DNA from: Tetraselmis striata
Taxonomy: Eukaryota > Chlorophyta > Chlorodendrophyceae > Chlorodendrales > Chlorodendraceae
Length of the DNA stretch: 64,000 bases
Assembly (NCBI GenBank): GCA_006384855.1
Contig: VCJN01001651.1
Location: 59,574 to 123,573 of the forward strand
Direction: 5' to 3'
Shown here in pieces: positions 1-64,000 of the stretch (its first letter is position 1; each line of letters begins with the position of its first letter). The position numbers and the translations under genes were made by a program. The notes below the pieces were generated by a model that had not been told where the DNA came from, ran no database searches, and saw only the letters and a program-made list of their open reading frames with translations.

Positions 1-222
1 GCGGGGAGGAGGAGCGGGGGGAGCCATGTCGCAGGGTCAATAATGGCACCGTAAGTGCCATGTTTTATGGAATGAATGATTATATAAATGGATGAAGTTT
101 GGGGTTGGGTTCTAGTTAGGGTTTTGTGTATGTGGTAATATCTAGGATATTGCAGTTTCAATTATGTCAGTAATAGGGTTTGAGGACACAGTTCAGGACG
201 TGGTTAGGGTATTCAGGTTCTG
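1..222. other. no gene recognised
   Basis: AT-richer sequence lying beyond the last exon of the minus-strand F-box/LRR gene. I see no open reading frame of note and no RNA gene; it may hold the 3' UTR of that gene. Confidence 0.4.
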
Positions 223-3200
223 TTAGGGCTGCGGATTGTTGCTACGCATGATAATGTGCATCCTAGCTAGGGTATGATCCAGGGCTAAAAGGACCGGGTA
301 GGGCCGCCGCACCCCCTGCTCCGTGACGCGGATGAGCCGGCCAAGGCGCAGCTCCTGCAGCTGGCGCAGCCCGGCGATGTCGGCCATCGCGCGGTCAGTG
401 AGGAGCGAGCAGCGGTTGAGGCGCAGGCGGCGCAGGCCGGGCATGGCGGCCACCAGGGCGCTGGCGGCGGCGTCCGTGATCTGAAGAGTGGGGGGAGAGG
501 GGGCAGCACGCTCAGGCGACTGGACAAAGCCCTAAATAAAACCTGATTCTGCTGACCTTGTCCGTTTCGTGCAACTCCATAATCCTATTCTGAAATCCTC
601 AAAAACAATCTCAAACCCTTACTACGCACATCATTTAGACCCAAATCGAAACATGTCAATTAAACCCCTACTAAAACCCCAAAGTTTAACCCTTTGGTTT
701 AATCATTCATTTCACCCAACTAAGTGAGGCTCCCAGTAACGCTACACTGTTATTGACAGTGCTGCTCGCAGTGAGCGTGGCATTGGGCCCAAATAGCTCC
801 AACCTCCAACCAATATAGAAGGGACTGTGTGGTGGTTTTCGTGGGCTCCGTCTATGATGCCACCGAAATGGGGATTCAGCATCACCGTTATAGACTTTCT
901 AGCGACTTTATTGGGCCAGTGTACATTCCGCAGTGTATAACTCATCATACATACATGAATATAATAAATAAATACATGAACCATGAACGCATATATCTAT
1001 GACACATTACATATATATCTAGATTATATGCACATATGTATATATATGTATATCAAAATCAATAAGCTACATCAATATACAAATCCATGAAATACATTAA
1101 TACGCATAATACGTGCGGACATCAGTATTGCATGGAATCCTTATTCGTGAGCTCCTGTTTCAGATAAAACCGGATTCCCGAGCAGGAGTATGCGCCAACT
1201 CCTTGGGGTCAGGATTCCGTGTGGGGCAGGAGGAGGCGGGGGCTGCGCTGTCACCTGGAAGCCCCAGCAGAGGTCGAGCACCTGCATGCCGTGGAGGGCG
1301 GTGAGGTGGAGCACCCCCGCGTCCGTGAGGGGCTCGCACTCGCTGATGTTGAGGTGCTGCATGCGGGGCAGCCGCGCCAGGAAGGGCATCACCTCGTCCT
1401 GCACCTGCGCCCAGGCGAGGGGGGTTGTGTTGTTAGGGTTTGAAAGCGCGCGGCAGGAGGGGCGCGTGACAGGAGGGGGGCGGTACAGCGAGGGGCGGTA
1501 TGGAGGCCGCGGGGGGGGGGGGGGGGGGCGGGGGGCGACCATGTAGCAGCCGCGGAGGTTCAGCTGGGTGAGCGCCTGCAGCGCCGTCAGGTGCACCATG
1601 CCCTGCGGCAACAGTCAGCAGCGAGGTCAGGGCGCGGTGAACGGGAGGGGCTTGCAAGGGAATGAGGGTCGCGGGGCTCTCTGGCGGGAAGCCACATGGT
1701 ACGTGCCAAGTGGGTTGGGGGGGGGGGGGGGGGGGGTGCTGAGTGTACCTGGGGTGACACTTCCCAGCAGGCGTAGCTGAGGTCGAGGTGGCGCAGGTTG
1801 CGCAGCTTTGCTAGTGCGCGGAGGCCCTCGTCACACACGCGCTCGCAGCCCTGCCAGGAGCGCCAACATCGAAGGTGCTTCAGCGCAGTATTCAAGAAAG
1901 CCTTTATTGGGGGGGGGGGGGGGGGGGGGGGGCGAGGGCGCAAACCTCTGCCAGGGACAGCTCCGTAAGGCCAGAGAGCTGCGCCACGGACTCCAGCCCT
2001 GCGTTGGTGATCTTGTAGCAGGACTGCGGCGTCGGGGCACACGGCGGCGCAGCGCTCAGAGCTCAGACTCCCATCCCATCCCATCCCACCTCAACCCCAA
2101 TCCCATCCCACCTCAACCCAATCCATCCCAAGCCCAATCCCAAGCCCAAGCCCAATCTCAATCCCAATCCCAAGCCCATCCCCACCCCACCCCCATCACC
2201 ATCCCCACCAAATCCCATCCGATGTATGCTCAACAGTCCCACAGGGAGGAGCCCCGTCCTCTCCCGCCCCCCCATGGTTGCATGTGGAGCATGGCGCATC
2301 ATGGCGGTGGGCCGCGCACGCTGAGGTCGAGCGCGCGCAGGTTGGCGAGCCGGGTGAGCGCCTGCAGCGCGCTGTCATCCAGCTGCTCCAGGCCCGCCAG
2401 GCGCAGGCGGGTGAGGGAGCTCAGCTGCGCGAGGGCCTGCACACCCGCCAGGCCGATCAGCGGGCAGAAGGAGAGGTCCAGCTCCACCAGGGCGACGCAG
2501 GCGGTGAGCCACGCGGCGTCGCAGTTGCTGACCTGCCCGGGGAGGCCGGGGAGGGGGGGGGAGAGGCTCATGTCCCGCCGGCCCATCCACAGGGAGCGGC
2601 AGCAAGGCAGGCATTGGTGGCGGAAAGCAGAGAGTAATACGGGGTACGGGATATGGAAATCCTCGTCAGGAGGCCCAAACCCCAGGCCTCAACAACAACC
2701 TCCCTTGGCTTATTGCGGGGGCTACCTGAGTTCAGCCCAGCCCGAAATCGTCCTGCAATTGGCCTACATCCAACGCATGCGGAACCCCTTAAAGTGCACT
2801 TCATACCGCACCATAACGTGTGTGGGATCGCCTTATTGCGCGTCGCGCAAACTGCCCCGTATCGTCGACTCCATAGATTGCTTTGCGGTGTTGTTGCCCT
2901 TTGCCCTGTTGAATTTCGACTATTCGGTGGGTTGTCTGCGCCTGCAGCCCGGGTCCCAGTTCTGCCCGTGGTTGACGCCCCTCAGCTACCCCTGATGAGA
3001 CCTTTCTCAGGGCCGGGAGTGTTGGCCCCTCTTTGCAGGAGAGGGGGGCGGCGCACTGGGTGGGGGGGGGGGGGGGGGGGTTAACACAGGGCGCCACTCA
3101 TGTGCCGACCGAAAGAGTGCTCACAGCACTTCAGGTCTCCTGAACCATCAGCTAGCGCTCACCCTAACGTGTGGAACTCGGTGACTTATGATTCCGCCTC

Positions 3201-5379
3201 CATCCAGAAACCCAACGAGCTCACAACTCACAGCGGGGTCATGTCCAGCCTGCCATGTCTCGGCCCAAATTAGAGCGCCGAACTGCGCACTCGTATGCGC
3301 CAGCCTGTCCAACAGTATAGCACTTTGGCGCCACCATGCCCCCCGCCCCCTTCCCCTCCTCGTCACACTGCCCGTCCGCCCTGGGAGCTGGAGCGGGTTG
3401 CGCCGGTGCTGCTGTGCGTGGGAGGGGGGAGGAAGGGGGGGAGGAGGGTCACCCACCCATCGGCACTGCCTCAGCGTGAGCGACTGCAGCCGGGGGCACG
3501 CCCGCAACGCCAGCAGGCCCTGCCCCGTGACGCGGTTGCAGCGCGTGAGGTCCAGCGCCTGCAGGCCGCAGAACCCCGGAAGCCGCGCCATCCCAGCGGC
3601 TGGGCGACAGTGACACAACAAGCGCAGCGGCACAGCAAGCAGCGCCGCCGCTCAGCCAGCCGCCCAGTGAGAAGAAGGACAAGGGAGTATGGGGCAGGCA
3701 AGGCAGGCGGTCCGATGCTGCCGCCGTGGCGGATGTTGAACAGCAATGGTTCCGCCGCTCAGAGTTGAGGCTGGCGATGCCTCTGGGTTGCCAGCCTGCG
3801 TCAGTTCATTGTGCTCGAAGGTTGCAATACACTGTGGATGAATTGCAATGAACCACCGCGGCGGAGATCCCATCCCAGATTCGTGGTGCGTTCTCCAGAT
3901 GAATGCGTTTTTTTTTCCGAGGGGGTCCAAAACAATAATGTATAGCGGCAATGTAAGGCGTGCTTACGGCATGGCGATAGGAGCACCGGGAGTGCTGAGT
4001 GGTTGTGGTAGTGGGGGGGAGGGGGGTGGTGCGCAGCCTCACCCGAGACGCCGCTCCCCGCGAGATTGAGCTCCCGCAGGCTGGCGCGCAGGCCGGCCGA
4101 CGCCCACCAGCCCAGCCAGGAGGCCGTCCACGTCCGGGTGCCGACAGCGCGCAAGGCTCACCGAGCGCAGGCTGGGCATTTGGGCGGCCAGGCTCGCCAG
4201 GGCCTCCCTCCGTCCTGGGGGGCGGGAAGCCGGGCAGCCGGGCAGCCGACCACCGCAGCGCGTCGGCGGTACGTAAGCGGAGGGTTGGGAAAAGGGAAGG
4301 CGGGCGGGGCCGGGGGGGGGGGGGGGAGTGCTTGCGCTTCCCCATGCTGACATGGCTGCTGCCAGGGGGGTGGGGGGCTGCCTGTTGCAGTACTTACTAC
4401 ATGCGGTGCTGTGAGGAGCAAGGAAAGCGCATCCGAGCCCCTGCCACACTGGCTGCACCTAGCATTCCGATGAGTGATAACAACAAGACTGAAAATGGTG
4501 TGATTGCTGCCATATCCAACCCCCTATCTCATAAAGTACCCTGGCCGAAATCATCATTGTAAATATATTCAATGCGGAAGAGGGCATAGATATCACTGGT
4601 ACAAACTGGGAAGCGGCAATGCCCTTACACCACCTGAAGCCCCAGGCACGATTTCTCTCTCCCACCAAAAGATGTATTGAATGCACGTGTACCCTCGCAC
4701 ACTCGTATTATTATTTATGTATGGCTGTTCAGTATCGCGATGATGTATAATCTGATATTAATGAAGCAGACGATGTTCATTATAATGTTTACTATCGCAG
4801 GGGGGGGCAAACAAATGCCGAGGCTGCGACCAACTGGGCAGACGGCGTATTGGAAGTGCGACGGCGGGGATAGTCGGGAGAGGTGGGGTGCGCGGAGGTG
4901 GGCGAATGGGAGGGGGGGGGGGGGGGGGAAGGGGGGGGGGCGTTACCGACAGCTGCCGGCGCGAGGGCGGTATGCGCCACCAGCGCGGCGTCGCGCCACT
5001 TTCGGCTGACAAGGTGGCACGTCGGCAGCGCGTCGTCGGAAAGCGCCTGCAGCGTGGCCACAAGCAGCTCCTGCGCGGTAGAGTGCCCCTCCCCCCTCAG
5101 TGCCAACCAAAGCGAGCCAGTGCGCACATGCAGCCTCTCGACCGTAGGTATGCTGACCAGGTAGGCTCGCACTGCTGCCCGCGGACGCGGCTGCGGAGCG
5201 CTGAGAACAATACTCGTACAGTAACCAATAATGCTTGATATATACAGACACATAGTACTGTGCATCCACAGATGTTGCTGCCAGATGAGCCGTGCGCGGA
5301 GAAGGGTGGCACTCGCCTCTGGCAAGTGTTCCACGCTATAGCGGCCCTCCATTGCAGCCGCCATGCTGTCGATGCTCAT
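223..5379 (-). CDS. F-box/leucine-rich-repeat protein, nine exons
   Basis: Probable substrate-recognition subunit of an SCF ubiquitin ligase. Exons, in transcript order on the minus strand: 5379-4947, 4214-4043, 3599-3457, 2532-2320, 2023-1946, 1850-1761, 1602-1540, 1404-1255, 480-223. All junctions are GT-AG and phases agree, giving about 532 residues. The first exon carries an F-box-like segment (LLVATLQALSDDALPTCHLV, then SRKWRDAAL). The rest is cysteine-type LRRs of the AMN1/FBXL kind, with repeats such as LQALDLTRCNRVTGQGLLAL and LRHLDLSYAC. Exon 2 needs one base removed near 4097-4098 to join LLAGLVG to LRASLRELNLAGSGVS, so it holds a +1 frameshift or an assembly error. The start at 5379 is the first ATG of the exon; residues about 30-80 look unlike the rest and could hide an unrecognised intron. 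Most introns begin with C-rich or poly-C sequence. The substrate cannot be inferred. Confidence 0.82.
481..1254. other. last intron of the F-box/LRR gene, AT-rich
   Basis: A 774-base intron. Its middle (about 940-1110) is TA-rich with short ATATAT/ACATAT runs. No gene seen inside. Confidence 0.5.
1909..1932 (-). repeat. poly-G run (poly-C on the sense strand) at an intron 5' end
   Basis: Twenty-four G in a row on the plus strand, 13 bases inside the donor site (exon end 1946) of the minus-strand F-box/LRR gene. A similar run at about 1511-1528 follows the next-but-one donor directly (ATG|GTCGCC then C-run), and another at about 1718-1735 lies roughly 25-40 bases inside the donor at 1760. Confidence 0.9.
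2066..2222. repeat. CCCAAN/CCCATN minisatellite in an intron
   Basis: Degenerate tandem hexamers and pentamers of the type CCCAAT, CCCAAG and CCCATC run for about 155 bases between exons 4 and 5 of the F-box/LRR gene. It creates spurious proline/glutamine- and glycine-rich frames on both strands. Confidence 0.85.
2533..3456. other. intron 3 of the F-box/LRR gene
   Basis: A 924-base intron. It starts C-rich on the sense strand and has a G run (C on sense) at about 3062-3080. The middle part (2600-3000) has ordinary composition and encodes nothing I recognise. Confidence 0.45.
4215..4946. other. intron 1 of the F-box/LRR gene
   Basis: A 732-base intron. Sense poly-C starts 6 bases inside the donor (plus-strand G runs 4912-4928 and 4931-4940). 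The distal part (4450-4800) is AT-rich. No gene seen. Confidence 0.5.
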
Positions 5380-5834
5380 GAGGGATAGCTTGACAGTACT
5401 CCGTGGCAGGGAGTTCCAGGCGTGCGCGGTCTGGTATCAGGTATCCTCCCCGTCGTCCCCCTTCGTAGTCCTATCGAGGGCACGAGGCTGCCGTGCCGGG
5501 GAAAGCTTGCTGTGGAAGAAACGCACAGGGGGGCGGTGCCACACTTATGGCATAGAGCACCGTGTACGTCGCCAGACGGAACCCGTGCCGAGATGAGGCA
5601 GATTCGCTGCGCACGAGGCTTTGCCTAACTTTGAATCCAGAAGGGGCTGAGACGTCGCTGAGAGTGGGAGGAGAGATTATTGGGCTGCTGCTAAATCTGC
5701 ACGAAGCACGCGTTTCTTGCGCGATGATGATTCGTAGCAGGTGAGGGACCATCCTTACTACACTACTACCTCGTGCCACTCGCGAGCCCCATATATTATG
5801 TTTCCTTACCCGCCGTACCCGGATACCTGATGAT
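5380..5834. other. upstream region of the F-box/LRR gene
   Basis: Should contain the promoter and 5' UTR of the minus-strand F-box/LRR gene. I see no recognisable core promoter element. It runs directly into retroelement sequence. Confidence 0.35.
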
Positions 5835-5848
5835 GTGAATTCGGACTG

Positions 5849-6519
5849 GTGGTACAGGACAATAAGACGCGGTACGTTCGTCACCCCGGTGACAGCGAGG
5901 CCGAGTTGCGGGCAGTGCGGGCGAAGTTGGCCCCGGGAGGGTTTCGTACCCCGGCCGACGACCCTGTACAAGATGGCGCCGTGTACCTGGGTGTTCCTAT
6001 TAGCCATTACCCCGGGTGGATGACCGGTGCGTTGAGGCGGCGCCGGGTGGCCCACGCCGCTGCAATGTTGGAGCGCATCGCCTCCTTTGGCACGTCGGGA
6101 TACGGCCGCGGCTGGTGGTCGAATAATGCGCGGTGCGGCATACCGGCTTCCTCAGCCGCAAGATGCCGCCGTCGGAGCTGGACCCTTTCTTGGAGGCCGT
6201 GGACGCCGCCAACATTTCGGCTGCGTTTTCGTTGCTTGGTTTGGACGCTTGCGATTAGTCTACACCGCGCGCGCGAAGCAGGAGCCTGGAGGCTAGGGCC
6301 TAGTGGAGCCTCGTGGAGGCTGCGATCGTCCAGATGAGTATGCCCGCGAATTTTGGCGGTTTGAATATGGCCTACTTGTTGCAGTATGAGGCCCCCGCGG
6401 CGTTCTATTCCCCGCAATCGGTTGACCAGCCAAAGCTGGTACAGGACAACAGACCCGCCCTCGGCCCCTTGTACGAGGCGGTTCGCGCCGAGGTGTCGTC
6501 CGTGGCTACGAGCTCTTTG
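5849..6519 (+). pseudogene. reverse transcriptase, C-terminal fragment
   Basis: Two frames together give the region after the catalytic palm of a non-LTR reverse transcriptase. The segment DGAVYLGVPISHYPGW followed by an arginine-rich stretch is the usual block after the YxDD motif. MSMPANFGGLNMAYL (about 6330-6380) corresponds to the 'LPxRxGGLGL' block of this RT group. The catalytic palm itself is absent and the frame changes near 6140-6310, so this is not functional. The 3' continuation is at 7998. Confidence 0.6.
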
Positions 6520-6713
6520 TCTTATAGCCCTGGTGCAGGGCACGGGCGTGGGCCCCTGACGAGGGGCAGCCGAGTGGGAGGGGCAGGAGGATGCGGTGAG
6601 GTTAAAGGAAGTGTGTGGCGTCCGCAGTGCCCGCGCCGCCATGTAGCGGCGCGCGCACCTGGCGGGCGCCCAGGATACTGCTGTCGTTGCGCTAGTACTA
6701 ATTTACTATAACA
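6520..6713 (-). repeat. 3' LTR of the nested mini-element
   Basis: Left member of the 194-bp direct-repeat pair. It has ACTATAA at its right edge and TTATAG at its left, preceded by the duplicated CTTTG. Confidence 0.85.
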
Positions 6714-6924
6714 GCCCCTCTCAAGCATAGGCCGGTCATACAGTTGACTAGTGCCCATGCTTGTCTAAGCAACAGGGTGTGAGTAGGTTCTGGCAGGGCT
6801 TTGATGAGCCCATCCAATGGCGGCACCATTGAGCATGCTGATAGCACCGGACTGAGAGCGCCAGTTGCTGTGTCAGTTGCTCAGTCGGAGTCTGAGTAGA
6901 CTACGAGGCGAGCGCCCCCCCGGT

Positions 6925-7674
6925 TCAGTGGCCCCGCAGGTGATGCCCAGGCCAGGGGTGCCTTGGAGATGGAAGAGCACGCATGAGGTGGGTCTTCTGC
7001 GGGGCAGACTGAAACTTCTGAGCACGCTGACAGCGAAGGCGACGTCCGGTCCGGTGCACATCGTGACGAAGTTGACAGAGCCCAGGAAACCAGCACCGAT
7101 ACGTTTCATGGTCCTCTCGGGGGAGCGGGGCCTTGTCGGTGGCGATGGCGCTGGCAAGATGGCGGCGACTGAAGGGATAGCGGCGGGCGCCGAGGTGACT
7201 GCGGAAGGTGCTGGCAGCGAGCGGGAAAGCGGCGGGCGCTGATATGGCGGCGGCAGGTACGGGCTCCGGCTGCGCGGGGGCTGCAGGCGGCGGAGGCACG
7301 AGCTCCGGCTGCGCGGGGGCGGCAGGCGGCGGAGGCACGGGCTCTGGCTGCGCGGGGGCGGCAGGCGGCAGAGGCACTGGCTCCGGCTGCGCCGTTTCGT
7401 GCTGAAGAGAGAGCCGGGGCAGGCCATGTGCCTGCAGAACCGCTCGGACGGCGGCCGTGGTAGCATCGTGCGCGATGTCTCGCATCAGCGCGAGCAGCTG
7501 AGACTTCAGTTCGGCTGAGGCAGCTTGCTGCATTTGCACGGCGTGTTGGACCGCTGCAGAGCTGACTTGCCCCCAGGAGGCACGGGATAGGGGGCCAAAG
7601 GATTGGCTGAGTGCGGGCCACTGGTCGGAGGATCCGCCGGCGCCTGGCGGCGGCGGGGGCGGGCTGTCGGACAT
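6925..7674 (-). CDS. proline-rich, Gag-like ORF of the mini-element
   Basis: About 249 codons from the ATG at 7674 (an in-frame ATG also lies at 7706). The N-terminal part is a polar, alanine/glutamine-rich helical stretch (AVQMQQAASAELKSQLLALM). A tandem PPPAAPAQPEPV-type repeat follows, then a basic C-terminus. It is the only long ORF between the repeats and sits where gag sits in LTR elements, hence the call. No zinc knuckle is visible and I do not recognise the family. It may be a captured fragment with no function. Confidence 0.4.
   Translation of the reverse strand: MSDSPPPPPPGAGGSSDQWPALSQSFGPLSRASWGQVSSAAVQHAVQMQQAASAELKSQLLALMRDIAHDATTAAVRAVLQAHGLPRLSLQHETAQPEPVPLPPAAPAQPEPVPPPPAAPAQPELVPPPPAAPAQPEPVPAAAISAPAAFPLAASTFRSHLGARRYPFSRRHLASAIATDKAPLPREDHETYRCWFPGLCQLRHDVHRTGRRLRCQRAQKFQSAPQKTHLMRALPSPRHPWPGHHLRGH
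7264..7400. repeat. 39-bp coding minisatellite
   Basis: About three and a half copies of a 39-bp unit (GCAGGCGGCGGAGGCACG-type) encode the PPPAAPAQPEPV repeats of the Gag-like ORF on the minus strand. Confidence 0.8.
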
Positions 7675-7798
7675 ACAAACGCTCACGGAAAAACCGGGCG
7701 ACATGGCCAGGAGGGCGCGCCGTGCAGGCGGGCGCGGCGCATCGAGACGGAGCACACAGCGGGAAGCGACGCTGTGAGGCTAGGAGGGCCTCATAACC

Positions 7799-7992
7799 TC
7801 TTATAGCCCTGGTGCAGGGCACGGGCGTGGGCCCCTGACGAGGGGCAGCCGAGTGGGAGGGGCAGGAGGATGCGGTGAGGTTAAAGGAAGTGTGTGGCGT
7901 CCGCAGTGCCCGCGCCGCCATGTAGCGGCGCGCGCACCTGGCGGGCGCCCAGGATACTGCTGTCGCTGCGCTAGTACTAATGTACTATAATA
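7799..7992 (-). repeat. 5' LTR of the nested mini-element
   Basis: Right member of the 194-bp direct-repeat pair, followed by the second CTTTG. Confidence 0.85.
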
Positions 7993-7997
7993 CTTTG

Positions 7998-9180
7998 CCA
8001 TGGGCGCGCGAGACGCGCCGCGTATACGAGACTGTACGGGCCCTTACCACGTTACCGAAAGCAGATGTGCGGCGCGCACGCGCCGCGTATGGCCACGCCC
8101 ACGAGATCTTCAAGTTACTTACGGTCAGCTACGACCACCGCTGCACCGGATCCGTCAGTTAGTAGTACGGCTAGTACGGGTACGAGCACTAGCGGAGGAC
8201 TGCGCGTCGCCACATTATCTCCTTTTACGGCCACTCCCCATGGAGTTGGTAATGGTGAGGCTGCCTCTGCTGCCCAGCATTCGCTTCCTACCGGTGGTAC
8301 GAGTACTGCTACTACCGTTACTACATGCGCTTCTATAGCTCTCAAGATACCGTTGCCCCGCGAATTAGTGGCACCCCCTCCGTCAGTGGCATCTCCTTCC
8401 CTATTAGAACCTCGGCCAGGCGGTACTACAGCTCCGCCCTCGGGTACGGGTACGGGAGCTGCCTCCGATGATCAACCCACGACGACCAGCATGGTTGTCC
8501 AACGCCACCTCGGCCGTGCGAGTCGCTTGCGTGACTTCGTGGCCCTCACTCTTGGCTTCCAGCGTATGGGTGCCGCGGCCTCGCGCCTTGATACCATGTA
8601 TGCGGTTGTACAGCGCGTGCGGGCCGGGCTCCCTATCGCTTTTCCAGTCGGATCATGAGTCAGCCCACAAGATTCCCCATGCGGCTAATTCGGCCGCCGC
8701 TGCGCGAGTGCTAGGCCTTCGCCCGCGCGGGGGTTCCGCGCTTGTCACATGTCATGGCCCCACGTGTAAGATTGACCCCTTATGGCTTCGCTCTACGGTT
8801 GGCTCGAACCGGAATGCCACGGATTTCGTCGTGGATCATCTGCCCATCTGCCCCGTTGCGAGCTACAAGCACCGCATGCATACCGCTTTGAAAAATCTGT
8901 GGGCTTCCGTGGCGATCAAAGCGGGGGCGGTGCTCGACCGGGACCGCTCGGGAGTTGACCCTTGGGACAAGTGAGCTGCGCCTAGCGGACCGCTCGCGGC
9001 CGTCAGATTTGACGTTAGCGGGGTGGGGGGGGGGCGGGGGCGGCACGTGCGATTACATGATCGATTTCGCGTGCGTGTCCTCCACGACCCCCACTTGGGG
9101 CAACGACCCTCGCTGGTGCACCCCAGAGATCGCGGCGACCGAGGCGGAGCGCAACAATCCTAGGCTCCCAGCCTAGGCTC
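7998..9180 (+). pseudogene. restriction-like endonuclease end of the non-LTR element
   Basis: Continuation of the fragment at 5849-6519. It reads PWARETRRVYETVRALTTLP in frame from the insertion point, then shifts frame several times. At 8985-9110 it reads SRPSDLTLAGW, a glycine run, and then CDYMIDFACVSS. That is the RPxDV...D-hydrophobic-D pattern of the PD-(D/E)XK-like nuclease that closes this class of RT proteins. A plus-strand G run (about 9024-9040) sits between the two motifs and may have grown after the element died. The lysine expected later in the nuclease motif is not evident. Not functional. Confidence 0.6.
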
Positions 9181-9789
9181 CCAATCAGGTAGCGACGGAC
9201 CGGCCGTCTTCCGCTCCGGTGCAGGGTATTCACCGGTACTACCCTTTAACGGTGGTCTACATCTTCGCGGTGTTACTTGTTGTGCGCAACTTCCCTGGCG
9301 GTCCTTCCGCCCCGACTTCATGCTTTCTTCGTGGTCAGTCCGTCCAGGCTCTTCGGAACATTGTTGCCATCTTGCCCGCTGAGTTCCGCCGTCACCTGTC
9401 TCGCACGCGGCGGGGGTTCATTGTTGCAGCGAGTCTATATATGCTTGCGTGCATGGTACCTTGGGCAGCATTCTCTCTGCCGGTGTGCAAATGGGCAAGT
9501 CGGATGCGTTTGCCCGTGCTCATTTGTTCCGCACCCTTATTTTTGCTGGTGCTGCTTCCACCTCGCAACTGCTGTAGTGGACGTTTTCTATTGCCTATTC
9601 GGGTGGTTTCTTGAACGCCTTTTGCAGCTAGCTCATGTAACTAAAAAGTACCAAAGCAGTACAGGTACTTGAGTAGCGACTACATGAATTACATGTATAG
9701 TACAGTCCCCCTCGTAAGTCTTGCCATGTACGTATCCGCCCATATCGCCACGTCAGCACCGGCGGCGCCGACCCCCGATGACGAGTGGT
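9181..9789 (+). repeat. decayed retroelement 3' region
   Basis: The block 9298-9640 is clearly similar to 13080-13410 (shared stretches such as TGGGCAGCATTCTCTCTGCC versus the GGCG variant, and GTGCAAATGGGCAAGTC). Its end (9580-9645) also recurs inverted at 12985-13050. It looks like the C-terminal and 3' UTR part of the same non-LTR family, ending TAGCTCATGTAACTA. No intact ORF. Confidence 0.55.
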
Positions 9790-11998
9790 GTGAATTACAA
9801 AAAGGGCAGTTCCCCAGAATTAGAAAATCAACACAGCAAGCCGCCTAAAAGCGGCCCGCATCCCGCATAAGGCGGGATGGATGAGTGATGCGCACACGGT
9901 TCAGAGTCCGGGCCACGCGAGCACGTGTGTGTGTGGGTGATCCTCGGACGTGCTGTGCAGCTTCAGCAACGGGATGGCAGACGAATCTGCGCCGGCTGAT
10001 GAGGCAGCGAGCGCGCTCTCGAGCGGCCACCAAGCTCAGGACCCCGAGGAAATCTCTTGCGAGCAAGGCCTCCTGGTGAGCCCGGGTGATGCACCGAGTG
10101 CCCCGCGATGAGAGGGCACCCCGATCCGCAGCCAAGCATGCGATACCACGCACTGTGCGGTGCACCCCCTTGCTCACCTCACCCACTGTGCCGAAGACCA
10201 TGCCCGTGTACTCCGACATAGCCAAGATGTCTCGAAGAGGATCCTTCTGTCCGGGCTCTGTGTTGTGCCACGCCGCATCCCGCGCAGCCAACCCCCGTTG
10301 TATGTCGCCCAACAGGGAGCGCTCAAACCGATCCACAGCCGTGGCCCGGGGCACTGAAGTGTACTTGACCCCGTACCGCATAGTCTTGAACTCCAGCAGC
10401 GTGGACTTCAAGCTCCGGGTATCATAGCTCCCGGTCACGACGTTGAACGCCGGAAGGGAGAGCTCTGCGTCCGGCACTAGGTCCTTGAGTTCATCCTTTG
10501 GTACGGTGTTGCTGAGAGGCACTGCCTGCTGAAACAAGTCATCCACATCCCGCCGTACCGCGATACCTAGGTCGTGAACACAGTGATCGCGGAAGGCATC
10601 TACGATAGCGTCGTGCTGTACACGCCAGTGAGCGTCTCCAGGCGCCGGGAGGTTCATGAGCGCGTCGCCGTATAGATCAACAATGACGGGGTTGTGCTCC
10701 GTCGAGGGCAGAATGATCTGGCACCCAACCACCGGGGCTAAGCACGGGCTAGGCAGAAAGAAGTACCCGGCAGCGACCTCCCGCAGCTCATGCGGAGCCA
10801 TGGCTGTCCGCGCGGTGGGGATGGCCACTGTCCACATGCCTGACGCCGCGTCGAGCTGGTTGAACAAGATCCGTTCCCTACATGTGGCAGGGAAAGCGCA
10901 CACCTCATTTCGAAGCCGAGAGTTGTTGGCCTGGTCTAGAAATGCCGTCAGCTCCTTTTGCGAGCCCGACGCAGCCTCCACATCCCGCTCCATCTGGCGT
11001 GCGTCTGCGTCGCCGAGATGGCCAGCAGTAGCCGCTTGGAGGCGGCCCCACGCCTCGCGCATCTCCGCGGCGTAGCTGTCCGACCCATGAGCATCGTTGA
11101 GGAAGTGGTCATACTCGCGGGCGGAAGAATTTGCGTTGAAGCTGCCTCGGCCAAGTACTGACCCGAGCTGTGGGTCAAAGAAACCAGGGGTGGGGGTGTT
11201 GGTGCCGGAGTTCCTAGTCAGGAACCTTGGGAGGATGGCATTCATGCAGCCGATGAAGGCGGCATCACGAACGGTAGCCATGCGGCGGATGCCAGCTCCC
11301 TTCAATCGAGTGGGGAGGTGAAGCCTACTGCGCGCCCTGGCCACTGCATCCTCGCTCAAGGTAGCCTCCTCCGCTGCCATGGGGTCGGGGTCGTGCAAAA
11401 GCTCCGCCAAGAAATCGGTGACCACCGGATTGGTGTCGGTGCCGTACGTGGAGGGATCAAAAGAGACCCCTAGCACCCGTTCGACCGCCGCGAGGATGGT
11501 GGCATCCACCGCCTCCGCAAAGGCCTCCACCTCGGACGGAAGACAATTGCGGAGCCAATACCCCGCCTTGTGTTGTATGCAATGCTTGAGCAGGGCCCAT
11601 GCGTGGTGATGCAAGGCGTGGGTGTACCGACGGCTGGGCTTGGCAGACAGAAGCTTGCTCAGGCTAGCGTCCACCTCCTCTCGTAGCTCCTCCGCCTTGC
11701 CGCGCATGTACGCCTGCACATACTCTGGCGATCCAAGCGGCACGTTCAAGACCGCGATGCCGTGATGGCCATCTAGCTCGGGCCACTCGATGTCGGCCGG
11801 AGCCTCACGCCGCGCGGCCTCCATGTCAGCGCTGTACGCCTGCATCTTGTCGAAGCGCACCTCAAGCCCCACGGACGCCTTGATGGACGTGCGGAAGGCG
11901 TGAAGAGCCGGCCAAACGTGCTCCGGAAGGCCCACCAAAAATCCATCGTCGGCGTTGAAGCGCGCCGCCCCGTCATGACGAGTGGTACAGTGGCGCAT
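9790..11998 (-). pseudogene. non-LTR retroelement RT-endonuclease, 5'-truncated copy 1
   Basis: A single open frame of about 717 codons on the minus strand, but it lacks the N-terminal half of the polymerase. It opens close to the catalytic box, seen here as NADDGFLVG where the first residue is normally tyrosine; an upstream in-frame TAA lies in unrelated AT-rich DNA. Then come the usual RT thumb block (LHLPTRLKGAGIRRM, about residue 230) and, near residues 500-540, VPDAELSLP followed by LLEFK. This fits a PD-(D/E)XK endonuclease and differs from the nuclease of the 14.6-16.7 kb element, so two families are present. A long clean frame with a truncated 5' end is typical of a recent dead-on-arrival insertion. 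Confidence 0.7.
9840..9879 (-). other. 3' stem-loops of the retroelement
   Basis: Two hairpins near the 3' end of copy 1: GCCGC/GCGGC around CTAAAA (9840-9855), and an 8-bp stem CATCCCGC/GCGGGATG (9859-9866 with 9872-9879). The first is conserved in copy 2 at 13589-13604. Such 3' hairpins serve as RT recognition sites in some LINEs; that role is inferred here. Confidence 0.55.
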
Positions 11999-11999
11999 T

Positions 12000-13079
12000 T
12001 GTATGATATAATTAACTTAGAATATTCATCAACGGCTTCAGATGTGATAGGTGGCGGAGGGGGGGGGGGGGGGGGGGGGGGGCTGCTTGTTACGCTCGTG
12101 ATTCCGCTCTACGCTGGTTCGAACCTTGCCGGGGCCCTCGGTGGAAATATAACCGAGGGGGGTAGGGGAGCCCCGATGCAAATATTTTCAGGTTGTCCTA
12201 CAAACCCTAGTACAGTGGCTTACCGCGCAACCCGCATCCCGATAGAAAGGCGGTGTACTCGCCTCACGCGGGCAGATTTTCCCCGCTTAGGGGCCCGCTA
12301 GGCGCAGCCCAATAGCAGAATATGGGAGCGTATTGATGGCCAGCCCTACCACATACCCTGGACGATGCCGTAGCGGGTGACCATATGTACCCACCCGCTG
12401 ACTTGGGGGCTGCACCCCGGCGCAGTATGGGTTGAAGCCCGGCTCTACCAAGGGCGCATTGAATGCGGACATGAGATGTAGGTGGGCTGGTTTTGGAGCA
12501 AGCCTTTATCGCAGTATTGGCTGTTTTGCGGGAACTGCTCACTTGCTTGCATGCCGACGGTGGGGAGAGCGCGCCTTTGTGAATGTTCTCTATGATGGTA
12601 GAGCTAACTTTTGGCGTGCATCCGTACAGATAGAACGCATATACGTGCGATATAAAAATTCGTGCCCTTGTGACATTGGGTTATCAAATTCATTGCCAAG
12701 CCTGATTGAACAATGACTCGCACACGTATGGCTTTTACAACGAGAGCACAACAAACGCCACTTAAGGCCCCGCCCACGCATGATGTCGTGTCCACGTATG
12801 ACACATGGAAGGGCGCGGTCGGAAACGAAGGTGAGGGTTCATAATGGGCCAATCTACAATTGATGCTTGACGAGTGGGGCAAGACTTTTGTGGGCAGGTG
12901 TACTACAGTAGTAATTATCCGCCACCGCCGCTGAAACTAGTTGTACCGGTATAAATACAGTTACACGAGCTGGCTGCCAAAGCCCTTATGTAAAAAGTAT
13001 AGCTAGCTGCAAAAGGCGATCAGGAAACCACCCGAATAGACAGTAGAAAACGTCCAGATATTAATCTTTACTACTAGCA
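12000..13079. other. spacer between retroelement copies
   Basis: Contains a G run at about 12057-12082 and undistinguished sequence. At 12985-13050 there is an inverted copy of the retroelement tail found at 9580-9645. A T-loop-like GGTTCGAACC at about 12116 has no tRNA around it. No gene recognised. Confidence 0.45.
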
Positions 13080-13410
13080 TAATGGTCCTTCCGCCCCGAC
13101 CTCATGCTTCTTTCGTGGTCAATCCGTTCCGGCACTTCGGAACTTTGTCGCTAGCCAACCTGCTGAGTTCCGCCGTCACCTGTCGCGCACACGGCGGGGG
13201 CTATTGCAGCGGGTCTATGTTTGCGTGCATGGTACCCTGGGCGGCATTCTCTCTGCCGGTGTGCAAATGGGCAAGTCTGATGCGTGGGCTCGTGCCCATT
13301 TTGCGTCTTCTCTTGTTACTGCTTCCACCTCGCAGTTGCTGTAGAGGACCTTTCTGATTGTCCTTTCCTGGTTATTTCCTGATATCGCCTTCTGCTGGTA
13401 GCTCATGTAA
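13080..13410 (+). repeat. second copy of the decayed retroelement 3' region
   Basis: Aligns with 9298-9640 over most of its length and ends TAGCTCATGTAACTA. The last ~90 bases recur once more inside MSH2 intron 12 (21371-21458). Confidence 0.6.
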
Positions 13411-13448
13411 CTATATAAATATCGGTACAGCAGTACATGTACAATTAA

Positions 13449-14420
13449 TTATAATGGATGCAGCACCAAGATGCGCGGAGCAGAACAAGCTCCCTGCCGG
13501 TACAGGTACATGTACCCGCCCGGTACTTGTATGATTTCCAAAAGCGCGAGTAACAAATTTACCGCTAAAAACAGTAAGATCAACACAAGGCGCTTAAAAG
13601 CGCCCCACAACACGCACGAGACGGGGCAAGTGAGTGTGATGCGCGCCCGGTTGAGAGTCCGGGCTACGCGGGCACATGTGTGCGAGGGTGATCCATGGCC
13701 ACGCGGAGCAGCTTCGGCATCGGGATGACGCACGAATCTACGCCGCCTGATGAGGCAGCGTGGTTGCACGCTCTCGAGCCGCGCCACCGAGCTCACCACC
13801 CCGATGAAATATCCAGCGAGCAAGACCTCCTTTTGGGCTCGGGTTGCGCACCGAGTGCCCAATGGGCCGCGACGAGACTGGCATAGGTATGAACCAGCAG
13901 GGCGCCGCCCCGTTCCGCACCCAAGCAGCATGCGGCCGCGCGCACCGTGGGGCGCCACAGTCACTCCCTTGCTCAAGTCACATCATCTACCGTGCCGAAG
14001 ACCATGCCCGTGTAATCCGTGTACATGTCCATGATGTCTCGAAGTGGGCCCTTATGTCCCGGCGCCGTGTTGTGCCACACCGCATCCCGCACTGCCATCC
14101 CCCGGTGCATGACGCCCAACATGGTTGCATGGTGATGCCGCGCTCGAACCGCTCCACAGCCGTGGCTCGGGACGCTGCAGTGTACTTGTATGACCCCGTT
14201 CCGCTTGTTCTTGAACTCTAGAAGCGTGGGCTGCAAGCTCCGGGAATCATAGTAGCGCTCCCGTTCACTATGTCAATAAACGCCGGGAGCCCGGCGGGAG
14301 GGAGAGCTATGCGCATGGCACCATGGCCTTGAATGACTTCATCCATGGGCACCGTGTTGCCTAGAGGAACGGTCTGCTTCAACAAGTCGTCCACCTATAA
14401 GTCGGCGTTCATGCGTGCCC
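13449..14420 (-). pseudogene. non-LTR retroelement RT-endonuclease, decayed copy 2
   Basis: Same family and strand as the 9.8-12.0 kb copy but shorter and broken by frameshifts. Matching pieces: TLLEFKNKRNGV (against TLLEFKTMRYGV), AVRDAVWHNTAPGHK, TGMVFGTVDD, and ARVARTLNRARIT. The LEFK endonuclease motif is kept. The 3' hairpin is at 13589-13604. Confidence 0.65.
13589..13604 (-). other. 3' stem-loop of retroelement copy 2
   Basis: GGCGC/GCGCC around TTAAAA, at the same place as the hairpin at 9840-9855 and preceded by the shared TCAACACA. One base pair differs by a compensatory change (G-C here, C-G in copy 1). Confidence 0.55.
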
Positions 14421-14639
14421 AGATCGTGAAAACTGTGATCGCGAACAAAATCGACCTATGTTGTAATGGTTCGCTTCGTGAACCCACACCGAGCAGTGTA
14501 AGCTACGGGTATCATCGTAGATTTATCGATCAGTATTGGGTTGTTTAGCCGGGCAGTATTGGTTGTTCATTGGTGTCGCTTCGTCCCATGACATCACTAG
14601 TCCCTACTCCGCTTCGCGCTCGAGCATTCATCAATAACT

Positions 14640-16680
14640 TTTGAATAATCCGGATTTTAGAGGGAACGGGGAATTTCCTAGCTATGGCGTCGGCGGCCCT
14701 CCCTCACATTGCCTTTTGTTGCACATATGTATCCGGATCGCACTCCCGAATTGCTTTGCTCCGCGGGATGGGGCTTGCCCCAACTCGCATTACTCGAGTG
14801 GGCCGGCGCCCAAACGGCTAGGGCAGATCTTTCGTGGTCAGTGCCGGATGATATTTCCTTGAAGATGCAGACGCCGCCGCATTTTCAACGCTTGCCGGCA
14901 TATGGGGTGTTAGCCCCGACCTCTTGGATACGCCCTCCATGCGCACGCAGCTGTCCCTCCCGGTCCAATTTGGGGGCCTCGGCATCGGCGATAATGTGGT
15001 TATAGCAGATGCCTCCCACATCGGCGCTGCCGCCCTCGTCGTTGGCCAAGCTGTGACTTTCCTCCGTGCTCAACACGCCACCTTGAGCGACGCCGGGGCG
15101 TTCTTTTCCGACCCGTCCGGCGTATCCAGCCCTCATAGCCTCTACCTTGTTGGGGCGTCCTCGATCCACCAGGCTTTGGCGACCCAAACGTTGGAGCTCG
15201 CCGACGCGCCGGCGCCGATGTGGGCTGTCGAGCTTCGCGCCGCTCATACCCGTGTCGTTGACGAGTGTGGAGACGCGGTGCTCGAAGATCTAGCGGGGCC
15301 GTTGGCCTCTGCCCTAAAGCTGCTCCCCTCCAAGCGCTCCCACGTTGCCCGTGCCGGCTGCTCGGCCGCCGGGGCTGAGCCGGCGTCTGCAATGCGCTCG
15401 GCGGCCGACCTCCAAGCTATCCCGCATTACTCGGACTTCCCCTTGCACTCCATGCGGAAAGTACAGGAAACCCTGAGCCACCGCATTCACACGGTCCGTT
15501 TCGCAAAGCTCGCTGCGCGTATGCCTACAAGTGGCCCTGACAGCAACCGCTTCCGAGGCCGCCTCTTACGCGCTGCGACAGCGTTCCTGGTGACTAATCC
15601 TCCAAGTGAGGGTCGCCTTGGTGAAGTCCGTGAGCGTTCCCCTCAGTACTACGATTCCATGTTCCGTGTTGCCGCTTGCCGCCCATTTGGCCTTCCGGCG
15701 GCTCATGTCCTCTCCCTTGGCGAGCCATGCCCTTGTGCTTCTTGCTCCTTCTCGGTACAAGGTATGCTGGCCCGTTTTCAGGATGATGGCGTGGAGTTCA
15801 CTCCTTCAACTTGGGCGGTCGCATACGCTGATCACGTGGCACGTTGCTCTGGGGGCGACTCCAATCACGCCGCACACGAGTGGGCGGCACATGGCCTTTC
15901 CGACATTGCCACGACGCGAAGTCCGCGCTGGGCGTGGGTGTCCATATCCTCACGGACCCGTCGGTGCTTGTTTCTCTCCCGAAGGGCAGCGACGGCCGGC
16001 CGGCCGATGTCGGGCTTTTCGGGTATGGCGGTATCCGCGGAAACACGGTTGCTATCGATACCACCATGGCCCCCAGCCTGGGCGTGTCAAGCTCGGATCC
16101 AACGACTGCTTTGAGGGCTGCAGAGCGCCACAAAATCCAGAAGTATGACGAGGGTGTCCGAAACGCCGCCGGCATGCTTCGCTTTGTTCCTTTCGCCGTT
16201 TCCGAGTTTGGCTCGCTGGCCCCGCACGCCGAGGCTTTCTTGGTGGAGCTCGCGAAAGCTAGCCACACACACACTGGCCAAAAAATCGGCAAGCTCTTGT
16301 CTGCGTGGCGCCGCCGTTTCTCCTTGCTCATCAACATGGCACATGCAGACAACGTTCTTGGCGGGGTCGCGTCCGCGCGTGCGGCACGTGATGGTACTCT
16401 TGCGCCTGCGTCGCGTCGCTTGTCGGCATGTGTCGCTATGACCCGGGTCATTGGCTGCAAGCGTCCTCGCCGCGGCTGATAGCCTACTAACCCCGGGGCG
16501 GGGGTCCCTTTGGTTCCTGGCAGCTTCTTGGTTCTTGGCTCCCTGTCCTCCTGCTCGACCTTGGTTTCAGGCTTATGTCCCTCTTTTGCTGGCAACCTTT
16601 CATAGTTGATGTTAGTTCTGTTTGTAGTGCGCTTTTGTGAAAGCCCTTATGTAATTAAAAAGATTTTTCATGGCAGTGTT
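14640..16680 (+). pseudogene. non-LTR retroelement, RT thumb to endonuclease and 3' UTR
   Basis: 5'-truncated copy of the RPxDV-type family. From about 14930 it reads SMRTQLSLPVQFGGLGIGD, the conserved 'GGLGL' block, then a long cysteine/histidine-bearing linker (CPCASCSF near 15730; HVARCSGGDSNHAAHEW near 15830-15885). One frameshift at about 15880-15915 leads into the nuclease: HILTDPS...GRPADVGLFGYGG, NTVAIDTT, then ERHKIQKYDEG. This is the D...D...K order of a PD-(D/E)XK-like fold with all key residues kept. The protein ends RPRRG at 16480. The 3' UTR (to about 16670) ends GAAAGCCCTTATGTAATTAA, and a copy of that tail lies inverted in MSH2 intron 17. Apart from the shift, this copy is well preserved. 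Confidence 0.72.
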
Positions 16681-16687
16681 TTCGACG

Positions 16688-16990
16688 GTGATCCAACAGT
16701 TTAGGAAATCCCATCACTGGCCTTAAATTAGTCCAACTTGCGGAATGCTTCGGCGATTTGCTTGATGACCATATATGGCGGAGCGTCGCCTACGGGTAGC
16801 GACTACAGGGTACCTTTCCGTGATTCGATCGCTACCTAAACGGCCGTCGTAGAGACGCTGCAAGGGTCAGTGGCGCCACCAATTCCGTCTCAGGGGCGGG
16901 AAAGCTAATGCAGGTAGTGTAGGGCGTAAACTAAGATAAAATATGGCGGAGACCTTCCGAAATGACTTAGGGTTTTGACCTCACTATAGG
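16688..16990 (+). repeat. CCAACAG inverted-repeat element, copy 1
   Basis: Starts CCAACAGTTTAGGAAATCCC and shares long blocks with 29028-29318 and with the reverse complement of 29500-29860 (for example GGAATGCTTCGG and ACGGCCGTCGTAGAG). The right end is not clear here. The ACGGCCGTCGTAGAG block could be a remnant of coding sequence (FRxWIAAKTAVVExLQ in the 29.8 kb copy). It fills most of the gap before MSH2. Confidence 0.6.
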
Positions 16991-17302
16991 TCATCTACCT
17001 TCCTCCGAGGGCACGCGCCGGGCAGCAGCTGCGCTATCAAAGATTTCAAAATTCATTTCAAAAACTGCTGTGCCGCACACGAACTGAGGTACGGGACCGA
17101 GCGAGTACTGGTAGTGCCCGAGCTGGCGAACAAATAGTAGCCGACCCTCCCCCCGGCTGTGACCACACTCAGCCCCCGCCCTCCCCCCGTCCCGCCCCGC
17201 CCCCTGCTCGCCCCCGCCCCGATCGCCGTCGTTGTCGCCGCCGCTGCCGCCGCCCGCACCACCCGCACCTCCCCGCGCCCTCTCCCTCGACCCTCGTCCA
17301 GC

Positions 17303-17569
17303 ATGGCCGCCGAGGAGGGCGAGGCCCCCGCGATCGCGGCGCCGAAGCTGCAGCTGGACGACAAAAACTCCGCCGGCTTCGTCAACTGGTTCCGCAGCCT
17401 GCCCCAGGTGCGCGCTGCTCCCCCCCCCCCCCCCCCCCCCCCCCGCTCCCCCGCCCCCCGGCTTCCAACCCGTGCCGACTCCCGCCACCTCGTCATCTCC
17501 CACTTCGGAAGCGCTGAACAATTGGTTGTCACGCCATAGGCGACGGTAGATACTCAGTCACAGCTGACG

Positions 17570-17606
<37 letters not shown>

Positions 17607-20600
17607 CACCCCTCTCCCCCTCCAGAACCAAGCCGTCATCCGCTTCTTCGCGCGCAATGTGAGCTCCCCCCCTCCTGCCTGTTAAGGGATGGCGCACGCG
17701 GAGTCAGACTCATGCATGGCATCACACCGCGGGGCGTACATCCCCTCCAGCCTCACAGTAGAGCCCCAATACCCGCAGCACGGCCCCCTCATGCCCTGCC
17801 CTGCAACCCTGCCGCTACGCTGACACGCAGGATTTCTACTCGGTTCACGGCGACGACGCGCTGTTTGTGGCGCGCGAGTTCTACAAGACCACCGCGGTGG
17901 TGAAGTACCTCGGTGGCGGCGGCGAGAGTGGTGGCCTCCCGGGAGTCTGCCTCAACCGCAACCTCTTCGAAAGTATCCTGCGCGAGCTGCTCATCGAGCG
18001 CGCCGACTTTTCGGTGGAGATGTACGAAGGCAGCGGCGCTGCGTGGAAGCGCTCAAGGTTTCCCCCCCCCCCCCGGCCCCCGATGGGCAGCACAGCCCCA
18101 CCGCGGCGCAGCCAGCGGGGAGTGCTGGACTCGTTGCTGGGGGTTGCGTGTCACGTGGGGGTGAGCGCGCAAGGTGGCCGCCAGGATCCCATCCAAACAA
18201 GCACAACATACGCTCGCATACCTCTACCTGTGAGCGCAATGTGGGACGCTTCAGGCCGAGTGTATTATCGCATGCTCCTCCATGCGGAAGCCGGGGCGCA
18301 TCATGTGTACGTCCTTGGGGTGGCAGGGCGGGGTGGCATTCGTGCAAGTAGGCATCTCTGGCATAGCAGCTGACCGCTTCTCGGCGGTACTACCCCGCAG
18401 GACCGCCTCCCCCGGCAAGCTGGGCGCCTTTGAGGAGGACCTCTTCCGAAACAACGACATGCTGGACACCCCCATCATCATGGCCGTCGCCCTGCAATAC
18501 GTGGACGGCCACCGCCAGGTGCGTGGGGGCGGCCCCCCCACCTGCGCGTGCCAACGCGTGCCAACCTCGGTGTGAATGCACGCATTCAGCGGCAATGCTG
18601 CGATTGCGGCATTGCCCGGATGCCGTGCGGACATCTCATGTTGGCTGCCAGGCAACGCACACTTTGACAGTTCATTTGGCTTGCAGGTCATAAATAGAAT
18701 GAACGGCCGTGCACTATCTTGGCGAAGATTCTGCACTTCATGCACGGCGTATTCTGATGCGTGTGTATATATATATACACATGTATCATAGGTGTATACG
18801 AGATATATATGTGCGTGTATGTGTATATACATAATACATATTACATATGTATATGTATGGATATATAACTTTTTACATATACGTGTACCGTATTTAGTGT
18901 TATTGTTATTTTTATTAATACATATATATATATATATATGCCTATATGCATGTACCATATGTGTATACGATATATATGTGTACGTATGTATATATACATA
19001 ATACATATTTACATATGTATACGTATAGATATATAATTTTTAACATATATGTGTACTGCATTCTTATTATTGTTGTTAATAATACATATATAAGTATGTA
19101 CCAGATAGGCACAGTTGTTGGTCTTCGCATTGGGTTCCAAAACACAATGTGTGGCGAATCGAAAGCGTGGATACAGTGTGGGTACCAGCTGAACCCCCCC
19201 CCCCCCCCCCCCCACACTTCATGCCTTGTCCCACGGCTTGATGCTAAGGTGGGCGTGGCCTTCCTGGATGCTGCTCGCCGCACTGTGGGCGCCTGCGAGT
19301 TCGCCGACGATGAGCACTTCTGCAAGTGAGCCCCCACCCCCAGACCCCCTCCGCCTCCAGCCGCCCCGGTTGCGTCCCTTTCTGCCTTGCCTCCGCGGGT
19401 CTGACGTGCCTCGTGTGTGTCGGCAGGCTGGAGATGCTGACCGTCCAGCTCGGCGCCCGCGAGGTCGTGGTCTCCAAGGTAGTGCCCCCCCCCCTCCTCG
19501 CCATATTTTGATCCAGCACCCAGCTGCGGGCGGCAGGGGAACTGACTGCCCTTTCCTCCCCAGGATGGCGACGCGGCGGCAGAGACAACCGACGGGAAGC
19601 GGCTGCGGGAGGTGCGGCGGCCGGGCTGAGAGCAACGCCGCCGCCGGTGAATGAGGGACGCGGCATGCATGAAGCGGGGGGGGGGGGGGGGGGGGGGGGT
19701 CGCTGGCTCAAGCGCGCTCTGCGGTGCGGCGCGGCAGGTGCTGTCCCGCTGCAGCGCGATGTGCAGCGAGCGCGCCAAGGACGATTTCAGCTGTCGCAAC
19801 CTGGAGCAGGACCTGGCGCAGCTGGTGAAGGGGCGCAACATCGAGCGCTACCGGGATGTACTGGAGCGCAAGCTGGCTGCTGCCGCCATCGCGGGTACAC
19901 CCCCCCTTTCACCCCATCCGCCCTTCTCCATTCAAATTCAAAATCAAACCCATCAGCAGCTTCGCGATGCAGCATAGCGCAGGCCGTCTCCCAACAGTCC
20001 TACGCTGAGCCCCCCCCCCCCCCCCCCCTTCCCCCTCGCGTGATCCACGCCCCGCAGCGCTGCTGTCCTTCTCGGAGATTCTGGCGGACAGCGACTCGCA
20101 CGGCAAGTACCTGCTGTCGGTGTACGACCCGGGTGAGCGCGCCGCCCAGCCCAACCCGACACCCCCACACGCCCACCCAACATGGCGGCCACCGGCGTGC
20201 GGGAGGGCGGGCAGAGGGCCGCGACGCTAGCTGCCTTGGGCAGCAAAGGCAAGGAAGTCGGCTGCCTCGGGGTTTCAGCGCTCGACTTCCACACCCATCT
20301 TAGCAGAGAGCCGCCTGAGGTCTGTTTGGGGGGAGCGGGCAGGGCGCAGGTGTCTCAGGCTTTGCCGTGCGGTGTAGTATCACCGTGAGCAGTCTCTGCC
20401 CCCCCCCCCCCCCCTGCCTCGAAGCGCCACCCGGGCGTCGATCCACCTCCCCTAAGCGCCCCCCCCCCCCCCCCCCCCCACCGTTTTCCCCCGTCCCCCA
20501 GGCTGCTACATGCGCTTGGACGCCGCCGCGCAGCGCGCGCTCAACGTGATGAAGAGCCGCACCGACGCCAACGACAACTTCAGCCTGTACGGCCTCATGG

Positions 20601-21731
20601 CGCGCGGGCGCACCGCGATGGGGAAGCGCCCTGCTCAAGGTGTGGCTGCTGCAGCCGCTGGTGGACAAGGGCGCCATCGACGAGCGCCTGGACGTCGTGG
20701 AGGCCTTCGCCACGGACGGCGAGCTGCGCGAGCAGATCCGCGACAACCTGCTGCGGGGTGAGGGCGCCCGCCAGGACGGGTGGGGGGGGATTCATGACAC
20801 GTGGAGTGGGTGAGTGAGCCGCCGGCCGTACCCATCCTCACCCCCCTGCTTCCCCCCCCACCCCCCTCTCTCCTCCGCCTCCCGCGCAGGCCTGCCCGAC
20901 GTGGAGCGCCTGACCCGCAAGCTGGAGCGCAAGCGCGCGACGCTGTCCGACCTCTGCCAGCTGTACCGCGCCTCCAGCAAGCTGCCCAGCATCATCTCGG
21001 AGCTCAGCCGCGCCGCGGAGGGCGGCGCCGAGGTTCTGCAGCAGCGCTTTGTGGACCCGCTCGCCACCGCGCACGACGCAGGCGAGCGCCCCCCGCCCTT
21101 CCCCCCCCCCCCGCCTGTCACCCCATCTGGCGCGAGCGCTGGGGGGGGGCGCCGCTGATCGCTGACCGGCGTGCCTGCAGAGCACCTGACCAAGTTCGAG
21201 GAGCTGCTGGAGGCGGCGGTGGACCTGGACCGCGTGCCGGACGAGTACCTGGTGCGGAAGCACGCCCGCCCTGCGCTCGCACCCCTCGCCCCCCTCCCAT
21301 AATATGTGAGACTGACGGCAGACTGAATCAAGACTGCTGCTGCTGCTGCTGATGATATATGTATAAAATACCTTTCTGATTGCCTTTTTTTTGGTGATTT
21401 CCCATATCGCCGATATCCGATTCCGATATCGCCTTCTGCTGCTAGCTCATGTAAATTATATATGGATAAAATATGGAGGGTAGGATTACGCTTAACCCTC
21501 ATAGTGTGGGACGGGTTAAAGCGGGGCTCGATTTTGGACATATTGCCAGACCGGTGATCACCCACAAAATCACTTTTATGTGTATGGAAACCTTACAGTT
21601 TCATATATATGAAATGGGAGCTCGTACATAGCAGCGACTATGTGGAACTGTACGAAAAGAATGCCCCGCGCAGTGCCCTGCCCTCCAAGCGCGCAGCCAT
21701 GTCTGCATTGCTTTGCGCCTATGCCCCCGGG

Positions 21732-21762
<31 letters not shown>

Positions 21763-24700
21763 CTCGGCCCTGAGGACGAGCGCCGGGCGCCCTGCATGGC
21801 GCCGCGCTGCCCAGGTGTGCGCCACGTACTCGCCGGACCTGCAGTCGCTGAAGGAGGACAAGGACGAGGTGGAGGCGGAGATCGAGGAGCTGGCGCGCGG
21901 GATCGCGGGCGACCTGGGCCTCGTATTCGACAAGACCATCAAGCTCGAGTGGCACAAGGCGCCCCCCCCCCCCCCCCCCCCCCCTGCTTCCCCCTTCTGC
22001 CCCTTACCGGCAGGGAGTGGGGTACCGGCTGGGGCGCCGCGTTCCTGGGGTGAGAGAGTCGGTAGCTGGCTGCTGACCCCCCCCCCCCCGCCCCCCCCCC
22101 CTGCCCGCCCCCCACCCCCTTGTTTCTACCTCAGGTGAACAACAGCCGCACCCGGTGCATGCGCATCAACCGCCAAGGAGGAGAAGCAAGCGCGCAAGAA
22201 GCTGTCCGCCAAGTACCTGCTGCTGGAGACTCGCAAGGTGCGGGGGGGGGGGGGGGCATCAGGCCGGCCGCCCCCCTCCTCACCGGCCAGGACCCCCCCC
22301 TCCCCCCCCCCCCCCCCCCGTGGCTTCCCTGTCACCGCAACGTGGCGGCCGCCCCAGCAGACCCTGGCTACTCGTAGCAGCGACATCGCCAGGCCTCGTT
22401 GTCTGTCCGCACGGTAGCAAGGGCGGTGATCGCTTCCCCGCGAGGTCCTCTTGTCTCTCCTCCCCGTTCACAGTTCTCCGAGTGAGGGCAAATCGACAGG
22501 GCGAGTCCCGGGCGTGTCCGGGGTTGATTGGTCGCTACTGCTGTGGGGTCGCTCGAATGAGGCAGTGTTGTAAGGGGGCTATGCCGGACCGACGAGTGCA
22601 GTTCGCACGACCGGTGAAGTGCTGGATCGGCTCGGTAGACAACACCGGGCGTGGCGGACCTTGGGAGCTAGCGACAGCTATCAGGGATACTCGCAGCCCC
22701 TGGCACCCGGGTACACAGCCAGCAACACTACGTATCACCCTGCAGGTGCCGGCTACGCGAGTACATTCGCTTCACCTATGCCAGTACTGCAAATAACTCG
22801 CGCCCCTGTCTGCGCCAGGTCGAATGGTCGAATGTCGACTAAGGTATAGCGAATCTTCTTGTGCGTTGCCAGCAAGCCCAGCTTGAGGCTAATGATAACG
22901 GTTCGTGCATGCGGTGGCATGCACAGACCCCTGGCTACACAGCAGTAGCATTGCGCGGGTGGCATGGCGAGTTTTCACGCGGAGTATTCCTATGTGAAAA
23001 TACTTTTGTGGGCCGCTGTAGGAACACCGCGAATGAGCACTACCACCCGCCCTGCCTGCTGCCAGAGGTCCAGTGTGGACGAAGCTATGGCGGAACTATT
23101 GTGAAAGATCTTAGTGGTTGCCAATGGCAGCAAGCTCGATTATTGGACGCGTACACTAACAATGGTTCACCTTATGGGCGACTCGGCACCCGTACTTGCG
23201 ACCTGGGAGATGGTCCTGCCCGCCCCCGCTCCAGTCTCCCATCTCTTGTGGCGGCCCAGCCCCCTTATCCCAGCTTGGCCGCGTCACTGCCCACCCTCCC
23301 CCTCGGGTGCCCCCACCCGTCTGATGCGCGTGCGCTGCCGGGCGTCACAGGACGGCACCAAGTTCACGAACCGCGCCTTGAAGGACGCCGCGCAGCGCCT
23401 GGCGGACCTCACGGCGGACTACAACGCGCGGCAGACGGAGCTGGTGGAGCAGGTGCACGCTGCGCCGCTGTGCCCCCCCCCCCCCCCCCCTTCTTCCTTC
23501 ACTTCTACCCCAATGGGTGTATGTGCCTGAAATCACAAACAAGCGAATCTGCGGTCGCGATGTGATCCAGCTACCTGGATATGGACATCGTTTGAATGTT
23601 ATATATATGTATGTGTGTATATCTCTGTATGTAATATATATTGTATACCATATATGTATATCTACCGTTTATACATACATATACATGTGTGTGTGTGTGT
23701 GATTACTTAGTTACCTACTTGGATGTGTTCCAATAGTCTGTTTCGGGGACATCTATACTTGCGGATGAAGGGGGAGAGGGTACATGCTCGAGGGATGAGG
23801 GGGGAGGGAGGGTAGTCCGAGGGAGGCAGGGCGTCCTTCATGGCTCACCCGCTGCCGCCGCCCGCCGCTGCAACTCCCTATCCGCCCGCAGGTCGTGGCG
23901 GTGGCGCACAGCTTCGTGGATGTGTGGCTCACCGTGGCCGCCACCCTGGCGGAGCTTGATGTGCTGGCCGGCTTCGCGGAGCTCTCCGTCAACGCCCCCA
24001 CGCCCTTTGTCCGCCCAGAGGTGCCCCCCCCCCCCCCCCCCCTTCCCCCGCCTCCTTCCCCCGGCGAAACGCTGACGATCGCTTCCGCACGGCGCGACCG
24101 ACCGCAGATGCTGGACGCGGACGCGGGCGAGGTGACGCTGCAGGGCAGCCGCCACCCGTGCGTGGAGGCGCAGGACGAGGTGGACTTCATCAAGAACGAC
24201 TGCGACATGCGGCGCGGGCAGTCGTGGTTCCAGATCATCACGGGCCCCAACATGGGCGGCAAGTCGACGTACATCCGGCAGGTCGGCGTGGCCGTGCTCA
24301 TGGCGCAGGTCGGCTGCTTCGTGCCCTGCGACGCCGCGCGCATCGCGGTGCGCGACTGCATCTTCGCGCGCGTCGGCGCCGGCGACTGCCAGCTGCGCGG
24401 CGTGTCCACCTTCATGGCCGAGATGCTGGAGACCGCGTCCATCCTCAAGGTGCGCCCCCCCCCCCCCCCCCCCCCCCCCCCGCCTCTGCGTGCGAAGACA
24501 GAAAACGCTGTTTTCTCTGTTGGTCTATCAGAATGCACCGCGATGCCTGCACAGATATCACGATTTATTGCTGCACAGCCATTCATGATTACACTTGTCG
24601 ACGCGACGATGTCGACGCGATCGAGCGCCCAATGATAGAATGGCACTAGCGCGTAGGTAACGCGCTATGTAATAATCCTTACCAAAATTAGTTAAATTAG

Positions 24701-27081
24701 GGCTTTCACAAAAGCGCACTACAACAGAACTAACAGCAACTATGAAAGGTTGCCAGCAAAAGAGAGGCATAAGCATGAAACCAAGGTCGAGCAGGAGGCC
24801 AGGGAGCCAAGAACCAAGAAGGAGCCAAGGGAACAACGAAGTCGCTTAGCTGCCTTATAATCCTTACCAGTATATACTATTGTCGCGTGAAATACGCGTT
24901 CAGCTTTACCGTATAAGGATTACTGGAAGCGTAATAAAAGTATACCGCGTATTGCTGCTGCCCCGTACAATTAACGTTATCTCGTCAATGCGCATCGGTC
25001 CGCATTCCTGAAGTATCGCTTTCCAAAATTCAGACAATGCACGTCTACCCGTCCTGAATAAATGGGCAATACAAACTCAAACATGTACTTGGTTGTCTCC
25101 GAAATCGAATCGCGATACGCCTGAGATATATTGTCAGCTTTCTTTCCAAGTAATCCAAACTATCAGCGCATTTTCCATCTCTATTCTATTATATTTCTAG
25201 CTGCCAACCTTCCATCCTAGTCAGGTACGGCTATTATATTAATGGTCAACTTAAAAGTGACATCCCCCAAAACCGCCCCTCTGAGCCCCTCCTGTTGCGC
25301 CCCGCCCCGCCACAGGGCGCCACCGCGCGCAGTCTGGTCATCATCGATGAGCTCGGCCGCGGCACCTCCACCTATGACGGCTTTGGCCTCGCCTGGGCCA
25401 TCAGCGAGCACCTGATGCAGGAGATCGGCTGCTCCACGCTCTTCGCCACCCACTTCCACGAGCTCACCGCGCTGCGCGGCGAGGTGGGCGTGCGCAACCT
25501 GCACGTTGAGACGGCCATCGACAAGGCCAGCGGCCGGCTCACCATGATTTACAAGGTGCCCCCCCTCCCCCCCCCCCCCCCCCCACACACACACCGCCCT
25601 TCCCCTTCCCCTTTTGCTCCAACCTCAGAATCATGCGGAACACATGCGCATGTGCTCCCCATGGCGTGGCTGCTGCTGCTGCAAGCATGTCTAGGAGGGC
25701 GGTACGTGCGGGTACCCGTGATGCGCCAGACACATGCGGGTGTTCCTCCAGAAGGAATGCGCCGCTTGAATGCCGCCGCAAGGCACGAACGCCGCCGACC
25801 GTGGTACCTGCGGCGCGGCATCGCGATGGCAGGCTGACAGTGGAATGTCGAGGCAGCGGGGTACGGGTGTGTTGAGGCGAGGCCGGTCGTCCGTGCGTCA
25901 TGCTGCAGCCAGGTGTAAGGGAGGCGGGGGGGGGGGGGGGGGGGTGGTAAGCAGCATGTCATGTCATGTCACGACATGACATGTCATGTCATGTTTCATG
26001 TCATGTCACCCCTCCTGTGCGCCCTGCCTGTGGCGGTGCAGGTGAGCGAGGGCGCGTGCGACCAGTCCTTCGGAATCCACGTGGCGGAGTATGCGCGCTT
26101 CCCGGAGGTGCGGGTCGCCGCCTAATGCCCCCCCCCCCCCCCCCCTTTCCACCCCTCCCCAACCGCCATCACCGCCCATCCCCTCCGGCTGCTCCGCACA
26201 TTGCTAAGCTCCCTTGCCTTCTGGCGGGCAGGCCGTCCTGGAGCTGGCGCGCAAGAAGGCGCTGGAGCTGGAGGACTTCAGCTCCCCCGGCGGCGACACC
26301 GCGGGCGGCGCCTCACGCAAGCGCGCCGCTGCGGGCGAGGCGGAGGGCGCCGGCCGTGCGCGCCGCTTCCTCGCCGAGTTCGCCGCGCTGCCGCTGGACA
26401 CGCTGCCGCAGGCGGAGGCCGCGCAGCGCGTGAAGGGGCTGTGCGACGGGCTGGCTGCGGACGCGCAGGCCAACCCCTGGCTCAGCGAGCTGCTGCAGGT
26501 GAATGAGCCCCCCCCCCCCCCCCCCCCCCCTGTCATCCTGAACAGCCTCCTCCATTAATGTAACGTTTCGTTGGGCTTGCGCATCACAATGAACTGTCGT
26601 GCGCCATTGAGCCAGGTTCCGTGATGTTTTCGCGGTTTGTTCTGATCGGTTTCCATAGTCATCCTCATCAATTGCGATGGGGTCCATACATTAGATACGT
26701 ACACATACATGAATTATCTGACATGATATGGATATAGAAGACATGTATATATTGTTCTAAACATATAATAGATACACATATTTGTATCTACTGTATCTAC
26801 TATATAGTAGATATAGTATACTATATCTATATATCTAGGAATAGACATAGATATGGAATAGCTATATACTTGTAGACATAATAGATATGTATCAATATAT
26901 CTAGATATATCGATATACATCAGTATATATCTTTACTAGCATCAATTTATATATATCTTTACTAGGAAGTATATAGTAAAGATATCTGTAATATATCATA
27001 TGGACTTGGTGCGGCCCCTCATCTTCACCGCCACCCACCTGACCGCCTGTGCTGTGGCGTTCCTTGCAGTGCGGAGCCTGA
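17303..27081 (+). CDS. MSH2: MutS homologue 2 (MSH2), 21 exons
   Basis: DNA mismatch recognition subunit (MutS-alpha/beta) in the nucleus. Exons: 17303-17407, 17626-17658, 17831-18057, 18401-18518, 19249-19325, 19427-19478, 19564-19611, 19738-19894, 20058-20132, 20502-20757, 20890-21081, 21181-21251, 21815-21958, 22135-22237, 23351-23452, 23892-24020, 24108-24449, 25316-25555, 26042-26107, 26232-26498 and probably 27070-27081. Phases agree throughout. Landmarks: [20 protein letters not shown] (mismatch-binding domain I), [10 protein letters not shown] (Walker A), [20 protein letters not shown] (Walker B/signature), [11 protein letters not shown]. The deduced length is about 937 residues, normal for MSH2. 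Two exons carry one extra base each: CCC at 20629-20631 and AA at 22168-22169. Introns 11 and 13 start with GC. The last tiny exon (codons CGA, stop) is the least certain. Introns 12 and 17 contain retroelement tails. Confidence 0.95.
17570..17605 (+). repeat. 36-base poly-C near the acceptor of MSH2 intron 1
   Basis: Longest clean C run in the gene. Intron 1 (17408-17625) also has a C run (about 17420-17443) 12 bases inside its donor, so almost a third of the intron is homopolymer. Confidence 0.95.
18766..19110. repeat. TA-rich tandem duplication in MSH2 intron 4
   Basis: About 345 bases of ATATAT/ACATAT/GTATAC sequence, made of two similar halves (roughly 18791-18960 and 18962-19110, both containing ATACATAATACATATT and ATATATAA), followed by a 19-base C run at about 19195-19213. 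Confidence 0.8.
19676..19699 (+). repeat. sense-strand poly-G in MSH2 intron 7
   Basis: Twenty-four G about 65 bases inside the donor. It is one of a few runs in the opposite orientation to the usual sense poly-C. Confidence 0.95.
21355..21474 (+). mobile_element. 5'-truncated retroelement tail in MSH2 intron 12
   Basis: About 88 bp (21371-21458) match the 3' end of the 9.3/13.1 kb retroelement family (ACCTTTCTGATTG, GATATCGCCTTCTGCTG, TAGCTCATGTAA). They are flanked by ATATATGTATAAAATA and ATATATGGATAAAATA, a 16-bp target duplication with one mismatch. This is a typical abortive target-primed insertion. Confidence 0.7.
21735..21762 (+). repeat. sense-strand poly-G before exon 13 of MSH2
   Basis: Twenty-eight G about 50 bases upstream of the acceptor at 21814. 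Another exception to the sense poly-C rule, close to the 3' end of an intron. Confidence 0.95.
22238..23350. repeat. large MSH2 intron 14 with repeat DNA
   Basis: Poly-G then poly-C runs lie at the 5' end (22239-22318), followed by about 730 bases of other sequence. Within it, about 23035-23100 (GCGAATGAGCACTACCACCC..., TGTGGACGAAGCTATGGCGG) resembles 27665-27725, so at least part is an interspersed repeat. No gene recognised. Confidence 0.5.
23598..23705. repeat. TA/TG-rich stretch in MSH2 intron 15
   Basis: ATATATATGTATGTGTGTATAT-type sequence ending in a short (TG)n run at about 23690-23700. Confidence 0.75.
24455..24481 (+). repeat. 27-base poly-C at the donor of MSH2 intron 17
   Basis: Begins five bases after the exon boundary (AAG|GTGCG then C). 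It is the clearest example of the intron-start rule. Confidence 0.95.
24672..24869 (-). mobile_element. 5'-truncated retroelement tail in MSH2 intron 17
   Basis: A 172-bp insert (24685-24856) is the reverse complement of the 3' UTR of the plus-strand element at 16540-16660 (TTGCTGGCAACCTTTCATAG and GCGCTTTTGTGAAAGCCC). A perfect 13-bp direct repeat, ATAATCCTTACCA, lies at 24672-24684 and 24857-24869. This proves that the 14.6-16.7 kb family moved by retrotransposition. There is no poly-A tail. Confidence 0.82.
25957..26009. repeat. CATGT pentamer repeat with internal hairpin, MSH2 intron 18
   Basis: (CATGT)n and its reverse complement lie next to each other: CATGTCATGT-CACG-ACATGACATG forms a perfect 10-bp stem. 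It sits about 35 bases before exon 19. Confidence 0.85.
26700..26995. repeat. TA-rich stretch in the last MSH2 intron
   Basis: About 300 bases of ATATAGAT/ATATCTAT sequence with several short inverted repeats (for example around 26785-26840). Confidence 0.8.
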
Positions 27082-28279
27082 TGAGGAGGAACCCCCTGGT
27101 GAAGGCAGGGCGCCCTCGTACAGCAGCCGGCCGTACGTCGGATGTCACCGGCAGGGGCGCTGGCGGGCTCCAGCCTGGCTCAGGCGTTGCCCAGTCACGA
27201 GCCATGCCGCCACGCAAAGGATGCGCTCGACAGCAGGCAGTGCCCTGATGGGTGCCCCTTTTAGGTACGACGGACTGGGCATGGGGGCCGGTGCCTGTCA
27301 TTGTGGGGCGGCGAGCCTCGGGCAGAGCAGTGGGCAACAATTGTAAGTATACTTTTAGAATCACGTGACCGGGCTCGCACATTGGCCGTAGAGGCTGGTA
27401 GCTATGTTGGTCACATCTTAGAGTTGAGCTATAGATTCCTGAACAATGGCGGAGATCACGTCATTACACATAAAACTAGTTGTCCATGGCACCTCGGTAC
27501 CCGGACAGAGTAACGTCATCATCCTAGAGTAATGCCGATGGCACTCACCCCCGGGCTATCATAAGTTGCACGCAGCCTGGGGATGTCAAGGGCGCAGATA
27601 CACCAAATCCTGGACCAGTAACATGAGCCTGCAGTGATGTGCCGACGCGGTAGTAAGGGCACTGCGAATGAGAAACCGCCCTGCCTGCCAGGGGTCAAAT
27701 GTGGACGAAAACATAGCGGAGGTGTACAGTGGATGTTCTTATAGGCTGATAGCAACTCCAATCCGAGGCTTTTACTAAAAGTTGTTATAGGAGATTGACA
27801 ATATATAACAACATTAGCTGCAATGCAGCTATACCTTTGTCTGTATTGCAATTACTGCCACCAGTGGGCTTAGCTTACAGCACATGCGCACACTTGCTCA
27901 TAAAAGCCCTGCGGGTGTCAAGCTTGCTAGGGGTTGTAGGAGCCAATGGGGCGGCAGAGGTAGAACCAGTTCCCGCCGGCGTTCCAGTCGCGCACGCAGG
28001 CGGTCGTCTCAGAGCAGCAGCCGACAAACGCGCCGGATGACCAGGGATTACTATCCTCAGGGGTGCAGGGGCTGGTGGGAGCTGGCGTCAGTGCTGGTGT
28101 TCGGGGATGCACCCGGAACTAGCTTCCCGGCGGCGATCACGCCGCTGATGACGCTGCGGATTAAGCAACTGTGTATACGTCGGCGTACACTTCACTGATC
28201 CAGCGGGTGTTAAAACGAGCGGTGTTACCTGCGGCGTAACCTAAAGTTTGTTAGTGGAGTCTGTTGGGAGTCAGGTTTA
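27082..28279. other. intergenic, no gene recognised
   Basis: Mixed sequence after MSH2. The part near 27665-27725 is shared with MSH2 intron 14. Short open frames (for example 27884-28198 plus) have no family resemblance that I can see. Confidence 0.4.
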
Positions 28280-29025
28280 AGGCATTGCTGGCTGCTCTTC
28301 GATAATCTCGAATGCCGATGAAGCCATAGCCGGCATCTACTAAGATTGGCTGAGATTACTATGCGGTAGGGGGCCACTTCGAGCAAAGTAACCATGTAAT
28401 GTCCTATGTTTACATCTCAATTAATGGTGGCCCAGCCCCTCTATAACGGTGTATTTCGCCGACTTTGGAGCTGTGGTGACAGTGGCGGCGAAATGATGTT
28501 TTTGGAAGGGGCGGCACGGCCGCGCGCGCGTCGCACGCTCTCTGCTTGGCATGCGGCGATTTGAATAATTACTCAACAATCAAATTATTATACGCCTACC
28601 GGCAGTTGCTGCGGCAGCTGAGCCAGCTGAAGAAGCGTTGCCCGCCGACGGCAACAACCGCAGGAGCAACTACGGAAGAGGAAGATCAAGCGCGGCACTA
28701 GGTCAGGGTGTAGTGGGCCGCGGGGGTCTTAGGAGCCTCGGCCATCCCACTGCAACTAGTTAGGGGGTCTGCAAGATCCGGCTTTGTTCCGGCTTTTTCA
28801 TCGCTTCCGCCCACCTCGCCCTACATGATTCAGCCAGAGGAGTGGGAGTCGTGTCTAAGGCATTGGCTGCTCTTCGATAATCTCGAATATCGATGAAGCC
28901 ATAGCTACGGCACCTCACACTAGCTAAGACTAATGTGTCGCAGGGGACCACTTTGGGCAAACACTGTGATGAAATGTGTTTACATCTCAAGCAAAGGTGG
29001 CCCAGCCCCTCCAAAAACCAACAGT
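28280..29025. repeat. two diverged direct copies of a ~165-bp repeat
   Basis: 28280-28445 and 28855-29022 share AAGGCATT, GGCTGCTCTTCGATAATCTC, GATGAAGCCATAGC, GTTTACATCTCAA and GGTGGCCCAGCCCCTC in the same order. The second copy abuts the MITE-like element at 29028. The DNA between them has no recognised content. Confidence 0.7.
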
Positions 29026-29027
29026 GT

Positions 29028-29318
29028 TGGAAATTCCGTCACTGTCTAGTGGCCTTGAGTTGGTCTTGCAGAATGCTTGCAAGCAATTATTTGCCTACGG
29101 GTACTGTTGACTACACCGGGAGGGCCTCTGGTACCAGTAGCGGTCGCATTTTTCCGCCCCTGGGACAGGACTCGGAACAATGAACCCCTTGGCCGTTTAG
29201 GCAGCGATCCATAAATGCGGAAATCCCTCGGCACGCGAAGCTGCGTTACTCAAAAAGCAAATTGCCGACGCATTAAAGACTAATTAAAGGCCAGTGGTGG
29301 AATTTCCAACACTGTTGG
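29028..29318. mobile_element. MITE-like element with CCAACAGTGTTGG inverted repeats
   Basis: 291 bp. The left end CCAACAGTGTTGGAAATTCC and the right end GGAATTTCCAACACTGTTGG are perfect inverted repeats, and the outer CCAACA/TGTTGG is itself palindromic. The homology of the ends extends inward (GTGGCCTT/AAGGCCA). Non-autonomous. No target duplication seen. Confidence 0.72.
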
Positions 29319-29325
29319 ATCACCG

Positions 29326-29860
29326 TCACCGTATAAACATCATATTACCCGGCAAATATGGGCGGGCCGACAGCAGCGAAATAGTGACACAACCGCCTGA
29401 CGAGATGTGCGAATCAGCACGTGTATGATCCGCGTAGCGCCCCCACTGCAGTGACGCTCCCCCAACATTCGACCCTCCCCCCTGTTCACTACAGGTACAG
29501 TCTATATATATGGGTAGGTTCATTATACCAGCAGGGACGATAATAATGTAAGATACTGACACGCGCTGCTTTATGGCCCCCACAAAATGGGTTGGGTTCG
29601 AAATGGGCGATTCACAATAGGTAGTGTCCCTGTACCTGTAGCGACTACTTTTTTCCCCGCCCCCGGGACAGGACTGGCACCAGTGAAACCAGGGGTCACC
29701 AGTGGAACCAGGTGACCCCTGGTGAAACACTTGCAGCGCCTCTACGACGGCCGTTTTGGCAGCGATCCAGTTACGGAAAGCCCTGTTATAGTCATCAAGC
29801 AAGTTGCCGAAGCATTCTGCAAGACTACTTGAAGGCTACTGACTGAATTTCCAACACTGT
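29326..29860 (-). repeat. longer relative of the same inverted-repeat family
   Basis: The right edge (29845-29860, TTTCCAACACTGTAC) matches the element end. About 29500-29860, read on the minus strand, matches 16690-16900. A minus-strand frame here reads DDYNRAFRNWIAAKTAVVEAL, which may be a remnant of coding sequence of an autonomous relative. The left end is not resolved. Confidence 0.5.
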
Positions 29861-30068
29861 ACTTGTACTACGTGCCCGCACGCGCCCGAGCGGCGACGAC
29901 CCCGGCGGCCCAAGCGGCAGCAAGGGCAGCTTTTCTTGGGCGAGAGTGATCTGGCGGTTCAGCAGCAGGGTCAGGCCACACCAGCGGCACCGCGCGCCGA
30001 CAAAAGATGCCGCGAACGCGCCAGAGAGGCGGCGCAAGGAAGTGCACTCGCTCCCACCGCCGCTCACA

Positions 30069-33000
30069 GCCGCTGTACGCGGAGGAGACGGTGCGGTCGG
30101 CAGGCTACGCGGTGGCGGGGATCGGCGCGGCACTGCGACGGCCGGCCGACTGGGCGCGAGGGCTCGCTGAGCTGGAGGCGCTGGTGGAGCTGGCGTACGG
30201 CCGCTGTGACAAGGAGCTGCAGCGCACGCTGGAGCGGGACGCCGTGTACGCTGTGAGCGTGTGTGACGGGTGAGGCCGCTCTGGCCGCTGCGAGAGCGAC
30301 ACCCACAACTTAACAGCTGCTACACACCATGTATTGATTATGTCAGTCCGGCTTGTCCCGCCGGCGGCGAAAAACACAATACAGACAAGTCGTACCTGTA
30401 CTACACGGAGCGAAAACGTTGCTCCTTGGCGAGGAGTTTTTTGTAAGTCGCTATTTCCATCGACGATGTGGCTGTCTCGTGTGCACCACGGCATGCGATA
30501 CCCGGGCAGGCAATGTAGTTCTCCCGCTGAGTTGTGTCGACCGCTTGCGGAATAGTGTGTGATAGTGCCTGGCAGCGGCAGTAGTCGTCCCTGCATCCTT
30601 CATACTTGCATACACCGACAGCAGACAGACGGACGAGAAGTGCTGCTGTAGCCCCCCCCCCCCCCCCCCCCCCTTCCCTGCTTGCCCCGGTGTCTTCACT
30701 TATAGCACTTCATCCGGACTCGCGCTCGCCATCGCTGCCGTTCCCCCTCAGCAGCAGCGCCCCCTCTCCCACCTGCTGCTGCCCCGGCACAGGTCCTCTG
30801 ACAGCACCGCGGCAGTGCAGCACCTCTGCCGTACGGTGGCGCATCACTTTCCAAAGCAGCAGGGGTACGGCCGCCCCCAGAAGGAGGAGATACCCCCCCC
30901 TTCCCCTCCCCTGGCCTCCCGCCCCCTTCCGCTTTCCCCTTCAGGGCGATCCCGTGCCGGAGGTGCTGCGGGCAGATGGGCACAGCCAACCCCCCCCCCC
31001 CCCCCCTCCCTGGCCTTGGCACCGCAGGCTGCAGCTGGAGAAGGCGCAGAAGCAGATGTTTGTGGCGCTGCAGCGGCAGGAGCGGAAGGAAGGCAAGCCG
31101 CTGCCTGGCCCGGGAGCCCTCCGCTTGCACCCCTCGTCTTGCGGGCCTGTGCCCAAGGTTTTTTTTGGGGGGGAGCTCCGGTTGCGTGCGGGGCATGGAA
31201 TGGAAGGAGGGGGGGGGAGGGGGGGCAGGGGCTGACGGGGGTGTGTTGCCCCCCCTTCCCCACCTCTCGCGGCAGCCGTGGCGCGGGAGGAGCAGGGCGA
31301 CGTGCTGGGGGAGGTGCCCCCGGAGGTGCTGGGGCAGATTCTGGGCTACCTGCCGGCGAGGGACGCGGCGCGCGCGGTCTGCGTCAACAGGTGCGCTGCG
31401 GGGCATGCAGTGCAGTGCAGCGTGCGCTGCTTGGGTCACTGGTGTCGGGCCTCGGGGCGCGCTGCCCTCCCCCCCCCCCCCCCCCCCCCCTCGTGCATGC
31501 ATGCATGCATGCTGTGAGCGTGCGGGGGGCAGGATGGGGGCATGCCTGACGCGACGGCCTGCCGGCTGGGCGTGCGCGGCGAGCAGGGCGTGGCACGGCG
31601 TGCTGTCCACGGACGACAAGGTGTGGCAGGCCTTTGCGCGCGGCACCTTCTGCAAGCCGTACCAGCTTCGCATCATGCAGCGGGCGGCGCGGGAGGGCGC
31701 GCAGCACGGCTGGTACCGGCTCTTCGGGAGGCTGGCCCAAGGTGGCGAATCCCCCCCCCCCCCCCCCTTCCTTTCCTCCCGCCCCTCCCCCGCGCATCCT
31801 GTGGGCAATTATGCAGCCACGTGCATATGGCTGTTAAGACTTACTGTTGTGTATGGAGAGGGTGAGGGAGAGGGAGAGGGGGTAGTGGGACGCATCTTGG
31901 TGATGGCCACGCCGCTGAGCGCGCCGGCCAGCGCCGCGAGCGTGACGGCGACGCAGCCAAAGAGCGCCGTCGGCGGCGAGGCTGCGGCGCCGCGCTCCAC
32001 CCCCTGGCTGTCCCCCAGACGGTGGTTCTCGCGCGTCAGCAGCTGCGCAGCACGCATCCCAGACCACCAGGGGCAGCCGGGGGGGGGGGGGGGGGGGGGG
32101 CAGGGGGGCTCAGGATTGGTGGCACGCAGGATAGCGCAACATTTGATTGGGCTCGCGGGTCGCTCAGTCATTATTTGTTTCGGGCCGTGTAAACCAGGAA
32201 TGCCAGTTCTGCATCCCTGGTGCACACTGATGGATTCCCGGGCGAACGCACTTTTTCCCCTATTGACGAGGGGGTCAAACACGACAACGCATAGCAAACC
32301 CGGGAGATGGTTTCGGAGCACCGCTGCCTCTCCTCCCAGTCACGCTCACACTCTCGCTGGCACCGGCTGTTAAGACTTACTGTTAAGAGTAGCTGATGTG
32401 TACGGAGAGGGAGAGGGAGAGGGAGTAGTGGGACGCCTGCTCTGACACCCCGCGGCCCCCTCACCGGCACGCCGGCCCGGCAGAGGACCAGGACGCGATG
32501 GCCAGGTGGAAGCACAACCGGCTGCTGGTGCGGCGCAAGCGGCTCGAGTGGCGGACGCCCTTCGGTGCGCCCCCCCCCCACCCCCCGCGCCCCGGGATGT
32601 CTCCAGCGCGGCGCTGCGCGTGCCGGGTGCTCGCGGGTGCTGGGGGCCGGAAGCGCTGACCGGGTCGTTGCCCGCAGACCCCGCGCAGCTGCACGCGGCG
32701 GGGGCGGAGAGCCTGGCGGCGCTCCTGCAGCAGGAGCGGAGCAAGATGGCGGAGTACCCCACGCCCAGACAGGTGCCCCCATTCTCCCCCCCCACTTCTC
32801 TCCCCCCCACTCTCCCAAAACCTCCCCTCCTTGCTTTCCCCGCCTGCATCCTAGAACTGGTCGGTGTTGGCTGCTTGACTCGAATACAGTGATTGTGGGC
32901 CAACATATCCGCATGTACGATAATCGACAGCATCGCGGCTGCACGGGCAGGCGTACCCGTCGTTTTCTGAAAGCATCGCATACGTACACACTCTTGATTG

Positions 33001-34837
33001 CCCTCAAGCAGTCGTGATGTAAAAGACGAATGCAGCCACTCCGCGGTCGTTCCAACAGTGAGGAACGTCGTTTGCTCTTGGCGGTTTTAAGACACGATGT
33101 CTTACCGAGCCGCTGCTGGGCTGTCCTGGATCATGGAATCGAATGCGGGAGCAATGACGTCCTTGGTTCCTGGCCTTACTAAGCCGCCCGATGTGTGCGC
33201 GTGTGGGGGTGGGGGTGGGGGGAGGGGGGGGAGGGAGGGGGATCCGGAGGGGAGGTGGGTGGTTGGGGGCCAGGAGGGGGTTGCCTTCGTGTGACAGGGT
33301 AAGAACCCTGCATTTGTTGGCTTTGACCGTCTAGGTAGGTTAGGACCGCCAACCAGAACTACAGGCATACTCTAAAGCCCGCCATAACCCATGTTTTCCT
33401 TGTCGCACCACCTCGTAGCTGTTCAATTTGCCCTGTGTGTGTGGAATTTTGCTGTACTGTGCATATATCGCTGTATTTCTCTACTGGCAGCGCCATCACG
33501 CGCCGCGTTGTATTCATCACCGCGCGATGTCATTTGTGGAATGTTGTACTTGTACCTGTACTTATACTTGTACTTGTACTAGCTTTCATCGCTGCCACTC
33601 GCATCGCTGCCGCCGCGCCCAGCTTTATGTATCGTTTTTACCGTGCAGCGATAGCTTTTTAAGTGTTATATCGGCAGCGCTGCGTCTGCACCGCTATGGA
33701 TAACATTGTTTCATTTGGAATGTTGTATCAATCGCAGCGCCTCGGACGCCACCGCCGCCGCGGACGCCCTTACCAAATTCGTTTTCATCGTCATGTTATC
33801 GTGCTTGTGGAATATTGCTGTGCTGGACGCGCCATCACACATACTCATCACCGCGCGATGTCATTTGTGGAATGTTGTACTCCCATCGCTGCCGCGCCCA
33901 CTTCAATATATTGTTCTTACCGTGCAGCGATAGCTTTCGGAGTGGTGTATCGGCAGCGCCGCGCCTGCGCTGCTGTGTATACATGTTTTATTGTATTTTA
34001 AGCTATTATTACACCTGTTTATCACCGCGCACATTGTTGCATTTGGAATGTTGTATCAATCGCAGCGCCTCGGACGCCACCGCCGCCGCGCCCTGACCAT
34101 ATTTATCTTCATCGTCATATTATAATTCCATCATCACGTTGGCGTGCGGTGAAATATTCTGATTGGAATGCTGAACTCGCGCAGCTCCGCCGGCGCCGGC
34201 TTGCGGCCTTACTATTAATCCTTACCACCTACGAACTTATTTCATTTCATCGCTTATTTATAGTCAGCTAGTATTTTTGGGTATTGTTCATTATCCCCGC
34301 GCGCGCATCAGTACGCATCAGTAGTGCCATAAATACATGTACTATTAGACCTATGCAACGGTAAGGACTATTATCCCCAATTTCTTCCATACTCGCAGCT
34401 GCTTTGCAGAATGGTGTATACGGGTGTTATTATCGCGGCATTGCGCTCAATATAAATATGTTTTGGAATGCCTTTTGCACAGCCGCCCGTCGCGCCGCCG
34501 CGTTGTCATGGCACTGAATCCCCCACACCTGCGCCCGGCAGCTGTTGCGCCAGTCATCCAAGCCATTAATGCCGCATGCGACTGGCCAACCGAATCAACA
34601 AGCTGAGACGCGCGTTGGATTGTCCCCATAGGTTGCCAAGCACATCCTGCGGGAGTCCCTCCCAGACGGCGGGGACGCCCTCAGCGACAGCGACAGCGAT
34701 GCCGACAGCGACGGCAGCGGCGGGTCCGCCGGGAGCGGCGAGGGCTTCTGGAGGAGGCCGGCGCGCGGGGGGTGGCCGACTGCACGGCGCGCATGGGCGC
34801 GCTCAGCACCTCGGACATCCAGCTCTCGCTACAGTGA
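30069..34837 (+). CDS. F-box protein, at least eight exons
   Basis: Likely SCF ubiquitin-ligase adaptor. Supported exon blocks: about 30069-30269 (LYAEETVRSAGYAVAGIG...ERDAVYAVSVCDG), 30793 to about 30873 (VQHLCRTVAHHFP), 31028 to about 31110 (LQLEKAQKQMFVALQRQE), 31276-31390, 31587-31741, 32484-32564, 32678-32772, and 34632 to about 34833. The F-box is split between the two blocks from 31276 and 31587: GEVPPEVLGQILGYLPARDA, AVCVNRAWHGVLSTDDKVW. Phases from 31276 onward agree. After it comes a basic stretch (RWKHNRLLVRRKRLEW) and an acidic serine/aspartate run (ALSDSDSDADSDGSGGS). The true start, the junctions at 30873-31276 and the C-terminus are uncertain: a one-base shift in the G run near 34768 would extend the frame to a stop at 34837. 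The largest intron, 32773-34631, is repeat-rich. Confidence 0.68.
31829..32434. repeat. direct repeats flanking a foreign exon-like segment in an F-box intron
   Basis: GGCTGTTAAGACTTACTGTT followed by a GGGAGA-type purine run and GTAGTGGGACGC occurs at about 31829-31895 and again at 32366-32434. Between them, on the minus strand, lies a reading frame (see next entry). The arrangement suggests a segment inserted or duplicated as a unit. Confidence 0.6.
31896..32042 (-). CDS. exon-like membrane-helix segment on the minus strand
   Basis: After an AG acceptor at 32043-32044 (minus) it reads LLTRENHRLGDSQGVERGAAA and then a hydrophobic stretch, ALFGCVAVTLAALAGALSGV, a plausible transmembrane helix followed by ITK. 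Codon use is like that of the real exons here. It may be a captured exon or a fragment of an antisense gene. No neighbouring exon was found, so it is unlikely to be functional alone. Confidence 0.3.
33395..34110. repeat. diverged tandem duplication in an F-box intron
   Basis: Pieces recur about 280-330 bases apart: CGCGCGATGTCATTTGTGGA (33523 and 33854), ACCGTGCAGCGATAGCTTT (about 33640 and 33920), and CATTTGGAATGTTGTATCAA (about 33710 and 34040) followed by GCCTCGGACGCCACCG. A (GTACTT)n-like run sits at 33545-33580. Confidence 0.75.
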
Positions 34838-35709
34838 GGCAGGCCGCCATCCATCGGACGCTGCCCCGCCCACACCCGCCATGCCCGCACACACAACTGA
34901 GGCGATGCAGCCAACCCATGCCCCCCCCCCCCCCCCCCCCCCCCCCCACCTCCCCCCCAGGCCCACCTTGAACCCAATCCTCCCGCGGCAGTAGTGTATG
35001 TATGTACTGTAATGATAACATATCCTTCCTTGTTGAGCGGCATACACTGGCCCACGGCTCGACGGCAAAATGCGCGTGAAGGATGCGTATCACGGCGGCG
35101 CGAATCAGGCGCAGTACAGTAGTCACATCCCTTGGCATAGCATAGCATAGCATGGCATAGCATGGCATGGCATAGCATAGCACAGCACAGCATAGCATGG
35201 CATGCTCAAACTCCAAAAGTGTCCTCCTCCTCCTCTGTCAGGACACACCGCCTCCACGCAAGTCGGAATCGGATGACGAAACCAGGCGGGAAGGGCTTAG
35301 GGGCACGGTATATGCAGCTCGGAGAGATCTCGCGCGGTGACGGTGTGCTATGAGTACCGGCAACCCACCTCAACCCGCCTCATGCAATGCCGGCAGCAGG
35401 AGGCACAACCTGTTTGCGCTTTGCTCGCACTGGCGGAGTCCTGCAGTGTATTTGCGCTGACTCCACGGAGCTGCAGAGCCATCTTCCCGGTCCATCCCCC
35501 CCCCCCCCCCCCCCCCACCACCCCTTCCAACAACAACAAAAACACCCACCCACCCAGCACGGCACAAAGCGCCGCTGAGTGCGAGAGTGGCGCCAAGTGA
35601 TGCCGTTTATAGTGGGCGCAAAGGAGGCCGTGTGCCGTGCGCATCGGAGGTGCTGTGGTGTTGCAGAGGAGTGCTACCAGGTGGGGGGAGGGGGGGGGGG
35701 GGTCGTGGC
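34838..35709. other. intergenic between convergent F-box genes
   Basis: Contains poly-C runs at about 34921-34947 and 35497-35516, and a GCATA/GCATG pentamer repeat at about 35132-35205. It should hold the 3' ends of the two convergent F-box genes. An exon of the upstream gene could start at the AG of 35239-35240 but I could not confirm it. Confidence 0.45.
35132..35205. repeat. GCATA/GCATG/GCACA pentamer microsatellite
   Basis: About 14 imperfect pentamers in a row. Confidence 0.9.
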
Positions 35710-38700
35710 TCATGGCTCGGGGGTGGGGGGCGCGGGAGCGCCGGGCATCAGGTTGGCACAGCGGCCGTGCAGCGACACAAAGCTGATGTCCAGGTTGGGG
35801 TGCTCGTGGTTGTCCTGCCACTCGCTGCGCAGGTCCTCGTGGCTGATCAGCTTCACGAGGGCGAGGTTGCCGCTGTGCCTGCGTGACAGGGGGATCTGCA
35901 GGGACATAAATGGGGGGGGGGGGGGGGGGGGGGAGGTGGCGTAAGCTGTGACTGGGGGGAGGGTACGCTGGGGTCAGAAGGTTGGCACACGCTTGGCGAA
36001 AAGCTGGGAGCGGAAGGGGCGCGCCCCGACGTGGTCCGCAGCCCGTGCTGCAGTGCGAATCGTAATGCAGAAATAAGTATAACTTTAGGGCTTTAAAACC
36101 CTAAAACCCGAGCTGTGTACTTTAAAAGGCGGGAGTGTCTCGCTCTCACACAGGAGACTTTGCCATACGTAACGCCGTTCGCCATTTTCAAGATTCCTTG
36201 ATTTGCAGTACTGGTAAGTATCTTTGGGGGGAAACAATTTTGGCAAACCCAGGAAATAGGCATGAATGGAAATAGACAGGCACTTTCTTGGAAACAGAAA
36301 ATGTGTGGAAATAAAACGGGTGCTATCCTGGAAATAAAAGTAGGTGGGAAATAAAATGTGACGATACTGGAGTTAATATCCCGTTCCCGAAATGTGTATC
36401 AAAAAGGTTACATTCCTGGAGTCATCCGTACCTATCTCCAGGATAACAACTTTTTGGTTCCCGTAAAGTTGATACGGTATCTGTCTGGGAAATAAGTACG
36501 GGTACTTGTAGTCACGGTACTACCGCGGATACGGTACTCTGAATATATGCCGTGTCGCGTAGACTAGTAATCGCTATAATATAATATATATATATAACTA
36601 CGGTACCCTACCAGTCAGCACGCATGTAGTCACTCACTGCAGATACTCGTACTCCTAGTACTTGTCAGGCATCCATATGACAGGGGCGAGGCAGAGAGGG
36701 GAGGAAGGAGGGAGCGGGAGCACTGGCGGCTCGGCGGCGCATGGCACCGGGTACGGGACATCGCGAGTGTGCTGCCAGGGGCTCAACATCCAATGGGCAG
36801 GGCAATGCGCCACCCGGGGATCATTGCTGGAATCAGACCCGGGTGCTCGGCCTGCTACTGTGCTCTCTCCTTTGGCCCGTTAGAGGGCGACAGGCACAAA
36901 AAGGGCACCTGGCGAGGTACCATGATAAACCAGGGCTGCCCTCATCATGGTCCCCGTAGCGACCACTGCACCCTCCCCAGAAGGCAGCACCCTCGCTGGA
37001 CCCTGCCACCCATGAGGCCAGAGGAGAGGGGCAGGGAGGACCTGCAGCTCCTTGTGTACATTTGACGACTCGGGCGCGGCCTCGGGGGCCGGTGCCTCCG
37101 CCGCCGCTGCCGCCGCCGCCGCCTCGTTGTCCGCCCCCCCCCCCTCCCCCTCCTCGTCCGAGTCCGAGTCGGGGTGGTTGTCCATGAGGTACGCCAGCGC
37201 GCCGCCGGGCGGGATCTGGAACGCCGGCTGCGCGTCCAGCAGGCCCGGCTGCAGCGGCGGCGGCGCGGCCCCGCTGCTGGGCGCCGCCGGGATGTCCGAC
37301 GCCAGGCGCTGCTTCACCTCCGCCTGCGTGTAAAAGTGGAACCACAGCACCGGGTGCAGCATGGCCTCCCTCCCCGGCGGCGTCCAGTCCGGGTCGAACT
37401 CCACCCACCTGGACGCAGCGGCAGGCCGGCCAGCACGCCAAACGCAGCGGTCAGCGCCCGAAAGCAAGGGCATCCGAACTGGGCGGGGGAGGTCGGACGC
37501 AGGCGCTCACTCTCCGCCCGCAAAGCGGCCGCTGGCCACGATCGGCGGCAGCTGGCCCTGCGCCACAGCCAGCTCCACGTCGTCCCGCTGCGTGGCGTCG
37601 TCCAGGGCGGAACACGACGACTCCGCCGCCGCGGCCTGCGGGCCCACAGGCAGGCGCGGCACAGCGGTCAGGCTACACAGACACAGACAGGAACCAAACC
37701 CGCCGCCTCCACACGCGTAATAGTGCATCACAGGCAAACGGCGCCCGCTTCCTCGGCATGCACCGCTGCCAATCGATCCCAAGGCAGCGGAGGATTGTCC
37801 ACACGACTTGGGAGGCGGTAAGCTCATTGTCAGCAATGCACGCTAGGCAGGCGCCCCCGTGAACTCTGCGTACGGGCACAGCCTGCCGCAATTTGTTTGT
37901 ACTGGAGTGTGTGCGGTACCTCGGTCTGCCCCAGTATAGGCTGCACGAGTACCGAAACAAATACACACTGTTACAGATGTAATTACACTGTTCTGAAAAG
38001 ACACCGCCAGACATCTGCGCAACTAATAATCCACTAACAATCGCAGTGATGGCTTTGGCGGGCCCGGCGTCGCTGCACTTTTCAAATGTAGATGACTTAA
38101 AAGCCCGGGAACAGAGGTGCATATACAAGTGAGGCTTCATCTTGTTTACCACTTGTTTACCACCAGCTGTCATTAAGAGCTAAGTGGCCTGTTTGAAATG
38201 AAACAATCTTGGTTTTTTTAATGTCGGTTTGAACGTTTAAAACCCCTTTGTTTTCATTATCACTTTATTTCTTCCTAGCAGCGTAACGGCCCCCCTCCCT
38301 CGCAGGGACGGGAAGATCTGTACTTGCCTGTACTCATACTACAAGAATGCACCACAAAATATGCACCGCACGGATCCTCACTGACCTCGATGGCGCAAAA
38401 AGACATGTTTCCGCGACCGACAAACCGAATTGAACGGTACGGCGCGCGCCTCGGAGTATCATTTGAAGCGACGCGCGGGCGGCCGTGCGGACCCCGGGGC
38501 GCGCGGCGCGCATCGATACATGCTCGGCGCGGGCAGAGTATTCGTACTGTACTGTATTCGAATCGCGAAATGTCCTACGAGGTTACCGCTGGAGGTGAGG
38601 TGCACCCCAGATGTTCCACCCCATCAAGTTTATAATTATTTTTACCATCATTGTTAAGGCAGGTCCGATTTAATGTTATGTTTTAGTACTCTACTTTCCG

Positions 38701-41700
38701 GAGAAACAGAGGGGGGGGGGGGGGGGGGGGGGGTTCACTTTGTAAGTGGCCTCAACTTTAAATGTTCACGTACTTCAGCAGTACTTGGCGGCTGGGAGCG
38801 GTGCATGAGCGGCTGTGCTCAGCCCCGCACCGCCGCCGTGAACATACTGTGTTAATTACGTGGATAGCGTCTAGAGAACGCACGGAAAGTCTTTAATATC
38901 CAGGCCAGGCATACAGCAGCTTAGCAGCATCGTAGCACTGCATGGAGGGGTGGATAGACCACCGTATGGTAGGTCTGTCATGACGCTGACTGTAACATGG
39001 TGATGGTTCCAAAAAGTACCCTTCTCCATTTTATGTTTGCATATGGCACGGAACACCCGTATGCACACAGCCATGCATTGAAACCATAAAAAAAAAGTCA
39101 TGCCAGTGGTAGTTATTATGCAACTTTGGGCATGTTCTACTAAGTACTGTGCGATCAACATAATAAAGTAGAGGGGGCGGGGGGGGGGGGGGCGGGGGGG
39201 GGGGAGGATATTTCTAAAACATAAAATTAAATCGGACCTGCCTGAATTGGATGTTATTGTTAAATTGGATGTTGAAGTGTTATTTTCGTTTAATGTTAAA
39301 TAGGATGGGGGACAAAGCGGGGCACGGCTGTCGGTGGGTCGGCCCTGTCTTATCGCGAACCATTTTTTCCTGTGGGGATGGGGTCTGATAGTATATGCCC
39401 GGGGTCCGCCCTGCCTTAACCCGTAGCATACCCTCCCTATATGGAGTTGTTATAACGGCAAGCAGCTGCCTCGCAATTCCGGTGGCTTGTAGTCTTAGGA
39501 ATCAGTTGCAAGGCAGCCCTACCCGGGCGGGGGGAGCCGGCGAGGGCGCACCTGGATGCGGGTGCGCAGCGCGGGGGCGCCGCCGGGGATGCGGCGCTGC
39601 CGTGCGTCTGCCAGGAAGACGGCCCCACAGGCGACGGGGCAGGAGAAGTGGCCCAGCCGGCTGATGTGGCACGCGTCCACGCTCGCCACCCAGTTGCCGG
39701 CCTCCGGCCGAGCCCACAGCTCGCCCAGCGCCGTGTCAAACAGGCGGAGGTGCGAGGAGGGCGCCTTGGTGCGGGTGAGGAATGCCGGCCGCGCCTGGGC
39801 ACTACTGGACGCCCCTGCTGCTGGGAAGAAGGGGGGAAAGGGGGGTCATACGATGGGGCATGCGGGCAAGCCGGCAGCAGTGCAGTTCACAGGAATCGGC
39901 GATGGAACTGGCGGTCATGGAGCTGGCGATGCGGTGTCCAGAGGTGACTGCCATTACGGGCGCCGACGCGGCGTCGACAATACACTGATTTCATGTGAAA
40001 ACACGCCAAACTCTAATGCCGGCAAAACCACCACGGGGAACATAAATATAGATGGAACGGTCACGGATACGGCACGCAGGTTCTGCCTCAGTGCCGGCAC
40101 ACCGAATCTGGGGCACAAACAGCTGTTCGTTCCCAACGTCGCGCCGGGCACATGTAGAAGCAGTGACATGCCCCCGCCGAGCCTGCCCAGCTGCAGCTTG
40201 CCCCGCCGGGTTCGCTGAATGAAACAATGCAGCTATCATGGTGTCCTTGCGACATCCTTTGGCTCTGTGCGAGGTCCCTCTGTCTCCAGGTACGGCATGG
40301 TGTCTTCCCAGCGCGCGGGACCCGAGAGGCCACAGGAAACGAAAGCGGTTGAGAAGTGGGCCAGGGGGTCCCCACCGCGGGGGTGGGCGTCCTCGCAGAC
40401 CATGGTGTCGCAGGTCTGCAGGCGGCCGTTGATCCAGTCCATGGTTCGGCGCATGCGCGACGCCTCCTCATGCCGCTTGTCGTGCGCCACGCCATGCAGA
40501 ATGAGCATGCCGATGAGGGAGCCTGGGACCCCGCGGCGGTGGGGAAGGGGGGGGGGGGGGGGGGGGAGAAGGGAGTGAGTGATCGGGCCCCGGCATCAGT
40601 TGCCAGCCTTTCCACGAGAGCGCGTCCTGAGTCACGTGCCCAGTGCTGGGTGCTCTGCACCTATGGGGAGAAGGTGGGGGGGGGGGGAGGCTCACGCTGG
40701 CGGAACTCGTTGTACAGTTCAAGGAAAAAGTGGTCCAGCTCCGATGTTGTCCATGTCTCGAGGCGCCTGCCGCATCACCACGCCTGCCCCTCAGCCGCTA
40801 GCCAGCGCAGGGCGGGCGAGGTGGTTTTGGTGGTGGGGGTGGGGGTGGGGGTGGGGTGGGGGTGGGGGGGAGATGCACCAGGGCGGCTGGAGGGGGCGTA
40901 CACAGGGTCCATGAAGAGCTCTTCTGCAGCCCTCCGGCACCGCTCGATGAGGTACTCCCGATGAGCCTGCGCTTGCTGGTCCCCCTCGTGGCCCGCTCCC
41001 TGCAGAGGCCCAAGGTGCAGGCCGTCAGGAGGGCAGCCCCCCCCCCTCCCCCCCCCCCCCCCCTGGCCCACTGACGGCACATGCTAGCAGGCAACGGCTG
41101 GGGCCATTGCTGCGTGGCACCGCAGATCATCTGGGGCAGCCTGCCACAGCGACCCCCCCCCCCCCCAACACACAACCCACTACCACCAACGGTATTCCTT
41201 TGCATGGGGGGGGGAGGGGGGGGGGGAGGGGGGGGGGGGGGGGGGGGCGGGGGGGGGGGCGCGAGGCACTCACCAGCAGCAGCCCAGCGCAGTGCACATT
41301 GCTGCCGGCCTCACTGCAGTACGAGTCCCAATGGTTCTCTTGGAACATGTTGTCAACCTGGCCAACGGGTCACAGCCCAGCAGCCGGTCAGCCCGGGAAC
41401 CTGGGTCGGACGCCTGAGAGCCTGCCTGCCGTCTCGTAAGGGTACCGTACCTGTGCAAAGTAGATAAAGCGACAAATGGCGCTGCGGTGGGCGGGTGGAA
41501 GTGCGGAATAGGGGGGGGGGGGGGGGGGGGGGCGCACCCAGTAGCGACGCGCGCTGGCGTCGCAGCCGCCGTCCGTGTAGCAGCCTTGAAAGCGCACCCG
41601 GCCGGAGCGCTGCCTGTGAAACTCAATGTAAAGCGCCTTGGGCGGCTTCACGCCGCTGCCGGCCGGCGGCAGTCGCAGCCCGAAGTCGGCCTCCACGCGC

Positions 41701-41870
41701 GCGCGCCACAGCCAGTCGCGGTCGCAGTCGCGCAGCGCTCGGCAGACCTGCCCCAGGGACAGCATGTCCGCCAGGCTGCCCACCAGCGTCCCCACGCGGG
41801 TCAGGCATTCGGGAGGCAGGTCCAGCATGCCGCGCCCCGTCGGCGCGTCGTCCATGGGACCCTCGTTCAT
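35710..41870 (-). CDS. F-box protein, nine exons
   Basis: Exons in transcript order: 41870-41538, 41357-41274, 40999-40904, 40756-40696, 40522-40254, 39794-39552, 37635-37511, 37408-37042, 35895-35710. All phases agree, giving about 587 residues with no frameshift. The N-terminal F-box is MLDLPPECLTRVGTLVGSL, then LSLGQVCRALRDCDRDWLWR. The middle region includes NMFQENHWDSYCSEAGSN and MRRTMDWINGRLQTCDTMVC. The region encoded at 37.0-37.6 kb has WVEFDPDWTPPGREAMLHPV and an acidic/alanine-rich linker. The C-terminal exon reads IPLSRRHSGNLALVKLISHE, which resembles the tail of some plant F-box proteins, though I cannot name the family. Junctions at exon 3/4 and the exon 5 donor are the least secure. 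Intron 6 (1.9 kb) contains a MITE. The role as SCF adaptor is inferred from the F-box. Confidence 0.78.
35896..37041. other. last intron of the minus-strand F-box gene
   Basis: 1146 bases. A poly-G run (C on sense) lies at about 35912-35932 just before the last exon. The stretch 36060-36660 is AT-rich with several GGAAATAAAA-like motifs, possibly an old insertion. 36660-37030 has no recognised content. Confidence 0.45.
38657..39243. mobile_element. MITE with 18-bp perfect terminal inverted repeats, in an F-box intron
   Basis: 587 bp. AGGCAGGTCCGATTTAAT at the left is matched by ATTAAATCGGACCTGCCT at the right; with a few mismatches the repeat extends through TTATGTTTTAG. Just inside each end is a G run (about 38711-38733 and 39178-39204). 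There is no transposase ORF and no clear target duplication. Confidence 0.78.
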
Positions 41871-42839
41871 CCTGGCGTCGCTTTCGCCACCTAACTCCCC
41901 GTGTCGACAAGTCAGCTACTCCCAGAGCCCACCGGTACCGAACTTCACCGAGGGCCTCGTAAAGTCCTTGTTGGGTACGAACGCCTGATCAAGTCGTCGT
42001 AGCTCTACCACTACCCTGGGTAGATAGGAAGAGCTGCCGCTGGCTCACACGGCCACAACTCTCGGCAGGACGAGGTTTTTGGTATACCGCTGCTCCGCTA
42101 GGTGGTCAGTATACAGGCGCGCGGTAGCATCGAGGATGTGGAGGTGTTTTTGCGATAGTGGTCGCCATATTATTCGATGGCGGGTAGGGTGAAACGGGCG
42201 TTAAGAGTCGGGCGAAGGCAAACCACTACCCGTACGGGGGCGGCAGACAGGGGGGGCGCGCGTGGGGCAAGGCCGTACAGGCGCTAAGTACCAGAACGAA
42301 TACAAACGTTGTACTTTTTGTTATTTTTTTTCGCCCCCGGGACAGGACAAACGCGGTAGTCCCTTGTTGCTTATGCTTTTGTAATCCAAACCAGAACGAA
42401 TACAATGTTACTTCCTTGGCATGATTAAAATTGGCGATCATAGTAGTAAAGTAGAAGGTTGCAGATATATGGGAATCCGTGTTAAGAATTATTTAGTCTC
42501 TAAATCATGGTAAGGTATCCCAGCGTGCTCCGCCCGCCTCGGATGGGCAACCGCGCAGGCGTGCAGCGCTGCCATCAGCGGGCCGGGCAGTGGTTCGGCC
42601 CGTGATGTGCTGCTGGATATCATCGTCATCATCCGCCGTGATGCATAGCGCCAGCCGCATATATCAATATCTGCTGGTCCCTCAATCCGCACACACGTAC
42701 CGGACATACCAGTGTATACCGCCTGATATATATGTAGTCAGAACGCACTACTAAAACATACCACCTTCTTCATTTAAATTGTACAAAAGACACCCGTAGC
42801 GATTTATATAGGTTTTTTTAGGCATATACTTCCGGTACC
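41871..42839. other. upstream region of the F-box gene, no gene recognised
   Basis: Probably holds the promoter of the minus-strand F-box gene near 41900. At 42280-42430 two CCAGAACGAATACAA-like repeats flank a CGCCCCCGGGACAGGAC segment also seen near 29660 and 29150, so part is interspersed repeat. Confidence 0.4.
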
Positions 42840-43080
42840 AGCCGCATTGGCGTCGGATTGGGCTGGCCGTTCTCAGATGCACACCGGTGCACGGGTTGCC
42901 CGCACCCTTGGCCGGGTGGGTTGCACTCACCCGTCCAGTATTGGGCGGCGGCCGAGGCGCTTTGGCTAGGGGGCATTCTTGCGCCTTTTGCCTCCCATTT
43001 CGAGTTGTTTCCCACGAGGACACTGCCTTCGCCTGGAGGTAGTTGGCGCCGATTTTCTTCTGCCTATTTACAAACAACTA
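42840..43080 (+). pseudogene. tail of the 9.8-kb-type retroelement
   Basis: The plus-strand frame reads HTGARVARTLGRVGCTHPSS and then GRRPRRF, matching HTRARVARTLNRVRITHPSR near the end of the 9.8-12.0 kb copy. GAFLRLL then matches GAFKRLV of the 13.5 kb copy. A short, 5'-truncated third copy. Confidence 0.5.
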
Positions 43081-43492
43081 GAACCAATACAGATAATCCT
43101 TGCCGGTGGCGCTACTGCTGCTCGAATCGGTTCGCTCTGGCTGATTTGCTGGCTTGCTGCTGTTGTTTTGAAGCATTATCCACATACACTGCAAACGCTA
43201 CCATTGCTGCTACTCCTGCTGCAGCCGCCAGCCCCTGGGACACGTTCAAGTTGGCACTACCCCTTGATGGCCTCCATGCCTTAATACAATAGACAGGCAA
43301 CATGCAATCGACGCCATCACGGAGCTCTTGTCCCTCAACAAAAAAAGCACGATAAGGTGGCAAACAGTTTGCTGTAGTTTCATGCTAACAAAGTCCGATA
43401 TCATGCAGCCATGTGTTTCCATCAGCATCAAGTGCGGAATCAAATGAGTTTCAAACTAGGAAATGGCATGACAAAGATTGATGGAACTCCAA

Positions 43493-43523
<31 letters not shown>

Positions 43524-43713
43524 TATTTGGAAGCAATATCCGCTCACTATACATATTAATACCTGGTGTGGCATCTTGTGATTTATGCCAATGGCTGCCT
43601 TTGCCCTCCATTAGCAGTGAAGCCGACTCGCAGGACAACTCTGCGCGCTTACCTGTTTTTTGTCAAATACAGAGTGAATCCTAGGTGTGGGTGGGTGGGG
43701 GGGGGGCTCATCA
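43081..43713. other. spacer, no gene recognised
   Basis: Contains a long G run at about 43493-43519. No coding feature recognised. It probably includes the 3' UTR of the gene that ends at 43714. Confidence 0.4.
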
Positions 43714-46610
43714 TCATCGAGGTTCTTGATGCGCATATCCATGGGCAGTCCTGGGTTTCCACGCTCGGGAGATCCAATAGCACGGCTGGAACACGCAGCT
43801 CAGGGCGCCGTGCATGAGCTGCCCGCCCACCCCCTCCGCGTGGGTCGCTAGCAGGGCACCCCCTTCCGATGTGGCCAGGTACGCGCGCAACCGCAGCAGC
43901 TGGCCGCCAAGCTTGTATGCCATGAGCTTGGAGGCCGCCGCCAGGCTTCCTGGCGGCGGGTCCGACCCGAACAGCATGGCGGATGCGCCAGGGTACTTGT
44001 CCCCAGCAATGAAGTCATTGTGCACCTCAAGTGTGTGCCGCGTGTATTTGACCAGGCTCACATGCGCATCATAGCCCTACATCCAACAGGGGTATGGCTC
44101 AGGCTGGGTGACAGCGATAGGAAAAGGGTGGTGGCAAGGAAAGCAGCTGCCAGCAGGACGTTGTTCCTCTACTACCATAGAATTAAATACGGTCTGCGAG
44201 GCGAAAAAATATTGAATTGTTTTTCCCTCTTTGCGTCGGAATATTCGTTGTGTATTCGTGCTAAATTGTGACTTATTTCTCCGTTACAATAGTTTTTTCC
44301 TCTCTGGGGGGGGGGGGGGGGGGGGGAGGGGGGTTCGAAAACAATTTATATATCCGCAGACTGTTTGTGTTTGCACAATACATGCGGAAAGTGGGAGAGA
44401 CAGAGGGGGGGGGGGGGGGGGGGCACCTGCTGCTTGATCAGCCAAATCTCCCAGAAATTCGGAATCGTCTGGTCATCAGGAGTTTTTGCCTATGCAACCA
44501 AGCGGCCGGGAACAACATGTCAGACATGCCCTTAGACAGCGGCGCGGACCTCCAATCCCTCAGGGACCTCAAACACATGTTCAATGGAACTCTGATGCGC
44601 AACATGGGCAATGGATGTAGTGTGGCAATGGAACTTTCAGGGAGGACAAGGGGGGGGGGGGGGGGGGGTGGGGGGGGGATACCCGCCAGAGGCACACTGC
44701 ATGCCGGCCGTCAGCGAGCTGGCTAGAGAACACCGTCAAGGGGAGCATCCCAGAGTTGAGGTCATTTCCTTTCGCACGCCAGGACTTGGAGTTGAAGTGG
44801 CCAGAATCAGCGGCATTGGCAGCTACCTGGCTTTTCCTGCAAGTAGAAGGGGAGGGTGAGCCGCATAGCTCCTCACCAGACAAACAAACGTGCCTAGGTA
44901 ATGGAGGGAGGCAGGGGTGGAGGAGGGGCTACCTTAACATGATGCGCATCTGCTGATCCATCTCAGACGCGATAGCAAAGGTCGCATCCTTGTGGACGAT
45001 CTCTTGGAGCTCGGGGGACGCGAGGGCGCGCCGGAGGGTGCCCGCCTGCACCGACCCCCGCATTCGTCAGCCGGTAAATGGAGAGGCACCTGGAGCTGCG
45101 CAGGCAGGGATGGGTGCATGTGATGGGGCAGGTGCGGATGGGGAGGACGACGGGCGGTGCGTACGTTGACACCAGGCAACACCGTTTCCGCCTTGAAGGA
45201 CGGCACGTGATTGTGATGCACTGCGGAGCTCAGGCTGACGCCATAGCTCCCGTCACCGCCATCAAACGAGCAAGGCTTCCAACCTTCCCAGTCCACGCCG
45301 GCAGCTTGCAGTTGAACCCTGACATGATGGCAGCAGCAGGCGGATGGCCTCAGGGCGAGGAGGGGGGGGTGGAGGTCTTGCAGGCTTGCCAGAGTTGAGG
45401 ATGCGGGCAGGGTTGGGGGGGGGGGGGGGGGGGGGGGCAGAAAGGCTTGATAGGACTGGCACAGGGGATCTACCACCCAGCAGCACCTGTGGCACGCAGT
45501 GGCGTCTTTGCCCCTCGTAGCAGTCTCCAGGCCGGCGGGATAGTATGGAGAGTAGATGGGCGCGCTCGCTGTCCAGCTCCGCAAAAGGGGCTCCACTTCG
45601 GGCCGCATCATTCTGGCGCAGAGCTCGGCCACCAGGAAAACGTTGCACTGATTGGCGGTGCGCAGCTGCATGCCGCCCTTCTGGAGCATCTTGCCCACCC
45701 CCCAGCCCGTGTAGGAGTGGTAGGCCGCCACCGACACGTCCGCTTTCAGCCCCTGCTCCGTGATCCGTACCACCCGCACGTGCTTCGCCAGCGGGTCGGC
45801 GCGGGTCGATGGCACGCGAGTGGGTGACACTTGGTCGCAGCCAGGCATGTCCTCGTCCGCCTCCCACTCGGTCACCTATGTCGTCGCGGTCGACATTGTC
45901 ACTGTTATTTTGATTGTCGTCACAGTCCCTACGAGTATGCTATCAGAACCATCAGGAATGAAAGCCCTTCCCCACTCAACAACGCCCTCCGCGCAAGCAT
46001 TATGCACCCCCCCCCCCCCTCCTTGGGAGGTGCTCATCACCACGAAGTCGCCGGGCCCCAGCTGCTCCGTTACGCTGTACATGCAAAAGCGCATCGCCCC
46101 CGCCATCGGCACGTCGATTGTCTGCTGATAAAAGTACGTCCACTCATCCAGCCGCGACAGCAGCGCCTTTTCAATCCCGCCACCCGATGACCGCTTCAGC
46201 CGCGGTTGGTCGTTGGTCAGCGCCTTGACGAGTGCATAAGCCTGCGAGCGCGCATGCGATCACTCAAGGCCGACGCTACGTTACGGTGCGGGTTCACCTC
46301 ACGGAGTTGTTTTCTTATTGACCCGCTGCGCGTCACATGCCGCCATCAGTACGGGTTCCAGTGGGAGGCGGGATCGCACGCTGAGAAGCGGGAGCTGGAA
46401 GCCGAGCCGGACCATATCGGACGTCTCGCAGGGGCGGTCCCACATGGTGATCACCAGCCCCGACAGTGATAGCGGCGACTCCACCGTCCGGAAATGGCTG
46501 CGCCCCCAGCCTAGCTTCAGAAACTGGCGGCCCGCCCGCCGGTTAGCCGCCACGGTGTCGGGGTCGGTGCCCCGCCGCAGCTCCGGCTCACAGCTCTCGC
46601 CACGCCTCAT
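43714..46610 (-). CDS. uncharacterised protein, eight exons
   Basis: Exons in transcript order: 46610-46323, 46241-46008, 45875-45487, 45318-45165, 45045-44933, 44836-44683, 44489-44427, 44076-43714. All phases agree, giving about 585 residues with a clean stop. I do not recognise the family. Visible segments: FLKLGWGRSHFRTVESPLSL, VPMAGAMRFCMYSVTEQLGP, VAAYHSYTGWGVGKMLQKGG, AAGVDWEGWKPCSFDGGDGS, LPLTVFSSQLADGRHAVCLW, and NDFIAGDKYPGASAMLFGSD. There is no obvious signal peptide, membrane helix or low-complexity region, so it looks like a soluble globular protein. The ATG at 46610 is chosen because the exon stays open only a few codons further and no upstream exon was found; an earlier start is possible. 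The exon 2 donor lies after a G run and is the weakest junction. Introns 6 and 7 begin with sense poly-C. Confidence 0.66.
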
Positions 46611-47475
46611 TGCGCCGAACAGCAGCTGCCTCACTAAGCCCTGAACTGCACACGCTGCGAAGCCTCACATGGGCGGCGAGTCGAGGGAAGGTTCGTGGGG
46701 TGGAAAGAACGACACACCTCCTGCAGATGCTGATCATCCAGCGGCGCGACGCGTTGATGTGAATGGCGACGTATATGCGCGCAAGTACCGGTACAGTACT
46801 GCCCTGTGGTATGCCTGTACCTGGCGGCTTATGTTGATATCCTATTGCTGCTTTCGTAGTCGTTTTGATGTTGCTCATCGGACTTTTATATTGTGATTCA
46901 CTCGTCGAGCGCCAGTACCAGTACTAACCCTGTAGAGTTTGCATTGTTATTGATCTTTTAGGCCATCACAACTTGATTTGTCATTTCAGGTGCCCCGCAC
47001 CCCCTTTGTTGAGCTCCCTTTTTATATTATCTGTCCTGCCGCATCCACATGTAGTATCACAAAGTGTTGTCAAAAGAGCTGCAAAGATGCAATTGGGCGG
47101 TTGTATCATTGATGGTGATGTTATGCAAGCACACATTGGCCCGCAAGCTATTGCCTCAGAGATAACATGCGCAAGAGATGACAATATTATATGAAGAAAA
47201 ACCACATGATTATAGTGTGGAAGTATCAACCCCTTGCTCTCCCGGCCAAAGCCTACCTATCTTATGCCGACATCGCAGTTTCGAGGCCGCTGACATAAGC
47301 GAACACGATGGGCTCCCTGCCTTTCGTCGCAGTCCAATTGCCGTTGCCGCGGAGCAGCTTGAGTAGTCTATTGATTTCGCAGATTTTTACCGGGATCTTG
47401 CTCGTCTGCGTGCTTGCCCATTTCAAACTTGCCGCCAAGAACCGTTCTAAACAGTCGTCAAGGGGGGCGGCGGGG

Positions 47476-47507
<32 letters not shown>

Positions 47508-47627
47508 CTTATGCAGCTGCGCCCATACCCCGCCGTTCTTTTTGTTATTATTCTCAAGTGAGTTGCACGGGAACCTCGCGCATGCTGCACGAAGTCACGT
47601 CCCACCTTGTTCGTTGTGCCGGCATTA
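46611..47627. other. intergenic, no gene recognised
   Basis: Upstream DNA of the uncharacterised gene, AT-rich around 46780-47250. It ends with a long G run at about 47474-47507. No ORF with recognisable homology. Confidence 0.4.
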
Positions 47628-47853
47628 AACGGCTGCTCAACGGCTGCTCAACCCGTGATGGTGAGTGGAAGTGCTCGGAGCATCTTACAGTGGGAGCAGC
47701 GAGCCGGGCTCGAGCTGCGGGGACTGTGGACAGGAAGAGAGTGAAAGCATAGCGCCCGGCGGGAGACAGGCACGCGCGCGCAGGCGCGCGGGACATGTGC
47801 CCGGCCGGTGCTAAGGTATCGGCCGGTGCTAGGGTATCGGGCAGATTCCAACA
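47628..47853 (-). repeat. left copy of a ~210-bp repeat
   Basis: Shares with 56040-56247 the run AGTGGAAGTGCTCGGAGCAT, CTTACAGTGGGAGCAGCGAG, GGGACATGTGCCCGGCCGGT and TATCGGGCAGATTCCAACA, in the same orientation. Read on minus it starts TGTTGGAA, like many LTRs. It carries a 22-bp internal duplication (about 47803-47840). The Ty3/gypsy element lies between the two copies. Confidence 0.75.
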
Positions 47854-48344
47854 GCCCCCTCAATTGTACACGGGGGTCATCTCCGGCTGACCGTCGTGTG
47901 CAATTGGAACAATGGTCGGAATCTGGCGCTAACACAGTACTGAATAGTAGCAGTAATCGATAGCGACTACCCAATACATCCTTGATAGCTTCCGGGCGAT
48001 GCGCTTCCGCGAGCATTGCACTCCATGTTGCATTGTTGCCCCGCTGTGGAGCTGGTGAGCCGGAGCTGGCTAGCGATGAGGCCGCGAGGGCGTCATCTTC
48101 GTGCTCTGGGCGACGCCGGGCATTGCGCTGCGCAAGATGCTTCTGGCAGCCTCTCCGCGAGCGGCGGGGCTGCTGAGCACTAGTTGTTGGTAGCCAACGC
48201 AGTCGGGGAGCACAGGGCGGGCTGCTCATAGCTGAGTTAACGCCACCCAATAGCAGCGCTACCTCGCAGACGCTAGCCCAATCGCGCACGCACGCCTCCA
48301 AGCCAAAGGGCAGATAGCCAACGCAGTCGGGGGGGAGCTCAGGC

Positions 48345-48781
48345 TGCGGCAGTCTCAGCCGGATAGAGACTGCAAGGACAAACAAAGGTGGTGTGCAGTG
48401 GTGGTGCAAAGGCGAGAGGCTACAGTGTTTTGAGAATACAACAATAATTGGCTGTCTCTTTTTCAAGGTTGTCACCACCCGCTGCTATATATACTATCGT
48501 TGGTGCCGGCACTGGTCGCTAGACCATGCCGACCTATAGCAGCACGCTCACTGCGAAGAGCGTCACCTTGGAGAGACGATTGGGAGGCCTAACGTCAGCC
48601 TAGTCATAGTATGGCATTGTATGTTATATACATATAAAAATACTGGCTGATGATCATCAGCAGCCTCGGGTATGGAATATCCCCCGAGGTACAGCACTAG
48701 TGCGCGCGGCATGCGCACACTAGTATTGGTATTATGCCAAAGGTAGCACAGGACTAGTTACAATACATTGTAACTGTCACA
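48345..48781 (-). repeat. 3' LTR of the Ty3/gypsy element
   Basis: 437 bp, with TG and CA at its outer bases. Eight bases longer than the other LTR (around 48450-48462). Confidence 0.92.
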
Positions 48782-48798
48782 CTACATCTCTCCCCCCA
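48782..48798 (-). other. polypurine tract of the Ty3/gypsy element
   Basis: On the minus strand GGGGGGAGAGATGTAG immediately precedes the 3' LTR, the expected place for plus-strand priming. Confidence 0.75.
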
Positions 48799-48959
48799 TG
48801 GACAACATAAAGCAGTATTCAATTTGCAGTTGGAATTCTAGCCGGATGTTTAGCCGCATGCTGCAGAAACTCATCTGACTCAGCAAACTGCAGCCACATC
48901 GGCGTATCCATAAAACTTTGCAAAGCAACAGTCCGTTTTACATCAAACAAACGATGTCA

Positions 48960-49203
48960 AACAGGTGCAATAGTTTTATCTGCAAAGTGCACCAGAAATT
49001 GCAATTGAGATCTTTTGCGGCCACTCAGGCATCAAGCCAACTTTGACTGCGGATATCTTTTCAATTTCAAACTCCTGGTTGTCAGGATCTTCCTCAGAAC
49101 CCGTGACCATTGGCACAACCGGACGAATAGATGCAGTCGGACAAGGCCGCAAACTATTCACATGAAAAACCGGATACAACTTCATCCCCGGAGGCAACTG
49201 CAA
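48960..49203 (-). pseudogene. integrase C-terminus and chromodomain remnant
   Basis: Reads YPVFHVNSLRPC, the usual end of the Ty3/gypsy integrase core region. After it comes EFEIEKISAVK and, one frame away, LQFLVHFADK. Together these resemble the start of a chromodomain (EVExIL...xYLVxW), interrupted by a frameshift near 49010-49025. Confidence 0.6.
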
Positions 49204-49228
49204 CCGGAAACTATAATTGCCAGTCTTC

Positions 49229-50308
49229 TCAAATAATCGGAAAAGGACCCAACTGCCTATCCATTAACTTCTGGTTAGGTTGGCCTTTGATTTTCAGAAA
49301 GCGAGTTACAATACTCACTTTATCTCCAACATTGAAAACGGTAACATCCCTCCGTTGCCTTTCCGTAGGACGAACAGTCAACTCATACTTATGAATTGCC
49401 AAAATCGATTTGACTAAGTCATGGATGTCTTTCATATTCTGGATTTTATGTTGAGCACTGACTGACACAAGTATTGTGGGCCTCATGGCAAACAATAAGT
49501 CAGGAGGTGTTTCAGGATTAAATCCGTAATTAACCTCAAACGGTGTATGCTCAGTACCAAGTGCACGATTGGAATTATACGAAAATTCCATCAACGGCAA
49601 TTGATCAACCCAATTGGTGCCATCAAAGCAACAAAACGTTCGAGCCAGTTCACAGACAATGGCATTGATCCTTTCAGTCAGACCATTCGTTTCAGGATGT
49701 TGGCCACTAGACATGTTTAACTTAGTGCCTAGGCGACGCCACAAAGTCTGCCAAAAAGACGACATAAATCTCGGATCACGGTCCGAAATTATAACCCTTG
49801 GTAAACCATGCAGCCTGAATACTTCCTTCAGAAATAACTCAGCTGAATATTCACCAGTCACAGTTTTAATCGTCGGAATAAAATGTGCTTGACGGGTTAG
49901 ATGGCATACAACAACCAACATTGCATCAAAACCATTACTCACAGGTAAATCGGTAATGAAATCCAAACCAACCGAGTGCCATGGACGTGGCGGCACTGGA
50001 AGCGGCTGCGTCGGTGCTGCCGGCTGCGGACGAGAACGTACCCGCCTACAGGTTGGACAATTATCACAATAGGCTTTCACGTCATGACGTATACGCATCC
50101 ACCAAAAACGATCCAAGGCACGTGCCAAGGTACTCTGAACAGCCCGGTGCCCAGTAGTATCATGTAGCTCATACAATACTTTGTTAATGAGCCGACGGTT
50201 ATTCGGAATACATAGACATTTACGTCTCCAAAAAACTCCGTCACGTTTGGACACATGTCCCGACTTCATCCATCCCCCCCCATTCGGAATAGAAGTCGTC
50301 TGCCACAT
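49229..50308 (-). CDS. integrase, Ty3/gypsy
   Basis: About 359 codons open. An N-terminal zinc-binding HHCC pattern (LHDTTGHRAVQS, then CDNCPTC) and the DDE core are visible: GLDFITDLPVS (first D), VIISDRDPRFMSSFW (second D), and GQHPETNGLTERIN (E). Spacing is normal. GDKVSIVTRFLKIKG then leads to the C-terminal part. It is the best-preserved part of the element. In the intact element it would have been the end of a polyprotein. The frame is separated from RNase H by shifts at 50310-50620. Confidence 0.88.
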   Translation of the reverse strand: MWQTTSIPNGGGWMKSGHVSKRDGVFWRRKCLCIPNNRRLINKVLYELHDTTGHRAVQSTLARALDRFWWMRIRHDVKAYCDNCPTCRRVRSRPQPAAPTQPLPVPPRPWHSVGLDFITDLPVSNGFDAMLVVVCHLTRQAHFIPTIKTVTGEYSAELFLKEVFRLHGLPRVIISDRDPRFMSSFWQTLWRRLGTKLNMSSGQHPETNGLTERINAIVCELARTFCCFDGTNWVDQLPLMEFSYNSNRALGTEHTPFEVNYGFNPETPPDLLFAMRPTILVSVSAQHKIQNMKDIHDLVKSILAIHKYELTVRPTERQRRDVTVFNVGDKVSIVTRFLKIKGQPNQKLMDRQLGPFPII

Positions 50309-50559
50309 ACCCCGTTTTTATCATGTCGAGTATGTCATCACTAAGCTTTAGAGCCCTCACACTCATAGAAGCTATGGCAGAAAACAGTGGGGTGTGTACA
50401 CCTTTCAAGTGTCTCAACCGCGTCCGGCACATCCCCGGTCCAATAAAGGCCACCGAAACTTAACGGTTTCAAATCCGGTCTACGAGACAACGGATCTGCC
50501 TTATTTCACTTGCCTTTTCTGTACGCAAGGGACATCGAACCAACATAAGGCTTAAGTCG

Positions 50560-51334
50560 CGACCATAGCGAGGTTAGCGCTTATTCATCCGTTCTGTAGG
50601 TTGCTTGAGCAAATGCCGTAGGGTGTCATTGTCTGAAACAAAGGAATCGACGGCAACCTTCAACATAACACCTCCAATGCTTATTTGACTCACAGATGGC
50701 AAATGCCTCGATGTCATAAGCAGAGTAAGCATTACCGCGCTCAGCTGAATTCAGCTTCCGCGCCCAGTATGTTGGTACGCGTCCATAACGCCCAGTTACT
50801 GGTTGTGGGCCTCCTCCCTGGTCCTGCAATACTATTGCAGCGAGCCCTACGTTGGACGCATCTGTCGCTACGGTGAACATCGCATCAAAGCCTATTTCCA
50901 CAGTATGGTCAGACAAGGTGCGGAAATCAACGGCAGACGAAGAGTCTCGAAAGCTTCCTCACAGTCAGGACTCCAGTCTACAACGGCTGGTTTTGTTTTA
51001 CGTAACAAATCTGTCAAAGGAGTGGTTAGATCACTGAAATGGTGAATAAACTTAGAGTAAAAATTGCAAAATTGTACAAAACTTCGCACTTCGCTCTGAG
51101 TTTTTGGCACATGCCAACTTTTACCACCGATACAGTATATCCCAAATACTCCATAGATGTCATACTAAAGAAACATTTCTTTAGTTGCAAACATAGGTTA
51201 TGTTCAGATAATTTTGCCACTACCATACGAATATGTTCTAAGTGGTCAACATAATTCTCTGAATATATACAAATATCATCAAGATACACAACCACAAATT
51301 TACGCAAAAAGGGACATAAGATAGCATTCATCAT
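50560..51334 (-). pseudogene. reverse transcriptase (second half) and RNase H
   Basis: Continues the RT after an in-frame TAA at 51337-51339. FVVVYLDDICIYSEN carries the YLDD catalytic box, then EYLGYTVS. One frameshift near 51110 leads to SEVRSFVQFCNFYSKFIHHF, the RT connection. Another near 50910 leads to RNase H: TVATDASNVGLAAIVLQDQ, with YWARKLNSAERGNAYSAYD. Confidence 0.82.
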
Positions 51335-51337
51335 ACG

Positions 51338-52630
51338 TTAGAAAATTGCAGGGGCATTGCATAACCCAAATGGCATAACAGTCCATTTTAATAATCCATC
51401 AGATGTATCCTCCTCAGCTATAGCAACCTGCCAATAACCAGAGGCTAAATCTAAATGGGTATAGCATCGAGCTTTCCTCAACTCATCAAGAGTTTCATCA
51501 ATACGCGGTAAGGGATACGCATCCTTCCGAGTAACATCATTGGGACCACGAAAGTCTACACATAACCGGAGAGATCCATCCGCCTTCCTAACAAAAAGAA
51601 TAGGCGAGCCAAACTCAGATTGACTAGGACGTACATGTCCGGCTTCAATAGCTGATTGTAATTGGCGATCTAACACGGCACGCTCAGCCGGGGACAACCG
51701 ATTGAGACGTTGTTTCTTCATAGTACCAGCAAGATCAATCTTATGGTCCCATGGTCGATGCTGCTGAGCACTATCAACCGGTCGCAACACATCCGGGAAT
51801 TCATCACAAAGAATTTTACGAACAACCTCCTCATGCTCAGGTAGCATTGCATCATCCAAATGCAGATTAGGGTCATCCTTAATCACACGTATTTGGACAG
51901 AATAGAACTCAGCCACACGGGGCTTTGCTTTCCCTCCCCTCGCCGTTTTCCGCATTAATTTCATCAATTTAATTGCAGAAACCGAACTACATGCGGGTCG
52001 GCGTTCTATTGTTTCAAACTGGATTTCTGTACCATCAATTAGGGTTAAGATACGATTCTCCCCATATTGTACAGATACTTGTGCTTCATCAAGCCAAGTT
52101 AATCCTAATACAACATCAGCCACATTGAGTTCTCGAAGAACATAAAATACTCGGTTCTCAAATGAGTGTCCTGCTATATCACATGTAATGGTAACGATCT
52201 GTGTACAACTCACACGTTGACCATTAGCAAGACGAACCGGAATTTTCTTCTGAAGTTTCTCAATCTGAATATTATTTTTACGGACAAAGTCCTCAGAAAT
52301 AAAATTCAGTGATGCCGCATTATCTACCAATGCATCTACATGAGCACCAGTATTTAAGCTGATTTCAACCTTTAACAGTGGCCTGGGATCGTCCCATTTA
52401 CTTAATGAAGCCACAATAGCTGGTTGTGATACATTATCAACATTATCAGCCGACACATTAACGGTTTCCGAGTCAAAAATATTTTGGTTGACATTTTCTG
52501 ACTCCACGTTAAAATCCTGAGTGTCCGCAGACATCTCTCCATCAACATTAGGTGAGCAGGATTCATCCATAATATCATCAGGCATACTACATTCATTGTC
52601 CACCAGCCATATACGAATGGGCCACGGCAC
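51338..52630 (-). pseudogene. protease and reverse transcriptase (first half)
   Basis: 430 codons open. The protease segment reads DALVDNAASLNFIS, where the family norm at the active site is D-[TS]-G-A; the aspartate is kept but TG is replaced by NA. RT follows: DLAGTMKKQRLNRLSPAE, GHVRPSQSEFGSPILFVRKA, LCVDFRGPNDVTRKDAYPLP, YTHLDLASGYWQVAI, MPFGLCNAPAIF. It stops at TAA directly after AIF, where the family continues. Confidence 0.85.
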
Positions 52631-52709
52631 AGGGCGAACATCATATGGACAGTAGCATTATCTGGTGATAAACGGGTAAACATAGGCGTTCTAGCCGGGA
52701 ACTCTTGGA

Positions 52710-53514
52710 TTAGTTTCTAATGCTTTGTCTCAGCATCAAACTTATCCCAAGCTGGTAGTATAAAACACCCAGAGTATCATCACGATTAGCTTTACGACAC
52801 TGTCCAAAGTGTGCAGCAGCAATTTGTTCTACTCTGTTCCATGGTGGATGTATATATCCTCGTTCACCAGCTAAGTCCCGTTCTAAAACTGATTCGTTGA
52901 CCAGCAAAATGGCAGATCCTTATGGGTATTCCATCCCTCATAAATCTGCACATCCCTCTAAAGTAAACATATACTTATCATAGAGGGGGTCAAAGATACG
53001 ATCCACCAGTCTCCAGGTAACACCAGTATGTGTACTAGAAGTCTGGACATATTTACGACGGATATAGCTTTTACTCGACGACGACCCGACAATTTTCGAG
53101 CTGCTGTAACGAGTATGATTTTCGTATCTATATCAGATGCTTTACTACCAGTACACGTATCAGTAGGTGCATCTACAGGGGCACGAGTAGAATCTGACGG
53201 TATATCATCATCATCATCTAAAGTGCGTAAAGTGCGTACTGACCTTGGATGTGCCGAGGCAACTTGCCGAGGGAGCGGTCGCCACTGAAAAGACCATAAC
53301 AAAGGTCGTCGATCAGCGCGTCGACACGTCGACTCCTCCGCGCTTCTCCTCGGTTAGCAAACATGCGATGCGCCGAGCTCCGCTGCTCCGGATGACAAAG
53401 GCCCGCCGTACACTCGACGGTCGTCGGCTCGTTGCTCAGCTCCTGCCGAGTTATCGCCAGTATTTCGTAATATTCTTGGCGCGTACTCGGCAGAAGTCGC
53501 GGTTGCTCCAGCAC
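52710..53514 (-). pseudogene. Gag-like region with frameshifts
   Basis: Pieces in several frames: LEQPRLLPSTRQEYYEILAI, VDALIDDLCYGLFSGDR, RTLDDDDDIPSDSTRAP, and WNRVEQIAAAHFGQCRKANR. By position it is gag, upstream of protease. No zinc knuckle is seen. The order of the pieces suggests at least two shifts. Confidence 0.45.
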
Positions 53515-53540
53515 GCCATGCGATCACCACCTGCAGGCTA

Positions 53541-53665
53541 TAGATGCAGATGCAGATGCAGATGCAGATGCAGATGCAGATGCATATGAGTCTATAGATG
53601 CATCCATTCATATGCATATGAGTCTATAGATGCATCCATTCATATGCATATGCGTCTATAGATGC
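53541..53665. repeat. CAGATG hexamer run and ~32-bp tandem repeat at the end of ORF1
   Basis: About seven GCAGAT hexamers (53543-53583), then about three units of AGTCTATAGATGCATCCATT plus CATATGCATATG. It overlaps the stop of ORF1. Confidence 0.88.
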
Positions 53666-54541
53666 AGTCTTCTCGTTGAAGGTCATGTATACTTGAGCCG
53701 ATATACGAACGACTATGACGAACTCGGTCGCAGTAGCAGGTAGTCGTTCTTTCAGCTCCATACAGTAGAACTCGGTCGCTATGTCGACAGCCATGTAGTC
53801 GTCGACGACCTCCCACAAAGGTGACTCGTCGAAGCCAAAACGAAACGGTACAGTAACAGGTACGCCAGGGTAGCTCTTGTTGGTCCATATACCAGAAGTC
53901 GACACGGCCTTATACACGTTCGACCATTTATCGACGACTGCCGAGTGTATAACTTGCGCTGCGACATAGGGAACGGCACGACACCATTTACCCCGCAGGT
54001 GCGCAGCTATCTCGGTAGTATATGACGGGCGACCATTGCCAGGTTCGACAGTGATTCGATCAGGGAAACGAGGACCATTATCAGCAGGCGGGTCGACCGT
54101 TACTTGAGGTTCAACAAACGCTATCAGATTATCGTTCACCAGCTGCTCAGCACGGTATGGCCAACGAGTATCATTCTTCAGCTCATAATAATTCACTCGA
54201 GCCTCGTACAGAAAGCAGTCGGTTCCATCGATAGTCACACAGTCGAAGAGATTCAGGTCAGCCGGGTTCATCGTGTTCCCGGTTTCAGTTTGCAGCATAC
54301 GTACTGCGAGTTCGCGAACTGACAGGTCGGTAAGTGTCGAGGTCCCACAGGGCAGAAAAGCAGTGTTATTATGATTCGGTTCAACAGTCATCATAATGTC
54401 ACGCTCAGCACCAGCTCCAGTGCCTGAAGTAACAATCACAGTTGCTGTGACACCGCAGTCGAAAGGTAGCTTAGTATCTGCGTCCCGCTCTCGAGCCGCC
54501 AGTTGTGCGCGCGAAAACTTGCGCCTCATCACGTCACTCAT
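53624..54541 (-). CDS. ORF1 of the Ty3/gypsy element, 305 aa, unknown
   Basis: An intact frame beginning 60 bases after the primer-binding site. It is not like any Gag I know: no zinc knuckle and no coiled coil. Segments: FDCGVTATVIVTSGTGAGAE, DLNLFDCVTIDGTDCFLYEA, GKWCRAVPYVAAQVIHSAV, and PFRFGFDESPLWEVVDDYMA. It may be the matrix/capsid part of gag, or a captured gene. It is the only undamaged ORF of the element besides integrase, which could mean constraint or chance. Confidence 0.55.
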   Translation of the reverse strand: MSDVMRRKFSRAQLAARERDADTKLPFDCGVTATVIVTSGTGAGAERDIMMTVEPNHNNTAFLPCGTSTLTDLSVRELAVRMLQTETGNTMNPADLNLFDCVTIDGTDCFLYEARVNYYELKNDTRWPYRAEQLVNDNLIAFVEPQVTVDPPADNGPRFPDRITVEPGNGRPSYTTEIAAHLRGKWCRAVPYVAAQVIHSAVVDKWSNVYKAVSTSGIWTNKSYPGVPVTVPFRFGFDESPLWEVVDDYMAVDIATEFYCMELKERLPATATEFVIVVRISAQVYMTFNEKTASIDAYAYEWMHL

Positions 54542-54594
54542 TATACAACAAACGAGGATACTTGCAGTGGAAGACTTGAAGATTCTGGAGCTAA

Positions 54595-54611
54595 CACTCG
54601 CTCCGAAACCA
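54595..54611 (-). other. primer-binding site of the Ty3/gypsy element
   Basis: On minus, TGGTTTCGGAGCGAG begins one base after the 5' LTR. It matches the usual initiator-Met PBS (TGGTATCAGAGC) at 10 of 12 positions. Confidence 0.7.
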
Positions 54612-54612
54612 G

Positions 54613-55041
54613 TGCGGCAGTCTCAGCCGGATAGAGACTGCAAGGACAAACAAAGGTGGTGTGCAGTGGTGGTGCAAAGGCGAGAGGCTACAGTGTTTTG
54701 AGAATACAACAATAATTGGTTTTCAAGGTTGTCACCACCCGCTGCTATATATACTATCGTTGGTGCCGGCACTGGTCGCTAGACCATGCCGACCTATAGC
54801 AGCACGCTCACTGCGAAGAGCGTCACCTTGGAGAGACGATTGGGAGGCCTAACGTCAGCCTAGTCATAGTATGGCATTGTATGTTATATACATATAACAA
54901 TACTGGCTGATGATCATCAGCAGCCTCGGGTATGGAATATCCCCCGAGGTACAGCACTAGTGCGCGCGGCATGCGCACACTAGTATTGGTATCATGCCAA
55001 AGGTAGCACAGGACTAGTTACAATACATTGTAACTGTCACA
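54613..55041 (-). repeat. 5' LTR of the Ty3/gypsy element
   Basis: 429 bp, TG...CA, followed by the duplicated CAGGC. Confidence 0.92.
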
Positions 55042-55440
55042 CAGGCAGGTCATACACATGCTGCTCGTAGGCGGGCTGCTGATCCGGATGATGCACTCGC
55101 CCTCCTCGCGGTCGCCACTGCGCTCGCCGATGATGCAACGGCAGTAGAAGCCGTTGGGCGCGGCGCGGAAGTTGGTGTTCTTGCACGCCCAGCCGCCGCA
55201 CTGGCTGGCCTTGTCGCCGTCGCATCGGGTTGGCTATGAAGATCTGCGCAGTAGGGGCAAGGGTCGTCGCAGCGGCCGCCCATAAGATCCACGAGCGCGG
55301 TGTCGTAGATGCGCGTTCTCGACAGGCGGCCGGCGGACAAGTCGCCTTGGCATGTGACGATATGCTGCCGTTGTATGAAGCACAAAGCACTGCACGAAAC
55401 ACTAAGTATTGCACGACGAAGTGGATGCCCGCTACGCGGC
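55042..55440 (-). pseudogene. cysteine-rich coding fragment interrupted by the Ty3/gypsy element
   Basis: On minus, one frame reads CDGDKASQCGGWACKNTNFR and then NGFYCRCIIGERSG, ending CMTCL at the insertion point. Upstream in another frame is YDTALVDLMGGRCDDPCPYC. It looks like part of a secreted or Cys-knot-like domain. The other side of the insertion (47870-48344) does not clearly continue the frame. Family unknown. Confidence 0.35.
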
Positions 55441-56039
55441 ACTGCGTCGGCAACAAGAGCACCACATTGTTGCTTCCGGTAAGTGGGACCGGTATGCGGG
55501 ATGAAATAGGCTGGACCTGGGTAGGTAGGCGCCTGGCTGGGTAGCCGTAGCCGGGTTGCTCATACATACTACTCGTAGGCGGGCTGCCTGGAGATCTGTG
55601 CTGCGATGTTGGGAGCGCTCGAATATATTATCCCCTGTACTTGCGGTCAACGAGTGGCCAGCAGCACCACAGCGGTCGTCCACTCCGGCGAAGGTGGCAG
55701 GCGGAACGTTCCACTGTGTTGCCGTTGTCCGCAGGGTACGGGGATCTAAATCTAAATCTAAAAACTAAGTATGGTGACTCGTCCCGGAGACTTGTCTGTT
55801 GAGCGCAGCCCCGGAGGCTGGCTCTCTCGGGCCGGTAGGCGGAACCCCGATACGGTGTCGGGAGGGTTGTGTACTGGCCCCGGAGGCTCAGCGTGCATCC
55901 CTCGCCCCTTGTGGGGGAGTTTTCGGCGCCCTTGAGGCAGCCGCCTCGGCCGTTTTTCGAACGACTCCGGACGTGCGCCGAACGCACGGACTTCTCCCTG
56001 TACCCCGCTCGCGCCCACGTGACGTGTGAGGGCCCATAA

Positions 56040-56247
56040 CCTAAACGGCTCAACCGCAGATGAGTGAGTGGAAGTGCTCGGAGCATCTTACAGTGGGAGC
56101 AGCGAGCCGGGCTCGAGCTTCGGGGACTGTGGACAGGAAGAGAGCTGAAGCAGAGCGCCCGGCGGGCCCGCCGGGAGGCAGGCACGCGCGCGAACGCGCG
56201 CGGGACATGTGCCCGGCCGGTGCTAGGGTATCGGGCAGATTCCAACA
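56040..56247 (-). repeat. right copy of the ~210-bp repeat
   Basis: Partner of 47628-47853 in the same orientation. Could be the other LTR of an older element into which the Ty3/gypsy element inserted; no target duplication was found, so this remains open. Confidence 0.7.
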
Positions 56248-57440
56248 GGCAGTCCACCTAACTTCCATACACCTTAGCCAGTCTAATATCACATCGTTGA
56301 AGTGTCTCTTCTTCCTCGACTCACAGACTCTCGGGGTCACTGGATAGGTGGCGGCTGCCACATGTGGCTACCGTAATCATACGCAACATATAGGGTTCAC
56401 CGGCGTTGGGCGCGTGTCTACCGGAAGGGTAACCGGAAAGTGGAGGAAAACCACCTCAAGCGTTTCCAGCGTGATACCATAAAGGGTATCGTCGATAAAC
56501 GCAGTAGTGCAATCGTGCGCGGTGTCGGCGGTATTCTTTGAGACGCTCATGGTGACAACACCGGCATCGTGAAGCGGTAGGGAGGCGGTGGCAAGACAAT
56601 GCATGACCGTTGTGACAATTATACGTGTACGATATGCTACGATTTAATTAGTAGATGTACTATGTGTCCGAGTACTAGTACGATGTGCACTGCGAGTACG
56701 GGTATTATGCTTGTACCGTATAATTGTCACACTGTCAACATAACGTCCGAGCATGTCGTAGTCGCCGTCGCGCCGAACTCCGTCGCTTTCCTCCACGACG
56801 GCTTGAATTGACGCACGTTGTCGATGCTCACGCTCACGCATACTGACAGAACGCCACAAATCAGTTTCAGGGGCATAGTGGGGGTGGTTGTTGTGAGAGT
56901 GGGTGTTGTGATGCCCAATATGGCGGCCTGTGGCTAGGGTTCTGCGGCGGATGAGTCGAATGGAGCCTCTAAAACCGACGTGGCGTCGCCAAGGATAGCG
57001 CGCACGCAAGCATGGGGACAGGCACGGCCGTACGCGTCGCAACGGCTTCTCCAATATTGTATAAAGTACTGTTTGGGATTCAGCATCTTGTTATGCCAAT
57101 ATCCGGTTTACCCCTCCCCCCTTTCTGAGGGAGAAAAAGGCAGCTAAAACAACAAATCTAGTTGAGATGGTCTTAGTAGTAGCGACAACTGCTTTAAATA
57201 TGGTTGTTTTGAAATTATGGAGGTTTGAATTACACGGGGCCTAAGTACGACGGGGATTAACCCGACGTTACATATTCCGCCGTACGCTGCTAGCGCTGTG
57301 CGTGAGTCGTTGCCCTCCCTTCGCCCCCGAGGGGATTTGACGACCCGCGGCGCGGCGGTGACTCCACCTTCTGCCTTTACGCCGTTGAGATCAGATAGCG
57401 CAACGGCATCGAGACTCTAGTAGTCTCGTGATCTCGTCAT
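56248..57440. other. spacer, no gene recognised
   Basis: Short open frames only. There is a non-unique (ACTAGTACGATG)-like AT-richer part near 56600-56720. Nothing I can assign. Confidence 0.4.
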
Positions 57441-58140
57441 GTGACACCCGATCTCCCCTTACTAACTTACGACGACCGACGAGCCGCTCGACACGACGGG
57501 AACGACTACACAGGTTTATGGCCAGCCCACGATTGCCCGACGACATGTACATCCGAGCAGAGGAGGGCGGTCGAGACGCTCCGATTGCGACAGTCAGCTG
57601 ACATCGCTAGCCTCAATGAGCTAGTGCGGCAGATGATGTTGCGGCTGCCTCGACGAGCTGGACTCCCGTACCCATACCGGACAACAACAACAAACACAAG
57701 CGGAAACTCATTCCTTTGACGCTGGGCGATAGCATCGCGGGTGGCGACGGAGAGGACGACTCTCCCCCCGGTTTCCCTGCCAAGACCCATGGCCTCGCGG
57801 CGTTCATAGACCCGCGCGACTGGACTGACAACATGCCAAGGGCTTACGCCGGGTGTATGCCTCCCGTGGGCGTCACAGCACCCGGACTTTGGACCCCACG
57901 ACACGACGTGGGGGGGCGCTTATTCCTAACGGAGGAGAAGAAGCACGCGACTCGAGACAAGAATCGTCACCTCATGTGCTATGGCGTTTTTACCGCCGTC
58001 GCTCACAACCGCTTCTTCGATACTATCGCCGTTGAGCGATCCAGTAACGGCGTCGACGACCTCAATGCCATGGACGATCATCGACTCGAGGTCAGCCTCA
58101 ACAAGACAGCCAAGGCCCAAGCCGTAGCGCACTTCAAGGG
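57441..58140 (+). pseudogene. Gag-like region of the DIRS-like element
   Basis: LRLRQSADIASLNELVRQMM (57.56-57.64 kb) gives a coiled-coil-like stretch. From 57716 another frame reads LAAFIDPRDWTDNMPRAYAG and MCYGVFTAVAHNRFFDTIAV. It ends in a purine-rich low-complexity stretch at 58145-58215. Assigned by position only. Confidence 0.45.
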
Positions 58141-58540
58141 CAGCGCCGGGGGGGAGGGGGGAGGAGGGGGGCGGCGGCGGCGGCGGAGGCGGGGAAGGGG
58201 GCGGAGGAGGAGGTGGCACCCGCCTCAAGCAGGAGCGAGCAGAGCGAGAGAGGCCGACAAGGACAAGGACAAGGGCGCGATCAAGGGCAAGCCTCAGCCC
58301 GGCGACCATGCTAAGAAGATATGTATTCCCGAGGCGGAACAAGAATGGTGGTGTGCCCCGCCGCGGAGACACTTGTATCCCCGGTTCCGACTACATGCGA
58401 CATCGCGTGCGGCGGAGATGGCAAGACGTAGGCGCGAGCGAGCAAGTTCTACGGTGAATATGGGAGGGCGTCCGAGTCTCCTTCAAACTCAACCGTCCCC
58501 CACCTCGTTCCCACAATGGTACCTAACTGCAAGACGATAC

Positions 58541-59180
58541 CATGGCGCAGCTTACCTTTCTCGAGGGCGAGCTCGCCCGCTTCGTGACGTCCGGCGCGTG
58601 GGAGTAGGGCACATGCAACAAGTGGGTATCAAGGCTCTTCTTAGTCCCCAAGCCCGGCGTCAATGAATGGCTATGCATCATTGACCTACGGGTGCTGAAC
58701 TCCTATTGTGTGCGCAAGCGCATCAAGATGGAGACCCTTCTAGGAGTGCAGCACCCACAAGAAGGGAGAATACATGTTCTCCTTCGACATGCAATACGGC
58801 TTCTACGCCCTATCTAGGCATCGCGGAGCAAGAGCGAGGCTACTTCGCCGTGGACGTGCGCGGACAACTCTTCCGCCTCGCCGGTCTGCCAATGGGCTGG
58901 TCCCCCTCCCCCTTCTATGTCATCAAATTCACCGAGACCATTGTCACTTACCTCCGCAAGCCCGATCCGGAACCCCCCCCCCCCCCCTCATGGTCTACGT
59001 GGCCCACACAGAGCAAGCGCTACCTCCGGCGCGCCCGGTGGCGAGGAGCGAGCAACTTACCTTATGTAGACGACTTCCTCCTCTTCACTTCCTCAGAGGA
59101 GGAGCCGCTCCGCCTGCACCAGGGGCTCTCTAGCCTCCTCAACCCCTTGGGGCTGCAGCGGAACCCCACGAGCGGTTGAT
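58541..59180 (+). pseudogene. reverse transcriptase, DIRS-like
   Basis: MAQLTFLEGELARFVTSGAW, a stop, then VSRLFLVPKPGVNEW, IIDLRVLNSYCVRK, EYMFSFDMQYGFYAL, QERGYFAVDVRGQLFRLAGL, PMGWSPSPFYVIKF and LPYVDDFLLF (YVDD catalytic box). The pieces lie in two or three frames. A short C run at about 58975-58987 sits between the last two blocks. Confidence 0.82.
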
Positions 59181-59399
59181 TCCGGGAGCCATGTCCGTTC
59201 GGCATGCATCTGGGGGTGGATATCGACACGGTGACGAATTAATTGTACGCGCCGGCCGACAAGCTGGCGCCCTTGGCGCGGGAGACCACGCAGCTCATCG
59301 GCTGGGCCACTCGAAACGCGCGGCGGCTTGCCGTGCGCGACCTGCAGTCGTTGCGAGGCAGGTAAGCGTACAATACATGTACCTCCGCCCGGTTCCTCC

Positions 59400-59569
59400 T
59401 CCGTGAGCTCCACGCCGTGGTGGGCGACAAGTTGGGCGGCCGGGTTTGGATGACCCCGCAGCTCCGCTGAAACCTACAGTAGTGGACAGCGGTGCCTTTT
59501 CAGTCCAACGGCAAGCCGATCCACTGGCCGGTGGAGATGGCCTTACTTCACACCGACAGCTCCGGCTGT

Positions 59570-59602
<33 letters not shown>

Positions 59603-60350
59603 CTCAATGGCAGACTAGAGGCGCGGGGTTTCAGAGCTCGGACGACGAACGCCGGCACATCACTTGGAAGGAGTTCAAGGCCGTCCGCCTCTCCGTCGAG
59701 AGATTCCAGCCGCATCTGGCCGGGCGAAACGTACTCGTGCACGAGAAAAACCACGCAGTATGTCGCATTCTCTCGGGCCTCATCTCGCGCTTAGCAGAGA
59801 TATGATGGCCGAGCTGCGGTTGAGGTGCATGTTGAACAAGCACAGCACCCACTTACGCGCCCGCTACTTACATATTTTTTTGTCGGCGGCGAGCGTGTGG
59901 GCGGATTGACTCTGAAGGCACCGCGACATCGACCACTGCCAGCTCGACCCTCTACTCGTCGCGAAGCTGGACAACCGCTTCGGCCGGCACTAAATCGACC
60001 GGTTCGCGTCGGCCCTGAATACTCTGCTGCCGCGCTACAACGTGGCTGGCGTGGCTGGACCCTACGTGCGAGGCGGTGGACTCGCTACACTTGTTGGATG
60101 CTGGTTGGCGTCGGGAGAACAACTTGTGCAATGCCCCTTGGCCTGTGCTACCCAACCTCGTGCTCAAGTTGGAACATCGCGGAGCGGCGGCTGCCGTAGT
60201 CGGCCCGCGGTGGGACGGCAAGGCATGGCACCACGCGCTCACCAAGATGGCGGTGGAGGATCATTGGAGCTCGTTGGAGCCGCGCACCGGCATGTCCCGT
60301 CCATGGCAAGTGGGGCGAGATATGCTTGGCAGACCTCACTGGCCCGAGAT
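59400..60350 (+). pseudogene. RNase H and linker domain, DIRS-like
   Basis: LLHTDSSGCG starts the RNase H active site; it is broken by a G run (about 59569-59602), then RRHITWKEFKAVRLSVERFQ and HEKNHAVCRIL. At 59.95-60.35 kb comes the block NNLCNAPWPVLPNLVLKLEH with GAAAAVVGPRW, which in DIRS elements lies between RNase H and recombinase. Confidence 0.75.
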
Positions 60351-60555
60351 GTTATTCCGCGTTCCCTTTCGAGCTCGATGTATTTGCACCGCGGCGCAGT
60401 AAATGCCACGCTGTCCCTATTCCCGGGGTCGCGCGGCCAACATGTGATACGTACGGCGCCGGTTCGCGCCGCCGCCACAAATAACCGGATCGAGGTCGCG
60501 GGGTGTACTACACTGTGGGCCGATTCTATTCATCGACATTTAGAATAATTGACCC

Positions 60556-61090
60556 GCGTGCTAGGTTCGGACACCATAAGCGCGCAACTCTTGAGCTGTT
60601 GTCAGCAGCGTGGGCGCCCACCAATGTGGCGTCGTACGCGAGATGTGTGAAGCAACAATTCCGCGTGTGTGAGGAGGAACAACGACCCGCGCCGGCCGTT
60701 GACCCCGATACCATGGCTCGGTACGCGTCACGTTGATTGGCAATAACCTTGGGACGATCAAGGCATGTAGTTTACAACCCTACCTCTCAGCGGTTAACGT
60801 GTTTTTCAAGGACCACGATATGGAGCCGATGACGCTGGGCGACATGGTTGGCACAATTCGCAAGGGCCTGGCGGCGACGGAAGTGTCGCTGCTCCCGGAG
60901 CTGATCCGGGTCCACCTACGATGCCCGCGAGGATAGTGCTCAAGGCCCTAACCCTGGCCAAAAACCCAGTCAAATACGGGTCAAACATGGGCCAAGGACC
61001 TGGATACAGTGGCGCGTGTGAAGTTGTTCCGCGCCAGCCTGGCAGCGGTTGTGCTCTATATGTTTTTCTGCCCCGGTGGAGCGGGAGTAA
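60556..61090 (+). pseudogene. tyrosine recombinase, N-terminal part
   Basis: LLSAAWAPTNVASYARCVKQ, then SLQPYLSAVNVFFKDHDMEP, GTIRKGLAATEVSLLPELIR, and KLFRASLAAVVLYMFFCPGG. This is the core-binding (SAM-like) domain and the start of the catalytic domain. The R-H-x-R-Y residues are missing because the sequence is cut at about 61090. Confidence 0.75.
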
Positions 61091-61705
61091 CGATATATCG
61101 TGTCAGCATAAATCGTTACAGATGCGGTAGTATTTTATCATCCACGGTCGTGCATACAAGTATGTCGTTGTATCATCAGCCTAGGACAATGTGTCCCGGC
61201 CGCACAGTGTTAGTCACGCTATATCTCAGTGTCAATGATAAATCGTTTCAATTGCGGTAGCTTTTTATTACTCAATATAATCGTTCATGTACGAGTATGT
61301 CACCGATCTTGCCAGTAGTCAGCACGCTATATCAGGTCAACGTGACATCGTTACAATCGGTGAACGCCGGACATTATGTCCCGACAGTACTATCAACGAT
61401 ATGTCGTGTCGACGATAAAACGTTACATGTGATGTAGTAGTATTTTATCATCCACGGCCGTTCATACAAGTTTGTCGCTGTTATCATCACCCATGGACAG
61501 GAATAAGTCCTGATCGCACATACAGTGTTAGGCACGCTTATGTCGTGTCAAGAACGATAAATCGTTACATGTGATGTAGCCTTTAACACCCACAATCGTT
61601 CATACAAGTATGTCACCAACCCATGCAGTAGTCACGCTATGTCGGGTCAACCTGACATCGTTATAAGTCGTGAACGCCGGACATTATATCCCGACAGTAT
61701 TAGTA
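61080..61705. repeat. higher-order repeat of about 310 bp
   Basis: CGATAAATCGTTAC-like cores recur at 61111, 61241, 61347, 61418, 61561 and 61657. 61347 and 61657 are 310 apart with long identity (GTGAACGCCGGACATTAT); 61111 and 61418 are about 310 apart (TATTTTATCATCCACGG). So two higher-order units are present, each containing several diverged sub-repeats. Diverged third-unit sequence continues at 62190-62470, and a trace lies near 63490-63600. Confidence 0.78.
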
Positions 61706-61707
61706 AC

Positions 61708-62197
61708 GATATCACACCGGTTCGCGTAGGTACTCGTTTCTGAAGACCGTAAACGGGTCTCAAATCCGAGATGTGTAGCTGGCAACGCTTTTTGGGTACG
61801 TGGCACGCGCTACGTGCGTAATATTTGCACGTGACCGCTCGCGCTCCTCCCTCATCATCCCGCCGCCAGCCCCATCCCTGCCCGCGACACACAAGGCGAG
61901 GCACCTGTACGCCACCATATGCCTACGTTAGCGCGCTGCTACCGCGGTATGCGCGTGATGGTGCCGGCCGGTGTGTTCGATTGGCATCGGTGGGGCGGGA
62001 TGGGTTGGCGAGACGGGTGGTCACGCGGCTCTGAGTTTTCATCAAATGACGTTATATTTGACTGTATCAACCGGATACTAATCACTATTCGCACTCGTTT
62101 CGGTAGTTGCATCTCAGGATTGTGACCCCGCTATACACAGCTTAAACCCCGGGAGGATTTCATTTAGCGAGTACCCGGGGAACCGGTGTGATATATC
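61708..62197. mobile_element. inverted-repeat element inserted in the repeat array
   Basis: ACGATATCACACCGGTT plus GGTACTCG at the left is mirrored by CGAGTACC plus AACCGGTGTGATATATCGT at the right. About 490 bp. It separates the second and third units of the 310-bp repeat, which supports a later insertion. No ORF. Confidence 0.55.
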
Positions 62198-62479
62198 GTG
62201 TCAACGACAATTCGTTACAAGTGCGGTAGTGTTTTATCACCCACGATCGTTCATACGAGTATGGCCGTGTTATCGTGCTATCATCAAACCCGGACAGTGT
62301 TAGTAACCATATATTATATCAACGATCTGTCGTTTCAAGTGCGGTAGTAGGTTACTTACCACCCACGTCTATACAAGTATTCCATCATGAACGCCAGACA
62401 TTGAGTCCCTATAGCGCACAACAGTGTTAGGAATGATATGTATTGTGTCAACGTTAAATCGTTACAAGTGGGATGTTGT

Positions 62480-62655
62480 ACAGGGTGATGGAGGCATCGG
62501 CGGCGGAGGAGGGAGGAGGCGGAGGTGGAGGAGGTAGAGGAAGAGGAGGCATGAGGAGGAAGAGGCATCGGAGGCATCGCCGGCGGCTGCGGCGGAGGAG
62601 GCGGAGGTAGAGGAGGAGGCGGAGGTAGAGGAGGAGGAGGAGGAGAAGCATGCCG
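62480..62655. repeat. GGA/GGAGGC purine-rich minisatellite
   Basis: About 175 bases almost free of T and C except in GGC and GGT: GGAGGCGGAGGTGGAGGAGG-like units, ending near a G run at 62661-62676. It gives long proline- or serine-rich false frames on the minus strand. Confidence 0.88.
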
Positions 62656-62839
62656 ACGGAAGGGGGGGGGGGGGGGCATTACTACGGCTGTCAACAAAAG
62701 AGACACATATGGGCATATTCGCATGCACCGTATCAGTTGATACCATCATTATTAAAATTCAGAACCCACCTACTAGCTTTGCAACGATCTGCGTGTCGTA
62801 GATGAGTGGTGCGTTAGGTGATGGTTGGGAGGGAGGTGT

Positions 62840-64000
62840 TGGGGGGGGGGGGGGGGGGGGGCGAGACGGCATGCCTCGTGTCAGCGCGGAAGTAAGCAAA
62901 GTATCAAAGCTGTGTGCACTTATTTACATTTGATGTGCACACACTAAGTCAAATTGCCAATCACGTTTTATCGTTGCAACGAATACTCGTGTAAGGCCGC
63001 TGGTGAAAGCCGGAATCTGAAGCGGGTGAGTCTAACATGAGATGGCGTTGACACGTGCATAAGTGCAATGCATCAGTACCGGCGGTGGGTGAAATCATCC
63101 AGGGAAGTCGGGTGAGGGTAGGATGTAGAGTGGCATTGTTGATATCAATATGAAGATGTAACACATGTAATTCTGCCCGCTGCTAGCAGCTCGCTGTCCG
63201 CCCCCGTTGCCCGCCGCCCGCTGCCCCCTGCCTCCTCGCTCACAAGGTGCGGTATCTGCGCGGACACGACTAATCGTGTTCACGATTACTTGTGTGTATC
63301 CTTAGCAAACCCCTAACACGGGGCTCCAGCAGATCTCGCCCATGCACACGATGTGCTTGACTATCACTATTGTGCGCTTGGGGCGTCCCGCTTTCAATCC
63401 GGAGTTGATGAAGTTGATGAAAACACGCAAGTCTTGAAAACCCTTAAGCCTAAGGTGACAAGAAACAACTACCTCACATTTAACGATTTAATGTTGACAC
63501 CACAAATCGTTACTACGATTGTGTTGCGACGATATACCGTTGCGCCGATGATAGATGGTGTTTATTACGCCGAAAAAATACTGCAACGAATAATCCTGTC
63601 AACGAGACGTTGTTCATACAGGTCATATAAGTCTTGATGCGCTGTGGCTCCGAAACCATGTAGTTATCGTGATGCGCCGCGGCGGGGTGTCGCGTGCATG
63701 CGACGCAAAAGGGGGAGTTTGACGAACCATACTGATGATTGGGTGGGTGGGGGGTGGGAGTGGGGGTGTGCTGAACCGACTCCATGGGAGTACGTTGGAG
63801 TGACATACTCAGGATGGGCGGCGTATCTCGGAGAATGTGCGATAGTACACACAACGCGCTATTGCGGTGATTATGCAAAATATATGACATGTGCATTATC
63901 ATCTCCCGAAATGTCGAGGGAATCGCAACACTGTATGTGCAATGACGACACATTGCAACGCCGCCGACGCCATTTTGGTAGATAATGTGTGACGCCGGAT
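62840..64000. other. end of window, no gene recognised
   Basis: G run at about 62840-62862, then mixed sequence. CCGCTGCCCGC-type short repeats lie at 63175-63235, and traces of the CGTTAC repeat at 63490-63600. A short GGGTGGGTGGGGGGTGGGAG tract lies at 63740-63762. No coding feature I can support. Confidence 0.4.

Follow-up and report, generated by a model that had tools for sequence, protein, structure and literature searches.

Does a run of C mark the start of an intron in the green alga Tetraselmis striata? The stretch of 64 kb analysed here (the window) contains 37 runs of C and 44 of G that are at least 8 nt long. The first-pass annotation proposed that poly-C marks the 5' ends of introns on the sense strand, with a tract that follows the direction of transcription. 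We find this observation confirmed, and the orientation of the tract and its place at the donor hold in the window as well as in held-out stretches and across the genome.

C runs in MSH2 and its neighbours

The 20 introns of MSH2 were placed by spliced alignment of P0001, a homologue with 76% identity. P0006, an uninterrupted protein of 624 aa with 99% identity, gives the same borders for all 11 introns that it spans. MSH2 counts are taken from the protein alignment, independently of the gene finder. In 11 of the 20 introns the first 35 nt contain the start of a sense C run of at least 8 nt (C8+), and these are exactly the introns listed in the first-pass annotation (1, 3, 6, 11, 13 and 15-20).

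For the remaining genes we used a gene finder that is blind to the runs, as all C and G runs of at least 6 nt were masked before donor placement. In its final round it called 24 introns in MSH2, which was also training data, with 15 of the 20 true introns exact and 18 of the 20 donors recovered. It calls too many GC donors and a few spurious tiny introns, and called introns outside MSH2 are predictions. Seven of the 11 sites proposed earlier outside MSH2 are donors in these calls (41537, 41273, 40695, 1945, 1539, 31742 and 32773), while no donor was placed at 4946, 32565, 44426 or 44682. The latter are plausible candidates judged by eye, with 32565 and 44426 being the best. The gene finder added two run-bearing donors to those named earlier, 1748 and 30963 (Table 1).

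Table 1. Donor-side runs in the window. Positions are those of the window; offsets (+) count from the intron donor, and C or G is given for the sense strand.
Feature	Position	Strand	Basis or remark
MSH2 gene	17303..27080	+	21 exons; frameshifts: one in exon 10, one in exon 14; P0001 protein alignment
C25 at +13, MSH2 intron 1 (17408-17625)	17420..17444	+	
C13 at +5, MSH2 intron 3 (18058-18400)	18062..18074	+	
C10 at +7, MSH2 intron 6 (19479-19563)	19485..19494	+	
G8 at +25, MSH2 intron 10 (20758-20889)	20782..20789	+	counter-example
C12 at +20, MSH2 intron 11 (21082-21180, GC donor)	21101..21112	+	second haplotig: interrupted
C23 at +4, MSH2 intron 13 (21959-22134, GC donor)	21962..21984	+	second haplotig: C33
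G15 at +5, MSH2 intron 14 (22238-23350)	22242..22256	+	counter-example; second haplotig: G10
C18 at +21, MSH2 intron 15 (23453-23891)	23473..23490	+	second haplotig: C24
C19 at +4, MSH2 intron 16 (24021-24107)	24024..24042	+	second haplotig: C16
C27 at +6, MSH2 intron 17 (24450-25315)	24455..24481	+	second haplotig: C15-T-C8
C18 at +12, preceded by C7-T, MSH2 intron 18 (25556-26041)	25567..25584	+	
C18 at +21, MSH2 intron 19 (26108-26231)	26128..26145	+	
C23 at +10, MSH2 intron 20 (26499-27069)	26508..26530	+	
C17 at +28, predicted intron 30963-31034, second F-box gene	30990..31006	+	run-blind gene finder
C17 at +10, predicted intron 31742-31885, second F-box gene	31751..31767	+	run-blind gene finder
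C10 after candidate donor 32565, second F-box gene	32570..32579	+	by eye; gene finder without donor there
C8 at +14, predicted intron starting 32773, second F-box gene	32786..32793	+	run-blind gene finder
C18 at +12, predicted intron starting 1539, LRR gene	1511..1528	-	run-blind gene finder
C20 at +13, predicted intron starting 1748	1717..1736	-	run-blind gene finder
C24 at +14, predicted intron starting 1945	1909..1932	-	run-blind gene finder
C10 and C17 after candidate donor 4946	4912..4940	-	by eye; gene finder's donor is 4977
C12 at +9, predicted intron starting 40695	40676..40687	-	run-blind gene finder
C11, C20, C11 and C9 from +15, predicted intron starting 41273	41206..41259	-	run-blind gene finder
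C22 at +6, predicted intron starting 41537, F-box gene	41511..41532	-	run-blind gene finder
C19 after candidate donor 44426	44405..44423	-	by eye; gene finder without donor there
C9 and C19 after candidate donor 44682	44650..44678	-	gene finder's donor is 44695
G13 at +22, predicted intron starting 46040	46007..46019	-	counter-example; run-blind gene finder; plus-strand C13

Enrichment across introns and genome

Two sets of introns were compared with uniform placement of the runs. In the set of 186 introns, restricted beforehand, among called genes, to those with at least 300 coding nt and at least 3 exons, sense C8+ starts in the first 35 nt number 11 vs 3.9 expected in MSH2 and 12 vs 4.7 in the remaining genes of the window; for introns outside it they number 14 vs 8.1 (p = 0.018). 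The corresponding numbers for sense G are 2 vs 1.2, 2 vs 0.9 and 3 vs 3.9. A stricter set of 131 introns leaves out the C450 and C1950 stretches, introns shorter than 45 nt and, except in MSH2, GC donors. Here the excess is sharp at +3 to +15, with 26 C8+ starts vs 5.7 expected (0 of 20,000 simulations reach 26), while sense G is found once vs 2.2 expected. The same interval in the 84 introns outside the window holds 10 C runs vs 2.55 expected (p = 5e-5) and 0 sense G runs vs 1.49 expected; across the wider 35-nt zone of these introns the C count is 12 vs 6.5 (p = 0.015).

The position and strand bias of the runs are demonstrated by these counts. Sense C and sense G are far from equal at donors (35 vs 6 in the 131 introns), and runs of at least 8 nt anywhere within these introns are sense C in 83 cases and sense G in 28. 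That poly-C marks intron starts is nevertheless too strong as a rule: about a quarter of the introns (33 of 131) carry C8+ within 35 nt of the donor, 6 carry a sense G run there, and the pattern is a strong bias with sense G runs near some donors, among them three that the first-pass annotation does not mention (MSH2 introns 10 and 14 and the predicted intron at 46040). Donor C runs are present in 9 of 13 locus-and-strand gene blocks, and genes differ widely, from the extreme of MSH2 (11/20) to Prp8 (2/19) and the plus-strand L005 gene (0/10 called introns).

The 224-Mb genome as a whole shows enrichment too. At 0-20 nt downstream of the motif AGGTG, C12 occurs 5201 times vs 1274 in a mirrored control, and at 21-41 nt it occurs 3029 vs 1957 times; G12 at 0-20 nt gives 4518 vs 3911. 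Two outcomes that the first-pass annotation named as refuting, equal sense C and G at intron starts and a lack of genome-wide enrichment, are therefore not observed. An initial genome pattern was set aside as evidence, its forward and reverse counts (33332 and 125021) not being comparable.

At the acceptor side of the 131 introns, a polypyrimidine-like enrichment of C shows no excess over uniform placement (15 vs 14.5 expected). By density, C runs of 12 nt or more are commoner in the last 35 nt than in mid-intron (2.34 vs 0.71 per kb).

Other properties of the introns were considered. Run-bearing introns are not longer than the others (median 157 vs 163.5 nt, p = 0.57). A G run that could pair with the C run in a hairpin occurs in the same intron in 6 of 33 tract introns vs 18 of 98 others (p = 1). 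Introner elements are intron-generating transposons and are expected to share sequence beyond the splice sites; all-vs-all blastn of the 131 run-masked introns returned only pairs from the L004 tandem duplicates and a single match of 22 nt that links an intron of MSH2 to one of L004. Hairpin formation and introner origin were both rejected on these results.

Short C tracts, run expansion and possible causes

The donor side is C-rich beneath the long runs as well. With runs of at least 6 nt masked, the C fraction is 0.398 at +7 to +16 and drops to 0.289 at +87 to +130, with G at 0.24-0.27 throughout. Relative to mid-intron, the density of C tracts in the first 35 nt is 1.8-fold for tracts of 3 nt, 2.2-fold for 4-5 nt and 5.6-fold for 6-7 nt. 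The number of 12+ runs per 6-7-nt tract is similar, at 27/20 for the donor zone and 21/17 for mid-intron, while per 4-5-nt tract it is higher in the donor zone (27/46 vs 21/160). Short tracts can therefore account for the peak as seeds only if seeds need to be at least 6 nt long. The length distribution of intronic C runs dips at 12-14 nt and then rises a second time, with 37 runs of at least 20 nt and many at 17-27. A and T homopolymers are scarce (two A8+ and three T8+ in 41,037 intron nt).

Two contigs of one assembly, one per haplotype, allow the tracts to be compared. All six MSH2 donor tracts compared (five C, one G) differ in length or are interrupted. Introns 13, 15, 16 and 17 retain donor C runs of altered length on the second haplotig, and the run of intron 11 is broken.

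The model that we favour, and hold to be somewhat better than an even bet, starts from a C-rich zone at the donor side that probably acts as a splicing enhancer; this zone supplies C seeds, which slippage specific to G:C expands to about 20 nt. The demonstrated step of the model is the zone itself: on the sense strand, C is enriched over the first ~35 nt of introns, in a zone that resets at donors and is built of short C tracts (3-7 nt) plus long runs. In a second, partly demonstrated step, slippage would lengthen C or G tracts that pass a threshold of ~6-8 nt to a second typical length of ~17-27 nt, leaving expanded tracts that vary between haplotypes and A/T runs that are not expanded. Long donor poly-C would then be the expanded members of the seeded zone, with sense G rare near donors. 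A cause linked to splicing was also the first option offered in the first-pass annotation, and it fits best, given that the peak starts anew at every donor and that no acceptor peak stands out against uniform placement; we infer a function in splicing on these grounds.

A purely mutational origin has to be weighed against this. Slippage alone, acting on a neutral C-rich composition at the donor side, could account for the data without an enhancer role, and we regard it as rather unlikely but a real contender. The similar yield of 12+ runs per 6-7-nt seed at donors and mid-intron agrees with it, as do the differing haplotig lengths, the tract broken in one haplotig and the few donor tracts of Prp8. 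It leaves unexplained why C and not G is enriched after the donor. A deficit of G at +5 may also speak against it: this base occupies +5 in 8 of 23 donors with a run vs 60 of 98 that lack one (p = 0.034, one of two uncorrected tests). The other test, of A at +4, gives 5/23 vs 20/98 (p = 1). It was further considered that runs arise on both strands and that sense G is removed as G-rich RNA or DNA structures disturb transcription or splicing, as has been suggested for the G/C tracts of Caenorhabditis. Beyond the donor zone, too, sense C runs outnumber sense G runs (48 vs 22), comparable to 84 vs 47 in the available part of a C. elegans report (PMC2211496). Such a purge would cover the strand bias but not the donor peak, where C exceeds uniform placement, and sense G runs in introns (32 in 51,418 nt) are at least as frequent as the pooled C and G runs of sequence outside called genes (84 in 174,211 nt, composition unmatched). 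We consider it improbable.

The orientation of the tracts with transcription could in principle reflect a co-transcriptional R-loop, an i-motif or transcription-coupled repair, as had also been suggested. R-loops or repair would be expected to spread tracts along the transcript or cluster them near its start, whereas the peak lies at +3 to +15, for example in MSH2 introns 16-18. It resets at each donor, including MSH2 introns 15-20, far from the gene start, and this group of causes appears very unlikely. An assembly or sequencing artefact, such as poly-G read ends, is less credible still, and close to negligible. While run lengths come from the assembly and not from reads, and the MSH2 exons are frameshifted twice in the window, sequencing is blind to gene orientation, yet sense C and G differ, and two contigs bear runs at the same donors inside diverged introns.

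A bolder extension of the enhancer model can be offered tentatively, at clearly under an even chance. Genome-wide, sense poly-C at +3 to +35 may be part of the 5' splice site of this lineage, read by a KH protein, offsetting weak U1 pairing and growing into hypervariable homopolymers of ~20 nt that could tune splicing between alleles. The commonest donor bases spell GTGCG, and U1 snRNA is located at two places in the genome. The genome has candidate genes with three KH matches (C1064, C4 and C187); KH proteins are universal, so the presence of these genes is weak evidence. If functional, the tracts would form a second-layer donor signal made of hypermutable homopolymer, visible by eye in perhaps thousands of introns by a rough estimate, and allele-specific splicing would be directly testable by haplotype comparison. 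Even if non-functional, they provide a clean system for asking why G:C and not A:T homopolymers expand and keep one orientation to transcription.

Comparison with known systems

The first-pass annotation knew of no described rule of this kind for intron starts. C-rich enhancers near 5' splice sites are in fact described in vertebrates, where C-rich elements can silence splicing as well, according to the available parts of PMC2481429 and PMC8789036. In the portion available of PMC4797308, a C-rich motif flanks 353 of 749 alphaCP-enhanced exons on the 3' side, and most C-rich motifs (644/686) are located upstream of the exon. In SMN2 intron 7, poly-C at position 15 is reported to suppress splicing, except when the flank is changed. 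Like the hnRNP K/PCBP (alphaCP) enhancers, the algal tracts are sense C in an intron near a splice site. The enhancers are short motifs at vertebrate exons, whereas the alga has ~20 C at many donors, no acceptor peak and a putative function.

Our literature search did not find donor-side poly-C tracts of this kind in algae. Caenorhabditis, with tracts maintained by DOG-1, has plentiful long G:C homopolymers, many of them intronic, with G favouring the non-coding strand (84 vs 47) in the part of PMC2211496 available. The alga shares the long G:C homopolymers and G on the non-coding strand. Position within introns is unbiased in the worm, as far as that part goes, while the alga peaks at the donor. 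In Chlamydomonas and Volvox, tandem repeats are likewise concentrated toward intron ends, yet the available text of PMC3887541 gives a U-shaped distribution with abundant intron motifs GT/AC, and this alga has C homopolymers on the donor side and sense strand. C runs directly beside donors call for caution in gene prediction.

Poly-C tracts at MSH2 donors

The assembly containing the window (G000) comprises 224.1 Mb in 2903 contigs, with the window at C1335:59574-123573. In protein comparison, the best match of its MSH2 is an MMETSP protein (76% identical); the closest named species are Trebouxia, Myrmecia, Coccomyxa and Elliptochloris, at 65–67% identity. On these matches the source would be placed among the green algae, probably in Trebouxiophyceae. 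Spliced alignment of the 76% identical homologue P0001 yields 20 introns. A 99% identical, uninterrupted JGI protein of 624 residues (P0006), which we infer to derive from spliced RNA, agrees on the borders of all 11 introns within its span. With these protein-alignment borders, a sense run of at least 8 C (C8+; G8+ for G) begins within 35 nt of the donor in 11 of the 20 introns. These are exactly the introns that the first-pass annotation had named as carrying a C tract. Introns 10 and 14 carry a sense G run near the donor in place of C.

GC-AG borders are present in two of the 20 introns, each bearing a donor C run. Across 117 introns the commonest donor bases are GTGCG, with C at +4 at a frequency of 0.54. 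The MSH2 region at 17303-27080 contains frameshifts in exons 10 and 14. These look like assembly errors, as P0006 reads intact through both exons and the second haplotig through exon 14.

Features of the window, with the second copy of MSH2 exon 17
Feature	Position	Strand	Basis or remark
Called gene	313-5379	-	gene finder; Pfam LRR repeats, F-box-like slightly below cut-off
Called gene	11328-11998	-	gene finder
Called gene, MSH2	17303-27621	+	gene finder
MSH2 GC-AG intron	21082-21180
MSH2 GC-AG intron	21959-22134
MSH2 exon 17	24108-24449
Second exon 17 copy	G000:C1072:55385-55726		near-identical
Called gene	30007-34837	+	gene finder; Pfam F-box-associated ARM repeat, F-box-like below cut-off
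Called gene	35713-41870	-	gene finder; Pfam F-box-like above cut-off
Called gene	43213-46610	-	gene finder; no family match in Pfam scan

Position and strand of the runs

For the other genes we used a basic hidden-Markov gene finder, which was first trained on MSH2 and afterwards retrained on its own predictions. All C or G runs of 6 or more were masked in its input, so that they could not steer the calls. Of ten predicted proteins compared with Pfam, four encoded in the window and six at sampled loci, nine have a family match. The first-pass annotation had also placed tracts at 11 donors outside MSH2; the run-blind finder placed seven of these, while the remaining four did not coincide with its calls.

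The held-out sample consists of stretches picked by contig number alone (17 obtained of 20, some shorter than intended), two 20-kb extensions and the Prp8 locus, with introns called blind to runs. Window and sample together give 186 introns, 20 of them the aligned MSH2 introns, which contain 98 sense C8+ and 32 sense G8+ runs. Their first 35 nt hold 37 of the C runs, versus 16.7 expected, and 7 of the G runs. Removal of doubtful introns left 131, with 35 C runs in this zone (14.5 expected) and 6 G runs (5.6 expected). At +3 to +15 there are 26 C runs versus 5.7 expected and one G run versus 2.2. At the acceptor side there is no counterpart against uniform placement (15 C runs, 14.5 expected). 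The poly-C bias is real, directional and donor-specific.

The 84 introns beyond the window have 10 C runs at +3 to +15 (2.55 expected, p = 5e-5; G, 0 versus 1.5) and 12 in the first 35 nt (6.5 expected, p = 0.015; G, 3 versus 3.8). A C8+ run lies in the first 35 nt of 11/20 introns in MSH2, 10/27 in the other window genes and 12/84 elsewhere. The window is therefore richer than average, yet the effect is not peculiar to it.

A pattern count free of gene models covered the whole genome, taking the donor-like AGGTG followed by a run on both strands, with the pattern read backwards as control. AGGTG precedes C12 by 0–20 nt 2605 + 2596 times on the two strands, versus 628 + 646 backwards (5201 versus 1274). 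At 21–41 nt the counts are 1581 + 1448 versus 942 + 1015, and for G12 at 0–20 nt 2366 + 2152 versus 1934 + 1977. The excess is thus largely C-specific, directional and short-range. As AGGTG accounts for 51/131 donors, and for 9/26 of those with a run of at least 12 C (C12+) nearby, C-tract donors, on a rough estimate, probably number several thousand genome-wide, with both haplotypes seemingly in the assembly.

Short C tracts and probable slippage

Once runs of at least 6 nt are masked, the C fraction falls from 0.398 at +7 to +16 to 0.289 by +87 to +130; the G fraction remains within 0.24–0.27. Relative to mid-intron, the first 35 nt are enriched 1.8-fold in C tracts of 3 nt, 2.2-fold in those of 4–5 nt, 5.6-fold in those of 6–7 nt and 7.8-fold in C12+ runs. 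The positional signal is therefore present already in tracts of 3–7 nt. G tracts of 3–11 nt have an even density; for G12+ runs the densities are 0.95 versus 0.35 per kb, from small counts (5 and 14 runs). The ratio of C12+ runs to 6–7-nt tracts is similar at the donor (27/20) and in mid-intron (21/17; acceptor, 11/4), and relative to 4–5-nt tracts it is higher at the donor (27/46 versus 21/160 in mid-intron). Long runs may inherit their position by expansion of short tracts, provided that the seed reaches about 6 nt.

Intronic C run lengths show a trough at 12–14 and a second rise above it, with many at 17–27, and A8+ and T8+ runs number only 2 and 3 in 41,037 intron nt. Together these indicate that expansion is G:C-specific. 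The 136,650 nt sampled in L003-L019 contain 89 C/G homopolymers of at least 10 nt and no A/T homopolymer of that length.

The second exon 17 copy lies in 5 kb alignable to the window at 93.6% identity counting gaps, the surrounding introns differing by substitutions and many indels. To judge from this alignment, the assembly seems to contain both haplotypes.

Tracts near MSH2 donors in the two copies
Intron	Window	Second haplotig
11	C12	interrupted
13	C23	C33
14 (sense G)	G15	G10
15	C18	C24
16	C19	C16
17	C27	C15-T-C8

Position is mostly retained and length drifts, which matches slippage. An assembly artefact is argued against by the runs at matching donors on two contigs. A helicase-like gene is duplicated in tandem in one sampled stretch (L004, 1-1228 and 6293-8246); the introns of the two copies can be recognised as paralogues and differ in the length of their C runs. 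Two of its four duplicated intron pairs have C20 versus C6-T-C6 and C10 versus C17; the other two have a donor C run in neither copy.

A possible role in splicing

The C-rich zone begins anew at donors and is of C rather than pyrimidine, T being reduced there (0.19 versus 0.24). G at +5 occurs in 8/23 run-bearing donors (run start at +7 or later) versus 60/98 run-free ones (p = 0.034, one of two uncorrected tests), as expected if the tract assists weak donors. The other test, of A at +4, gave no link (5/23 versus 20/98). The reading we favor is of a zone rich in C just past the donor, a likely splicing enhancer, on which G:C slippage is superimposed.

Vertebrate cases offer a precedent. In SMN2 intron 7, poly-C after position 10 enhances splicing, and at position 15 suppresses it unless the flank is altered (PMC8789036). 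PMC2481429 cites both the action of hnRNP K at a C-rich motif close to a 5' splice site in chicken and the inhibition of a human globin intron by alphaCP2. C-rich motifs also flank alphaCP-dependent exons (PMC4797308). The G/C tracts of C. elegans have a like strand bias (84 versus 47) but are without positional bias in introns (PMC2211496). In Chlamydomonas and Volvox, repeats occur toward either end of the intron (PMC3887541). Titles and abstract openings in the open-licence literature yielded no report of donor-side poly-C in algae.

Contigs C1064, C4 and C187 carry genes with three closely spaced KH matches. The assembly also holds a complete rbcL reading frame of 475 residues (G000:C1177:10325-11251) and two weaker RuBisCO-like matches, on C890 and C2473.
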